Shown in pieces: positions 1-64,000 of a stretch of 64,000 bases of DNA. The DNA is from Symbiodinium natans (Eukaryota; Sar; Dinophyceae; Suessiales; Symbiodiniaceae), in NCBI GenBank assembly GCA_905221605.1, contig CAJNDS010002155.1, forward strand, positions 248,001 to 312,000. Direction: 5' to 3'. Numbering within the stretch: position 1 is the first letter of the stretch; every line of letters starts with the position of its first letter. The notes under the pieces were generated by a model. It was given only the letters and a program-made list of their open reading frames with translations. It did no database searches and had not been told where the DNA came from. A program made the position numbers and the translations under genes.

Positions 1-329
1 GAACGCCACTTCATACCCAGACCTTGATAACCCTTTTAAAGCACGGACTGAGGCTGCCGGCAACATCTGAAAGCAGGGCCTTCATAACCCTAAACCCTAA
101 ACCCTAAACCCCAAACCCCAAGCCCTAAACTCTAAACCCTAAGTGCGTCCAGACAAGCCGCGCTCTTCCGCTTCAGCGACAGCAGTTTCTCATCGGTCTC
201 CTTTGGAGAAGCGCGAGCTCCCAGAGGCACCCGATGTCTGCACCTGTCGCAATATGGGTGGCTGTCAACAAGGTTTAGGTTTTAGGGTTCAGGGGACGAT
301 CCGTTTTGGGGTACCCTAAACAATAGGTG

Positions 330-505
330 CCGTATTCTAATGGGGGATCCAAAAAGGGACCATAATTTTTGACCACCACCCATATGGGCATTTCCGAAAA
401 TAGGGCGCCCTTTAAAGAAGATTCGATTCTAATTTGGGGTATAAAAGGGGTACCCCCCCCCCCCCCCCCAATTTTGGGAAATGCCCATATCGAAGGGAAG
501 TTGGC
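330..505. mobile_element. Family C element containing a poly-C run
   Basis: CATATGGGCATTTCCGAAAA at one side and TTTGGGAAATGCCCATATCG at the other, about 100 bp apart; a 15-base C run (464-478) lies in the loop. Confidence 0.5.
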
Positions 506-694
506 CTTCGGGCCTTGCCAGGGTCGATAAGGGGTGTACAAAATAGGGGGTCCCCTGTCAGGGATCACCATCAGGCAGTCAGCCTCTTTGATGGCCCAAA
601 AAGTTCTGGACATTAAATGGGCCACATAACCTTTATTACTGCATATTACTCGACTTCCTATGAAGGCATATTAGGAACCATAAATCCTTGTAGG

Positions 695-815
695 GTTGAT
701 TTGGACCCAAGAAGCTTGCTGCATGAATAAGTGCAGGGAAGCCCGCGAAGAGCAAGCCATCGAGCACAACTTCAGCTTGCAATCCCCTGAACTCCACCTC
801 GTTGCGCTCTGACCT
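695..815 (-). CDS. Candidate internal exon, unrecognised
   Basis: The frame reads RSERNEVEFRGLQAEVVLDG then LLFAGFPALIHAASFLG, amphipathic and without stops. Its 3' splice-like TAGAG boundary is the end of a family B element at 819-909, which would form the preceding intron. A possible upstream exon at about 1045-910 reads DHYYAWRGFYMSCDSPPRP, and one at about 1511-1415 (FESFASGAAEEYRAYRTCSL) follows the family A element at 1515-1608. No family recognised. Confidence 0.35.
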
Positions 816-818
816 CTA

Positions 819-909
819 CCAGGATGGGCCATTATAGGCCTTAGAATCGCCATAATGAACCCTATGAGGGGCCCTTTAAGGGATTGCAGGGCATAGCAGC
901 CCACCCTGG
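819..909. mobile_element. Family B element
   Basis: Inverted termini CCAGGATGGGCCATTATAGG and GGCATAGCAGCCCACCCTGG, with AGGGGCCCTTTAAGGGATTG inside. Candidate exons abut it on the minus strand. Confidence 0.6.
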
Positions 910-1109
910 CACAGTTCTACACATCCTTTGTCGGTCAGGCCTCGGTGGGCTGTCGCAGGACATGTAGAAGCCTCGCCACGCATAGTAGTGGTCGCGCGGG
1001 GAGCTGAAACAGCAGGGGGCGTCGGGAGGCCTCCCGCAGTGAGCATTCGGAAGATCCAGAGTTGGGGGTCATGATAGGGTCTCGGGTTTGGGGTTCCACA
1101 TCTGGGAGC

Positions 1110-1195
1110 CTCTTTACCTAGAGCTTTATGGGTTATACCTACTAATCGAGGGTAGTTACTACTCACCTGCCTGCAGGTACATAGAGTCCCGGGTA
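1110..1195. repeat. Family J repeat
   Basis: CTCTTTACCTAGAGCTTTAT, ACCTACTAATCGAGGGTAGT and TACTACTCACCTGC; aligned along its length with 62655-62735. Confidence 0.45.
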
Positions 1196-1514
1196 GGCGA
1201 TCATCGCCAGTAGGCTTCTGCAAAAGCCCTCAAGATCACGTAGCTTTTACAGCTTCATGGGTTCCCCTACTACCCCCTATACTCCCTACCCACCTTTAGC
1301 TAAGGCTATTTCGGGATGACTAAGCCGAATTCAGTTATTTAAGGGGGAAACCTGGGGGGCGGGGGCTTCGTATACTGCAGAGGGGGGGGGGGGGGGGTAG
1401 TATAGGGCAACCCATGATTGCAAGGCGGAGCGGGCTCAGCTCCTGAACCGGCTCTGAGGCTGCAAGTCCTATAGGCCCTATACTCTTCAGCCGCTCCTGA
1501 CGCAAATGACTCAA

Positions 1515-1608
1515 ACCTTGGGGACTAAATAAACCCCAAAAGGGTTTATGGTTCATATACCTTCATAGGAATTATAGGAATTATAGTAGTCAGGGTATAT
1601 GACCCCGG
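1515..1608. mobile_element. Family A element
   Basis: Plus strand CCTTGGGGACTAAATAAACC, GGTTCATATACCTT, ATTATAGTAGTCAGGGTATA. The other terminus is degraded (GACCCCGGTGG). A coding-like frame follows on the minus strand. Confidence 0.6.
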
Positions 1609-1619
1609 TGGTTCACTGC

Positions 1620-3490
1620 ACGGCGAATCCCTTCCGAGCCTGGGGAACGATGGCGGCGCCCGCGGGGGCACCACCGGCCTGGAGATGTGTGGAAAATTGG
1701 AGAAACGCTGCCTCGCAATTGTTGCTTCTCTGTTTTAATTTTCTCTCGCTCTCTCTCTCTCTCTCTTTTATCTTTCTTTCCTTGGGGGCCTTCGGGGCAG
1801 CCCCATTCTCTTCTTCTTCTTCTGCAAGGCTTGGGGGCCAGGGAAGAGAACCCTGACCCTCTCCCTCCCTCTCTCTTTCCTTGTTTATCTGTCTGTGGGA
1901 TGCAAAGCAAAGTTCAAGGGACGGCATACACCTAAGAAACCTCGGATCCCCAGCACCAAAGCCTCAAGCCCTGAACTTCTACTTAAACGGTTCAGGGTTT
2001 AGGGTGTATAAGGTTTAGAGGTTTAGAGGTTTATAGGGTATAGAGGGTTTAGAATGGCTGAGCTCATGGCAGGCCACCCTGGAAAGGAACCTGGGCTGCG
2101 AAAGCTCGTGGCTTCCGCCGAGGGCTTACCAGGATGGGCTATTATACCTTACAATCCCTTGAAACGGCCCTTTTTAGGGTTGATGGGGATGGTAAGGCCC
2201 AATAGCCCAGATCCGGGTACTCTTGCAACTTGAGAGGTGTGCAATCCCGTAAGCGAAGGTGTCACGCTAAGTACGGCATGATTGAACCCCGCGACGAAGC
2301 AGCACGTGATGCTCCCAAGCCCTCCAAGGTCTGCAGAAGTCCACAGGGCCAGGGAACAACCCAGGCATTAGCAGAGAAGGCGGGGAGATGCCACATCTTT
2401 GTGCAGCATGCGCCCCAGCTTTGTGTGCAATCTATGCTTTGCTCTGCCTGGCAAGACAGGCCCCTTACGCTACGTCGCGCACCTCTGGCGGCAAAGCGGA
2501 TCCGTGCGGGAGCCTACAATCTACAAAGATCGGGCTTTCTACAGGCTCCAGTGGGTTCGTGCAACTACTACTTAGTTACTACTTGGAGCTTTAAGCCTGT
2601 GGCTGCGGTGGCACATGCTGGAAATCCCGGGTGGCGGCACTCCAGTGACATCACGATCAGATCTGCTGGGAAGCCCATATGCTTGTTTTGATTAAAGGCA
2701 GCTCGGCTCAGCACACTGCCTTCTGTAGAAGCATGGACTCGTGAACCTACCCCCCCGAACCACGTCTGTCAGGCAATGCCGTGTCCTGGCCGTCTGGCTC
2801 CATCCCACAATCCGCATGGCTCAATTCTCCCGCGCCAGCTTCTGACTCAGTTTTGAGGCGTTTGGCTGATACAAATTGGGGGATGAAAGGAAACAGATGC
2901 TGTCGCCAGTGTGAGACAATAAATAATAATAATAATAATAATAATAATAGCTTTAAAAATCAGAATAACAATAATACGAAATATAACAATAATGATAATA
3001 ACAAAGCTTGACTGCTGGAGCAGCGGGCTGCGGGACATGCGCCAACGTGCCATGGAGCTCTTGCCGCTCCTAGGCACATCGCAGACCGCATGAATGGATC
3101 TGAGGTTTAGGGTTTAGGGTTTAGGGTTTGGGGTTTAGGGTTTCAGAGGCCCCATGCTGTGCTCCCAACCTCAATTTTTTGCCACTTCGCCACTTTGCTG
3201 CTGCTCAATGCAGCCTTCTCGCGCCGGACTCGTTGGAATGGCCTGCCAAATCTGCTCAATATGCCGGATGAGGTCCCAAGATGCTGCTACTGTTGGAAAA
3301 CTCTTCGTGTGGCGGGGAGAACAAAAGAGAACCATGAGTTGAGAAATGAAGAGACGAGGTCTGCCCTTTGTTCTGTGCATGACCTCGCCCTGTCTGAGGG
3401 CGGCGCAAAACCGAAATACCTATCGGCCTTGATTCGTGCATAGGAACCCCCATGTGCGGGCTTGAGGACTAAAACCTCCCACTGCCACAA
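1620..3490. other. Stretch without a supported gene
   Basis: Holds a CT microsatellite (1745-1770), a family B element (2128-2216), an (ATA)n run (2924-2950) and a telomeric array (3100-3150). A minus-strand frame near 3270-3175 (LIRHIEQIWQAIPTSPAREG) could be an exon of the 3.5-4.5 kb gene but stands alone. Confidence 0.5.
2128..2216. mobile_element. Family B element
   Basis: ACCAGGATGGGCTATTATAC, CTTACAATCCCTTGAAACGG, closing GGCCCAATAGCCCAGATCCGG. Inverted arms intact. Confidence 0.6.
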
Positions 3491-3498
3491 GTCGGGTT

Positions 3499-4465
3499 TC
3501 AGCGGCGCCGGTCCTGGATGCGCAAGATGTCTTTGGTCAGCGTGAACAACTGCTGGTCCGAGCCCACCTGGAGCAGGTCGGTCCAAGCAAGTCTGTTCTA
3601 GGGCCCCCTTATGTGTTTCTAGCCCCTTGACCAAGGACTTCCGTGGAATGATGGGCAGCACGTCTACGAGGGAGAGGGAGAGGGAGGGAGGGGAGAGGGT
3701 GGAGAAAAGAGAGAGCGAGATAGAGAGAGAGAGCGAGAGAGAGAGACTGAGATACATGTTATATTATGTATCCATATGTATATACATTATGTAGATCGGG
3801 GGGGTGTGACCATCTATCAACACAGCAGGCAACACAAAAAGATTGGACATGATCTTCACGCGCAAGATGCCAATCCACTCGTCCTTGTGCACCCATCCTT
3901 ACACTACGTCGGGCCAGTACATGCTGGGATTCGCGTCCCCTAAACCCTAAACCCTAAACCCTGCCTAATGTTGACCTAGTAATAATAACCCCCCCCCCCC
4001 CCCTTCAATCAAACCCCCCCAAATAGAGTGAGGCCCCTTTGAATAAGGATTCCTTTCCTTAGAGAGAATTAGAGAGGATCAGAGAGAATCACTCAGGATT
4101 CCTTTCCTTAGAGAGAATTAGAGAGGATCAGAGAGGATCAGAGAGAATCAGAGAGGATCAGAAAGGATCCCTCTCTTTTCTCTCCATAAACAAACAAAGA
4201 AAAACGGACCCCCCCCAAAAAAAAAACAAGCCCCGACTGGCGTACTTTATTTGCAGGGCTTTATTATTGCGGCCGGGACACCTGGCGTACTTTAATGTTC
4301 GGGGCTTTAGTAATACTAGGTTAACATTAGACTTTCAACTTACCAAGAGGCCATACCACGACTTCGGAGCCCGAGGGTGCCACACCCAGATCCCCACTTC
4401 TAAGCGCATCTTTGCGGACCTCCAGGTCCGGATCGCACGTCATCTCTTCGGCGCCTGGTAGCGCT
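3499..4465 (-). CDS. Exon fragments of an unrecognised gene with a clear C-terminal exon
   Basis: Terminal exon 3592-3499 encodes LAWTDLLQVGSDQQLFTLTK and DILRIQDRRR then TGA. Upstream on the same strand are VHKDEWIGILRVKIMSNLFV (about 3895-3830) and ALPGAEEMTCDPDLEVRKDA (4465-4344), the latter ending in a canonical CTTG|GTAAGT donor. The intervening introns contain GA microsatellite and a minisatellite. I cannot name the protein, and the joins between fragments are inferred only from strand and order. Confidence 0.4.
3668..3752. repeat. GA microsatellite
   Basis: GAGAGGGA/GAGA-rich run; apparent ORFs through it are compositional. Confidence 0.9.
4047..4170. repeat. GAGAGGATCA minisatellite
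   Basis: A ~46-bp block (AGGATTCCTTTCCTTAGAGA ...) occurs twice (4047 and 4099), followed by several CAGAGAGGAT units of 10 bp. Confidence 0.85.
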
Positions 4466-5402
4466 CGTGTAGGGTTTGTGCAACAACTGCCAACTTCTGG
4501 TCTTCGGACTTTCAAAGGCCCCCTCCCCCGCAGCCCAAAAAAGCTCTGAGATACTTTGGTCCCGGCACTCCAGGAACTCTTTGGGTTTGGGCACTTTAGG
4601 GACACTCTGGGGATACTCTGGGGTGGGATACGGGTGATGGGCGAGGAGCAGACCGGGCAAGGAGAGGAGTTTAGTTTGAAATCCAACAACCGCACACTTG
4701 GGGTGGAATAATACTGATGTTATACTTCAGAATAAACTTCACAATATTCATATTCAAAAAAATAACCTTGAGAATTGTAAGAATAACATTTATGTATACA
4801 AATATTATATATATACACATGAGTTATATGTAGAGTCTTGAAGACGCAAGGGTCCTCTGAACCCTCAACCTAGCAAACATCATTGGAACTTTGTTTCATG
4901 TGCGAAAAGCTTGCATGTTGCCAACCCCCCCGCAAAGCCTCGATGGAGTGACGCCGTGCAGCGGAATGGCCGCGTGGGCTTCTGCAGCGTGGGCCGCACC
5001 TGGCACGTCTGGGGGGAATGTGATATCGGGGTCATGTGCGAGAGCCGTCTTTCTGTGATGAATCATGCATCTGCTCACTAGTCTGCACATGCATATGCAG
5101 ATGTGTGTCAGCCCGATGTCCATGCTCAGACTAGAGGCTTGGTATCCTCATGGTGCCAAGTGTCAGGATTAAGGTCACTGATCAGGACGGAGAAGGTGCG
5201 CTCGAAAGTTACTGGCTTCTCTGCACCATTCTCTGTTGTGGAATTTGAAGGTCACCTACACTGGACCTACACTTGGCCGTAGATTCTTCAGCCAGAAAAG
5301 GACGAAGCAAAGCCATTATTGAGAACAAATGCCTACGAGCACGAGAAACCCCGATTGGTTTCGGAGCTTGTCACAGATTTTCTCCTGCGCAGGCGAATCA
5401 CT

Positions 5403-5659
5403 TCACTTGCCCACGCGGCGCTTCTTTTTGGCCTTCCGCTTAGGCTCAGGTGCCTGCACAGTGAGGTGTTTGATAGCGTCTGTCCGAAAAAATATGCGCA
5501 GCAACAGAAGACATGCTTTCGACCGCTCTCTGCCTGACATGTCAGAGAGGCTATAGAAACGAGTACGGACTTTGCTGGCACATGCAGGCCGCGACCGAAG
5601 TTGTACGCATGTCGAACCCCAGCCTCGGCATCATCTGCTTCGGGTGAGTCTTCCGGCTC
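5403..5659 (-). CDS. 3'-terminal exons of an unrecognised gene with a basic C-terminal tail
   Basis: Two exons join in phase by a GC-AG intron (5589-5534): ~5659-5590 (EPEDSPEADDAEAGVRHAYN, FGRG) and 5533-5403. The second reads KACLLLLRIFFRTDAIKHLT and ends VQAPEPKRKAKKKRRVGK followed by TGA. The lysine/arginine tail is a plausible nuclear or nucleolar signal. I do not recognise the family. Upstream exons probably lie between 5.7 and 5.95 kb. Confidence 0.5.
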
Positions 5660-6077
5660 CTGGACTCGTATGCTGAGCATATTTGGCTCCCCTGACGGGC
5701 ATCCTTCTTGTTTCTGTGGGGGTATCCTTTTTTGGGGGGTTTCGGGTTTCGGGTATAGCCTATGGATATCGTAGATGTTGGGGACACATTAGCCCGGGGA
5801 CTCCGAGCACCAACCCCTGCGCCGAAAGTCGCACAAAAAGCCACTTCATCCCTGCATGAGATGTTTAAAACGCTCCGGGACTGCAATGTCAGACCCGCAA
5901 CAGAATCGACCACAAAACCCAAAAAACGCTTTTGAACCCTAAACCCTAACCCTCAACCCTATAAGCCCTAAGCTGTTATGGTAGGGGATTCAAGCCACCG
6001 TCCTCCGCGGGCTCAGCGGGATCCATGGACGCCTTCACCTTCCTGTTGCCTTGGGATGTTCCCCCTTTTCCCAAGAG

Positions 6078-6275
6078 TCCTTCAGAGGGAGTATAGTAGT
6101 CCATATTTAACAGTCCTTAACAAGGGATTACAAGAGGGTGGTACCAGAATCTTTTTTTAACAGTCCTTAGGGATTTGAATTGGGGGGTTCTATAATCGTC
6201 ATTTAACTGTCCTTAATGGGATCATACTAGGGGGTACTATAATCCCTACAGTCCTTAATATGGATCATAACAGGG
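6078..6275. repeat. Family G, four tandem degenerate units
   Basis: The motif ACAGTCCTTA occurs at four roughly 45-bp steps, each followed by an ATC/ATT and a GGGGGTAC-like block. Single, better preserved copies of the same unit are at 13302-13392 and 62762-62880. Confidence 0.5.
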
Positions 6276-6905
6276 GGGTACGAAGACCCGGCACCCCCAA
6301 AGCTGGACGAACCACTCAGAGGGATCCGGCGGCAATGGCAGAACAGACGGTTTGGGCTTCTTTTTGTGCCACCCGCCTAGCAGACCCCTCTAAAATCACT
6401 CCGGTTGAGGGTTTATAGGGTGTGTATAGGGTTTCACCAACCTTCAGCATCAAAGGCAGGGGCAACCTTCAAGGACGGCAAAAGGGGTGAGACGAGAGCC
6501 GCAATAAAGGAGAAAGGTCCTGCATGGTTAGATTTGGTGACTCCGACCTTGCCACACAGCAGCTGCCGTCACGCACGTAGACGCATCTTCATCCGTGAAG
6601 CGCGGATAAAACATAGCGAAAACACAAACTTCAAAATGCCGGCCCCCAAGCTTTTAACCCTATACAAAGCCTATGTATATATATATATACATTAATATAT
6701 CCTATTCCCCAAGCCCTTCCCCCGCATACCCTAAACCTGCTTACGGCCTTCTCAGTTTACGCTCCAACGTTCGGGGCCCCGGACCTTTGGTGGCATTGCG
6801 CTTGCCATCCGCCAGAGCCGGCTTGTCATGGGGCGCGTCCTGCGCATGAAAGCCTTTATAGGCCCTGTATGTGTGAAATCTTATATAGGGGGTTCATCAT
6901 ATAAG

Positions 6906-6940
<35 letters not shown>

Positions 6941-7380
6941 ATATGTGTGTGTGTATGTTGACTTTGATTTTATTCATATTTGTTTGTATTTGTTATATTT
7001 CTACTTATATTCTATAAGAATGGAACCCTATATAACAAGCCAAAAGGCCGATTCTTTAGGGGCTGATGATAAAACCAGTCAGTCTGGATAGCTTGCTTTG
7101 TAGTTACTATTTCTGGCAATTGTTTATCCTTTGTTAAGCCTACTTTAGGGTTCTATGGCCTCGGGTAGTTTGGGGCAGTTCTGGAGATCTTGGGAGCAGA
7201 GAAGTGGTGCGTTTCGCGCTGTTGAGAGCGGTTTTTCGTCGTTGTCCAGAAGAGACCAGCCGGAGCCTCGATCAGCCCGGGTTTAGGGTTTAGGGGTTCC
7301 GACTTGGTAGGGATCTGATCCGCATGCCCCACTAAAACCACAAGCCCACAGCAGTCTCTGGCCCGAATTAGGCACGGACC

Positions 7381-7390
7381 CCCCTCCCCC

Positions 7391-7426
<36 letters not shown>

Positions 7427-7445
7427 AAGCCCCCCCCCCCCCCCG
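7381..7445. repeat. Poly-C tract, over 50 bases
   Basis: Nearly uninterrupted C for 64 bases, with one GGAAG break; within the intron or 3' flank after zinc-ribbon exon copy 2. Length is likely unreliable in any read technology. Confidence 0.9.
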
Positions 7446-7460
7446 CCCCCCTTGCCGCAC

Positions 7461-7535
7461 CTCGCCGCGCTTGTGACCGCACTTCCGGCAGAACAGGGAG
7501 TCGTCCATGTAGACGTTGCCGCAAGCCGGGCATTT
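7461..7535 (-). CDS. Zinc-ribbon exon, copy 2 (symmetric, 75 bp)
   Basis: Encodes KCPACGNVYMDDSLFCRKC plus GHKRGE: two CxxC pairs spaced as in a small zinc ribbon found repeatedly in dinoflagellate proteins. Preceded by CCTGGAAG| and followed by GAG|GTGCGG, so it is a phase 0-0 exon. Nearly identical to the exon at 7665-7739 of the same length and phase. The gap between them contains a telomeric-type repeat. A run of more than 50 C residues follows it in the next intron. Confidence 0.6.
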
Positions 7536-7664
7536 CTTCCAGGGGTTCTGAGGTTATGAGGCTCTCAGATTTATGGGTTTAGGGTTTCGGGTTTAGGGTT
7601 TCGGCATTCGGGGCTCAAGGCTCAGCACAGAAGTTTGGGTTCCAAGCTTCAGGGCAGTCGGCAC

Positions 7665-7739
7665 CTCGCTGCGCTTGTGGCCGCACTTCCGGCAGAACAG
7701 CGAGTCGTCCATGTAGACGTTGCCGCAAGCCGGGCAGGT
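7665..7739 (-). CDS. Zinc-ribbon exon, copy 1 (symmetric, 75 bp)
   Basis: Encodes TCPACGNVYMDDSLFCRKC plus GHKRSE. Same boundaries (CCTGGAAG| and GAG|GTGCCG) and same phase as the exon at 7461-7535; only a few bases differ. Two CxxC knuckles would bind one zinc ion. Probably part of the same gene as the exon at 8170-8352. Confidence 0.6.
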
Positions 7740-8169
7740 CTTCCAGGGTTCGACAGCCAAGGCTCGCATGTAAACAGTATATGTAAGAATCCTGCAACTA
7801 AGACGGAGAACCGCCTGATGTTTCGATGCCCTGCCCTGGCTAGTTAGAGAGTCAGCGCCCGGATTTGTCTCTACTTTATGGCTTTTTCTTATAAGGAGGA
7901 GGAGAGCCTTTGAGGTTGTTCAATCACTTCAAGCCTCTCCGCCGCCACCTGCCTCTGTCACGGCAGGCTCCTTCAGGGTGTCGGTGCGTAACATACCCCC
8001 ATGCAAGGGAGTGATCTGCCTGAATCATCACATGCCTGACATATGGCCGCTTAGGTGACAAGGATGTGTGACCATCGCAGTCTCAGAGCTTCAGCCAGGT
8101 CGGGTGCTGGGCCATTTCGGATCTGAAGGGATTAGGCAACGGTTTCGGCATGCTTGCGGCTCACGCTGC

Positions 8170-8352
8170 GCCCTCCTTGGGCGACTTTCTGCGGCGCGTG
8201 CCCGTCGGAGTACCTTCACCTGCCTCGATCTCCTGCCAGAGAGCTTCGGAACTCTGACGTTGGTGGCTCACGGCTGCTCGGTCCTCACTGGGCTTGCTGC
8301 GGCGCGTGCCCTTCGGAGGACTCTCACCCTCCTCGATCGCCTGCCCCAGTTC
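8170..8352 (-). CDS. Exon with two copies of a Gly-Thr-Arg-Arg-rich motif
   Basis: The frame GAACTGGGGCAG... encodes ELGQAIEEGESPPKGTRRSK and, 36 residues on, ALWQEIEAGEGTPTGTRRRK. These are two related ~30-residue units, visible as a tandem DNA repeat. Bounded by TAG|GAA upstream and GGC|GCAGCG or GC|GTGAG downstream. No ATG, so it is an internal exon. Likely upstream of the zinc-ribbon exons in one gene. Function unknown; the basic KGTRRSK-type motif suggests nucleic-acid or protein binding at most. Confidence 0.5.
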
Positions 8353-8976
8353 CTACATTGTTGATTTGGGTGGGTGGAGAACAATTGAATTGCAGTAATG
8401 GGCTGGAGATGGATGAACAGATGGATCTATGGATGGATGTGCGAATGGGTGGGTGGGTGAAGAATGGACGGGCAAACAACTGTCTGCACATCCAGATGTG
8501 CAGATGCCTATGCCAATGCACTGGTCAGCAATTACATCTACAGCAACTACTATATGCCGACTGGTTAGATGCATATGCGTGTAATATACATGATGGACTA
8601 GCCGCGGAGCCATTGAGATGCATCGCTTCTGCTTCTGGGGTCGGCGCGGGAAGCGATTGCCTACATGAGGTAGGAGCGGCTTTTCTTTCCCGGTTTCGGA
8701 CTGCAAGGCGGCAGCGTTTGGGATGTTGGGGCCACAAGCTGTAAACCCTAAGCACTCCAAACAGGGCTTATAGGGTTCAGGGTTTAGGGTTTCGAGTATC
8801 CGGTGCCTCAACTCAGAAAACCCTCAAAATTAAACACATCCGACCATACTCCGGGCGTCAAGGCTGAGGCCCTGAGACGTGAGAAGTTTCTCCAACATAG
8901 GCAGGGTTCTCACTACCCTTAGGCCGTTGTTAGGATCCCCTAGAAGAAGGTTGTAGATTTGTTTTATTATTATTTT

Positions 8977-9007
<31 letters not shown>

Positions 9008-9485
9008 GTGGGTTTAGGGTTTTGGGGAAGATGCTCGCACTTGGTCCCAGCCTTCCCTGCTCCAGAGCTCTCTGCGGGAATGCTGCCCAGGTACCCTGGG
9101 GCAATGGACCGCACTCTCTGCATTCGAGGGTGTAGGGTTTAGGGTTTAGGGTCAGGGGGTTTAGGGTTCAGGGCTGTTCCTATGATGGACTTCGTCACCG
9201 AGTGACGGCTGGGAATGGGGATCAGCTACAGTCGCCGAACATGCAACGCAAGTGTCCCCCCCCAAGTGGCGCTGTCGAGCTGCATATCTTCCAAGCTTTC
9301 TCAATTAAACCTTATAAGCCCTAACCTGGTTGGACTTTGGGCCCAAAACCCATGAATCCCAATTCCTCATGGGTTATAGGGCTTCGGCAAGAGCATCCCC
9401 CTGCACAAAACAGGGCCGCGCGGCTCAGGAGGTAGGTGTTGCTGTCAAAGATTCTGGCCATGGCAGCCTCGGATGCTCAGGGCTT

Positions 9486-9584
9486 GGGTGTTAGGGTTTA
9501 GGGCTTAGGGCTAGGGTTTCGGGTTTACTAGGGTTTACTAGGGTTTACTAGGGTTTACTAGGGTTTAGGGCTTAGGGTTTAGGG
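9486..9584 (+). repeat. TTTAGGG array with TTTACTAGGG variant block
   Basis: Contains four consecutive GGGTTTACTA units between normal TTTAGGG units, a local amplification of a 3-base insertion variant. Confidence 0.85.
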
Positions 9585-10001
9585 CCAGCTGACACTCAGG
9601 CCACATTGCAGGGACTCATTCAGGTTAATTGTCCATCATCGAAGAAGCGAAAATTAGAACCTGTGCCTTTCAAGAGACCGCAGAAAAGTGCAGCATCACA
9701 GAGAGCTACAACCTGGCTTCGTGCGTCCGTGACGCGTGTCTCTGAGAAAGCTCCACCAGCAGCTGAAGGCAGAGCGCGGCAACGTCTGACCGAGATGCGG
9801 CCACCTTTTCTGATGAGAGACCCGAACCCTAAACCCTCAACCCTAAACCCTTTGGCCCCAGTCTGACGACTTTTCTGGCTCAGAAGCCAATGCCCTGTTT
9901 CCTTTGACCCCGGAAAGGCCCCAAGCCTGCACAGACCAACGGGAAGGCCCTGCCCGGCTTGCTTCAGCGCTCTTCAGCGGGATTTATTCGGGTTGCCCTC
10001 A

Positions 10002-10088
10002 TCCTTGGGGACTACATGAACGCTAACAGGGCTCATGGTTCATTTACCTTCATAGGAATCATAGTAGTCAGGTTGTGTGGGGTTTAAG
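10002..10088. mobile_element. Family A element
   Basis: CCTTGGGGACTACATGAACG, GGTTCATTTACCTTCATAGG and ATCATAGTAGTCAGG; second terminus not recognisable. Confidence 0.55.
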
Positions 10089-10785
10089 ATAAACCCCCCA
10101 ATAGTAGGACCCCAAAAACCAAAGCCCAAATCGATAATCGATTTATGAGCCGCCGCATCAAGCGTGGAGCCCGTTCGTGCTGTCGCACGGCCGGCGGTCA
10201 TCCTTAGTAATACGGACCTATATAAACCCTAGACGCTAGACCCTAGACCCTCGACCCTAGACCCTAAACCCTAAACATCCCAAAACCCTATAATTAAACC
10301 CTAGACCCTAAACATCCCTAAACCCTATAAACCCTAAACCCTAAACCCTGTCGCCCAAACCCAAAGCCCTGTGTCATCTGGCCACAGAACGAAGTCTGGT
10401 TTCAGGGTGCCACGCGCCCAAGGCCGGGTCTAACGTATGGTCTGGTCACTACAGTATGGTCACACCCCCCTGTCAAGCAGAGCACTGAAGGTTCATAGCA
10501 TTCCAATGTGTCAAAATAGGCATGGCCGTCTCTCGGGTTTTCTAAGTATGTCACTGCACAAAGTCCCGGCAAAGCGGGTGAAGAACAAGTGCTAGAAACG
10601 CCGATGGCGCACTAGAAACACACTGGGATGTCATCGGGATCTGGGGTGGCCTCTCGCAGTGCATGAAACCCTAAACCCTAAACCCTAAACCCTAAACCCG
10701 AAACGTAACGTACAATTTGCAAACTCCTCGTTACGAGTACAATGCCGCAGCCTGGGAAGTGACCTTAGCCAAGGTATCTCTCAAG

Positions 10786-10915
10786 TACTGTCATATCGGC
10801 ATTTCCACAAATAGGGGTACCCGTTATGTACCTCCAAACAGTATAATCCTTAGTAGAGGACCCCAAAAAAGGTACCACTATTTCCGTAAACCCCAATATA
10901 GGGTGCGCATGCCAA
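10786..10915. mobile_element. Family C element
   Basis: CGGCATTTCCACAAATAGGG and GTACC arm, then AGGTACCACTATTTCCGTAA with TGCGCATGCC: inverted arms, imperfect. Confidence 0.5.
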
Positions 10916-11760
10916 CAACCACAGCTTGTCAATTGTTCTTCAGCCGGCGTGCTCCAGCAAAGTCTGAAAGTGTAAGTCGATAATCGAGGAGATCCACAGC
11001 GTGTGGAACTGGTAGTGCCTTGAAGCATGTGGGTTGTGGGCTAGGGGCGGCTGAACCTGGATTTCGGATGTTTAGCTGTTTAAAGATGGGGAAGCTTTTT
11101 TCCCCCCCACTTAGTCGTCGTTACCCCGCCGCGCGGCAGTGCAGCGCCTCGGCCAAGCAGAGCAACGACCCCCTTAACCCGGAGGGTTTGGGGAATCGGT
11201 ATCCTGGCGTAGCGTTGCCAGGACAAGTTTGTAGCACAAACGCATGTGGCGAGCATCCGCTGACTCTCATGCTGACCATCATGAAACATCGATACAGTCA
11301 GTGGCCTCCATCTGTCCAGCTACACATACCACCCATGGCTAAGGGCTTATGACGGTTTGGAGACCTCAAACCGTAACCCCTAGCCTAGGCCTAAAGAAAC
11401 CCTAAACCCTGAGCCAACCTCTAAACCCCAAATACTAAATGCGACTATTTCTAGCCAAGTTGCGGCGTGCCAGTTTGCGGCTTCAGCCTCTGACACGAGG
11501 GTCGAGCCCGACAAAGTGCCCCCCCAACCCCCCCCCCCCCTCGATGGATACTTAGGGTTGGGTTTTGGGTTCAGGGTTTTTTCTGCAAGCACTCTCTGCA
11601 GCAGCAGGCTTTAGGGATTAGGGGTTGAGGGTTTAAGGTTTAGGGCTTGCCCCAGCAGAACCACCGAAGCTAAGCATTTGCGATTCTGGAACACTACCCA
11701 AGAAGGACAATGGCCATGCATGAATCGAACACGGCGTAATCTGATCCAGGTTTACGATAT

Positions 11761-11892
11761 GGAGGGGGCCCGGAATTAGGGGGCACCTTATTGGGGTCCT
11801 TATGATAAGGGAATCCTACTGCGTGGGCGACTATCTTAGGGGGCCCCGTGTTTTTGTAAACCTCCGCATAGACGGGGTTCTGTAGGGGAGAC
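11761..11892. mobile_element. Family D element
   Basis: Contains TTAGGGGGCACCTTATTGGG followed by GTCCTTATG, as in the spliced copy at 17835-17926, with GGGGCCC-type arms at both sides. No exon recognised on either side. Confidence 0.5.
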
Positions 11893-12612
11893 CCAAAACC
11901 CTAAACCCTAAACCCTCCTCGGTCCACTGCTTTGAGAACCAATCTGACCAAGCCCTTGGTGGAAAGTGTCGGGGCGGGCCCTAAACCCTAAACCCTAAAC
12001 CCTAAACCCTATAAACCCTATTTGCAGCCGAATTATGGGGGGCCCTGGACTCTGCCCATATGGTGCAGTCTCAGGAGCTCCAGACTCAGAAACCTCAACA
12101 AGCTTCGGCTTGAGAAGGATTTGGGGTCTAGGGCTTCTGCAGCACCATCTCCGAAGGGTTTAGGGTTTAGGGTTTCGAGCACTGCGCAGGGGTTTTCGGC
12201 TCCCATGGCTCTGAACCAGCATGCTGAGGGTGGGGGGGCTCCTTTCCGATTAGAATCTCCTCTCAGCTTCCAGGCCCTAGACCGCATGGAGATTTTGAGC
12301 GTGAACATTCTCAGAAGTCCCCCCCCCCCCCAAAAAAAAAAAAAAAGCTGTCCCCATGATTTTTTTCGGAGCCCTCTCAACAAGGGCAGCCCTATCTGCT
12401 CGGAAGATCCCCACATCAAGGTCCCGAAACCCCCCAGCGGACAGTCCCCAAATCCACGGCCCCCAGTTTCTTAGAAGTAGCGCCCGATGCAGACCCAAAA
12501 CACTAAACCCTGAACCCGAAGCCCTAAACCTTAAACCCTAAGCCCTAAGCCCTAAGCCCTAAGCCCTAAACCCAATCCCTAAACCCTAACCCTCAGTCCC
12601 TCATTCCCTACG

Positions 12613-13793
12613 AAGAACCAGCCAGTCTGCAGAACCCAAGAAGCCACAGCAATGCCGGTAGCAGAGGGGATCCGATGGAGGCCACCACGAGCTGGATGGA
12701 CTGCACTGGCACCTACAAAGGTGGATATTTAGGGTTTAGGGTTTAGGGTTCATAGGGTTATAGGGTTATAGGGTTATAGGGTTCAGGGTTTAGAGTCTAG
12801 TGTTTAGGGATATCCGTCTGGGTCAAAGCCAGCCCTAGTGGTGCGACCATTTCAGAAAAGATGGTGCTGATGCCTGCCATGGTCAGGCAGAATGCTCTCC
12901 TCTACTAGCGGCTACGGTAACCATGGTGCCGACCGCGAAGCGTTTCTCGCGCCTTCTCGTAGACCTTCCGTAGCAAGCCATAGTCATTGAGAGCCAGGGC
13001 CAGGATCATAGCACGAGAGATGTCTCCCTCATCGAGCGCCTCACTTAAGATGCATTCCAGAAGAATTATAAGGCATCGGGGGCATGGTTACAGGGCTACA
13101 GTGGGGCGTGGCATGGGTGCCGCTCAGTTGCCTTCAGCACCGCTGGTGCCGACACAGCTTTGGTCAGCATCTGCGGTACAAAGCGGCTGGTCTCTGACCC
13201 GTAGATACCAGAAATCCCTGCCATGCCCATTCCACCGTCCTGATGAGGGGAGAGCAGCTCGGCACATTCTGCACGCCTAGCAGGTCTGCACCGGACTTCA
13301 AAGAGTCCTAACAGTCCTGAATAGGGATAATAAGAGGCGGGTACTACTATACTCCCTACTAAGGACTGTTAGCATAAAGGGGAACATGCCAATGTGTGGG
13401 TAAAAGCCCCAAGGTAAGTCCACCCGCGGAGGCTAGACTCTCACGCTCGCAATGGGGAGCCGAGGGTATGGACTCGTGCCATGGGTCTACAGTCGTGGGA
13501 TGCTGTGATATTCAGCATCAAAATCATGTACTTCATTGTACTTCCTTGATTCATTGTACTTCCTGATCCTTTTCTGAGGGTAACACATTGCACGGTCGAG
13601 AAACCCTTCTGTCCCAACCCATTCTACAGTGACTTTTGCCTGCAGACACTCCTGACAGTAGACGAACACGCCGTGGGTAGTGGCTACCGCAAACTGCTGG
13701 GAGTCCGCAGAGAACGCGACATCCCAAACGTGCAACTCCTTCTCCGTGTAGGCATCCTGGACAGACGCCCTGCTTATGGTGCAGGGAAGGCCT
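12613..13793 (-). CDS. PWP2: PWP2 3' exon cluster (last blade and start of C-terminal helical domain)
   Basis: Exons 13793-13657 (LPCTISRASVQDAYTEKELH, then FSADSQQFAVATTHGVFVY), 13217-13132 (SRFVPQMLTKAVSAPAVLK), 13039-12953 (ALDEGDISRAMILALALND) and 12712-~12613 (VPVQSIQLVVASIGSPLL). Joined, they follow the PWP2 order: last WD blade, the F-P--L----V segment, R-A----A--LN, then the -VP---I--V motif. Phases join without adjustment (137, 86 and 87 bp exons). The upstream partner exon lies 13.7 kb away at 27637-27542 and is phase-compatible through a GC-AG junction (SR|GLP). The final C-terminal exons below 12.6 kb were not recognised. Confidence 0.75.
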
Positions 13794-16700
13794 CTGGAGC
13801 TACTTAGGGTTTAGGGTTTAGGTGTCAGCGGCTGGCATATATATATATATATACATATGTACATCAAAACTCGCTGCCCCCAGACGCGGAATGCGATCCT
13901 CAACATACCTTAGGCCTTCCTGTAGCCTTAAGAACCCATGGGTTCGGCCTTCCCATGGAGGGCTAACTATCGCCCCACGGGTTGCGGCTATGAAAACTTG
14001 GGGCCTGTTCGTGGGACTGCTGCTGGATGGGTTTAGGCTTCAGGGTTTAAGGGGGCCTCTCTCTCTCTCTCTCTTTTAAGGGGGCCTACATCGTAAAAAA
14101 AGAGTACATTCCCACTACACGCATTCTAAGACGAGCCGGAGCCCGGCCGTTTTCTCTTCTCAGACCCTGCAAGACTCTATCCTTGAGCCGACTCTAGATA
14201 GCCCCAAGTCAAAAAAAGGGATTTAGGGTTTAGGGACATGGGCCTTCAAAAAATGGTCTCACATCTCTGTTGTAGATGTATGCCTGGCCCTGTTGTTAGA
14301 GTCATGCAGATCTCCTTGCAGAAGATTGGCTTTTCGCGGAGGGGTTGCCCCAAAGAGAACAGCTTTGTGACAAGCCGGCCCTATTTCACAGAAAGATGCC
14401 GGGGGCTGATGCTGCGCACGTTGAACTGTTTAAGTCGCCGCCCGCTACTATTCTTGCCACCCGTCTAGCGCCGCCCGCTAGGGTAGGCTGGAAGGAACCC
14501 CATGTTTGACTCAGGCAGGTTCTCAAAACGACAGATAGAATACTTCCGCAGGAGCCAAAATAAGTACCCAAACATGGCTCCACGTTGTTCCTCCACTCCC
14601 TCAACAGCCCTTGGAAGTGCCAAAAGCACATCAGAAGACGCCCGCAAGAGGCTTTTGAAGGCCTGGGAACCACGCCAAGAGGCCCGCAAGAGGCTTTGGA
14701 AGGCTCCGGAGGCTGCTATTTAGAGGACCAAGGCACGCCAAGAGCCCAGAGGCCCCAAGAAGCCACCCTAAGAAGACGCGAGGGCCAAGAAACCCAAACG
14801 CCAAGAGGTCGCCTCAAACGGGCGCGCAAATGCTGTCTTAAACATGATCCCCCGCAAATATTCTAGGCGTGGGTTCCCCAAGAAACGTGGAAAAAGCCTC
14901 AAATCCCCGAAAAAAAAACGAAACCCGAAATCTATCTGTACAAGGATGACTACACACACACACCCTAAACCCTAAACCCTAAACCCATGTCTCTCTCGGC
15001 TCCTTGGCCTCGCCTACAGACACTCCAGGCAGTGAGCTGACCTGACGCTTCTGCTGCCGCTGCCGTGACACCTCCAGGTTGAGATTAGGGTTTATAGGGT
15101 TTAGGGTTTAGGGTTTAGGGTTTCGGGTTTAGGGTTTAGGGTTTAGCGTTCAGGGCATATAGGGTTTCGTTAGGGTTTCGTGGGTTCAGTTCACAGTGAC
15201 AGGGTTATGTAGGGCCGTCAAGGTTTAGGGGCGTTGGGAGACCTCAGTGGCTCTGAGCTATCGTTTTCGGAGTTGCAGGGGTTTACAAGCTTCACCAACA
15301 CCCTAAACCCTAAACCCTAAACCCTAAACCCTAAACCCGAAAGAAAATGTATTTCGCGGCTTCAGCTCCATAACGTCTGAACTTCTGGCCTCAGTCATTC
15401 AGGGCTACACCGATCAGGTGACCAAGCAATGCAAGCGTCACACATCATGCAAGACCTCTGAGTACCAAGCCATATAGAGGAAGGGGAAACGGAGAGAGAG
15501 AGAGAGAGAGGGAGATAGAGAGAGAGAGAGAGAGCGAGAGGGAACAAAAACATGTTTGAAAGCTTCAACATCATTATATGGGATGCCCAACAGCCGCAAC
15601 TTCTTTCTGCGCAAAACAAAAATCAGTTTGGCGACTCCCATTAACCTTGAAATGACCAAAAAATTAACGCATTTGGAATTCCGATACTTCAGGTACCGGT
15701 ATTGTGGAACATGGTGAAACGACTTGAAACACTCCTCTGCCCGAACATCGTCGCAGGTGAAACAAACGACTTTTAAAAGGTCTCAGCATCACCAAAATTG
15801 CTCGCCGAAAGCTTGCTGGACATAAAGCGCGAACCACATCGTCACAGTGCGCGGTACTGTATGCACGAAAAAGCGCACGCTTGAAGGATGTGAGGCCATG
15901 ACTTGATTCAAACAGTCTCGCCCATGAAACCATCAAACAGTGCCAATGATGCCACGGTCGCGCATTCCTCTTTCTGACCCCAGAAGGCCTGTAGCAAGAA
16001 CTCTGGCGTCTTCTGCTCCAAAGCAAAGTCTGCCGCGCACAAGCCACGCGAGTTTCGGATGTCGATCCTAGCGCCGGCGGCTATCAAGATTGCTGCGCCA
16101 TCGTAGTGGCCGGACATGATAGCGGCCATGAGGGGCGTGCTGTCCGGAATGTGAAAGCACAGGTGTGTAAGAGGCGTGACATGACCCAACCTATAGCGAA
16201 GAGCATGCATCGTAACCATCATCCCAAAGGGGCTGAGCAGCGGGTAGCCGTTTCGATGGTCTACATCGGCTCTCAGATCAATGAGTCGCTGGACTACCTC
16301 TGCCTGGCCTCGGAACATGACCTGGGTAGCCCAGGAACCATCTTATGATAAGGGCACCCTTTCTTGGGTTGGTTGTTTTTTTTCAGGGAAACCGTAAACA
16401 AAAAAAAGGGTAAAGGGTACCACTGGGCTACCAAGTTACCGAGGAATAGAGGGCGTGAGAAAGGGTGGCGCAGCCAAAGGCTTCACGCCCAGCTTGCGCA
16501 ACAAGCTCATCCAAGGCACCCACAGCCCCAAACATGCAAGCCAGGCTCACCTGTACTCCCCTTAGAACCTGAATAAAAATCATATGTAAAATACCCTCTT
16601 GGGGTTTATATAAACCAAAAACCAAAAAGAATTCCCAAAGGAGAATGCAGTCACAGTGGGAGTCCCGAGTGGGTCCGTGGCCAAGGGGCTGCAGCCAGCC

Positions 16701-19700
16701 AGGCACAGGAGCCGCACACCCTCCGAATTATCTCCCACACAAGCTGAGGTGAGGCCCCATCCTCCATCTGCCCGAGCCTTGGCCCCCAGCAGTATGCGGA
16801 CGGCGTCGTTGTTCCGGTGGCGCAGGCACAAGTCCAGAGGCACGACGCCTGCCATGGCCCCATGCTTCGGGTTGGCCTTCTTGGCCTGAGGATGGCCCTG
16901 AAAACCCTCTGAAATTATATTCCTAACTCTGATCCTCTTCAACCCAAGAAGGGAAAATATACACATATCCCAAGGGCTCACCGAGTGGCTGTGCAGTGCA
17001 GATCAGCTTGCTGCTTCAGGAGCTCTTGGATCAATGCAGGCTCACCGCGAAGAGCAGCATAGTGCAGCGGCGTCCATCCGCAGGAGTCCCTGTCGTGAAT
17101 CGTCTGAAAGCCATTCTGAAACAAGAAGGCCGCAACGTGGGGTGCATCCGAGCTATTCAAATGAGGCTCTGCCGGGACTATGTCGTACTGTGGCTGCTCT
17201 ACGAACCCTCGCAGCAGCACGGGCTGAAGGTTCAGTAGCACCCGATATCCGAGAATGTCTTGTGCTTTCAGCAGCATGAGCAGCTTCCTGCGCAGGGCTG
17301 TCTGCAGAACTGGGCCCAGCTGTAGTCGGTCCGCGGCCAGTTTAAATTTGCCCTCCCCCGGGGGGACACCGAAAAAACCCAACGAGCTGGCGAGCTCGAA
17401 CTGCGTCTGGCTTTTGATCCTGGGTGTTGCTTGCAAGCCCTTTGCAAATCATGTATGAATAGGTTCCCTGAAAAAGGGAAAGAAGGGAAACTCACAGCTA
17501 TCCCAAAGCAATACCCAGGATCACGATCCACGACCCATCTTCCGAAAGCTGCCTGAAAAGCCTCTCCATGCAGCACCATCCTTCGGTGGGGATTCGCGCG
17601 GCCGCGCAAACAAAAAAGTTGAGAAGACACCGTTGTCTTCTTCATTTTTTCTTAGTTTTGAGTTTACCCTTTCTTACAACATCGGGTTGCAGTATGAGGG
17701 CCCAGATATCGAAGCAACAGCGATTCCCAACTTGGGTGCCCGAGCATCCTCTTTCTGCCCAGGTCCCCCACGTGAACACCTTGCGCAGGCTCGGGGACTT
17801 GATCACCGGGGTGAGGATGAAGAAGAAAGAGCACCTGGAGGTGTCCGAAGTTAGGGGGCACCTTTTTGCTGGGGGTCCTTATGTCAGAGGGGAGCCATGG
17901 GGTCTATTTATTTGGGCACCCCCCACCTGGTGATGTAGCCTGGGATTGAGTTGATGGCATGTCTGCATTCGGTCTCTTTCAGCTGCGGGCAGGAGAAGTA
18001 GTCGTACCAGAAGAACCTGGATAGTATTAAAACATCAAATTATTCCTTCCTGAGTTTAAGTACCCTTAAAGAGGCAAAATGTTACCCCACAATGACAAAG
18101 GAACAGCGGTGCGAAAGTGAGCTCGGAGGTGTGCATCGAAGCATCGCACACAAGCATCTCGTTGTGAATGTCGTGGTAGATATGCATCTTCTGGGCCATC
18201 ATATGCCTGTCGAGCTCTCTAAAACACGAGACCCAAAACTCAGACAAGAAGGTAACGGAATCAGAATACCAACCCTAAACCCTATAAACCCTAAACCCTA
18301 AAAATTAAACCCTAAACCCTAAACCCTAAACCCTAAACCCTAAACGCGAACAACACATACAACCCCAATGGCAGGCCTCACGGCATCCTGAAGCACAGAC
18401 ATTTGCCGAAACTCAGGGTCAGGGTGGTCTTCTCCAACCTTGGGTCACCAAAACAGGGTTTAGGGTTTCGGGTTTCGGGCTTCCCGACTACCCCCCTACT
18501 ACCCCCCTACTACCCCCCCCTACCCCCCTACTACCCCCCTCAAAACAACCCCCCCCCCCCCCCTCCGCCCCCTGCGTACCTCCCTTGAAGTAACCTTACT
18601 TTGGCTGAATTATCCCCAAAACAGCCTGAATTATGGGGGGGGGAACCTTGCAGAGGCGGGTAGCAGCACATGAACCCCAAAAAGGGTTCAGGGTTTAAGG
18701 GGTTTTATGGTTCACATACCTTTGTAGGGGGTTATCGTAGTATAGGGCAAAAGGAGCAAACAGATGCTGTCCTCAGACCTCCACCCCTACTCGCCTTCCA
18801 TCTCCCGCCAAATCATTCTCAACCCGCTTAAATCCACAACACAAACTCGCAAATGCTCCTCTTGAGAGGACGAGAAATAAAGGAGCAGAGAAAGCAATAT
18901 ACGTAAGGTGAAGATGGACAGGAAAAGATACGAGAATACAAGCAAATCATGTATCATTCCGAGTTGTGTGATTATGATATGAAGAAGTGTAAGAAAACAC
19001 TACACGAAAACCACCAATACGTCTTACAGAGAAAAGTCTGAACAGTGAAAAAAACTGGAGCGACCTGATGAACGGGACATGTATTACGGTCTTGCATATT
19101 TCTTTTGCTTGACACGAAAGACGAAAGAAATAGATTATGACTGGTATAAGCATGTATCCAGCGAAGAACACAACACAGCAAGGTCAGATGGTCTAAGTTA
19201 TGTGGTATAAGTATATAAAATCTATAACTTATATCATTTTCCAGCTATTGTTTTGTGGATTTAGTAGGCAGGTTGAGAATGCTTTGGCGGGAGATGAGAG
19301 GCGAGTAGGGGTGGAGGTCTGAGGCCAGCATCTGCTTGACCCCAATCTTGGGGTTCATTGGGTTTAGGGTTTAGGGTTTAGGGTTTAGGGTCGCCAAGGA
19401 ACCCATTGATGAGACACGAAGACGGCCTTCCCCATGTACTTGGCAAAAGGCACAAGCATGTTTCTCTCCTGCGGGCGTCACCAAAACACCGCGTCTCACT
19501 CCTGAACCTACGGCAAGGGTCACGGAGGAAAAGAAGGTCAAGAAAACCGAAATGCAGCGTTAAATGCTGATTGGCAGCTTCCAGAGACAAACATGGGCAC
19601 AGGATTCTGCGTTGCACACAAATTCCGAGTGCAATCGTGGGTTTTGTTGGACGATGGTGGTTCCGGATAGCGGAAACCCAAACACAACATGCCTTCCCAA

Positions 19701-22700
19701 GCACAGCACAAAACTCGAAATTGAAAGAAGCAACAAAACTAAGCCTTCTGGTCCACTTTAGCATTGGGTTCTTGGAGTTGCCGTTTGAATTCTATTAACG
19801 TTGGAGGAAAGAAAGGAACAAAGAGAATGCCTGAGAGAGCCAAGGAAGGCTCAACATGTGAGATAAGTAAACATCTTGTGGATCACGGGGGTGGGGGGGG
19901 GGGGGCCAATACGCATGTGTACAATTGTATACATATGTACGCATGCATCTCTTCTTTTCTTCTGCGTGTATGTCTGTCTGTCTCTTTCTTTCTTTCTTGG
20001 GGGCGTGGGGGCGAACCCCCTGGCTGTGCGCCTGCCCCGGTATTCGGGGTTCCTTTGTCGGTAAAGCTCGGGAGACAAGGTCAGGCTTGGCGCTTAAATT
20101 CCGTGCTGCCCCAATCCTTAAGGGTCCTTAGTTCCCCCCCCCCCCCCGCGCCATTCCCTTCCGTTTCTCTCCCTGGCTGGTACCATCCAGCTTGCGAACT
20201 GCCGGGGCCTTTCAGAAACTGTCGGAAGCTAGGTCAGCGACTACCACCCTCTGGGCCCCCTACACGATTTCATAGCCCCCGGAGTTCAGTGCAGTGAAAC
20301 GAGTTAGCCTTCTGTGGTCTCAAACAGGCTGGCCCCCTAAACTCCCCAAAGCAGCCCCAAATCAACCCGAAGTCCTACCCTCGAAGCGCCTGGAAGTGGA
20401 ACCTGAAAACTCCCAGCCCCCACAACGGCTTACTCACTCTACTTTGCTGTGCTATGGCTCCGTGCGAGGGTAGACTGGGCCCCCTCATGTTGGAAATTCC
20501 TACTGCCAGTGCCCCCCTGTACTTAGTCAACTGCTAGTGCCCCCCTGTACTTAGTCAACCCCCGCGTGGGCTCGTCTACGCCTGTGCTCCTCTGCTACAT
20601 TCAGCAGGTCAATGCCCCCGGGGGGCTCAGTACGTCTGCGCCGGTGTGTTTCATCTTCGTCCCCCGCTTCGTCTTCTTCTTCTTCTCCCGCTTCTGTCGT
20701 GAGGTGCTTGTACTGGTAGCTTGACCCCCCACTCCTGGACCTTCTGGTGCGCTGGCCGAAAGCCAGCCTCCGACGCTGCTTGGACCGCCTTCTATTTGCG
20801 GCTATCCCCATTTGGGCTTCCCACCTTCTCCTCATCGTCTGCGGCTGCGGGTAGCTACTAGGAGGCGGGGGTTGCCATGCTTGCGTCGGTGGCGTGAGTG
20901 GTGCACCCCCATCTATCCCCTGTTCCGAGCTGGTTGCTCCCCCTGTTCCCCCTCCTGCTTCCAGCGTGACGATTGCCTCGATCTTCTCCCTGCCATTATC
21001 GCGATCTGGTAGTAGGTCTCGGTCTCGTTGGTTGGTTTCGCCCCCAGCGTGGCCCCCTCTCGTCGCAGCCCCCACCCGTGCAGCCCCCTCGCTTCCGCCT
21101 CTCCTTCTCCTGGCTTCTCCTCCCGTGCTTGGTGGCGGTGGTGGTGGTGCCGTGTGTCGTGGTGGTGGTTGTTGTTGTGGTGGTCGTGGCTGCTGCGGTG
21201 GCCACGCCGGTGGTGTGGGTTGTTGTGGTGGTTCTGGCGTGTCTTCGATGGCCAAGAGGTCAGCCCCCCAGAGGTTGTGGCACCACTCATTGAGTGCTTG
21301 TAGCGCCGCTTCGAGTTGTTCTTGTACTTCCCCCCCGGTGAACGGCATCAGCCTCTGGAGGATGTGACGCGCTCGCACAATGGGGTGGCCCGTTGGCTGG
21401 AGCTGGTTCCCAGGGTTTGGTCCCGGTGGTGCTTCTTCTCCCCCCGCTGCTAGCGCCAGGGCATCGGCCGGATGCACCTCCCCCCCTTCCGTCCCCCGGT
21501 TGTGTTGTGTTGCCAGGGCACTCGCCTCCCCCCCCAGGCACGCTTCCATGTGGTGTTGTGCTTGTTGTAGGTGGTGGCTTGCTTGCGGGTGCGTCGGGTA
21601 GCTTGCCGCTATGAGCAGCTCCTGTTCGGCTTGCGGTGCTCTAGCTTCTGCCATGGATTGGAGTGCCCAGCTGCTGGTCCTTACCACCGTCCCCAGCCAC
21701 CTCCTCCCCTGTCTTAGCAGCCCCAGGATTGCCCCCACATCCTGTATCCTCTCCTCCGCGTTCAGTGCCCCCCAGCCCATACGGACGTGCTGTGCCAGCC
21801 TGATTGCTTCTTCAAAGTTGGTGGTGCCTCCTGTGTGGTGGGTCCACCCCCCCGTTGCTGTGGTGTCGTTGTCTTGGGCCGGGCGCGGTGGTGGTGGGTT
21901 GCTGCTGTCAGGGTTGTTGATGGGCGACGGCGGCCGTTGCTCCGCTAGCCTGGTTTGTGGCCTGGTGCTGCTGCTCGCGGGTTCCTCTCCTCCCCCCGGC
22001 TCCATATCTTCTGTGTGGTTGTTCACCAGCTGTGGTCCCGTTGCCCCCCCTTCCCCTGTCCATGCCTGCAGGCATTCTAGGGCATTGGTCAGGTGGCTGT
22101 GCCCTGACTGTAGGGTGTTGGTGACTGCGTCGGTGGTAGCTTGGGTGCCGGTTGTGTGCTCCTGGAGGGCCTCGAGGGCTGCTTGGATGTATGTCGCGGC
22201 TGTCGTGGCCCCTCTTGCTCGGGCGTCTAGCTGGGGTTTGTGGCGCTTGGTTGCTTGCTCTTCTGGTGGCTGTTGTTTCCTCTTCCTGTCTCCTCTGCCC
22301 CCGCTCTTCCTGCCGCCTGACCTGCCCCCTCCCCTCCCTCTTCCTCGGCTCTTCTGGACCATGCAGTTGTCCTCCTCTTCCGCTTCTGCCTCCGCTGCCA
22401 GCTGTTCTTGTGCTTGTCGCCGCGTGCGGGGTGTTCCCTCCGGTTGAGGGGGCGGTGAGGGTGGTGGTGGCGTGGGTGGCGGTGCTGGCATCGTTGGTGG
22501 TGTGGCTGCCGGCTTCCGCTTTGGTGCTGGGTCAGAGGGCCGGCTCCCACTTTGCTGTGGGTAGGCTTGTGTTGCTGGTGGTGTTCCTGTGTTCTGGGGG
22601 TGTGGTTGTTGTTGCTGCTGGCTTGGTGGTTGCTGATGGCCCGAACTGGACGCCCCCCCTTGTTGGTAGTTGGGTTGCGGTGCGTCTGGCCCCCGCTGGT

Positions 22701-25700
22701 CGCCCCGCCTGGGTTTCATCGGGAGGGGCGTGATTCTGGATGTGCGGTAGATGTCCGGGTCCACCCTTGCTAGTTGCCCTTGCTGCAGTGGGACGTGCTC
22801 CTTTGGTTGTTCCCCCGGCTCGGTCTCTTCTTCCTCCTCCGCGGTTGCAACCCCCGTGACTGCCATAACCCACACGTCCTCCCCCTTCACCTTCCTGAGC
22901 TGTCCTTGGGTACCTCTGGCTATGGGCCGTGGTTGGTCCTCCCCCTGCGGAGTATTCCTCCCTAACTGCCTCACTCTTTGGCCCCCTGGTACATGCTTCC
23001 ATTGGTCCGCAACCTCAAAAGCCCAGAGGTATTCACCTCTTTTCCCCGGCCAGAAGATGATTTGGTTGTTCTTGCTGATGGGCAGCAGCGGGGGCCCGTC
23101 CTGTGACCATTCCCAGCCTTCGTCCCCTCTGTTCCCCCCCCCCGTGGTGGTGGGTTGCCGTGGTGCGTTGCTTGTGTCCCCCGGGGGATTGGCCTGGTTC
23201 GGGCCCGGGTGACCCTGTGCACACGGTTCGTCCTCCTCGTCCTCGTCGTCTTCGTCATCATCGTCATCGTCATCATCGTCGCTGCTCCAGTGGGTTTCGG
23301 ACGAGTCACTCGTCCCCTGGGGTTGGTCGGTGCGTGGATCTCGTTCTCGGTCGCCATGGCCAGTGTCACGATCTTGTAGTTCACGACGTTCTCGGTCGCT
23401 GGTCGGCTGGTTCTGCTGCGGGTGCTGGTCCCTTGGTCGTTTGTGTCTGTTGAGGAGCTCGGCCCAGTCTTCCTGCGGTGTGTGCCCCCCCTGGGTTGGT
23501 TGCCCCCCTCCTTCGCTGCTGGCTTTGCCCCCCCGCTTTCGTGCTTGCTGTTTTCTTTCCCACGCCCTCCTGGCCTTGCGCTCGCGGTTGCGCATCCTCT
23601 GCTCCCCCCGCCCCTCGTGCCGGTTCCTTGCCCTCCTCGCCATCGCCTCAAACGTCTCCCCCTCCCGCATGTACCAGTGTGCCGGTCCGTCTTGGCTTTG
23701 CTCCTGGTGGCTGCCTCCTTCCCCTTCGCCTTCGGTTGCCGCGTGGTGTTGGTGTGGCTCTTCGTCGTCGGTGTGCTCGGCCGGCGGTTGTGGAGGCTTC
23801 GGCTTGGTGGCTGGTGTGCCCCCGCATGTGGTGTGGTGGGTCGGCCTTTCTCCCTGGCGTGGTGGTGGTGCTTTGACTGGCGGGTCACTGCTTCTGTGTT
23901 GTCTCGGCCCTTGGGTCGGTGTGTCGTGGTGGCGCGGCTGCTGCGGCGGTTGGGGAATGGGCTTTGCGGGCGGCGGCTGGTCGTGGTGGTGTTGGAGGTG
24001 TTGTGGCGGCTGTGCTTCATGGGGCTTCGGTTGGTGTGGTTTTGGTGGTTGGTGTGTCTGTTGCCGCTGTTGCGGTTGGGTGGGGCGTGGTTGTTGCTGG
24101 TGTGGCTGCTGCTGAGGATCGCGCCCGGTCGTTTGTGCAGACGTCGGCTGCTCGCATTGTCGCTGCTGCTGTGGTTGCTGCTGGGTGTTCGGTCGCTGTT
24201 GGTGTGGTGGTGTTTGCCGCTGCTGTGGTGGTGGTTGCACCGGGGGTGACTCCTGGTGGGGTGGTGGCTGTGCCTGCTGCGTTGGTTGGTGCGTCGATCG
24301 TGGTTGTGGTGGTATCGGCTGTGCAGCGGGTTGCTGTGACGTGTGGTGCGCCTCTGGTCGTTGTGGTGGTTCCGTGCCCCCTTCGTGGCAGTGTGCCAGG
24401 TGTGGGGGGGGGTGTTGTGGGGGTTGTTTTTGCGCCGGTTGTTGCTTGGCTTGCTTTGGGTTCGGGTGGCTCGGTGGGGTTTCAGTTGGCGTGCTTTGGC
24501 TTGGTGGATCGTCTTGGGGTTGCTGTGGAGTGTCTGCGCACTGGGCTATGCTGGCTAGTATGCGGGTGACCAGCTGTCCCCCTTTGTCTGCTGTTGGGGG
24601 AATGGGGATGGTGACCGTGAGGCGGTCGCTCTGGACTCCGATGGTGGGGATTTGGGTTGTTGGGAGGAAAATGTGCCCCCCGGTCGGTCTGGGAATGTCG
24701 GCTTGTGGCCCCCCTGGCTCGGTAGGTTGGCTGTGCGGTGGTGTGGGGGGATGCCCTCTCTGCGTGGGCGTGCAGTGTCCCCACTGGTCGTCGTGCCATG
24801 GGTCCGTGTCGGGGTCGTACGGTGCAGGGATTCGGATCGCCCATCTGTTGGGGTGGTGTGCTGGTGCGCTGGGTTGAGGGGGTGGCTGCTGCGTGTCGGG
24901 CGAGGGGTAGTATTCTTCCCAGGGGGTTGGGATCTGGTCGGGGGCGTGGTGTTGCAGGGTGAGCTGCCCCGTTGGCGTGGTGGGTCTGCTCAGGTGCTGG
25001 TTGGGTGGCCGCCCCCTCGGGAGGGGGTCTTGGTGTGGTGCATCAGCAGGGAGCCCCTCTGTGGGGTTGGTGGGCCACTGGATGTGGATGTGGGTGGCCC
25101 CTTGATGGTGGGCCTGGTCGTCTTCGAGGTTGCCATTCTCGGTGTCCCTGCCAGTGTCACGATCTTGTAGTTCACGATGTCCTCGGTGGCTGGTCGGTTG
25201 GTCGTTCTCGTCCCCCTGGTTTGGGTCGGCTGGTGGGTGGGTCGCCTGTGTCCCCCCATCTGCTGGCTCTGGTTGGTTGCTGGGTGGCTCGTAGCCCCCC
25301 TCGGCCGGCTCGTGGTTGCCCCATTCCCCAGCGGGATCGGCGTGTGGGGGTTTGCCCCCTGCCGTGGCGCGAGCTAGCTGTGGCGATTGTCCCCACAGCT
25401 GGCCCAGGCTGAGCCCCGCCACTATTGCCCCTATCACTCGGAGCATAGCTGCGTCGGCGCGGGGGTTGTGTCTTGTTGTTGCTTCTGAGAGCACTCACGG
25501 CTGCAGTTCACTCGCTATCATCCAGCGCACATGCCCTTGCAGCTTGCCATGCAGACATGCATGCGTGTGTTTAGGGTTTTGGGGGTCTTCTTCTGTCTGT
25601 CTTCTGTGACGCGTGGTGGGGTGTCGGTGTGCGCGTGCGTGCCGGTGCAGTGTCTCCCCGGTGGTGGTGTGGTGGTGGTGGCGGTGGTGTTGGTGGCAGT

Positions 25701-28700
25701 GGGGCTGTGGTCCACGGAAGTGCTGGTGGTGTTCGTGGTGGTGGTGGTTGCGGTGTCGGTGGTGGTGGTGTTGGTGATGGTGGTGGTGGTGGTGGTGGCG
25801 ATGGTGGGGGTGCTCGCGTGTGATTCTGCTGGCTTCCCCTATCCGTTGCGGTGCGCAACATCATCCGTGATTGCCAGGTTCCCCCTTTTTCGCCCCCCCC
25901 CCGTGTTTCGTGTGGTTTTGTTGGGTGCGAGGTTGCCAAGCGCCTTTTGCCTTCCGCTACTCCACGGCGGGTCATGCCTCGTCACGAACTCCTCGGTTTG
26001 GGCGTGCCACCAAAGACGATCTTGAGCTCGAATGTCCCAGTCTTGTCCCCCGACGGTTGCCACGGCTCGCTCAATGTCCGTGTGTGGGTTGAAGCGACTC
26101 GGATGTCGCAGCCCCCTGGGGTTGGCTTGTTCAGCCTTCCACCATTTTTGCCCCCGCCACAGGAGGATCTCTTTGGTGCAGCTCTCATGTTGTCTGGCGA
26201 CATGTCCCCATAGCCCCCATATGCGACGCAGTCTTCTCCCTCTCTCTCTCTCTCTCTCTCTATCTCTGTCTCTTTCTTGGGACATGAGGGCGCGGGGCCC
26301 TCGCAGTTCGCACCCCCGCATTGTTCTTCTGCTTCTTCTTCTTCTTCTTCTTCTCTTCTTCTTCTTCTTGTTCTGGACCTGGAGGGCCCCCTTAGTAAAG
26401 GAACCCATCGAGTGCACTGCGCGCCCTGGTCCAGCTGTCCGTAAAACTTTTTCTCTCCGTCTCGCTGTCGCTCCCTCTCTCTCTCTCTCTCTGTCTCGGT
26501 GTCTGTGTCTCTGTCTGTGTGTGTGTGTGTGCGCGCGCGCGTGCGTGCGTGCGTGTGCGTGCGTGCTTTCTTTCTGCTGTAGCTCTGAAAAGCCAGACCT
26601 GGTGCATGGCTGAACCTCGCAAGCGTTGAGCGCATGCACCAACGGGACCATGAGAGGCTGTGAGGGTCAGTGTATATCATGGCTATTGGGTGCGAGGGGG
26701 TTGTTCTACAGCCCTATATATATATATATAAATATACACATAAATAAATGTATATGTAAATATATCTCTACACATATATATATATATAATATGTGTATAT
26801 CTCACTCCGCAAACCCTAAACCCTAAACCTCACCCCTTGCTCCTTCAAGTCTTCGTGAGGCGCCATCTTGTCCATTTGCAACAACGCATCCAGCCGAACT
26901 GTGTACATTGGAAAGAATAAGGGCGACGTGTCACCGGCGGTGCCTGCTGGTCGTGAAATGACTCAGTTGCTCTTAGATACTACTGCCGAACTCGCATGCA
27001 CACCGACGAAACTGCTAAGCATGTCTTAACGCAAAGAAGCGGCCTTCACCGCAAGCATTTTCTTGCAAGGACTTCGCGTACAGCCTTAAGGGTGTGCTTG
27101 AGCTGCCCGAAAATCCTCCAAAACAGGCCGCCATCTGTGCATGGAGAGCGCTAGTGCGAGTCGGCAAAAATCGGAACACCCTCAGTAATCGCCCCGTGAG
27201 GGTCTGCTTGCGCTGTGGAGTCCTGCTGCTGTTGCTCTGCCAGGATGGGCTCCTAGGACCCTATGAAGGGCCTTTTAAGGGATTATAGGGTATGATAGCC
27301 CACCCTGGTGTGTTGATCCGAACCGCCCCAGCTTAAGAAGAATCGGGGCGCGCCAAAATCTAATTCGCGTGGCCGTCACGTTCGAGCCAAGAAACATGGC
27401 CCAGGTTGGACAGCACAAAATTCTCATACCATATATATATATATATATACGTATATATGTATGCATGCTACAGGATGTGTATATGTGTTGGGTGGGAGTC
27501 CGTGGGAGGGGGACCAATATTTTCAACACAAACTTAGACCTGCCGTGATCTCCAGGGGGAGGCCTCAACGTCATCAGCCTCGCTGTCTGACAAGTCGTAC
27601 TGTTGCCATGGCGCACCAGCTTCCGTCATGAGCTTGCCTGCGTCAGGGCTCCCCACGGCCAGGTTTCGGCTCGCGCCGACATCCGGCAGAGACACCACGC
27701 AAGCTATGCACGTTACAAACACATCACCGGTGATGCAAATCACATGAATAGGGCCGCCTGCTTCGGGTTCCTACGGCCTATCAACAGGTAGCACAGACAC
27801 GTCCTGCCACACCAAGCCCAAGTTCTGCAGCTTATGGGCCATGAGCCCTCACGTTCTAAACTCTGCGGCAGGACGCTGCAGGCATGAATGTAATATATGG
27901 ATGCCTGCGGCGCTGTTCGGGACCTCCTAGGTCTTGAGCATTGAAGTACAGCCCTGGTCCCTTACACAGCAACTAGATCGAATCCGGCTGAGGTGCTGTT
28001 CAGAAATGATTGCACACCACTGAGGCTCCGATTGGTGGTGAGCGTAACCCGTGCCGCCAGAGTGTAGGCAGACGTGTCCTGGAATGAAACTTCAAAACAT
28101 CCTTAAATTGGAGAACTTATGGACCCGAAGGAGATATTCTTTCAGGCTGGAGGAGCTTTCAACCGTACACCTTACAACTTTTGAATTTCCTTTCTGATTC
28201 ATAGCCCCTTCCCCTCTTGGGCGTCCATCGAACCATGCACCGGCAAACCAAACAGCACAGCATGAGATCTCTCCAAACATCCTCCTGCTACAAAACCAAA
28301 GCAAGCCGAGGGCGCGTACAGCGATACAAAGGGGGAGTTTCGCGATGAGCACAGGAGCAACTCCCCGCTGCGTGCGTAGGCAATGGCGTTGAAGTTCTGG
28401 TTCAGGTTGACACCGTCGGCAGGGCGCCCTTGGGCTTGGGGGTTTGGGTTTAGGATTTAGGTGGCGGGTTTGAGGGGGTCCTGGGTTTCTCTGGCTGTGA
28501 GTTCAGGGTTTCAGACCTTTTGTGTGTTTGACACCTGCCTAGCTGGCACCCACGACGACTTGCAGGGCACATACCCTCCTTCCCCTCTTTTTTAGAAATG
28601 GGCTTGTGTCGCAAGTTTAAAGCTGAGGTTTGGGGTTCGACTCGAACACACACAGCAGAAGCGGGCGAGGCAACTGGTTCCAGGGCCCACCCATGAAATC

Positions 28701-31700
28701 GCAGCCTCCTTCTTCCAGGCCCACCTGAAAAACCCTCTGCCCCCTACTAAACCCGAAACCCTAAACCCTAAAGCCTCTGCCCACGGTTCCCGCGCTGAGG
28801 AGTGCTTTTAGGGGTGGCGAGGGTCAACAAACTCGGGGACCAAATACACCCTAAAATTGGGGACATGTACCCTGACTACTGCAATTCCTACTAAGGTCAT
28901 GTGAACGATGAACCCTTTTCAGGGCTCATTTGGGTCGTCAAGGAAATAGCCAGGTACTTCAATACTGCGACGAAGGCCTTGCTAGGTAGCGATACTTTGC
29001 CAGCCTCACGCAGCCCTGATCAGGATTTCGAGCTTGAGAATAAGCATGTAGGGTTTGTAGTCACCCTAAACCCTAAACCCCAAACCCTATACACCCTAAA
29101 CCCTAAACCTAAGCGCCAAACCCGCAATGTTTCAGTACTCTTGGCTTAGAAGCCGAGGATCGCTTTTTCATGCCAGCACCCGGCTTCAGGCCGCGCTCGT
29201 TCACAGCAGAGAACATGTCCTGAACTGTGTTTTTTGTGTTTGCCAAGAGGGGTAGGTTTGGGGGCCCCGAAAACGTTGAACCTTTATGGCTTCATGAGAA
29301 AAATAAAGGGGATTAAGGAAAAAATATTTCAAAAATATGTTCACACGGACCCCTGTTTAGACCGGTCCGCAAGGCAGCTTTATCTCACTTTCGCCTCTCC
29401 GGCTTCTAGGGCTGGTAGGTTTACGGTGTTCACAGATTCGTTCTCAAACATATGATATATATATATATATATATATTTCTGGATGCATAAATAAATATAA
29501 ACAAATAAACAAGTATGTATATATACATGCGTGTGTGTATACAGAGAACGTCCTCTCTCTCCCTCTATATATATATATACATGTACGGGCGGGCAGAATT
29601 TCGTAAACAGATGCAATTATACGGAGCAAGGGCCTGCCAATGCCGGGCGCTCTGGATGTCGCGTAGGCCGTCAATGGATCCAATGTTTTGAGCCGTCACC
29701 ACATTCCAGAATAAGACTTGCCCTGAGAGGCAGGCTGCAGCACAAAGATCATTCCTGGGCGCCGACTCGCCCAAAATAGGAGCTAGACTGCCCCATTGAA
29801 ACAAGCACAAAGAAACAAACACACTTCGCCCTCGCATGCTGCCAAAGTCAAAGCTCCTAAGTGCTGGTGCTATAGACCCAGGCTCCCTCGCGGATCGAAG
29901 CTAACCGCCACGACGCTGGAGGAACACTGCAGGGCTTCTGCGGACCCACCTTTGGTGCCGGCGTACAGGTCCCACACATTCAGCGTTCCGTCCCAGCTTG
30001 CGCTGAGCAGTTGTCCGGGGTGGCCGGCGGAGGGGGAGAAGTGCAGGGCCTCTACGTGCGACGTGTGACCAGTGAGGACTTCGAGGACATTCCCGGTCTG
30101 GATGGACCACACATACACGGCGTACTTGCCTCCGGTGGCGCTCGCGGCCACAATTTCGCCACCGGAGTCCACAGCCACGCTGGAGAACTGACAGAGACCA
30201 TCCGGGCTGGCAAATGTGCGGAAATTGCGGTATCGAAGGAGATCGAAAGCCCGAACGGAGCCATCGCGGCTCGCGCTTAGCACCGCATTCCCCTGGGGGG
30301 TGAAACAGATGGCGTTGACTGGTGCTGTGTGTTCTGCAAAGGTTACGAAACAAAGCCCACTCTGCGCGTTGAACAGCTTGACCTTGCCATCGTAGCCGCC
30401 CGTAGCAAGCAGCCGGCCGCCGATGGCGCTGCTCCGGTCCTCCGGCCGGGCGTCGGCTGAGGCCAAGGCCTTGCCACGCTTCATGGACACGGAGCCCGGG
30501 GAGAAGGCTACGCAGCGGACGCCGTAGTGGTGCCCCTGCTGCTTCAGCACATAGGTCTCCGAGCGCCACTCCCAGACCAGCAGCTGTCCCGTGCCAGCGC
30601 TGCCCACCGCCAGCCAGTCCCCATTGGCGCCCAAGGCCACCGCGTCCAGGGGCTCCTGGCCCAGGCTCAGGGTCTGCAGCGCCTGCAGCGCAGGCATCTC
30701 GAAGAGCATCAGCACGCCCGCGCTGAAGCCCACAGCCAGGAGCTGGGCTTTGCCGTCAAAGGCACATCGCATGACCTTGTTGTGTATGGGCTGCTGGCAT
30801 GTGGCCTTGGCTTCCACGGCCCAGGTGCCAGGCTGGCAGTACCTTGGGGACCAAATCAACCCTGAAATTGGGGTCATATACCCTATGCTACTATAATTAG
30901 TATTAGGGTGGTGAACCATAAACCCTTTTAGGGCTCATCTAGTCCCGAAGGTGCAAGAGCTTCCCACGGTGCTCCTCATCCTTGGGGTTGCCCTCCTTGA
31001 GCGTGTACTTGGCTGAGACCTCATGTGCTCACGACATGGGGTGAAGAAGCCCCCTCTTTGGCACGAATATGCAGCCAAGAGACCAGCATACCCTCACGCG
31101 ACCTCAGAAGCATATCCCGGTGAACAAGAACATTCTACCCAACTCGATGCTTCAAGGGCCGGGGGGAACGTCTGCCCTTTTTTTCCCAGGGTTCTTGTGC
31201 TGGAACTTACACTGAGTTACGATCGTATGATCATGTGTGTAGCATAACCTGTACTTCTTGCAGCAACCTGTTTTCGAGGGTCTCTACCCAAAACAAATGC
31301 CACCCACAAGCTAGGAACTCGGGACACGACTTTATGACTCTCTCCTGATTCAGGGGGATGGACTCGTAGCCAGGCGACATGCTGAACAGATACTGCATGT
31401 CGTTGGAGAAGAAGGCGGCTCGGACCTTCGATTTGTTTCAAAGGGAAGGGGGGTGACATGCTCTAAGCAAGCACAGCAGTGTACCGTATCTAGGATAGGT
31501 AGATAAGACAGTCGCCTTAGGCAACTTACAAGGCCCTTTTGTGGGAATCGTGGCTAACCTACCAGGAACCACATGTAGCTGCTCTCGGACCCTAGGACCC
31601 CAGAGTTCCTCCCCTGTTCAGCTGTGCAGCTGGGCTCCGGTGTTCCTTAGCTTTGCGGGGGGGGGGGGGGGAGAAAAGAGTCAGCCTGGAAACCCCTAAT

Positions 31701-34700
31701 CCCTATAAACTAGGCTTTTGGCTGAAGCTCCATGGCCTTGTTGCATAGAAACCCGATCCTTGCCAAGCATTCTCCCGGCCCTGACACCGTCAGGGAGGCG
31801 TTAGGGTCCCTGGTTTGGGGTTTAGGGTTTAGGGTTTGGGCTGCATAGGGTGGTAGGTGCTTGCTAAAGGCTTACCAGCTGGGGCATTTGGGAGTTTGGG
31901 GAGAAGGCTTTCGAGTTTTCCGCCTTCGGGTTCTGAATTAGGGCCCTTAGCTTTCTGTTTTTGATCCTTTGTGACAAGGCCGGACATCAGCTAAATGCAC
32001 GCGTAGGAAGTACTGGTGCAGCACGACGCCCAAAGCCTGTTAGTCTTCCAGAATCGCACAAACTAAAAAAGGGCCAGGTCCATAAGTCATCTGCACATGA
32101 GACCCCCACTCGACATCCTCATCGGCAACCGCTGTCCCCCCCCCACCTCCTTCCAAAGCCGCCAGAATGCCAACCACTGCTCTGCAAAGTGAAGCCCTTT
32201 GTTCGGTCAAAACAAACCCTAAGCACCCAATCGTATCAAACCCCTTGGGCCAAAGGGGCCATCAGCTCCAAACCGCCCTAAACCCTAACCCTAAGCCCTA
32301 AACCCTAAACCCTAAACCCCAAACCCTTTTGAACCGGGACCTCCCTGAAGCACCTGCACCCCTTCAAGGCTAAGCCTCTTGAGGGCCCAAAGGCGCTAAA
32401 CCCTAAACCCTAAACCCTAAACCCTAAACCCTAAACCCTAAACTCTGAACCCCTAAACCCTAAACCCTGAACCCTCCACCCGCCCCCCCGCCCTCCATGG
32501 CCATGGGGCCAGTAGCGCCATGGGCTGGAAGCCTTCGTGGCGGCGAGCGGCCCAGAGTCGAACTGTGCCATCCTGCATTTGATGGGGCTTAGGGTTTAGG
32601 GTTTGGGGTTTAGGGTTTGAGGTTTAGGGTTTAGGGTTTGGGGTTTAGGGTTTGAGGTTAGGGCTTAATTAGGGTTTAGGGTTTTGGGTTTAGGGTTTCA
32701 GCTTTGGGTTTAGGGTTTAGGGATTAGGGTTTACGGAATAGGGTTTCGGCTTTAGGTCGAAGGGGCCCTCTTTGCCGCCCGCGGATGCTTCGGTGTTTTT
32801 GATTTTTCCCCGCCCGTCTGGCATGCAGGCACCCAAGACCAGGTCAACGGCTCATGGCCCGAAGGGGGTGCGACCCTAAACCCTAAACCCTACAAACCCT
32901 AAACCCTATAAACCCTAAACCCTATAAACCCTAAACCCTATAAACCCTAAACCCTATAAACCCTAAACCCGAAATTTGATCAACTTCTGGGGGGGAGGGG
33001 GGCGTTTTGCGACCTCGAAGTGCTGGGCCTCGCAAGCGCCCTCCCCCCCCTCCCATGCGGGGCTCAGGGCTGAGGAGTTGGGATTCCCTGTCCTTTGAGC
33101 AGGAGGCAAAGAAGTTCGAGTCGGCGCTCCAGGTGAGTTCCACGACGTCGTCGTGGTGCCCGGCGAGCACGCGCTCCCTCACAAACTGCCAGCCCAACTC
33201 CACGGTCGGAGTCCTGGGGGCCCTAGGGGTGTTTGGGGAGGCTCGGGGTTTCCTGGCCTGGCTACTTCTCACCAATCCACCATGGTACTTAAGGCTGGGG
33301 CTTAAATAACAGAACCCAGGCATGACATGGGAAACACTGAAGCAAACTGTTCTGCATTCACACTGCCCAGCGGCCTCCACAGTTGAATCTTCCGACCATG
33401 GCTCACGACGAGCCTCGCTGCAATCCCCCCCCCCCCCCCCCCCCCCACCCCCCCACCCCCCCCCCCCCGCCCCTTCACAAGTTAGGGCCAACTTTAGGAA
33501 ACAAAAGCCGGACCCCACACAGATGCATCAACCCACATAAACAGACCAACGCGCGACACACAAAACACCCCCCAAAACAAGGTCAAAAGCCACCTACTCT
33601 TACAAAGAACGATCTGCAGCCAGGGTGCCAGCGGGCATCCGGACTCCACTTGGCGCTCTGGACCTGGGCCTTGAAGTTGATCCGGGTGAGGACGGTGCAC
33701 CGAACGAAGTTGATGAGCAAGGCCTTTGTGGGGGTTTGGGGAAACCCTAAACCCTAAACCCTAAACCCTAAACCCTTTTTGCGAATCTTCCCTCTTGGAG
33801 CTTCAAAGAAGCATGGCCGTGCACGTCGATGGAGAGGAGGAGCCGGGAGTCCTTGCCAAGGCTTTGAGATGCCAAGTCATTGCAATGCCTTCCAATTGGG
33901 TTTAGGGTTTAGGGTTTAGGGTTTAGGGTTTAGGGTTTAGGGTTTAGGGTTTAGGGTTTAGGGTTTAGTTTAGGGCCCTTTCCGCATAGCCGGACTTATA
34001 CTGCAGGGCTGTGGCCACTTTTCCGCGCAGGCAGAGTTTCGGGTCGTGTGAGCCATCAGGAAACGGGAACACCTTGGCCCCTCAACTAACCAAAGCAGTG
34101 ATGATCGCCGTGTTGGCCCGTCTTTTGCGGGAGGCGCGTCTGCAGGGCAAGATTTGACCCGACACCCTAAACCTCAAGACCCCAACCCTAAACCCGAAAG
34201 CCGAGGCCCCAAACCCTGCGCCCTAAGGAAGTATCGAAACTTCCCAAGAGCATACCTAGGGCGTCGTCGTGCGGTACACAAGCAAGGTGTCGCAGGTGGA
34301 CATGGCGTAGAGGCCCGGAGCCCAAGCCATGGCACCGTGGAGACCGCAACTGCCAATTGCGCGCACTTCCGCAACCACGCCGGTTGCAGGGTCGCGGACA
34401 AGGGAGGGGTTGAGCTCCTTGGTGTCCACACTGTCTTGCGGCCCATGCACCGCGTAGAGCTTCCCATTCATCCGCAGCCCATAGACGGTCCCGTTCCCGT
34501 CGATGGTCGGTGCAGACCAGTGGGCAGGCCCGCACATGACCTGGATTCCTTCTTCCTGCCGAGCGACCAGGCCCTCGACCTCACCGGCCGCCAAGTTCAT
34601 AATCCCGGTGAAGCTCTCGGTATTGAACTGCCAGAGGTGCTTTCCGGTATTTGCATCAAGCGCGAGGATGCTGGCCTTCAAGTCGGGTGCACCACTAAAT

Positions 34701-36478
34701 GCGCCAGGCAGGAACACCGTGGCGAGGCCGTCGTGGCCTCGAACAGTTCCTACGGCAGGGAAGGAGTTGCAAGGCTCTGACAGGATCTGCTCCCATGCCA
34801 TTTTTCCCGACTCGAGGTCATAGGCACGAGCGACGCCTGTTGAACCCACACCTCCCGTGCTATTGGCATAGTTGCTGCACGTGTAGACTTTGCCATTCTG
34901 TCCCAGAGATGGGCCGCCATCCGAGAAGGACTCGCTGGAGTTCCGTGCTGGGGTCTTCCACACTGGCTTGCCAGTCTGGAGCGAGAGCTTGTACATTCCA
35001 CCTGTGAAGTCCATGAAGACTACCGATCTGTCGTCGGGAAAAAGAGGCGACAGGTTCCAGACCACGTGATCCGGAGAATACTCCCAGAGTTGGTCTCCGG
35101 TCTGTGCATCCAGGCCGAACACTTTCGAGTTGCCCCCAACAATCCTCTTGTCCTCGCCCTCATCAAGTCCGAAAACGAAGACTCCGTTGTGTGCCGCGGG
35201 ATAGCCACAGTCCCCGCCGGCACTCGTCGCCAGCTGGTTCGCCCAAACAGCCTTGCCAGTGTTCCGGTCGACTGCAAAGGCCACGCCTGTGGTGGTCGTG
35301 CTCAACAGCATGTTGCCATAAAGGGAGGGCTCGTTGTTGGAACGGCCTGGCGTTGCAAAGGTCCAGAGCTCTTCTCCGTCAGGAGAGAACTTGCGGATGC
35401 CTTGTGCCGTCATGAGGTACAGGTTCGAGTCCTTGTCGATGATGGGCCCACCGGACATGATGGTGTGATACTGGCCCTTAGGATGCTGCCAGGACCAGGC
35501 GGGCGACCCCAGGTCCCGGGGTGGACCCTCGGCGGACGCCGCGGTCTGACTGCGCCCTCGAAAAGTGGGCCAGTGGTGGCGTGAAACCGCACGGCGGTCG
35601 ACTTGGGCTTGAAGGAGGTGGGTGCTGCAACTTCCCTGGTCCGCCTGGCAGTCTTCTGCTGCAGTTAGGCCGGCAAACAGCGCCAGCACGAGGCGCGCCA
35701 TGGCTTCTTGTTTCCAAAAGAGCAAAAACTGGGTACTGGGAATATACGCCACGCCTTGAGCGTAGACAAAGTGGCTACAGTGCACTGCTTTCGGGCTTCG
35801 GCTCTCTTGCGCACAGCAGGTAAGGCTTTTGAGGTTTAGGGTTTCTCGCGTTTCTAAGCCTCAAGGGCGCAGGTGGAACCAGAAGATAGCGTATAGGAAG
35901 CTCTCTCAGAGACCGCGGCGCCTCCGTCAGCGCCACCACCGCCACGTCCTCCCGATTCTCGGGGGCCAAAGTCACCGATCGACCCTGACATCAATGGCTC
36001 CGAGCAAGCCCGAACTTATTCGGGCGCATGTCGAAGGAAAGGACTCTAGGAAGGCGACTGATGAGAATCCGATTTAGATCGCTTCAGCGTTTTCGGAATT
36101 GGGGGATTGCTGAGGACTCCTCCACTGCCTGTGTCTCGCACCAAACGGTCCGGCATGATACCAAGTGGACTTACATGAACCTACAAGCTCAGCTCACGCC
36201 TTGCCCCGCTCAACCCAACCCCAAACCTGTTCTCCAAAACGAGGCCATATTTTGACCCTCCTTTGATTACTTCTCAAAAAGATGGTCCCTGTTAGGGGTC
36301 CTTTTTCTAAGGCGTCCCTTCTTATGTAAGGTACCCAAAAGGGACCAACATTTAGAGAGCTGACCATATGACTGTACTCTGGCCAGGGTGGTTCCTGCAC
36401 CAGGTCCACACCGCTAATGCGATTCCCCACCGCGCTCAGCAAGACATTTCCATCGGGTGTGAACCTCAGCATGCGCAT
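12613..36478 (-). CDS. PWP2: Periodic tryptophan protein 2 (PWP2/UTP1) homologue, at least 18 exons, both ends incomplete
   Basis: WD40 protein of the UTP-B subcomplex of the small-subunit processome; in known systems it acts in the nucleolus on pre-18S rRNA with U3 snoRNA. Exons read in order: 36478-36395, 35984-35922, 33851-33813, 33723-33629, 33213-33093, 32572-32492, 31425-~31340, 31019-30955, 30842-29886, 29754-~29649, 29219-~29160, 28428-28316, 28078-27997, 27637-27542, 13793-13657, 13217-13132, 13039-12953, 12712-~12613. Phases agree at every junction where both boundaries could be fixed. Family landmarks in the right order include FTPDGNVLLSAVGNR, SRLLLSIDVHGH|ALLINF, GQLLVWEWRSETYVLKQQGH, SVRAFDLLRYRNFRTFASP, IGSIDG, NRSLSGVQSFLN|S|KLMTEAG, then ALNDYGLLRKVYEK|VPVQSIQL of the C-terminal helical region. 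Most introns are GC-AG or GA-AG. Start codon, one exon near 33.4 kb and the last ~150 residues were not located. Two other genes and a giant ORF sit inside its introns. Assignment to the family is firm; exact ends marked ~ are not. Confidence 0.85.
13302..13392. mobile_element. Family G element within the PWP2 intron 13656-13218
   Basis: AACAGTCCTGAATAGGGATA and CTACTAAGGACTGTTAGCAT are inverted arms about 50 bp apart. It lies between PWP2 exons 13793-13657 and 13217-13132. Confidence 0.55.
13800..15900. other. Repeat-rich part of the giant PWP2 intron
   Basis: (TA)n at 13838, CT run at 14058, two imperfect copies of CCCGCAAGAGGCTTT (14640-14720), telomeric arrays at 15085-15165 and 15300-15340, and a GA microsatellite at 15493-15540. 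No exon recognised. Confidence 0.5.
15908..18016 (-). CDS. Ankyrin-repeat protein, at least seven exons, 5' incomplete
   Basis: Exons 18016-17927, 17834-17749, 17580-17523, 17419-16990, 16885-16655, 16550-16440 and 16321-15908 join in phase to a 472-residue open frame ending in TGA. The N-terminal part reads FFWYDYFSCPQLK, SIPGYITRCSFFILTP, TWAERGWCCMERLFRQ and SWIV, a module common at the front of dinoflagellate ankyrin proteins. It is followed by GEGKFKLAADRLQLGPVL, then ankyrin repeats: DSCGWTPLHYAALRGEPALI, GVVPLDLCLRHRNNDAVRIL, VSLACMFGAVGALDELVAQ, then STPLMAAIMSGHYDGAAILI and RNSRGLCAADFAL. Likely a scaffold; no enzymatic claim. Introns are GT-AG, GA-AG and GC-AG; 17926-17835 is a family D and 16439-16322 a family I introner. 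Further 5' exons are expected above 18.02 kb (a possible one at about 18.25-18.1 kb). The whole gene lies inside the 13.7-kb PWP2 intron. Confidence 0.85.
16322..16439 (-). mobile_element. Introner family I, forming ankyrin-gene intron (118 bp)
   Basis: GT-AG intron beginning GTAACTTGGTAGCCCAGTGG and ending CCTGGGCTACCCAG. Terminal inverted repeats are ~12 bp. It matches the exostosin intron 45843-45965 in termini and in the GGGTGCCCTTATCATAAGAT arm. Confidence 0.75.
17835..17926 (-). mobile_element. Introner family D, forming ankyrin-gene intron (92 bp)
   Basis: GT-AG intron starting GTGGGGGGTGCCC and ending GACACCTCCAG. On the plus strand the arm TTAGGGGGCACCTTTTTG and GGGGTCCTTATG matches the element at 11761-11892. 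Confidence 0.65.
18260..20500. other. No supported gene; part of the giant PWP2 intron
   Basis: Telomeric arrays at 18268-18348 and 19358-19392, a CTACCCCC run (18488-18560), a degraded family A element, an AT-rich segment (18880-19260) and a G run at 19887. Frames seen are short and not coding-like. Confidence 0.5.
18671..18752. mobile_element. Degraded family A element
   Basis: TGAACCCCAAAAAGGGTTCA and TATGGTTCACATACCTTTGT with ATCGTAGTATAGGG; both outer termini are lost. Confidence 0.45.
20508..20559. repeat. Tandem 28-bp duplication across the stop codon of the giant ORF
   Basis: AGTGCCCCCCTGTACTTAGT plus CAAC occurs at 20508-20531 and 20536-20559; the second copy contains the TAA stop of the 1647-codon ORF. 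Confidence 0.85.
20551..25494 (-). CDS. Giant intronless low-complexity ORF, 1647 codons, unrecognised
   Basis: Open for 4.9 kb and ending in TAA. A second in-frame ATG at 25446 begins MLRVIGAIVAGLSLGQLWG, which looks like a signal peptide or membrane anchor, so the true start may be there. The protein is mostly disordered: Pro/Gln/His-rich from about residue 330 to 600, a run of 17 mostly Asp/Glu residues (bases ~23222-23290), a basic segment (ERKARRAWERKQQARKRG), an RGG-like box (GRGRGGGRSGGRKSGGRG) and an Arg-rich C-terminal region. Islands that could fold: NNQIIFWPGKRGEYLWAFEV, FEEAIRLAQHVRMGWGALN, and LTVTIPIPP. The motif RELQDRDTG occurs twice. I recognise no domain. Composition differs sharply from flanking genes, and the long overlapping plus-strand frames arise from that bias. 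It could be a retroelement ORF1/gag-like product or a retroposed host gene. Confidence 0.5.
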   Translation of the reverse strand: MLSEATTRHNPRADAAMLRVIGAIVAGLSLGQLWGQSPQLARATAGGKPPHADPAGEWGNHEPAEGGYEPPSNQPEPADGGTQATHPPADPNQGDENDQPTSHRGHRELQDRDTGRDTENGNLEDDQAHHQGATHIHIQWPTNPTEGLPADAPHQDPLPRGRPPNQHLSRPTTPTGQLTLQHHAPDQIPTPWEEYYPSPDTQQPPPQPSAPAHHPNRWAIRIPAPYDPDTDPWHDDQWGHCTPTQRGHPPTPPHSQPTEPGGPQADIPRPTGGHIFLPTTQIPTIGVQSDRLTVTIPIPPTADKGGQLVTRILASIAQCADTPQQPQDDPPSQSTPTETPPSHPNPKQAKQQPAQKQPPQHPPPHLAHCHEGGTEPPQRPEAHHTSQQPAAQPIPPQPRSTHQPTQQAQPPPHQESPPVQPPPQQRQTPPHQQRPNTQQQPQQQRQCEQPTSAQTTGRDPQQQPHQQQPRPTQPQQRQQTHQPPKPHQPKPHEAQPPQHLQHHHDQPPPAKPIPQPPQQPRHHDTPTQGPRQHRSSDPPVKAPPPRQGERPTHHTTCGGTPATKPKPPQPPAEHTDDEEPHQHHAATEGEGEGGSHQEQSQDGPAHWYMREGETFEAMARRARNRHEGRGEQRMRNRERKARRAWERKQQARKRGGKASSEGGGQPTQGGHTPQEDWAELLNRHKRPRDQHPQQNQPTSDRERRELQDRDTGHGDRERDPRTDQPQGTSDSSETHWSSDDDDDDDDDEDDEDEEDEPCAQGHPGPNQANPPGDTSNAPRQPTTTGGGNRGDEGWEWSQDGPPLLPISKNNQIIFWPGKRGEYLWAFEVADQWKHVPGGQRVRQLGRNTPQGEDQPRPIARGTQGQLRKVKGEDVWVMAVTGVATAEEEEETEPGEQPKEHVPLQQGQLARVDPDIYRTSRITPLPMKPRRGDQRGPDAPQPNYQQGGASSSGHQQPPSQQQQQPHPQNTGTPPATQAYPQQSGSRPSDPAPKRKPAATPPTMPAPPPTPPPPSPPPQPEGTPRTRRQAQEQLAAEAEAEEEDNCMVQKSRGRGRGGGRSGGRKSGGRGDRKRKQQPPEEQATKRHKPQLDARARGATTAATYIQAALEALQEHTTGTQATTDAVTNTLQSGHSHLTNALECLQAWTGEGGATGPQLVNNHTEDMEPGGGEEPASSSTRPQTRLAEQRPPSPINNPDSSNPPPPRPAQDNDTTATGGWTHHTGGTTNFEEAIRLAQHVRMGWGALNAEERIQDVGAILGLLRQGRRWLGTVVRTSSWALQSMAEARAPQAEQELLIAASYPTHPQASHHLQQAQHHMEACLGGEASALATQHNRGTEGGEVHPADALALAAGGEEAPPGPNPGNQLQPTGHPIVRARHILQRLMPFTGGEVQEQLEAALQALNEWCHNLWGADLLAIEDTPEPPQQPTPPAWPPQQPRPPQQQPPPRHTAPPPPPPSTGGEARRRRGGSEGAARVGAATRGGHAGGETNQRDRDLLPDRDNGREKIEAIVTLEAGGGTGGATSSEQGIDGGAPLTPPTQAWQPPPPSSYPQPQTMRRRWEAQMGIAANRRRSKQRRRLAFGQRTRRSRSGGSSYQYKHLTTEAGEEEEDEAGDEDETHRRRRTEPPGGIDLLNVAEEHRRRRAHAGVD
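25640..25815. repeat. GGT/GTG-rich microsatellite
   Basis: Degenerate (GTG)n over 170 bp between the RT remnant and the 1647-codon ORF. Confidence 0.85.
25839..26240 (-). mobile_element. 3' remnant of a LINE-type reverse-transcriptase ORF
   Basis: The frame reads RRIWGLWGHVARQHE, then LLWRGQKWWKAEQ, then WDIRAQDRLWWHAQTEEFV. The pattern W-x-W-GHVAR, later a Trp-rich stretch and W---AQDR--W---E-EFV is what follows the polymerase domain at the C-terminus of many non-LTR retrotransposon ORF2 proteins, common in dinoflagellate genomes. No polymerase catalytic motifs are present: upstream the frame dissolves into CT/GA microsatellite. This is therefore a 5'-truncated or decayed copy. It lies 345 bp upstream, in reading direction, of the 1647-codon ORF; the order (RT end, then ORF) argues that they are not one element unless tandemly arranged. 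Confidence 0.5.
26230..26570. repeat. CT, TTC and GT/GC microsatellite cluster
   Basis: (CT)n at 26231-26276, (CTT)n at 26327-26371, CT-rich 26463-26510 and (GT)n(GC)n(GTGC)n at 26511-26568. It truncates the frame of the RT remnant. Confidence 0.9.
27240..27308. mobile_element. Family B element, short (69 bp)
   Basis: CCAGGATGGGCTCCTAGGAC and GGGTATGATAGCCCACCCTGG with a compact GAAGGGCCTTTTAAGGGATT centre. It lies within the 13.7-kb PWP2 intron. Confidence 0.6.
27542..32572 (-). CDS. PWP2: PWP2 central exon cluster (second propeller and acidic linker)
   Basis: Exons 32572-32492 (DGTVRLWAARRHEGFQPM), 31425-~31340 (VRAAFFSNDMQYLFSMSPG), 31019-30955 (linker, AKYTLKEGNPKDEEHRGKL), 30842-29886 (957 bp, most of the second propeller), 29754-~29649 (NDLCAAACLSGQVLFWNV), 29219-~29160 (DMFSAVNERGLKPGAG), 28428-28316 (NQNFNAIAYARSGELLLC), 28078-27997 (RVTLTTNRSLSGVQSFLN) and 27637-27542 (KLMTEAGAPWQQYDLSDSEA). 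The 112-bp intron 30954-30843 is one copy of introner family A. The intron at 29885-29755 is GA-AG and gives FDPR|GNDL. In the main exon an insert rich in Ala/Arg interrupts the blade after VAFSPG. Confidence 0.85.
28831..28943. mobile_element. Family A element inside PWP2 intron or exon spacer
   Basis: ACTCGGGGACCAAATACACC at one end and GCTCATTTGGGTCGTCAAGG at the other, with TACCCTGACTACTGCAATTC between. It lies between PWP2 exons 29219-~29160 and 28428-28316, as a passenger of a larger intron. Confidence 0.6.
29454..29582. repeat. AT microsatellites
   Basis: (TA)n at 29454-29476 and 29566-29580 in the PWP2 intron between exons 29754-~29649 and 29219-~29160. Other (TA)n runs: 6676, 6907-6950, 13838, 26716-26790, 27432, 40284-40325, 45360, 59481. 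Confidence 0.9.
30843..30954 (-). mobile_element. Introner family A, forming PWP2 intron (112 bp)
   Basis: GC-AG intron: GCACCTTCGGGACTAGATG at the donor side and GATTTGGTCCCCAAG at the acceptor side. These are imperfect inverted termini with a central ATTATAGTAG. Exons on both sides are PWP2 and join in phase 2. Confidence 0.8.
32279..32480 (-). repeat. Two CCCTAAA arrays in PWP2 intron
   Basis: Clusters at about 32280-32325 and 32397-32475 with variants (CCCCAAA, CTCTGAA, CCCTGAA). They lie between PWP2 exons 32572-32492 and 31425. Confidence 0.9.
32583..32752 (+). repeat. Degenerate TTTAGGG array
   Basis: About 20 units with TTTGGGG, TTTGAGG, ATTAGGG and TTTCGGC variants, immediately upstream in reading direction of PWP2 exon 32572-32492 and of opposite orientation to the array on the other side. 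Confidence 0.85.
32876..32970 (-). repeat. CCCTAAA / CCCTATAAA alternating array
   Basis: Alternation of CCCTAAA and CCCTATAAA units, a dimeric higher-order repeat, between PWP2 exons 33213-33093 and 32572-32492. Confidence 0.85.
33093..36478 (-). CDS. PWP2: PWP2 5' exon cluster (N-terminal propeller)
   Basis: Five exons: 36478-36395 (RMLRFTPDGNVLLSAVGNR, ends VDLVQ), 35984-35922 (VTLAPENREDVAVVALTE), 33851-33813 (DSRLLLSIDVHGH), 33723-33629 (ALLINFVRCTVLTRINFK, ends SPDARW) and 33213-33093 (GHHDDVVELTWSADSNFFA). They align in order with the first propeller of PWP2 proteins. Relative to yeast and human, about 14 residues are missing between SPDARW and the GHHDD blade, so a small exon between 33.6 and 33.2 kb may be unfound. 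Immediately upstream of the first ATG a second frame reads LAELKLGAPVPSE, resembling the usual N-terminal LLGA segment; a missed splice or a frameshift there is possible. The 2070-bp intron 35921-33852 contains a complete PQQ-type gene. Confidence 0.75.
33898..33971 (+). repeat. Interstitial telomeric array inside the PWP2 intron that holds the PQQ gene
   Basis: Ten TTTAGGG units in the 2.07-kb intron 35921-33852, just upstream in reading direction of the exon 33851-33813. Confidence 0.95.
34256..35701 (-). CDS. PQQ-type beta-propeller secreted protein, intronless
   Basis: A 481-residue uninterrupted ORF ending in TAG. An upstream in-frame ATG would add 28 residues, but the ATG at 35701 starts a convincing signal peptide (MARLVLALFAGLTAAEDC), so I choose it. 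The body carries repeated propeller-blade motifs of the PQQ_2/outer-membrane BamB type: VDRNTGKAVWANQL, LDAQTGDQLWEYSPD, LQTGKPVWKTP, DLESGKMAWEQI, LDANTGKHLWQFN. This predicts an extracellular or lumenal seven- or eight-bladed propeller; no catalytic residues for a quinoprotein dehydrogenase are evident, so enzymatic activity is not claimed. Every other recognisable gene nearby is heavily split, whereas this one has no intron and carries a relict spliced leader 54 bp upstream of the ATG. It lies entirely within a 2.07-kb intron of PWP2, same strand. Confidence 0.8.
   Translation of the reverse strand: MARLVLALFAGLTAAEDCQADQGSCSTHLLQAQVDRRAVSRHHWPTFRGRSQTAASAEGPPRDLGSPAWSWQHPKGQYHTIMSGGPIIDKDSNLYLMTAQGIRKFSPDGEELWTFATPGRSNNEPSLYGNMLLSTTTTGVAFAVDRNTGKAVWANQLATSAGGDCGYPAAHNGVFVFGLDEGEDKRIVGGNSKVFGLDAQTGDQLWEYSPDHVVWNLSPLFPDDRSVVFMDFTGGMYKLSLQTGKPVWKTPARNSSESFSDGGPSLGQNGKVYTCSNYANSTGGVGSTGVARAYDLESGKMAWEQILSEPCNSFPAVGTVRGHDGLATVFLPGAFSGAPDLKASILALDANTGKHLWQFNTESFTGIMNLAAGEVEGLVARQEEGIQVMCGPAHWSAPTIDGNGTVYGLRMNGKLYAVHGPQDSVDTKELNPSLVRDPATGVVAEVRAIGSCGLHGAMAWAPGLYAMSTCDTLLVYRTTTP
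35755..35780 (-). other. Relict dinoflagellate spliced-leader sequence
   Basis: Read on the minus strand, this stretch gives CTGTAGCCACTTTG, then five extra bases, then GCTCAAG. Apart from two substitutions and the 5-base insert it matches the universal 22-nt dinoflagellate spliced leader, which is added to mRNAs by trans-splicing and is not normally encoded next to genes. It ends 54 bp before the ATG of the intronless PQQ-type gene, as expected if a mature trans-spliced mRNA was reverse transcribed and inserted. A chance match of this quality in exactly this position is unlikely. Confidence 0.7.
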
Positions 36479-36525
36479 TCCGAGGGCACGGGGGCGCCGA
36501 GCTTAAGCTCGGCCAAATCGGTTAC

Positions 36526-36640
36526 TATCGGGGTCGGAAGAAGTGCTTTAATAGTCCCCCCTTATGGTCCTCTATAAAAATGCAATTACTATACTGTAAG
36601 AACCCCCAAAACCCTATTCTAATCATTAAGGCTCCTAGAG
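36526..36640. mobile_element. Family F element
   Basis: GGGGTCGGAAGAAGTGCTTT, AATAGTCCCCCCTTATGGTC, CAAAACCCTATTCTAATCAT and AAGGCTCC. Same order of blocks at 44866-44968 and 61915-62008. Lies just upstream of the first PWP2 exon recognised. Confidence 0.55.
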
Positions 36641-37285
36641 TTACACAAACTAAGCCATGGTGGTCAGCGTCTTGTTTTTTCATACCTAATCGGCGTGCAG
36701 CCTCCGCTCCTCCAACCCATGCTCGCGGAGTGACAACAGGAAACTTCCGCAGATGTGTGTCTCTGTGAGTCCCTGGCACCAAAACCCTTTTGCCTCCTGT
36801 CTCCTGCCTGTCGCGACGTTGCCCTAAACCTGAACCTTAAACCCGAAGCCCTAAACCTTTTGCATCTGGCCTGCTGAAGGTTTCGGGCTTAAGCCCCCTG
36901 AAATCTAAACTGCTTTAAGCCAATGCAAGAGCATGGCCAAGCCCAGGCCGCGGTCCCCGATTGTCTCTACCTACATGGGCGATTTATACCCTTTGATAAC
37001 CGCACCCTAAGCCCTAAGCCCTAATAGCCCATGCTGGTAAGCCCATGGCCCCGCTTAGGATCGAAGTAGATCTTCCCAAAACAAGATGCAGGGTCTGGGG
37101 GGGTTAAGCTTGTTGCCACCCGCCTAGGTTTTTTTTGGGGTTAGGGTTTAAAGTTTAGGGTTGAGGGTTCTTCAGCTTGTGGTTGCAGCTGTCCGAAGTA
37201 TTTGGCCGCGGGGCATGTCTGCAGAATTGAATACAAGTTCTTTGGGCCAACCTGCTTGGGGTCTCGGAACTTGACCCTGGAAACC

Positions 37286-37388
37286 TTCCTGTAGCTATAT
37301 GGGCTATTCTACCCTACAACCCCTTAAAAAGGCCCTTGATAGGGTTGGTTAGGGGATTATAAGGCCTACTTGCCCTTCCTGTAGCAGG
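37286..37388. mobile_element. Family B element
   Basis: TATGGGCTATTCTACCCTAC, AACCCCTTAAAAAGGCCCTT, GATTATAAGGCCTACTTGCC. Outer TTCCTGTAGC repeats at both ends suggest a target duplication. Confidence 0.55.
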
Positions 37389-38429
37389 CAGGTCACTGGA
37401 TTCCTCCCCCCTTGTAGGTGGTGCCCAGAAGGTTCGCGAAGCGATAGGAGCTCATTCTAGGAGGTCATGGCGTCGTGCGCACCCCAAACCCTGCTTGCTG
37501 CCTTGCCCTGAGCTTGATCCAGGTTGAACCTACATAAGTAAGTCCGGCCTTTAAGTTTGCTGTAGCTGTGGATGCGACATGATGCGACGTGCAGTGCTTC
37601 GCCCTCAGGTGCTAAATTCACCTTCGTGTGTCGCGCTATTTCTTGATCCTCCTGGCCCGATTACCCGAAGGCCGGAAACCAGCCTTTGACAAAGCCAAAC
37701 GTCGAGACTGGACAGAATGTCAGAGAGCAGACGATCAGTTCCGGGCAAATGACCTTTCCATACCCTGCAAAACGCATCAACAGGCCATTATTGATGATTT
37801 AGTGTTTGTTTGCAGGGTTACAACTTTGCCCGCATTCAACCCAGAAACATCACAAGAGGTGCAGCGACTGCACCGGGCCCCCACCAGGCAGCCTGCCACT
37901 CGTGGGCTGTGGCCACGGCGTAAGCAGCTTTAAGCAGTCTGTGCCATCTCACCTCACAACCCGACATGTCGTACCAGAAGTCGTCGGGTTACAGGGATAA
38001 TCGTGGGAGCGGCATGGTTGATCCCAATCACAAGACCCTCACGAGCACAGCATCAGGTTCTTTGTGCTCCCGTGCCGTCTCCGGCAGCAAGCCTCAACAA
38101 CAACCCCCAAACCTAGACCCTTGTTTCTGAGCATCCCGCAGTCCGATAAATGCGCAAGTCGACGCTGAGAGCCACGGCCTGGGCAACCGTTTTGGGATTT
38201 GACGTTTCGGGGGGTTTCAGGTGTTAGGCACGTAGGGTTTTAGGACCTTTGCGGATTGGGGGAGCTCGGCCCCTAAACCCCAAACCCCAAACCCAAAACC
38301 CTGCGTAGTCTGGCCCTGGGACCTTTGCACTAAAGGAGGGCTTCCTGCCTTACCCTCCGAGGCACTCACCTAGATAAAGGGCTTTCGGAGGCTGTTCTAC
38401 TGTTGGTTGGGTTGCTCCCCCTCATACTC

Positions 38430-38515
38430 ACAATCCTTCATGGGGATTATCAGATTATCATCGGCACGATATCATCCCTAATAAGGACTCTTCGTGCAAG
38501 GGGGAATATCCCAAA
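38430..38515. mobile_element. Degraded family G element
   Basis: CAATCCTTCATGGGGATTAT and CCCTAATAAGGACTCTTCGT followed by AAGGGGGAATATCCC; arms imperfect. Confidence 0.35.
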
Positions 38516-38621
38516 CAGTTGGTGATACTCGTATTATTTATTGCTTGGGGCCTTGCCTCTCAGAGTTTCTATGCATCTTAAAGACAAGTTTGCCGCGAGA
38601 CCATGGTTTCCCCGAAGCTCT

Positions 38622-38685
38622 ACCTTGGGGACGAAATGAACCCTAAAATTGGCCGGGGTCCTTTACCCTACATTACTACATGTAT
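38622..38685. mobile_element. Half of a family A element
   Basis: ACCTTGGGGACGAAATGAAC then CCTTTACCCTACATTACTAC; the second arm is absent. Confidence 0.5.
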
Positions 38686-38835
38686 GACTGACAACGTAAT
38701 TTACTGCAGGACTTTTTGGCAAATGGTTCCGGGCTTCCCCCTGATTCTAAACCCTAAACCTTATAAACCCTAAACCCTAAACGCAAAACGCAAAACGCTA
38801 AACCCTAAACCCTAAACCCTATAAACGATCGCACC

Positions 38836-38915
38836 TCGTTGTCCGACGGCAGCTGCGCCACGCGCGCAGCCAAGGCCATGGCCAGCGACTGCATGGCAGG
38901 GCAGGGCATCCCCAA
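38836..38915 (-). CDS. Candidate exon, unrecognised
   Basis: Reads MPCPAMQSLAMALAARVAQL then PSDNEV before GAG|GTGCGA. Helix-rich and free of stops; no ATG context and no family recognised. Flanked on both sides by telomere-type repeats. Confidence 0.35.
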
Positions 38916-39066
38916 CTCCCAAAGGCCAGAAGCCCAGAACGGCGTTTAGGGTTAGGGTCTAGGGCTTAGGGGTATTTAGGGTTTAGGGTCACCCTTTTTT
39001 TCTCCTCCCAAGTTCATCTAATTTCTGTATGAATCCGAGCCACCAGAACAGCTACCCCGACCCGGC

Positions 39067-39176
39067 TTAGGGCGCCTTGACTGAGCTCTTCTCGGTCACG
39101 GTCAGCTCGGAGTGCATCTGGCGCTGCTCCGGGAGAGGCCACTGCGACGAGGGGAACCTCCGTCCGTCAGGAGCGG
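39067..39176 (-). CDS. 3'-terminal exon of an unrecognised gene
   Basis: Reads RAAPDGRRFPSSQWPLPEQR then QMHSELTVTEKSSVKAP and TAA. Codon use is GC-rich at third positions like the recognised genes. No further exon of it was found upstream, where the DNA is telomere-like repeat and AT-rich. Confidence 0.4.
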
Positions 39177-39589
39177 CTCTCTTCGAGTTCGGGGTTGTTT
39201 TAATACATGGGTTGACTCTTTTGAGGGGGGGTTAGTAGGAGTTGATAGGGCCTTTTGAAGGGGTTTCGTAGGATTTTTATAGGGAGTTGTAGGATTTGTT
39301 TAGGGCTTATAGAAGGGGTTTCGTACAAAGGCTTTCAGCTTGAGCGAGTGAGGGCTGTAGGAGTAGCCCTCGTCGGCTGAAGCGCCTGAGATTGGGCATC
39401 AACGTTCGAGGCCACACCCGCTCCTAACCAACAACCCTAAACCCTAAACCTATAAACCCTAAACCCTAAACCTTAAACCCTAAACCCTAACCCTAAACCC
39501 TAAATCTCTTAAGAAGACCTACAGCGGAAGGCCCAAACCCCCCAAGCCTTTTCCTAAACCACACAAGCCCTATACACCCTATAGAATCC

Positions 39590-39720
39590 TATAGAAACCC
39601 TACAGAATCCTATAGAAACCCTATAGAATCCTATAGACACCTTATGAAAACCCTATGGAATCCTTTAGAAACCCTATGAAAACCCTATAGAAACCCTACA
39701 AAAACCCCATAGAGACCCTA
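39590..39720 (-). repeat. CCCTATAGAAA / CCTATAGAAT minisatellite
   Basis: About ten units of roughly 11 bp (AACCCTATAGAATCCTATAG and variants), apparently grown from a telomere-like unit, next to a true CCCTAAA array at 39430-39506. Confidence 0.8.
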
Positions 39721-40283
39721 AGAATGGACCCCTGGGCGGCTGGCAAGGAGATTGCGAAGACCTTTGCCTCGGCCGGACCTCTGCGGCATGGCACACGGAT
39801 CCTGCTAAACCCTACAGCCCTCGGATTTAGGGTTTAGGGTTTAGGGCTTCGGCGTAGCGTTCTTCTTGTTCTAGAGGGTTTAATCCACTCCTCCAAACCA
39901 GGCTCAGGGTTTAGGCTGTCGTGTGCGGTTCCATTGACTTTCCTGCATCGGGTTTAGGGGTCCGATTTTCAGGGGGCCTCTGGCCAAAAATCAGGTCAGG
40001 CCTTCAGCAGCATCAAAGCCTAGAAAAAACAATCAAGAGGCAGGAGCCAGGAAGTTAGGACTCATAGAAAGCCCCCGGTAGACCATTTACAGCTTAGCAA
40101 GCTGGCAAGCTGCTCGGCCCTGTAAGCTTACAGCTTTTGCTTCATGCCCCCCCCCCCCCCCCCCCAAAAAAAAAAAAGCGGCCTTTTGCTCTGTCGTCGG
40201 TCTCCCCGGGCGGAGAGATGGGCCTGGGTGCGGAAATGAAGCCCAAATCATATCATCAACCGGGGAGTATAATATCAAATATG

Positions 40284-40332
<49 letters not shown>

Positions 40333-40648
40333 ACATTACATGTCAATGTATTGTGATACCAGAAGGTTGTTCTTGGCTTCTTGCGCCCCGTAGTCCAGGC
40401 TGAAAAGCGCCGCTCGCCTGGCAGCCAAAAGGACAGCGCTGACTTGCGCACCCGGACTCTTTTTTCAGTACCTAAATTACCTAAACCCTAAACCCAAAAC
40501 CCAAAACCCTAAACTCTAAACCCTATACCCTAAACCCTAAACCCTTTGAAGCACGGACTGAGGAGGCTGCCGGCAACACCTGCAAGCAGGGCCTTCTTGC
40601 CTTTAGCAAGGGTTGCATCAACAGGCGAAACTGAGGGTATCTATCACT

Positions 40649-40815
40649 GGGACGTATGTACTATGGGAGTACTGAGTTTACGTAAAAGTGAAGTCTGCGA
40701 ATCATCGAGAATCTCCAGGAGTACTGCCACCTCTTGCTGCTGCCACATAATCTGCTGCAGCGCCGACACATGCACGAATACATCTTGTAACAATTCTGAC
40801 AGACAAGGCTGCCCC
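40649..40815 (-). CDS. Candidate exon with coiled-coil character
   Basis: Open frame CLSELLQDVFVHVSALQQIM and QQQEVAVLLEILDDSQTSLL followed by RKLS, with leucines in heptad-like spacing, ending TGA. The upstream boundary is a telomeric-type repeat ending TTTAG|G, which could act as a 3' splice site. It has no ATG. Family not recognised. Confidence 0.35.
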
Positions 40816-41924
40816 TAAACCCTAAACCCCGAAACCCTAAACCCTACCTCCGCATCCACTCCTCCCGTCAACCCGACCCTAAACCCTGTGGCGCCTTTGG
40901 CACCGAAGTTGCGCTAGGACCTGAAGCGTCGTTGTGAGGCCGGCCTGTCCCAAAGATTCGGGTTTCGGTTCCTTCCGCTGTGCACATGATCTCATGGTTT
41001 GAGAAGTCTTGGGGGGGGGGGGGTTAAGGGCTGCCAGGGCTTCTCCAAAGACTCCAAGAAGGTGAAGAGCTCCAGTTATACCCCGTGAAAGTGGGATGCC
41101 TAAGACGCCCTGAAAAAGGGGACGGGGCGGGGGATTGCTCGACCTTCTGGAAATTTGCTTGCTACCCGGATTGTGGGCCCCCTTTGGAAGAAGATGGATC
41201 CTTCTGGGACCCTTTTGGGGACCCTTGTCACCATACTGAACTTGGAGCCCTAGCAGAAAGTACATGATTTTAGCTGTTTCTTAGGAATTATCGTACGCAA
41301 AAATGAAAAGTGATCTCCAATTATCCCTAACGAGTCAGGCCCGTGGGGATTTGTGTTTTGCGGCTCTCACCACCAGCCCCCAGGCGCAGGCAAGGCTAAA
41401 TCAGCTTTAGGGCTGTCACTCGTAAACTCCCCCACCTTGAACTCTATAGGCTTCAAGAATAGTAACGTTCATAAGTAGCAATCATGGTAGAAGTAATAGT
41501 GTAGACAATAAGAATGACAATTTTACGAGTAGGAGTAGGATCGGTTTGCAGGGCTTCTGTTGAGGGATTTGCACTGGCTTTGCCGTAATTCGGATCTGGC
41601 AAACAATCTACAATTAATCTGACCAATCTGGGCAGGGTCCCGTTATTGAAAGGGGCATTCTACAGGACCCCAAAAGGGACCCTATCATTTCGAGACCTAT
41701 CCATCTAACCAATTGAAGTAGCAAGCCCTTGACAGGAGTAGCCAAGAAGGATGATCTACAGCGCGACCTGCCCGACAGCGCTGAGGGCACCAGGTTCGTG
41801 AAACTCGCGCCTGGAAAGCAACGATGGGGGAGACGTAAAAGTTAGGGTGTTCGGGGGCTGAGGCTTGCTGTCTCAGCCTGCCTTGGTTCCCCCTAGAAAG
41901 GAAAATTAAGACAACACGACATAT

Positions 41925-42205
41925 ACTTGCAGGAAGAAGACAGCGAAGGAATCGCCCGAATCCAAGACCGTCAGGCGCAATAGGGGGGGGGGGGGGGGGT
42001 TAGGGGGGGGGGGGGGGGGGGGTCGCTTTTTGGTGCATGCAAATGTCCTCACAAGGTAAGGCTGCAAGTGCCATACAAGTAGTTTTGACCCTTGCTCAAC
42101 TGGGCTCGCAACTTCAACTTCTCTTCCACCGTGCAATGCAACCAACAGGTTGCCCTTCTCTGCTGCAACCCATATGAAGAGCCCTGAAATTGCCCTGCAT
42201 TGCAT
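41925..42205 (-). CDS. Two candidate exons flanking a poly-G intron, unrecognised
   Basis: Exon ~42205-42060 reads ISGLFIWVAAEKGNLLVALH and EVASPVEQGSKLLVWHLQP. After an intron containing a 40-bp G/C run (41982-42022 on the plus strand) exon ~41985-41925 reads LRLTVLDSGDSFAVFFLQ and meets a GTATAT donor. The GSKLLVWHL segment is WD-like but too little is present to call a family. Confidence 0.35.
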
Positions 42206-42480
42206 GGTGCATAAGCTCCCGGCGTCAAGGGACCTGAGGGTGCGGGGTCGGAAACAGAGAAAACGTGCGTCAGCGTGGGCCCCTGCACCTGCAAACCCCG
42301 GCTTGCGAAACATGAAATTCTGCACCGGCGAACCCTAAACCTGCAGCCTTGAAGCTTTATAATAACCTGGCAAAGTCACAAGCCACGCAGCTGAGCTGTA
42401 GGCGGAGATCGGCCAGAAGCTTCTCCTGGCGCGGGCTCTGACAGAGCAACCCTGACACCCTAGCCTTATCCGTTCAAACC

Positions 42481-42520
42481 TACCAGGGTGGGCTATTATA
42501 CCCTATAATCCCTTAAAAAG
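42481..42520. mobile_element. Half of a family B element
   Basis: TACCAGGGTGGGCTATTATA and CCCTATAATCCCTTAAAAAG; the second arm is missing. Confidence 0.5.
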
Positions 42521-42524
42521 ATGC

Positions 42525-42815
42525 ACTTCAACAAAGCTGCGACGACAACGTTACTTGCACAGGCCAGGTCGTCTGGCACACTACCAAATGGGCATTTCAC
42601 ACGAAGATAGGGGTACCCCCTCTTACACCCCAAATAGAATAGAATCCCCCTTAAAAAGGGACCCCCACAAAGGGTACCCCTATTTTCGGAAACCCGGACG
42701 GAATCTGCCGGTGAGGCCGGCGAGGTGGAGCCATCCACGCGGAGTATGTGGGTAGCGCACGCCAAGTGCCTGCAACTCGGTTGACTTGCCCAGTTCATTT
42801 GGCATGCAGTGTCTC
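42525..42815 (-). CDS. Two candidate exons separated by a family C element
   Basis: Exon ~42815-42706 reads MPNELGKSTELQALGVRYPH then TPRGWLHLAGLTGRF. After the family C inverted-repeat element (42585-42705) the frame DDLACASNVVVAALLKC continues at ~42590-42525. If joined, the element is the intron. The protein is not recognised. Confidence 0.35.
42585..42705. mobile_element. Family C element, possible intron
   Basis: GGGCATTTCACACGAAGATA and GGGGTACCCC to AGGGTACCCCTATTTTCGGA. Minus-strand frames on both sides look coding. Confidence 0.55.
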
Positions 42816-43167
42816 GTCTACACAACGAGGCTCTCAGATGTGCAGATGTCGAAGTGTATGAATGAGCTGGAGATCTACGCATTGCTGCCGCACTGGGCCG
42901 CTAAGCCCCGTCAGGCGCTTCTGATCTTGGTCTAGAGTTCGCTGTGCCAGTGGCTGCTGTGAGCGACGCATGGTTCTTGACATGGAAATCCAGATTTTTG
43001 GGCTCCTTTCCGGTGATGGGAAGCAGTGTCCGGAAAAGATTTCTGGGACCTCTCTGGAGAGTTGCACATCTGTTGCCCGAGGCTGCCAACTGGACCTCTT
43101 TGAGGGATTTTCAAGGGCCTGCGTTATACCACATCCACCAACCTTTCTTGCTTGAGTCCGTGCAATC

Positions 43168-43252
43168 CTAAACCCTTAAATCCTTAAACCCTTACACCCT
43201 TAAACCCTTAAACCCTTACACCCTTAAACCCTAAAACCCTAAAACCCTAAAC
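43168..43252 (-). repeat. CCTTAAA / CCTTACA telomere-like variant array
   Basis: Units CCCTTAAA and CCCTTACA alternate (octamers), then CCCTAAAA. A derived form of the telomeric heptamer. Confidence 0.8.
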
Positions 43253-44000
43253 CGTCTGTGCTTGAGTCTGTGCTGCGCACCTGACAGCAGGCCGCCGAAG
43301 GATCATCCGGCAGCGTGCATTCTTCGGATGACGCTGGATGTGAGCTACTAGCGAAACTAGCATGGCCCTTGAAACTCTCTGTCTGAAGAATATTCCTGAA
43401 TATGATCCGCTTCAATACGGGAAAATATGAAATATCCCAAGGGCCTATCTAGGCCACAGCTGGCAGCCATTTTGGGCACGAGGATCTTAGGGGCCGGCAA
43501 GGTTCGCTGGCAAGCTGTTGGCTTCTTGCTGTTCGGGCTTTGGGCTTCCTGGTTCCGATGGCAGCATGGCGTCGGGAAACCTTTACCCTAAACCCTAAAC
43601 CCTATAAACCCTATAAACCCTAAATAGCTTGAAGCCGCAGTGCCAAGAAGCACGCCCAGGTGACCAACTGCGCTTCAACTTTCAACTCCAAAAGTCAGGG
43701 CAGCATGCATGCGACAAACCACGCATGGTGCAATGACAGAAACCTCGCCTGCGCAAGTATCCACCGTGCGGATGGACTAAATGAAGAGCAGCCTTTTCCT
43801 CAACCCCTCTTGCCAGATGGCAGTGTCCCGCGACAGAGACGGCCCTGTGCCACAGACATGGGCTTGGAATGGCTTGTGGCTCCACCGCTGCGCTCCGCAA
43901 ATGCTTCACGCAATAACCCTGGAACGACCTTCTTACAATCATAATCATCACCACCCACTAGACTTAGAATCATAAAAAAACCTGTGGGGTTTCACTGGGC
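43170..44000. other. No firm gene
   Basis: Telomere-variant arrays (43168-43252, 43587-43625). A minus-strand frame at ~43925-43815 (LREAFAERSGGATSHSKPMS) is coding-like but unrecognised. Confidence 0.4.
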
Positions 44001-44044
44001 TACTTGGCAGCTGAGCCGTTCTGCCGCCCATGAAAGCGCAAGCC

Positions 44045-44119
44045 TCACAGCTCGCCGTGGCCGCCGTGGCCACCGTGGCCTCCATGGCCGTGACCATGGT
44101 CGTGGCCATGGTCATGGAC
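44045..44119 (-). CDS. 3'-terminal exon encoding a His/Gly-rich metal-binding tail
   Basis: Twenty-four residues VHDHGHDHGHGHGGHGGHGG HGEL then TGA, preceded by GCGCAG|GTC. Alternating His-Asp/His-Gly tails occur in divalent-metal transporters and metal chaperones, but the tail alone does not identify one. Immediately upstream is a family B element (44128-44218), which probably forms the preceding intron. Upstream exons are not found. Confidence 0.45.
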   Translation of the reverse strand, partial: VHDHGHDHGHGHGGHGGHGGHGEL

Positions 44120-44127
44120 CTGCGCTT

Positions 44128-44218
44128 CCCAGGATGGGCAGATTAGGCCTTAAATTTCCCCCATAATGAAACCTATAGAGGGCTGTTTAAGGGATTGTAG
44201 GGTCATTCCCTCCTAACC
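44128..44218. mobile_element. Family B element next to the His-rich exon
   Basis: CCAGGATGGGCAGATTAGGC, GAGGGCTGTTTAAGGGATTG, then GGTCATTCCCTCCTAACC. On the minus strand its end (CATCCTGG) is followed by GAAGCGCAG|GTC, the acceptor of the His-rich exon. Confidence 0.6.
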
Positions 44219-44334
44219 AACCGTAAGAGAAACCTAGGCAGTCTAGCAGCCTCGAGCTCGCCAATCCGCAGAAGCGCATAGATGGCTGCAGCAGCCAGCA
44301 CGCAGCACAGCCTCGATGATCAAAACTTCAACAT

Positions 44335-44390
44335 CTTTGGGGACTAAACTTGACTAAATGAACCTTATTGGGTTCATTTTTGGTAGTCAA
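44335..44390. mobile_element. Truncated family A element
   Basis: CTTTGGGGACTAAACTTGAC, ACTAAATGAACCTTATTGGG and TTCATTTTTGG: arms present, centre deleted. Confidence 0.45.
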
Positions 44391-44865
44391 CATTCGGGGT
44401 AGGGGCGCGCAGCGGGGTGTCATGTACTAGGGGGCGGGGATTACCGGGTTAACGCCGTTGCCAAGTCGCTTGGAGGTTCGGGTGCTGCGAACCCCAATTC
44501 TAAATGCACTCATAAGCCCCCCCCAAGTCCTCTAAGTTCTAGGTAGACTCACAATTGGGGTTACAAGTACGCATGAACCTCCAATCAGGGATCCTTGGGG
44601 ACTGTCATTCTGGCTATTTTAAATAGTGTATGTGGAGTATTTAGTGGAGAATTTATGTGGAGTATTTATGTGGAGTATTTAGTATTCTGGGTTTATTTGG
44701 GGGGGGAGGGGGGGTGAAATATTAGGGGGAGGAGCTTATACGAAATGAACCCTGAGCTGTTCTGCACCTCTACATGCAAGAGAGAAGACAGGCTTGAGCA
44801 AGCCTTGAGATCGTGCGTCAGAAGAAAAAACTAAAGAACCACGTGCAACTATAGGGCCTACTATA

Positions 44866-44968
44866 GGGGTCAGAATGATTACCAATACTCTTCCCTTGTG
44901 GTCCCTTGCTATCTATACTACAATAACCCACAAAACCCCTCTCTAATTATGAAGGCTCCCATTTAAAC
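44866..44968. mobile_element. Family F element
   Basis: GGGGTCAGAATGATTACCAA, TACTCTTCCCTTGTGGTCCC, AACCCACAAAACCCCTCTCT and AAGGCTCC, aligned with the 36.5-kb copy. Confidence 0.5.
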
Positions 44969-45059
44969 CTGTCTCCGTGGAGTCTGGGCTCATGGCACCT
45001 TGGCCCGAGCCCGGCCATTTCCTTGATGGCTCTTGTTGATCGATTCCAAGACCTGGCTT

Positions 45060-45134
45060 AGGGTTTAGGGTTTAGGGTTTAGGGTCTAGGGTCTAGGGTC
45101 TAGGGTTTAGGGTTTAGGGTTTAGGGTTTAGGGT
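45060..45134 (+). repeat. TTTAGGG array with an internal higher-order variant
   Basis: Three TTTAGGG, three TCTAGGG, then five TTTAGGG units; the variant block indicates amplification in place. Confidence 0.85.
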
Positions 45135-45317
45135 GCAGAAGCCGGTGCAGACCTACTAGTGGCCAGGTTTTCTCGATTTGGGTCCCTTTTGGGATCTCTA
45201 TGATTTTCAGGTGGCCCTCAAGATTGAGGGACCCTCAAAAAGGACCATAATTTGGAGAACTCACCTAGTGTAGGACCCAGTTGCGATCCGAAAGGAGGCG
45301 CTGGCAAGGTGCACGTA

Positions 45318-45444
45318 CCCGAAGGGACTAAATGAACCCTAAAAGGGTTTATGGTTGATATATATATATATATATACCTTAACAGGAATCAAAGTAGCAC
45401 AGGGTAAATGACCTCAATTTTAGGGTTCATCTGGTCCCCCAGGT
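45318..45444. mobile_element. Family A element carrying a (TA)n insertion
   Basis: CCCGAAGGGACTAAATGAAC to GGTTCATCTGGTCCCCCAGG, with a TATATA run replacing part of the GTTCATATACC arm. Full-length with both termini. Confidence 0.6.
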
Positions 45445-45677
45445 ATTCTGAATTTATGGAGAGTTGATGTATGAAGCGAGTCTCGATCCCTCAACTCGGG
45501 CCACCTGCAACAACCCTAAAAAATCAAGCTGTGCGCGCACCCCCCTGTGCGACGCGATGTCTGTCTTTACCCTACGCAATACACCTTGCATCTTCCGGTT
45601 GCTCCAAGAACTTGTCACAAGAGGCAGGGAAATGGCACGATGAAAACCTGACCACCTGGGCGGGAGGACTTTTTTAT

Positions 45678-47840
45678 CTAGAACCAGAAGTGCCGCAAGG
45701 GCCTGCGAGGCCTTCCCTGGCGTTTGTGCGCCAGTTCCTTCAACAGGCCTTGGTACGGAGAGCAGTCGCCCGACGAGGGGTCCAAGAAGTCGAACCAGCA
45801 GGCCGCATCCCTCACACCCTTGTGGAGCTCGTTGATCGTCTCCTTAAGTAGCCCGGTACCCATCTTATAATAAGGGCACCCTGTTTTGGGCTGTAGTTGC
45901 TTTAGAAGGGAACCTTGAGCCAACCAAGAAGAGGGAATTGGGGCACCACTGGGCTACCAAGTATCCCCATCATCCCTGATGGCTTTCAAGTGTTGGTAGA
46001 GGCCCTCCCCGACCTCGCGCATGGGCCACTTCAGGGAGAAGGTGTCCCAGTCAAGGAAGTCCTTGTGGTCATATACCTAGGACCTCTACTACTATAATCC
46101 CTATGAGGGTATAATGAACCCTCAACTAAACCCTTTTAGGGTTTAGGGTTGATTTAGCCCCCAAGAATCGGAGAAAGGCAGCTCCACATCGTCGCTGAGC
46201 AGAACCGGCACACAGCCGGCGTAGAAGGCCTCAAAGAGCCTTACGGTCCACCAGCCGCGCCCGCGAGGCACAAGGCAGAAGTGAGAGTTGCCCATGAGGA
46301 AGCTGTAGCGCATGGAGGAGCGGCCAACATCGACATCAGGTTTCGACTGAAGATGTTTGATGATGTTGGGCCGAACTGTCTCATTCACCTCCAGGTAGCC
46401 TTCGCGGACATCTGCCCGGGCATCCGACTGCGCGTGCTCCCCTTTCCAGACCAGCAGCAGCTCGCGCTCGGCCGGCGCCCGATTGAAGAATCGGAGTCTT
46501 TGGGCTTCGGCGGGTGGGACGGCCGATGGCAAGACCACATCTAAGCCGAATCGAAAGCAGTCCTGGCAATGCCAGGAGGTGCCAGGAAGGATGCGCTCAT
46601 CATCCTCCGGGCCAAGGAGTGGCCGGGCTTCCACCGCAGCTATCAGGTAGTCTCTCTTCCGGCCCTGAAGCACACTCCTCCAACCAAACATCTTCCACTT
46701 CTCGCACGTGAAAGCCAGGAGTACCGGAGGGCCCCTCCGGTTCATCACGTCGCCCATCAGGTTCTCGAGTGCCAGAGCTTGGTCGGCTCTCTTGGAGAGG
46801 TGCATGTCGTAGCAGGACATGTAGATGGGCAAGTACACGTAGTCTGCCTCGGCCGGGTCGTCTACGCGGCAGCTCGCGCGTCGTAAGAACTCGTGGACCC
46901 AGACTTCGGTGAAGCACAGGCCCCGCCTCGCACAGCTCAGGGGGGCCTCCCGGAGCACCCGCGCGGCGTCGCGCTCGTCCACGAAGATGCGCAGGGAACC
47001 GGGGCAGGGGAAGATTTTCTCCGGGGGTGACAGGAACCAGTCATAGTGCATCCAGGCGGCTCGATTCGTCTGGTGCCGCCATCGGCAGTCGCCAACTTCA
47101 TCCAGCGATGCAGCTAGCTCCGACCCAACCATGTAGCCTTCGAGCGCGGCCGCGTGGGAGGTGTTCTCGAGAAGTGGCACAACAGACAGGACTAAAGCCG
47201 CTGCTCCAACGGCACACGATCCTGCGAGTGTCATCACGCGCTCTCGGATGCTCAAACGGTCGTCAGAGCAACATGTTCTCCAAAGCAGGGAAGGCTTCCC
47301 CTCGGGTGGCCATGGCTGGAGCCGCATGAACTTCGAAATCGACGACGCCTCGAAGAACGCCTTCCATTGCCTTGGGGACTACATGAACCCTTAAGGCATA
47401 TACCTTAATAAGAATCATAGTAGCATAGGGTATATGACCATTTTAGGGTTCATATACCTTAATAGGAATCATAGTAGCATAGGGTAGATGACCCCAAGTT
47501 TAGGGTTCATTTGGTCCCCTTTTCAGGTGCCTTGCAGAGATCACCCCCCCGTCCGCATCGCAGCCAGAAGCTTGAGAGGAGCAGTCCTCACCTGGGCTAC
47601 TTCCATTCTCTAAAGTCACCATCTTCAACCCTAAGCCCTACATAGACCCTAAATATAGAGAAACGATGTGCTTTCTTACGGATTCTGGTAGATTATGATA
47701 GCCCTTTGTAAAGGCTTTCTTCGCGGCAACCTGGCCACCCCCGGAGCTCAGGAGTTGAAGGATCGCAGGAAGGACCGACGTGTCTCCGGTATGCCCCCGG
47801 GCCATGAGGGCCTCAAAGTCCTCGAAACAAAGGGGGAAAC
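45678..47840 (-). CDS. Exostosin-family (GT47) glycosyltransferase, five exons, 5' incomplete
   Basis: Exons 47840-47703, 47591-47531, 47370-46170, 46061-45966 and 45842-45678 join in phase to 552 residues and a TAG stop. The third exon carries a single hydrophobic anchor (GSCAVGAAALVLSVVPLL), giving type II Golgi/ER topology with the catalytic domain lumenal. The exostosin signature is clear: ADYVYLPIYMSC, NSHFCLVPRGRGWWTVR, RLFEAFYAGCVPVLLSDDVE, then across an intron LPFS|DFLDWDTFSLKWP. The family transfers sugars onto glycans or cell-wall polymers; acceptor and donor cannot be told. Introns 47530-47371 (GC-AG) and 46169-46062 (GA-AG) are family A introners; 45965-45843 (GA-AG) is family I. 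An ATG-initiated exon at 48078-~47960 (MAQKAMQSAGMGC) might be the true first exon. The two 5' exons are phase-compatible but not domain-supported; the gene could instead start at ATG 47327. Confidence 0.85.
45843..45965 (-). mobile_element. Introner family I, forming exostosin intron (123 bp)
   Basis: Inverted termini CTTGGTAGCCCAGTGGTGCC and its near complement GGTACCGGGCTACTT; inside lies GGGTGCCCTTATTATAAGAT. Shares termini and this internal arm with the ankyrin-gene intron at 16322-16439, though the two host genes are unrelated. Confidence 0.75.
46062..46169 (-). mobile_element. Introner family A, forming exostosin intron (108 bp)
   Basis: The intron starts GATTCTTGGGGGCTAAATC and ends ATATGACCACAAG. 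The element termini CTTGGGG..., the central ATTATAGTAGTA and the GTATATGACC arm are those of family A. Splicing GA-AG gives the exact exostosin sequence LPFSDFLDW. Confidence 0.8.
47371..47530 (-). mobile_element. Introner family A with duplicated central arm, exostosin intron (160 bp)
   Basis: GC-AG intron starting GCACCTGAAAAGGGGACC and ending AGTCCCCAAG. On the plus strand the unit CATATACCTTAATAGGAATC and ATAGTAGCATAGGGTA occurs twice in tandem, so the element is about 50 bp longer than single copies. Confidence 0.7.
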
Positions 47841-48078
47841 CTCTAGGAGTCACAAATGGGGTACTACTCTTGCTTTGTTCAAAGACCACCGTCCCATCCC
47901 CCCCCCCCCCCCCCCCCCCCCCAACTAAAAAAAAAAAACCTAAAAAGGGGAAGAAGTCAAGGGCCACACTGAGTCCCAGAGTCTGTTGGCGGAGCGTAAG
48001 TTCCATCCGCCCCGGGCAGGCAGCAGGTTGCGAATGTGTGCATCCCATCCCAGCACTCTGCATTGCCTTCTGGGCCAT
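47840..48078 (-). other. Possible first exon and poly-G-bearing intron of the exostosin gene
   Basis: An ATG in good context at 48078 opens MAQKAMQSAGMGCTHSQ and MELTLRQQTLGLSVAL. It is followed by an A/T then G-run tract (47897-47938) and a 3' splice-like CCTAGAG|GT at 47841. The apparent ORF running through the G-run as poly-Gly is an artefact of an intron. I cannot fix the donor site. Confidence 0.3.
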
Positions 48079-48151
48079 GCTGCTCCTTAGGTTTAGGGTT
48101 TAGGGTTTAGGGTTTAGGGTTTAGGGTTTAGGGTTTAGGGACCTACAGTTT

Positions 48152-48260
48152 TTATGGCTTAGTTGTCCAGTAATCTGGGGGAATTAAAGGTTAACCTTGG
48201 GATTTGTAAGGGGATTATATGACCCCAAAAAGGTTAAAGGTTACCTACTCTACTGCTAGG
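48152..48260. mobile_element. Family H element
   Basis: GGCTTAGTTGTCCAGTAATC, GGGGGAATTAAAGGTTAACC, CCCCAAAAAGGTTAAAGGTT, then ACCTACTCTACTGCTAGG. A 146-codon minus-strand frame starts beside it but is not convincing as a gene. Confidence 0.6.
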
Positions 48261-48973
48261 GCTCACAGCAGAGTTGATAGGAGAAGCCTTCCTGCCAGCA
48301 GGCCGGATTCCCCTCCTCTGCAAGGGCGAGGGGAACCCCGGCAGCCAGCCATGAAAGGAGCTGCATGGAACATGTCCCACTTGGGAGTGTGCTAGAGTCG
48401 CTGCTTGTTGAGTAGCGGTGCTTAGTTCGTTGTGTTGGCTTCTCCACTTTACTGCTGAGCCTAGGTCCTCCGCGGCTAGCCCGGACAACGAGCTTGGTGG
48501 AGCTTGAAAGCAGCACATACAGAGGCTCATGGGACGCAGAGCAAGGAGAAATTTAACCCTTCCAAACAAAGTACCGCTCCGCCCCCTGGCACCTGCCTGG
48601 GGGAAAAGCATGTTCAGGGCCAGAGAAAGAAAGGTGCCAGCAGTGAAGGCTGTCCTCGGTAGACTAACCCGGCACACTCAATCATAACTCAATCATGAGC
48701 ACAAGGGAGAATATCTCCGTCACAGAGCCATTGCTGGCCACACAGACTCTCACGCAAGACTGCCATGCGTAAGGCCAACACCTAACAGACTGCAACTGAG
48801 TATTGCCGTCATTGCGCACGCCATTCGCCACTTCTTCTATCACTCCGAACGCCAGCTGCAAGCCAAGCTTGGCACATGTATCTCTGCACTGATGCGGCCA
48901 GGTCCGTCTGCCCTGGGCAGTGAGCTCTGAACCCTAAACCCTTTGGCAGCAGGCTTTGGAAGGTTGCGCCCGA

Positions 48974-49070
48974 AACCCTAAACCCTAAACCCTAAACCCT
49001 AAACCCTAAACCCTAAACCCTAAACCCTAAACCCTAAACCCTAAACCCTAAACCCTAAACTAAACCCTAA
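48974..49070 (-). repeat. Interstitial telomeric array
   Basis: About 13 CCCTAAA units (plus-strand orientation), the last broken by a deletion (ACTAAACCCT). Confidence 0.95.
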
Positions 49071-49264
49071 AAGAAGTTCACACATGCCCGGAAATTCACA
49101 TCTCGGCTTGCAGGCAGCAGTCAAGGAGACAATCCGAAGCAGACTGACACTGAGGCCACCACCGAGCAAATGAACCAAACCAACCTCATCGTGGGGGTTT
49201 TTGAGGTCCGTGCACGGATTTAGAATAGAGAGTTTGGGGCCTGCCCATATATAGTCAATATAGA

Positions 49265-49456
49265 CTAGAACACAAAGTGACCTTTAGAAGGAATGGCCTG
49301 ATGTTGTGGCCCGTGGCGCTTCAGCACGCCCGCAGACATGATAAAAGCTGAAGCAGCGGCAATCCGCATCCTGCCTTCACCTGTTGTCCAGGGGTTAGGA
49401 CTGCAAGATAGCTCCACCAGCCGGAGAACGTTCCGGCCACATGCTGGTCGCTCCAT
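49265..49456 (-). CDS. Small ORF or first exon, 63 codons, unrecognised
   Basis: ATG-initiated MERPACGRNVLRLVELSCSP then GRMRIAAASAFIMSAGVL, ending TAG. Third-position GC resembles nearby coding DNA. It could be a first exon with a donor at CAG|GTGAAG in the middle. No homology recognised. Confidence 0.3.
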   Translation of the reverse strand: MERPACGRNVLRLVELSCSPNPWTTGEGRMRIAAASAFIMSAGVLKRHGPQHQAIPSKGHFVF

Positions 49457-49889
49457 GTTTTTTTCCCGGCTCGATCGCTTGGTCTCTGGGCCATGACTCC
49501 TCCAGACCTACAAGGGCATACAGGGACTGACTTGAGCTGCTACAAACGAACGCGAACAGAAATTGACATGTGCAGGGCGCAGACCTCCGGAGACGATGCC
49601 CTGGACCTCCCTGTCGCGTACCGCCGCATGCATCCTGGCACAGGGTGGGCTGACACGAATGATATCGAAAGATGCTGTCGGGGGCTTCCGGGCTTCCAGG
49701 CTTCCAGTGTGCATCCAGGGCTTTGACGACATGAACCCTCGTGCGACTTCATGCCCCGCATGAGACACTCTGGCCTTTTGACTGCAACACTCAGGGCTGT
49801 CACTGCAAGGGAATTTGAGAGACTTCAGCTTCATTTCGCTGAAGGAGCTTCATACATAGAACACTGTAACGTCTCAGTATCAAGGCTCA

Positions 49890-52800
49890 TTACGAGCCGG
49901 CCAGCATGCCGGGCAAGACCAGGACGCACGTAAGTAGAGCACGCATGCTGACATGGCGGAAGCTCATTGCATGACCCAGACTGTCGCATTCGCGAAAAGA
50001 GCCATGGTGCCACTCGGTCGCATCGCCTGGACATTCCGTACAGCTAGCATGGCAGCGTGGCAAGGTAGACTTCGGCACATAGATCTGCGACACAGCAGAG
50101 TCCGACATGCACTGCCAGGGCCGGTCTACGACCTTCGCGGGCCGAGTCGATGTGCATTTTGCATGGCACGTGAGGCCAACGACTTCACATTGCGTGACGA
50201 CGAAGGGCTCAATCGCAAAAGCCTCTTCTTTGGCATCCTCTTCGCGCGTGACGTCGGCGCAGAGCTGGTTGCAGTCGCATACTTCTTGGCACTTTTCCTG
50301 CCGAAGTTGCGTCTCCTGTGCCACCTCTGCATTCTGCGAAGCTTGCTCCCGAGCACTAATCTCCCGGTTCAACTGGTCCCTGCTCCACATGCAAAGCTCC
50401 TTGAGCCCCTCATCTTCCAAGCAGCCACCACCGTGCATGCGATTGTAGATGGACTGAGTCTCCAAAATGGCTCCCATACAGTGCAAGCTGGAGCAAGCTT
50501 CATTCTCTGTAGCAGTCAGCGACAAGTACTTGTTGCTCTGCGTGTCCTCAGCAGGTCCTTGGTTGCCCCAACCCCCATTCGCTTGTTGGGGACAAGACAG
50601 CTGGCCGTACTCGGCCCGGGTCCAGCAGGCCCGGTTGTTGGGATCTGGCACAGCATTGAAGTCCCCCCGCAGAAAGGAGAGGCAGGCATCCCCTATAGGG
50701 ATGCCATTCGGGACCTGGCCCAAAGGACAATACTCACACGGAGCAGAAGAGGATGTGGTGCTTCTGACGCGCCCCGCCGGACAGTCCGTACACGCGCTGT
50801 CCTTGGGCACGCGGCAACCATCTACTATGCTCAGGCCACAGAACGCGCAATCGACGCAAGTGGAGGCGAAGGATTCGGCATAGTTGTCATGTGCCGTCCC
50901 GCTGGGGCATGCTTCACATGCCGTTGAGCCCGACGTCTCAGCATACGTGGACTTGGCGCAAGCTTGGCAGTTCGAGGCACTTCTTGACCCGCTGCGATCG
51001 TTGAAGTAGCCCGGCGAACATGCTGAGCAACTCGCCGTGCCGAACTCTGAGGCATAGTGTCCTGGAGAACAAAAATTGCAAGTGTCAGCGCCAATGCCAG
51101 GCATCTCCGTCCCAGGTGAGCAAGACACGCACTCGGAGAGGCCTTCTTCGGAAGCAAAAGTGCCGGGCCGGCAAATGGGACAAAGCCCACCTGTCCCTGC
51201 CCGGCCCAGGGGGCAAGGCTTACACCCAACACCGTCACCAACAGCCATTTGTCTGTCAGGGCAAACAGAAGTCGTGAGCTTCCACACATCCACGAAACCC
51301 TCCTCTTGGCTGCTCGACAAAAGCAGGCCGTTCAGGTTGGACAAGTGCAAGCTAGCAATCCCCTTCGGCTGTGCCAGAGTCATAAAGCGGGAGCCACGCT
51401 TCGTGACCTCGTAGTAGTGGTAGTTGGCCGAGGGGTCCCACACAAGGCCAGCGCCACCATTCACACCCTCTCCAGCGCTACTCAGCCAGCAAGTGTTGGG
51501 TCCATGGGTCTTGTCGTCACCTGACATGTACGCCCCTATGACCCTCATGCACGCGTGTGTGAGAACAGTCTTCACAGCTACAGGGTGGAGTTGCAGAGGC
51601 CCAGCCTTTAATGGCATAGTCGAAAGAAGTACACCAAGCATTCTCGCAGCAAAGGGCCTGGCAGCTCCGGGCAGCCCACTCAAGTCGCCTCAAGCCTAGA
51701 CTCAACCTCACTCCCGAAAACGCTTTTAGAGTACAATGTGCAGACATGCCAGGCGCAGCTCAAGAGAATGGCTAAAGTCATTTCGCGGAGTGTTCTCTTC
51801 TCTCGTGCAGGTCTCGCCTGGCATTCGTCCACGGTCTTGCCTTCCACGGCGAAGCGGTTGAAGCCCGGCAGGTAGTAACTAAAGGTGTAGCTAAAGTCAC
51901 AAGAGGGGCTGGTGGCCGGGCGCCAGAGGATCAGGTCCTGCTCGTCACCGGAGGCAAGCAGCGGACCCGAGGGGATCCATACAACAGCTTTCACAGGGTG
52001 GCTGTGGTCGTAGAGCAGTGTGGCCAGAGTCCAGGAGCCATCGAGAAAGCGCCAAATGGCCAGGTTCGAGTCCAAGGACGCGCTGGCAAGGAGCCCCATC
52101 GAAGGGAGGAAAGCCAGGCTGGTGACTATGCGAGAGTGACCGCTGAGTCGGGCTGTCTTCGTCCAGTTGGACTGCCCCTTCACAGGGACCCAAATCTCGA
52201 TGTCTGCGAAAGATGCGCATGCGATGCCAGCTTGTTGGCCAAAGCTCACATCCTCTAGAGCCTCAGGCGCCCAAGAGAAAGGACCAAGCTGGCCCTCGAA
52301 GTCGCTTGCAAGGGTCTCGTTTACGCTCCCCGTTTTTGGCCACACGGTGACCATCTCGTCCTCCGTTGAGCTTAGCAAGCCGAAGCTGCTGATTTTCAGG
52401 TGCCTCACCCTCCCCACCGCCTTGGAGCCCACGAAGCTCAGGGATGTGGAGCTCAGCTGCCAGAAGTCGATGCTTTCCTGCCCTTCCCGGGCTGTGGCCA
52501 CCCAGGTGGAGGTCGCCGCCAGAGTATAGATCGGCACAGAAGGCGCCGCTGGAGTCTCACAGACAACCTGCTCCCCACCATAGGACCGGAGGCTGTAGAT
52601 GCAAAGGCTGGCATCTTTCAGCGCCACTATGGCCACTTCGGCCCCGTCTGCCTCAAAGACCTGAAGGTCCGTGGCTCCAGTGGCAGAGCGGAGGGTGCCG
52701 ATCTTCTCGGTGAGGACAATGGCCGCAGCTGCCTCCTCGAAAGAGACCTCCTGCTTCCAAGGGCACGTGGCCTCAGTCACCGGACTCGTCTGCGCTGCGC

Positions 52801-53119
52801 AAGCCTGGTAGGAGTAGTAGAGCTGGCTGCTGCCGCCAAGTGTTGTGGGCTGGGTGTCAACCAAGCTGCAAGAAGCGCTCACGTAGCACCAAGGCTGGCA
52901 ACACCACAATCCCGGAGTGGCATCCGGGTACAGCTCGGTGCACTGCTGGAGACTGCCGCATGCATGAGCGGTGCAGTTGCCGTCATCCCATGCAGCGCAG
53001 GAGCTCCCATACTCCACGGGCAAGCCTCGGGCAATACCCTCAGCCCCCGGGCCGATACCTGTGCAAGGGCAGCTGGCGCTGGCGATTTCGAAGCAAAGCA
53101 CCCAGGGCAGAACTCTCAT
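49890..53119 (-). CDS. Secreted mosaic protein: cysteine-rich N-terminus, WD40-like propeller, PAN/apple-like domain, GCC2/GCC3-type cysteine repeats
   Basis: Exons 53119-51816, 51688-51606 and 51520-49890 total 3018 bp, exactly 1005 codons plus stop. Introns are GA-AG (127 bp) and GC-AG (85 bp). It begins with a signal peptide (MRVLPWVLCFEIASA) followed by a cysteine-rich module ending PGLWCCQPWCYVSASC. Residues ~130-410 form a degenerate propeller with two clear WD-type blades (LSGHSRIVTSLAFLPSMGLL and HSHPVKAVVWIP). Across the two introns a PAN/apple-like domain appears (KTVDECQA|RLEWAARSCQ, CCENAWCTSFDYAIK|GDD, CWLSSAGEG). Then come six or so CPPG-type repeats (CPICRPGTFASEEGLSEC, CNFCSPGHYASEFGTASC, CSACSPGYFNDRSG) as in ephrin-receptor-like GCC2_GCC3 modules. 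The C-terminal 250 residues have paired cysteines and a coiled-coil-like stretch. Likely a surface or secreted recognition or matrix protein. Confidence 0.85.
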
Positions 53120-53149
53120 CGTTGGCGGGAGTCAGGACGCGGAACCGCG

Positions 53150-53262
53150 TCTTCAGTCACAGTCTACACAGTTCTAATGAATACGTGTCACTCTACGTGT
53201 CCTGGACGTCTTCAGTCTACACGCTTCTGATAATTGCGTGTCACTCTACATGTCCTGGGCTT
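53150..53262. repeat. Tandem duplication upstream of the mosaic-protein gene
   Basis: Two ~55-bp units (GTCTTCAGTC, then GTCTACAC, then CGTGTCACTCTACGTGTCCT) at 53150-53208 and 53209-53262. They lie 30-140 bp upstream of the ATG at 53119. Confidence 0.7.
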
Positions 53263-53392
53263 CAGCCAACATCATGTCCAACATGTTCATTCACATGCTG
53301 AGGCAAGACTCCCACGCACAGTGCAGATGCAGCACACGACATTTGCTTTCTTCTCAAGCAGACACAAGCGCTGACGTCCTCCCTCGCTCTAA

Positions 53393-53423
53393 CTCTCTCT
53401 CGTCTCCCTCCCCCTCTCCCTCC

Positions 53424-53486
<63 letters not shown>

Positions 53487-53543
53487 TATCCCTCACTCGC
53501 TCGCTCGCTCGCTCGCTCTCTCTCCCTCCCTCCCTCCCTCCCT

Positions 53544-53580
<37 letters not shown>

Positions 53581-53624
53581 TCCTTCCTTCCGTTGCACTC
53601 AACCCCCAGCAGGGGGTCGCCCTT

Positions 53625-53666
<42 letters not shown>

Positions 53667-53815
53667 ACTCTCTCACTCTCTCACTCTCTCACTCTCACAC
53701 TCCCACACTCTCACACTCCCCTCTCACACACTCTCACTCTCTCACTTCTTACCCTCTCACTCACTCGCTCATTCACTCACTCCCTCTCTCGCTCTCTCTT
53801 CCTTCCTGCGCACTT
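53393..53815. repeat. 420-bp CT-rich microsatellite block
   Basis: (CT)n, (CTCG)n, (CCCT)n and (CTCA)n sub-arrays interrupted once by unique sequence at 53585-53625. Lies upstream of the 1005-residue mosaic-protein gene. The Ser/Leu ORF reading through it is an artefact. Confidence 0.9.
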
Positions 53816-54439
53816 GACCACGTTATGCATGGAAGCCAAAACACATCAAGTTTCTGAACAACAAGCAGTCAGGCATATGTGGCATATGTGACGCCATGGC
53901 ATTACTTCCAATGCTTCGTCGTCAGAATCGTGCGCGCGTTGTTGCTGCTGGCAACGCCGGGGACTATCTCCAAGACGCTGTTTGATTTTGCATTTTGATC
54001 CTTGTAGCTCGCAGCTGGAGTGAGTTTCTCACACTATGAACCGCAAAAAAGATTCCAAGAACAATGGCTTGCAAACACTGTGAGCTCCTTTGTATCTCTG
54101 CTTCTGTTCTGCCTGACATGAGTTTGAGGTCTGAGGTAGTGTACCACTATAGCCGTTACAGTAGCAAGCAGCTTCAGGATGAACATGCCTCCAACAGCCG
54201 AGGCCTTGTGCCGTGCGAAGCCCGATGGTCTTGCTTAGATTTTGTTGCATGCGCTGCATGTAGCTGACGTGTTGACCTATCTGACTGGCATCATGGCAAT
54301 TGCAGCATGTCAACTTACAATAGCTTGCATGTCCCCGACCTTGCTGGTCTAGAGCTGCTAGCTTGACCCGAAAACAGCTCCGTCCGTCAGCATGCGTCAA
54401 AGATTAAGACATCGTCCGGTTCGCATGGGGACAGAGTTC

Positions 54440-54787
54440 TCAAGGCATTCTGGTGGGAGAGGGTGTTGGCAGGGTTTGGGAGGCTGAAAAATTCTCGGCA
54501 GTGAGTTTCTGCGGCCAAGTTGGCTGGCGTTCTTGCATAGGGGTTGCTGGCACCATGGGACCATGATGTGTGTGCTTGGTCACTGCTGCTCCAGTTGCGT
54601 CGGAACTGGCCCTGTCTTTCTTCGTCTTCCTGACCATGCCCCTCTTCTTAGGCGCTGCGCCCCCGACTGTATTTGAGGGTGCCGGTGCCCTCTCGAGCCT
54701 CGCCCTGTTGCGCTTTCGTTGCTTCCCCCCTGCCTTCATGCTTGTTTTCTGGCTCTTCGCCTCCGTCGATACTGTTCCAGAAGCCAT
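54440..54787 (-). CDS. Small basic protein, 115 residues, unrecognised
   Basis: ATG at 54787 (MASGTVSTEAKSQKTSMKAG) chosen over an upstream non-ATG extension. The sequence is lysine/arginine-rich (GGKQRKRNRARLERAP, PKKRGMVRKTKKDR) with two possible nuclear localisation signals, then a Pro/Thr-rich tail ending PTPSPTRMP. No domain recognised. It may be a complete intronless gene or a first exon. Neighbouring 300-400 bp on each side show no other coding signal. Confidence 0.45.
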   Translation of the reverse strand: MASGTVSTEAKSQKTSMKAGGKQRKRNRARLERAPAPSNTVGGAAPKKRGMVRKTKKDRASSDATGAAVTKHTHHGPMVPATPMQERQPTWPQKLTAENFSASQTLPTPSPTRMP

Positions 54788-55084
54788 GCGGTCCAAAAAT
54801 CAGACGTGTAAACCTGAACACCGTGCAATCTTAACAGTCTGGTTTTTTGCCTCATTGGATCATAGGAACCCGAACAACCTACATCCTAAACCCTAGCAAG
54901 CAAACTCTTGAACGAAACTAAACCCTAACCCTAAAACCGTGGCGGCCCTAAGCAGCTGGAAACCCTAACGATGCCTCAGCCCTAACCTCGCCTTCAACCA
55001 CGACCGGCAACAAACCCTTAGGCCTGAACCCTAAACCCGTTCAGCCGAACTCACGGGAAACCCCAGACTGAGGTCCAAACGCCC

Positions 55085-55235
55085 CTGAACCCCTAAACCC
55101 CAAACCCCAAACCCTAAACCCTAAACCCCAAACAACCCTAAACCCTAAACCCTAAACCCCAAACCCAAACCCCAAAAAACCCTCAACCCCAAGCCCCAAA
55201 CCCTAAACCCTAAACCCTAAACCCTAAACCCTACA
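55085..55235 (-). repeat. Degenerate CCCTAAA/CCCCAAA array
   Basis: About 18 units, alternating CCCTAAA and CCCCAAA types, followed by a shorter divergent TTTAGGG stretch at 55330-55352 in opposite orientation. Confidence 0.85.
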
Positions 55236-56577
55236 CCCACTGAGGTCCAAACGCCACCAGCGCAGGTGAGCGAGGCGAGGAAGTTCCAGAGCCTCTGGGC
55301 TCCAAGGGCACGGGACTTGGGATGTTCCGGTTTAGGGTTTGGGGTTTAGGGTTACTAGGACTTTTGGTAGAAGGGTGAACATCCCAAGGGAACGGGACTT
55401 GAGGGGACTTCGGTTCTCACGCCTGCGGGCGGCAGGACACCACGACTACAAGCTCAGAACCTGAATCAAGAGTCAGCCACTATGTAATATGGCAGCGCTG
55501 TGAAAAAAAGAGGGCAACCTGTGAAGAAACCCTTAACCCTAAACCCTAAACTCTAAAGTTCGGGTCAGGATGCTAAGTAGACACATCCTACGCCGTGTTT
55601 TGCGGCTTCGGAATTGTGTCTCTTTTGCCTAACCCCTAAGCCCAAAAAACCCTAAGCCGGAAACCTCTACACAGAAGTGCCAGGTCGCAAAAGCTGGCCC
55701 GTGGGGAATCCGGCAGCCCGCAACACCATGAAGTCCCCAATCTCCTTCACACTGTGTGCTGGGTGGGCATTCGGGAGTACGAAAAGGGAGGGTTTAGGGT
55801 TTAATGTGGCACCCGGTTTAGTGTGGGGGCCCCCCCCCCCCCCTGGACAGTCGGAGGCGCGGATGGGATCCTGATTACACGGCCCCGGGTTCATATGATT
55901 TTAATAGGGAGGAGCTTAGATAAGTTCAAAAGGGGCAGTGATGCCCGGCTATCTTTTTTAAAGGCGCGGCGCGTGGAATTTCTTACGGCGCCCGGACGAT
56001 TTGTCTTTAAAGAGGGACTCCCAAACAGTCAGGGTGTCCTGAATAATTCGGCCAGTTTGTCTTTAAAGCGGGGGCCGATACTAAACCGGGTGCAACATTA
56101 GGTTTTAGGGTTTAGGGTTTGGGGTTAGGGTTTAGGGTTGTGTAGGTGGAGGGCATTTTGGGGAGGGCGACATTTCTGCAAGCACTCCATGCAACAGCAG
56201 GCTCCACGCAGGGAGGACATGTGGGGCATGGAAGAACTGTTGTTTGGCCCGGACACAGCTGGCATCAACTGGCTGGGAAAGGACACGTGCCCGCGATGCC
56301 CATGACCCGCACTCTTGCAGAGACGTCTTGCACTTTGAGCGCACAATTGCAACGCTTGTGCCCCAAAACTCTGAATTGCGAAGGCTCCCCTGCCCAAACC
56401 TTCATAGGTTTCCGTCCTGCGGAAGCTCATGGACCTTGGCCCAACAACGTCTGAATGTAGGCTGCTTGCCTGCCTACGCTCGGTTCAATCCCCGGATGCT
56501 GACGAACAACACACTGAAGTAGGAAAACGAGGCTTTGGCCCCTGAGCACCTCAAAGAGATGTCACAAAAGTCCCCAA

Positions 56578-56675
56578 ACTTTGGGGACGAAATGAACCCT
56601 AAATTGGGGTCATATACCCTGACTACTATACTTCCGATTAAGGTCTCTGAACCAGAAGTTCATTTCGTCCCCAAG
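56578..56675. mobile_element. Family A element, both termini intact
   Basis: ACTTTGGGGACGAAATGAAC at one end and CATTTCGTCCCCAAGG at the other: a near-perfect inverted repeat (GGGGACGAAATGAAC). The middle has TATACCCTGACTACTATACT. Confidence 0.65.
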
Positions 56676-57814
56676 GAACAAGGCCACGAAGAGTTCCCCA
56701 AGGAAAGAGGCCATGGCGGGAAGGGAATGGGGGGGGTAGCACCAAGAGGTGAAGGCAAGATCTCCACCCTAAACCGTAACCCTTAACCCTTAACCCCAAA
56801 CCCCAAACCCTAAACCGTAACTCATGCAGAAACCCAGGTCCGCACCATGGATTTAGGGTACCTCATTCTCTCATTCTGTACTAACCAACAGTAAGAGAGT
56901 AGGTCTTCATAGCAAGGGTTGATATTGAAAAGGCATCAACCAGACTGTGCCACTGAGGGCATTGCGGCCACAGCAATCATGGCAGACATGCCTCGAGCGA
57001 CAGCAAAAAAAGGGCCACTGCGTACCGGCCATGGGGCTCTCTACAGCAGCAGGCCGGGATTAGGGTTTAGGGTTTCTGCTGCATGGTCTGAGGGTTCAGG
57101 GTTTAGGGTTTAGGTTCTTGCAACTGGCACAGAATGGAGTGGTCGTCTTTAGGTATTAACGAAACGGATATTGAGACCGTACCTCTTCTCGGAACAACCT
57201 CACATCTTCCACTCTGATCAGCACGGAACTGAAGCGCAGCAGCGAAGCCAGTGTCGAAGAAACCATTAGCCCCTAGGTCCACGGATTTTGGAGGATTTGC
57301 GGCTGCCTTCTCCTTTTTTCACTAAGAAACTTAGGGCGGGCCAGTTTCTGGACATTCTGTCGAGCTCAGTGGCTCAGTGGCAATCGCGACTCTTGTTTAT
57401 CATCTCTTGACCCAACCCCTGTGTGTCCCCCGTTCGCGCCCGAATGCCCAAAGCCCTGTTTGTTTCCGCAGCCAGCCGCAAGGCCGAATTTACCCCAAGC
57501 TGGGGCGCTTCTTAGACCTCGAAAAAACCCGAAGCACACAAAAGCCTACAGTTAACAGCCAAGGTCCTCGTCTGCTTCTAACTTGCAGCCCGAACTCTAA
57601 ACTGCCTAAATCTTATAAACCAGTTTAAAAGCCAACAGCCAAAACCCTGCAGCTTACCTTGGGGACTAAATCAACCCAAAACAGGTTTTAGGGCTCATAT
57701 ACCCTTCATAGAAATGCTACTAGCAATGGGGCATATGATTGATACCTTAAAAGGTTTCAGGGTTCAAAAACCCTTCATAGAAATTCTACTAGCATGGGGG
57801 TACATGACCACAAT

Positions 57815-58000
57815 GTTGCTTAGTTGTCCAGTCATCTGGGGGAATTAAAGGTTAGCCTTTGGGATGATAAGGAGCTTATATTACCCCCAAAAAAGGTTAA
57901 AGGCTAGGGTTTAGGGTTTAGGGTTTAGGGTTTAGGGTTTAGGGTTTAGGGTTTAGGGCTAGGGTTTAGGGCTTAGGGTTCACCTACTCTACTACTAGGT
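57815..58000. mobile_element. Family H element with internal telomeric-type array
   Basis: TTGCTTAGTTGTCCAGTCAT, GGGGGAATTAAAGGTTAGCC, then a TTTAGGG array (57906-57978), then CACCTACTCTACTACTAGGT. It matches 48152-48260, which has no array inside. Confidence 0.6.
57906..57978 (+). repeat. Telomeric-type array within a family H element
   Basis: TTTAGGG x8 then GGGCTA and GGGCTTA variants, bounded on both sides by family H sequence. Confidence 0.9.
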
Positions 58001-58100
58001 TTCGGCTGTCATTTGGTCCCCCAAGGTACCAACAACTCCCAGAGCCCTTGCGACAGCCTGCTGGTGCGCCAGCCATCCACGAGAGGCCCAGGCCTGCTTA

Positions 58101-58224
58101 GGGGTTTAGGGTTTAGGGTTTAGGGTTTAGGGTTTAGGGTTTAGGGTTTAGGGTTTAGGGTTTAGGGTTTAGGGTTTAGGGTTTAGGGTTTAGGGTTTAG
58201 GGTTTAGGGTTTAGGGTTTAGGGT
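58101..58224 (+). repeat. Interstitial telomeric array, longest in window
   Basis: About 17 head-to-tail TTTAGGG units with almost no variants. It is internal, flanked on both sides by unique sequence, so it is not a chromosome end. Confidence 0.95.
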
Positions 58225-58325
58225 GTAAGCCCCAAGGCGAGGGTGGCTCAGGATTCAGGGCTTCAAGCCCTTTTGGTTGCAAGCAGCTTCACGGCGTGAT
58301 TCGGACTCCCCAGATGATTCTAACT

Positions 58326-58422
58326 CCTACTACATGGGCTATCCTACTCTATAACCCCTGAAAAGGGCCCTTTATAGGGCTGGTTCGGGGATTGTAAGGC
58401 CTTATAGCCCTTGCTGGTAGAG
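58326..58422. mobile_element. Family B element
   Basis: ACATGGGCTATCCTACTCTA, AACCCCTGAAAAGGGCCCTT, GGATTGTAAGGCCTTATAGC and a closing CTGGTAG. Sits between candidate exons of the 58-59 kb gene. Confidence 0.55.
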
Positions 58423-58625
58423 ATTAGGGCTTGTAAGGTGCACCCGTGCCGGCACCTCAGAGAGCCCCCGGGTTCAAAGAGGGTCTCGGCTACAGCGGCC
58501 TCGCTATGGTGGTTCAAAGCTGATAGAGATGCCGACCTCCCTGGTTTCATCAGCGGAGGGTTCAAAAACGGCTTGGAGCCGACTAGGTCTGCATGCCTTG
58601 AGAACGCTACCGTCAGGAAAACGGT

Positions 58626-58830
58626 TTACCCTAACCCTGAAACCTCAGTCCTTTCAAGGGCCATCTGGGCTGCCATACTTATTCCATCCACGAAGTTGTG
58701 GAGCATCTCTGTGACCTCACGCCGGGTGTAATTCTGCACCAGGTGCTCCCATGGCTCAACGTTGATTCTGAGCTGAGTACCCGAAGCCCAATGTCGGTGC
58801 ATGCAACGCTGGAAAGTTGAACCCGGTCGC
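58626..58830 (-). CDS. Candidate exon, unrecognised
   Basis: Frame reads CMHRHWASGTQLRINVEPWE then HLVQNYTRREVTEMLHNFVD and GISMAAQMALER. It is charged and helical with no stops, and looks like coding sequence. A possible upstream exon (RYERIMRLLRPLAREWLCRV) lies at ~59105-59010 and a downstream one (AVAETLFEPGGSLRCRHG) at ~58510-58430, next to a family B element. Family unknown. Confidence 0.35.
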
Positions 58831-60684
58831 AGACACAAGCCGACCACACTTCCCCCCTCAGCAAAAAACTACACATTCTCACCCGAAACCCCTTCACCCC
58901 TTCGGTTGCGCTTTTGGACCAGCCCGAAGCTTCAGCTGGGTAGCTCCAGATGGAGCTGTAATGCAAAATTTCGGGGGGGGGGGGAATGGGTTTGAAGCTT
59001 GGAGTCTGAGTCGCCTGCGAGATTGGCCCAGCCGTAAGCATGGACCTCTGCACTCTGCACAGCCACTCTCTCGCAAGGGGCCTCAGAAGCCTCATTATTC
59101 TCTCATATCTCGGAGAAGCCAGGTGAGGCAAACACCATCCCTAAACCCCTAAACCCCTAAACCCCTAAACCCTAAAACCCTAAACCCCAAACACACCCCG
59201 AAATGCCATGTCTGAAGCTCTCTAGGTGCTTTTCCTACAGGCCTTGGTATTGAGACGGCACTGTGCATTGAGGCGGCCACTTGCGTGCCATGCTGGGCAC
59301 CTGGACGTCCAAAATCAATCCACTGACCGTGCCGCAAGTGTTACCAGCGTCTCATTTGTTATGTATGTATATGTATGTATATGTATGTATATGTATGTAT
59401 AGATACCACCATGTAGGTAAGCCCCCCTGGGCCCCCGGAACCAACCCCGGAGAGCACTTTAGCTTCACGCCCATATTCGACATATATATATATATGTATA
59501 GAGAGTATTTATGTATATATGGAAAATTAAAATAACAAAAAACGTATGTATATAGGATAATATTATTTATGGACTATGGCACAGCATGCACGTCTGAATT
59601 CCACGCGCCAGAAACATTGCAGGCGTAGCGTGAGATTATCAGATAGGACCGGGCAAGAAGGCGACTTCAGGGTTTTAGGGTTTCAGGGTTTCAGGGTTTC
59701 AGGGTTTTAGGGTTTTAGGGTTTTAGGGTTTTAGGGTTTGCAAGAGCTTTAGGATCTTAATTAGGGTTTGCAAAGGCCAGGGAGGGCGGCCGTTGGAAGG
59801 GAAGCAGGAAAGCTATTTCGTGAGGCATCAATCCTGCAACGAACCGAAGGCACCTCAGAGCTACATGCTAAATAAATATTGTGGGCCTTTGTTGGGCACC
59901 TATTAGGAACACGGTGGAGTAACCCAAAGAGCCCGAACTCGGAGTAAGTCCCCAATGGGTCCAAACACCTGCCTTCGTGGTGATCGTGATGTTGGTGACG
60001 CCATTCACACACTTCCGGAATTGCTAAGATGGCTAAACCTTGGGCGGTGTTGGATGAGGGCTCGCCATAATGACAAAAGGATAGAAAGGCGGGGTACAGA
60101 GACGCTCACAGCAACACCTGCCGCGTGAAGCTTCCGAGGGCACAGCTGGTACTTGGTGTTTTGGGTTGTTGGAGAGTGATTTGATATGAGACAATCTGAG
60201 ACAATGCTTCCAAGATTGAGATTCATGGTGACTAACTTTCTCACTGCTTGGGGGGTTTAGGGGCTCAGTTTAGGATGGGTGCCGGCTACTGCCTCGGAGA
60301 AGCCTTTCTATGCATGCCTTCCACAAGCCAACCACCGAGGTCCTCGCAGCCCACCGTGGCGGAAACACCCACGGCACTCATAGTGTCGTGGTCCGCTCCC
60401 TGACAGGAGCTCAGGGCGGGAGTCGAAAATAACAGGGATTCTCTTGACAGGCTGCTCAGCAAAAGTCCAAGACGCTGGATTTAAGGGCACCCCGTTTACG
60501 TGCGGTCACAGTTTGGCGCATGTTCGTTCAGAGACCCTGCTTCGAACGCAACGAGCCCGGTGTCTCAACAGCGGATCACAGGAGCTCTCGGCGGGTAACG
60601 TTGCACTGCTTTTAACAAATAGTCGTCCCCCCCAACAAATTTGGACCCTCCATAAACACATGGCGTGGCGACCCCTCCAAACAA

Positions 60685-60688
<4 letters not shown>

Positions 60689-60716
<28 letters not shown>

Positions 60717-60717
60717 A
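60689..60717. repeat. Poly-G tract
   Basis: About 28 consecutive G. Similar runs at 464-478, 1382-1397, 8987-9009, 33427-33469 (C), 41982-42022, 47898-47923 (C), 40147-40163 (C) and 31660-31672 recur near intron-like sites. Confidence 0.9.
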
Positions 60718-60768
60718 ACCGCCCTCTCAAGCCTTTAGGACATCAAGGCCTGAAGCTTTCCAGCCTTT

Positions 60769-61165
60769 AAGATTCCTGGAGCCCAAGGGCCTCAGGGCCT
60801 TAAGCCTTACTGCGTAAGCCCTGATATAACCCTAAACACAAACCCTTAAACACAACAATCATCCGGAATAAAACGTGTGTATTATAGAGGGTGACCAGAC
60901 AAACTTGCCAAAGACAGTCCGGCCAGCCCGTGGGCTATCTATCACAAAATGTTTGGGGCCTCGGCTTTCCATGGAACTGGTGGGCTTAGCTTTCTGGCTT
61001 TTTCCGGGCTCTGGCTCTGTAAGATTCCTGGAGCCCAAGACCCTCAGGGCCTCAAGCCTTAATGCATAAGCCCTTAACCCTAAACACAAACCCTTAGAAA
61101 ACAACAACCGTCCGGGAAAAAAAAAACTTGTGATACTAGCGGGTCACTCCAACAAACTCGGTTCG
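60769..61165. repeat. Direct duplication of a ~135-bp block
   Basis: Blocks 60769-~60905 and 61021-~61165 share AAGATTCCTGGAGCCCAAG, CTCAGGGCC, AAGCCTTA, TAACCCTAAACACAAACCCT and a following TCCGG/ACTTG region. They are separated by 115 bp of unrelated sequence. Confidence 0.75.
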
Positions 61166-61914
61166 CAGAAAAAAATTGGAAACTTGTGATTATAGACCCT
61201 GGATACATTAAAGTCAGTGCAACATTAGCTTCAAACCACTGCTCTGTCTTGGCATACAGGGGCTGGTGATGACGAATGGCAAGCGCCCTGCCCCCGAAGG
61301 GCCCCCAAAATGCAAGGCCAGTTTGGGCTTCAGCTGTGCATCGCTCGCGTGGCAGTCGCCTCGAGTGCATGCGGAAGCAGGTGGATCAGGGCGTCGGCCA
61401 CCAGAACCTCGCGATGGGGCATTGGAGCAAAAAGGTTGTTTCGACTGTCACGCTGGCATACACGGGCGAGGCTCTCGTCTGCAGGTTTCGGTGAAAGGCC
61501 ACCACACGTCGCATGCTACATTGCAAGCAGGCAGAATATTCGTACCAGTACACACCTACCACACGCGTGCTTGGTGCGGCATGTATAGGGCTTGCTCGCA
61601 TCACGGCGAAGCAAAGCTTCGCAAAGACAGTACGGCAAGGCAATTCATCCCATGCAGCTGCTGTCTGCGAGCGACTTCGCGCTGATCAAGGTGCTACACA
61701 TGTCTGCTACCTGGGCCACGTCCGTCCGTTGCTTAGATTCCCTTTTGGTTGAGGATGTGCTCCACCGGAGGCATACAGGGTCCCGGCTTTAAAGGGGGTT
61801 TAGGGCTTCCTTGAAGAAACAAGCAGCCCCCTTGAGGCCAGCGCCGTAGCAGCAAATGCCAGGCAGCAGTACTCCACCACTGCTCCAAACCTCCATGCCA
61901 AGGGCCCTAATAAA

Positions 61915-62008
61915 TTCGGGGTCGGAACAATTGCTGATAATATTCCCTTAGGGTCCCTTTATCAATTTAGTAGAATAACCCCCGCAACCCTATTCAGGCC
62001 TCTAGATT
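61915..62008. mobile_element. Family F element
   Basis: TTCGGGGTCGGAACAATTGC, TAATATTCCCTTAGGGTCCC, AATAACCCCCGCAACCCTAT. No coding frame adjoining. Confidence 0.5.
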
Positions 62009-62654
62009 ACCCGACTTTGCGGCTTTTGGGTTAGTCTGTTAGCTTGTGGGACTTTGGGATCATCTAGCAATTCTATTACACCCCAAAAGACTCTGGAGCT
62101 TCCAGGTAGTTTGTTGAACTCATCCGTCTTCACACCCCCACCCCCCCGCAAGCAACGAGGAGCCGAGAGCATTCCAGTGTCTTCGGGGCCCCAAGAGCCG
62201 AAAGGTTGTTGGACTGAGCGGACTTTGGGCTCTTAAGCAAGTTGAGTCCCGAAGTAGGCCGCAGAGAAACCCGACACTCCAGCCACTGACCTTCAGAACC
62301 GAACGCAACAGTTTCCAGGCCACCCAAAAATCCCATAAGCCTTAGGGTCATCTCCTGCAAAGAGGTAGGCTTCGAGTTACTCACGGCAAGCCCTAAACCC
62401 CAACCCTAAACCCTAAACCCTAAACCCTAAACCCCAAACCCTAAACCCTAACCCTCTCCTGAACCCTATTGCGCTTGCACTGCCAACTCCGAGGCGCCGC
62501 GGGATCTGAAGGAAGACCAGGAGCCCAACACCTGCAGAGCTTCGGGTTCTTTCTGGGACCCTCATTGCCTAGAGTTAGGGTTTAGGGTTTAGGGTTTAGG
62601 GTTTGGGGTTTAGGGTTTCGGCTTTAGGGTTTAAGGGTTTAGGGTTTGGACCCT

Positions 62655-62735
62655 CTTTACCTACGGTTTTGTGGGTTCTACCTACTAAATAAGAGTAGTT
62701 ACTACTAAACTGCGGGTAAGAAGAGTCCTGCGGGC
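62655..62735. repeat. Family J repeat
   Basis: CTCTTTACCTACGGTTTTGT, ACCTACTAAATAAGAGTAGT and TACTACTAAACTGCGGGTAAG; second copy of the unit at 1110-1195. Confidence 0.45.
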
Positions 62736-62761
62736 TTCAAGGGGTCTTAGGTTGGGATGTT

Positions 62762-62880
62762 ACCCCCTTATACGAACAGTCCTTAGTAGGGTTTAGGGTT
62801 GGGTTTAGATACTGACAGTCCTTCATGGGCATTCCCTATCATAATCCCTATTAAGGAGCTGTTAGTATACGGGGGGGGAA
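62762..62880. mobile_element. Family G element
   Basis: Two CAGTCCTT blocks (AACAGTCCTTAGTAGGG and GACAGTCCTTCATGGGC) and the inverted CCCTATTAAGGAGCTGTTAG, ending in a G run. Confidence 0.5.
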
Positions 62881-64000
62881 GCACAAATGAGCGGAGGCAT
62901 ACGGTTTTATAGCACATGGGCACTTGGGCTTGTAATCTGCTTTTATTCGCTCTGCATAGCGCGGGCTGGGTGTTCGGGACTTTTCGCAGCTTGCGCACAC
63001 CACGCCTGCGAAGCTGATGAGGCTCATGACCAGCGCCGAAGCCTGGATTTGCCACGCAGGGGGGTTTAGGGTTTAGGGTTTAGGGTTTAGGGTTTCAATC
63101 TATTTTGGTGCCGGCTACCGATCTCTGGGACTTGAGGGCCAGACGTAAGCATAATGATACCAGGGCCGCTCGAAGCTGAGACCTCAGGCAGCGAAAGTGT
63201 GTGTGACTTCTTAGTCTAGTGTGTCTCGGCATTAAGAGATAAGTAGGGGACTACATGGGAGCTCCGAAAGAACCCAGGGAATAGAGCAGGTGCATAGCTA
63301 GAGCAGCTACAGGATTTCGGCCTCACGACACCACATTCGCTACATGAGATGCCGAAGCCGAAAACATACGAGAGCTGCCCAGCAAGGTTTTCGTGCGCGC
63401 GCCAGAAACCCCAAAACCCGAAACCCTGACCCTACACCCTATGAACCCTAACCCAAATCCGAGGCGACAGCGGCTGATGTGCCGAAAAAAAAGGAACAGA
63501 AAACTGGGGTGGCAAAGCGCTCTTCGAGCGCATGCCAGGTTCCACTTAAACATTTCTCCGGCTTGTAAGCCCTACCTCTGTACCGCTATAAAGCCTGTAG
63601 TTTCCTACATTAGGGGTCCCTTATTTTCGTGAACCCCCAAAGCCCTGAACGCCCGGCCTCCAACCCAAGCCCTGAACTGAAAATCCTGAAAGCCTAAGTG
63701 CCGCAGACCTAACGCCCGGTCGTCAGCCGCGCCCAGTATGCCGGCGCAACTTGCGTCGGAAGGGAACCATCCTGCGACCTGAGTGGAACAGGAGAGAACA
63801 GTGTAACATCGGGGGCGTCAGTGGTTAGAATAGCTTTCTTGGGGGATACTATAGTATAACATAGTGTAACCATAAAGGGACTCTGAGGGAATGCTCCTAA
63901 ACCCTAAACCCTAAACCCTAAACCCTAAACTTCTTCCGACCCCTATACTGCATGGGCAGCCTTGGACTCGACCCATTTCAGGCGCGAGATCTCCCTCAAC

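Follow-up and report, generated by a model that had tools for sequence, protein, structure and literature searches.

A PWP2 gene of Symbiodinium natans with same-strand genes and a mobile-element copy in its introns

The window, the whole stretch of DNA analysed here, comprises 64,000 nucleotides of the Symbiodinium natans genome (C1843:248001-312000 of the assembly searched, which has 759,417,921 bases in 2543 contigs). Spliced alignment revealed in it a gene for PWP2 (UTP1), which belongs to the UTP-B part of the small-subunit processome. The gene lies on the minus strand, spans ~27 kb and was modelled with 28 exons, which are ordered and free of internal stops and give a protein of 873-879 aa depending on junction choice. 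As the initial annotation had proposed, two of its introns contain whole genes on the same strand: a PQQ gene in intron 3 and an ankyrin gene in intron 20. The features are as follows, in window coordinates.

37455-10473, minus strand: PWP2 (UTP1) gene, ATG 37455, TGA 10473 (spliced alignment to human and yeast PWP2)
27544-37455, minus strand: block of PWP2 exons 1-20 (spliced alignment to human and yeast PWP2, tblastn)
37455-37397, 36464-36395, 35984-35932, 33861-33813 and 33723-33629, minus strand: PWP2 exons 1-5
33413-33338, 33185-33064, 32817-32776, 32012-32003 and 31425-31379, minus strand: PWP2 exons 6-10
31102-31036, 30995-30961, 30842-30491, 30439-29886 and 29754-29634, minus strand: PWP2 exons 11-15
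29219-29192, 28586-28579, 28396-28316, 28078-27997 and 27637-27544, minus strand: PWP2 exons 16-20
10473-13793, minus strand: block of PWP2 exons 21-28, with Utp12 domain and stop TGA (spliced alignment, Pfam, PDB matches, controls)
13793-13650, 13343-13317, 13268-13236 and 13043-12953, minus strand: PWP2 exons 21-24
12712-12631, 11040-10945, 10751-10698 and 10531-10473, minus strand: PWP2 exons 25-28
33862-35931, minus strand: PWP2 intron 3, 2070 bp, host of the PQQ gene (spliced alignment)
34256-35701, minus strand: intronless PQQ_2/BamB-type beta-propeller gene, 481 codons (Pfam, gap-free alignment to C1758)
35778-35755, minus strand: outer spliced-leader (SL)-like element in the PQQ 5′ leader, ending CTCAAG|G
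~35741-35718, minus strand: inner SL-like element in the PQQ 5′ leader, weaker here and clearer in C1758
13794-27543, minus strand: PWP2 intron 20, ~13.75 kb (in-phase boundary analysis)
19973-26232, minus strand: dispersed-repeat copy, 6.26 kb, 5′-truncated, non-LTR-retrotransposon-like
15908-19465, minus strand: nested ankyrin-repeat gene, ten exons, ATG 19459, TGA 15908

PWP2 exons were modelled with our own spliced aligner, using human and yeast PWP2 as template; the human sequence was compared with PDB 7mq8_LO. Because exons were picked by their fit to PWP2, E-values of the model are inflated, and some of the tiny exons (8-10 bp) are of low confidence. That consecutive exons of one PWP2 gene lie in order on one strand had been claimed before, and the alignment supports a larger gene, on the minus strand, than was claimed. 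The 18 exons counted earlier became 28. Exon 1 (37455-37397) and the last three exons, which start at 11040, fall outside the former limits of 12613-36478; thus, from ATG 37455 to TGA 10473, the gene extends past both of them.

The window protein shared 36% identity with its yeast and human counterparts (866 and 908 aligned columns, respectively). WD40 and Utp12 domains were found within one 876-aa protein, with Utp12 at 34.0 bits (cut-off 31.5) in this model fitted to PWP2. The 3′ half alone (194 aa) matched Pfam Utp12 at 37.1 bits against the same cut-off of 31.5. When it was compared with PDB, the top six of nine matches were PWP2 chains (best E 6.6e-21), among them 5oql, which is outside the template set. 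Its C-terminal-profile score was 201.75, and 30 control segments run through the same aligner scored 111.5 or less; the highest control value came from a segment over the WD40 exons of PWP2 itself, and within the long intron no segment exceeded 97.1. Relative to PWP2/UTP1 orthologs, the window protein is homologous over its whole length and has the Utp12 domain; it differs in a shorter acidic region, a shorter C-terminal tail and its 28 modelled exons.

The 27 modelled introns have 15 GC, 8 GT and 4 GA donors, close to the donor shares that parts of PMC10666404 give for S. natans (58, 23.6 and 18.4% for GC, GT and GA). AG|G was found at only 15 of the 27 modelled acceptors, versus 97.1% in the same parts of that source (PMC10666404), indicating that some PWP2 exon edges are a few bases off. 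The edges of the long intron are perhaps among these. Three in-phase readings of the exon 20/21 junction exist (GC/AG|T, GC/AG|A and GA/AG|G), giving an intron of 13741, 13750 or 13759 bp. The very long intron described initially (13,748 bp) is borne out by the model at 13.74-13.76 kb; the in-phase join assigned to it (GC-AG, SR|GLP) is plausible, other in-phase readings being available too. With a median PWP2 intron of 240 bp, intron 20 is ~57 times the median. An intron of 26,372 bp is cited for Crypthecodinium cohnii in a review, in the part concerned (PMC11453091), so that the length is unusual, yet precedented.

When the two parts of PWP2 were aligned separately, they covered columns 2-681 (5′ part) and 692-879 (3′ part) of the 927-column alignment; thus almost no PWP2 residue is missing at the long intron. 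The unconstrained aligner did not make a single jump over this intron, threading seven mini-exons (4-62 bp) through it, with a score of 1389.9 versus 1360.9 when exons were forbidden there. We took the seven pieces as chance fits in 13.7 kb of sequence, because several overlap the repeat or the ankyrin gene. In a further Pfam scan, which took in ten of the 95 ORFs of at least 75 aa in the long intron, none scored above cut-off. Without the 6.26-kb repeat, the intron would measure ~7.5 kb.

Searching the assembly with yeast PWP2 gave at least 74 matches (best 53 of 76 candidates scored). The two best are the long exon in the window, and one weaker match also lies in the window. The remaining matches score lower and were taken for general WD40 proteins; the one on C879, the sole one examined, is 26-28% identical to the window protein. 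A DNA search with the 3′ half gave at least 127 matches (best 40 of 2212 candidates scored), namely itself and 126 others, all in the telomere-type repeat of that half. Protein and DNA searches of the 759-Mb assembly, in which the best candidates were scored, yielded no further intact PWP2, and PWP2 appears as single-copy among the best 53 of 76 and 40 of 2212 candidates. On these searches a second or decayed PWP2 elsewhere was rejected, with only the C879 WD40 match examined closely, and the initially proposed alternative of an intact copy elsewhere finds no support in them. Pfam Utp12 used as a genome query gave no match here, nor in 14 control genomes, which makes this negative uninformative.

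Intron 20 contains the dispersed repeat. Copies on C558 and C1840 match the one in the window at 97-98% identity. Those two share the next 45 bases upstream, which the window copy lacks, so the window copy looks 5′-truncated. Each of the three has AAGAAAG/GA-type simple repeats at its end. The element at 19973-26232 therefore has near-identical dispersed copies, a truncated 5′ end and a 3′ tail of simple repeats. Nothing beyond a 6-nt match was found as a target-site duplication, and no Pfam match to a reverse transcriptase domain was obtained in the frames scanned; the domain may be missing because the copy is 5′-truncated. The repeat is non-LTR-like by form, with its class left unassigned as no such domain was matched. 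From its sequence it is a recent mobile-element insertion.

Inside the repeat lies a 1647-codon ORF (25494-20551) that is of low complexity and T-poor (349 of 4944 bases are T) and has no Pfam match. A 199-aa piece of it had 67 genome matches including itself, two of them at 99 and 98% and many weak, which excludes a host gene. The longest minus-strand frames in the fetched stretches of two other repeat copies have 877 and 1291 codons. The 4.9-kb ORF listed initially between the PWP2 halves is thus open; it belongs to the recent mobile-element copy and is no nested gene. No Pfam reverse transcriptase family matched, in the frames scanned, the remnant that had been listed beside it, the peptide of which presumably resembles LINE tails.

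The nested ankyrin gene was modelled by spliced alignment to an intronless paralog on C380, with the stop taken from the ORF list. The multi-exon gene noted initially was confirmed at 19465-15908: its frame is open across ten exons and matches Pfam Ank_4, Ank_3 and Ank. The aligner also placed small pieces beside the gene, five of them upstream (20336-19876) and a single one downstream (15815-15782), which were dropped as chance fits. The family is large, with at least 123 genome matches (89 of 553 candidates scored), many in a single long open frame. Among the scored candidates, the closest relative is on C1789 (63 and 53% identical in two pieces). An inverted repeat of ~90 bp, 88% identical, was observed in an ankyrin-gene intron (18757-18844 versus 19338-19248).

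PWP2 intron 3 had been placed at 35921-33852 with a complete PQQ gene inside. Its edges moved to 35931-33862, and the gene stands as an intact 481-codon ORF (35701-34256). Pfam PQQ_2 scored 77.3 bits over ORF 34256-35860, and the N-terminus of the protein looks by eye like a signal peptide. The protein had 34 genome matches; besides itself, the most similar pieces belong to one intron-bearing gene.

C1758:201339-236304: intron-bearing PQQ relative, 32 exons over 35 kb (spliced alignment)

The 31 introns of this gene are 405-5395 bp long, one of them with a 5-kb assembly gap, and its exons average ~45 bp. It has 16 GC, 8 GT and 7 GA donors and AG|G at 31 of 31 acceptors. The exon edges were picked by fit to the window PQQ copy. 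Over 479 codons, the window ORF aligned to the joined C1758 exons with zero indels, at 86.2% aa and 88.9% nt identity. dS was 0.25, dN 0.082 and dN/dS 0.32 (our own Nei-Gojobori script). The window copy thus has no introns versus 31 in its relative.

Homology between the two copies runs through the 5′ leader and ends ~5 nt upstream of an SL-like element. This outer element, GTAGCCACTTTG-TCTAC-GCTCAAG, lies 77 nt before the PQQ ATG and has a 5-nt insert. Its local-alignment score to DinoSL was 26, the top score in the window, versus 20-23 in six Markov controls; a score of 26 was reached by 0.016% of up to 20,000 random 150-mers, a pool that includes the site itself. The inner element scored 24 in the C1758 copy. 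A comparable element was absent at the ankyrin and PWP2 starts (scores 16 and 14). An ungapped search of the window for the DinoSL leader with up to three mismatches found none, indicating that the tag on the PQQ gene is degraded. The gap-free match of an intronless copy to a 31-intron gene, together with an SL-like tag where homology ends, fits retroposition of an SL-capped, spliced mRNA. To judge from these sequences, the window PQQ gene is most likely an mRNA-derived retrogene.

Thirteen paralog loci, aligned by eye over short stretches, have fewer introns, mostly at other positions; one intron on C2306 coincides, by eye, with a C1758 intron. Because the SL-like elements are common to C1758, the PQQ family may have been retroposed before. 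The C1758 gene itself, with its 31 introns and SL-like leader, hints at an old retrogene with later large-scale intron gain. An introner origin of these introns was rejected: terminal inverted repeats of at least 8 nt were found in 4 of 31, versus 14.7% of 300 control segments.

Telomere-type CCCTAAA/TTTAGGG repeats occur throughout the window (166 and 151 exact heptamers in 64 kb), for example at 32585-32756, 48969-49071 and 58102-58224. Many are in introns, and they are also found in the C1758 introns. Further ORFs with Pfam matches (46143-53131; L042:1405-2838) include GT47 exostosin, ephrin-receptor-like, WD40 and RCC1 types, all on the minus strand like PWP2. The ORFs scanned with Pfam were mostly minus-strand; the few plus-strand ones gave nothing above cut-off.

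We consider it probable that this is a single-copy PWP2 gene whose introns took up other DNA, whose mRNA is cis-spliced, and whose nested genes have mRNAs of their own. A processed PQQ mRNA would have been reverse-transcribed and inserted into a PWP2 intron of ordinary size, intron 3 having measured ~0.5 kb before the retrocopy. Intron 20 would have grown to 13.75 kb as one insertion followed another, the latest apparently being the mobile element (6.26 kb), which differs from its copies by 2-3%. Ordinary cis-splicing over the 13.75-kb intron would yield the mRNA of PWP2, and SL addition at their own 3′ splice sites those of the nested genes. Transcription of the nested genes may begin at their own start points or come from a shared precursor; from a shared precursor, one molecule would give PWP2 or nested mRNA, never both. 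Relics of the SL have been proposed, in the part of PMC6050394 that deals with them, to bring the promoter motif TTT(G). The PQQ relic in the window retains TTTG. Its end, CTCAAG|G, could serve directly as an AG|G acceptor and, by an idea of our own, may be reused for trans-splicing.

We further hypothesize a conflict between trans-splicing and nested same-strand genes. In its strongest form, PWP2 and the nested genes would be alternative products of one precursor, so that SL addition at a nested acceptor (e.g. CTCAAG|G at 35755) would end the PWP2 output of that molecule and act as a brake tying ribosome-assembly dosage to ankyrin and PQQ output. We regard this form as speculative and quite unlikely.

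The nested frames may instead be passengers that are removed together with the introns and stay silent. Retroposition requires no function, and expression of ankyrin and PQQ is a prediction from sequence; nevertheless, both frames are intact, the ankyrin frame is kept through ten exons, and dN/dS of PQQ versus its relative is 0.32, making silence rather unlikely. We find it doubtful, with a modest chance of being right, that the PQQ pair arose by DNA-level duplication of an intron-poor gene, with the C1758 introns gained later. The SL-like elements in both copies would suit such a duplication, as would the aligned paralogs, which are intron-poorer with mostly different sites (by eye, over short stretches). 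It would, however, require 31 intron gains at dS 0.25, and homology breaks off at the SL-like element and does not extend into upstream DNA; the C2306 intron matching a C1758 position also speaks against it.

Two other readings deny that PWP2 is one working gene. If unrelated stretches had been joined in the assembly, or if the locus were real but broken, the working gene would look different. The gap of ~57 times the median intron of 240 bp, and a multi-copy repeat within it, a common site of misassembly, would fit this reading. Against it, the 104 kb around the locus contain no N bases; the two halves lie on one strand in the right order, their phases fit, and hardly a residue is lost between them; neither half was found elsewhere in the assembly; and the matched edges of the repeat copy fall inside the intron, away from PWP2 exons. 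As far as these data go a misjoin appears unlikely, and we hold the reading as a whole, misjoin or broken locus, to be very improbable. Alternatively, PWP2 could be two separately expressed genes, each SL-capped, whose products assemble as two chains. No crossing of nested genes would then be needed, and an in-frame stop a few codons past the exon-20 donor (ORF ending SPWRSRQV at 27534) makes a truncated N-terminal PWP2 product possible. The break, however, falls within what we take to be the WD40 part; no methionine occurs among the first ~50 residues of the frame open at exon 21; and the linker has its usual length only when exons 20 and 21 are joined. Separate genes are thus highly improbable.

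With the single-copy, cis-spliced PWP2 gene as the favored reading, the locus shows cleanly how a dinoflagellate gene can acquire others inside it: an apparent SL-tagged mRNA copy and a recent mobile element entered introns of a single-copy host, and everything lies on the same strand. The intron-rich PQQ relative, which has 31 introns and the SL-like elements in common with the window copy, offers a starting point for studying intron gain. Host and passengers run in parallel and cis- and trans-splicing are both present, so the locus lets competition between the two be asked about directly.

Retrogenes tagged with DinoSL, with intron-bearing parents and SL relics, are described in parts of PMC6050394. 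Like them, the PQQ copy is intronless with an SL relic upstream, the direction of change being unproved. Unlike them, its relic has a 5-nt insert and is common to the intron-rich relative, and the copy lies within an intron of another gene (compared with the same parts of PMC6050394). In human cells, intronic L1 elements and nested genes cause transcriptional interference, and nested units can truncate or alter host mRNA, according to the abstract of PMC3192792; that abstract has no spliced leader, and at the PWP2 locus interference is conjecture. The ctenophore Hormiphora californensis has parallel nested genes together with SL trans-splicing, many of them beside transposable elements. It is an animal genome, and the relevant part of its paper gives a negligible nested share for protists (PMC8527503).

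Dinoflagellates are already known to nest genes in this way. In our literature search for such nesting, which took in few subscription papers, the only dinoflagellate genome study by title was that of Polarella glacialis (PMC7245778). The portion of that study at hand gives 4898 (8.4%) and 3359 (6.5%) predicted genes within introns and up to 18 and 24 nested genes per host, with full-length transcript support (PMC7245778). Since thousands of genes are nested in one dinoflagellate, the PWP2 case is less surprising than the initial annotation suggested. Polarella resembles the present locus in its intronic nesting, at times of several genes per host, within a unidirectional genome. It offers a genome-wide count with full-length transcripts, whereas here one locus is described (PMC7245778, same portion); what the PWP2 locus adds is the traced origin of nested pieces within a single-copy host.
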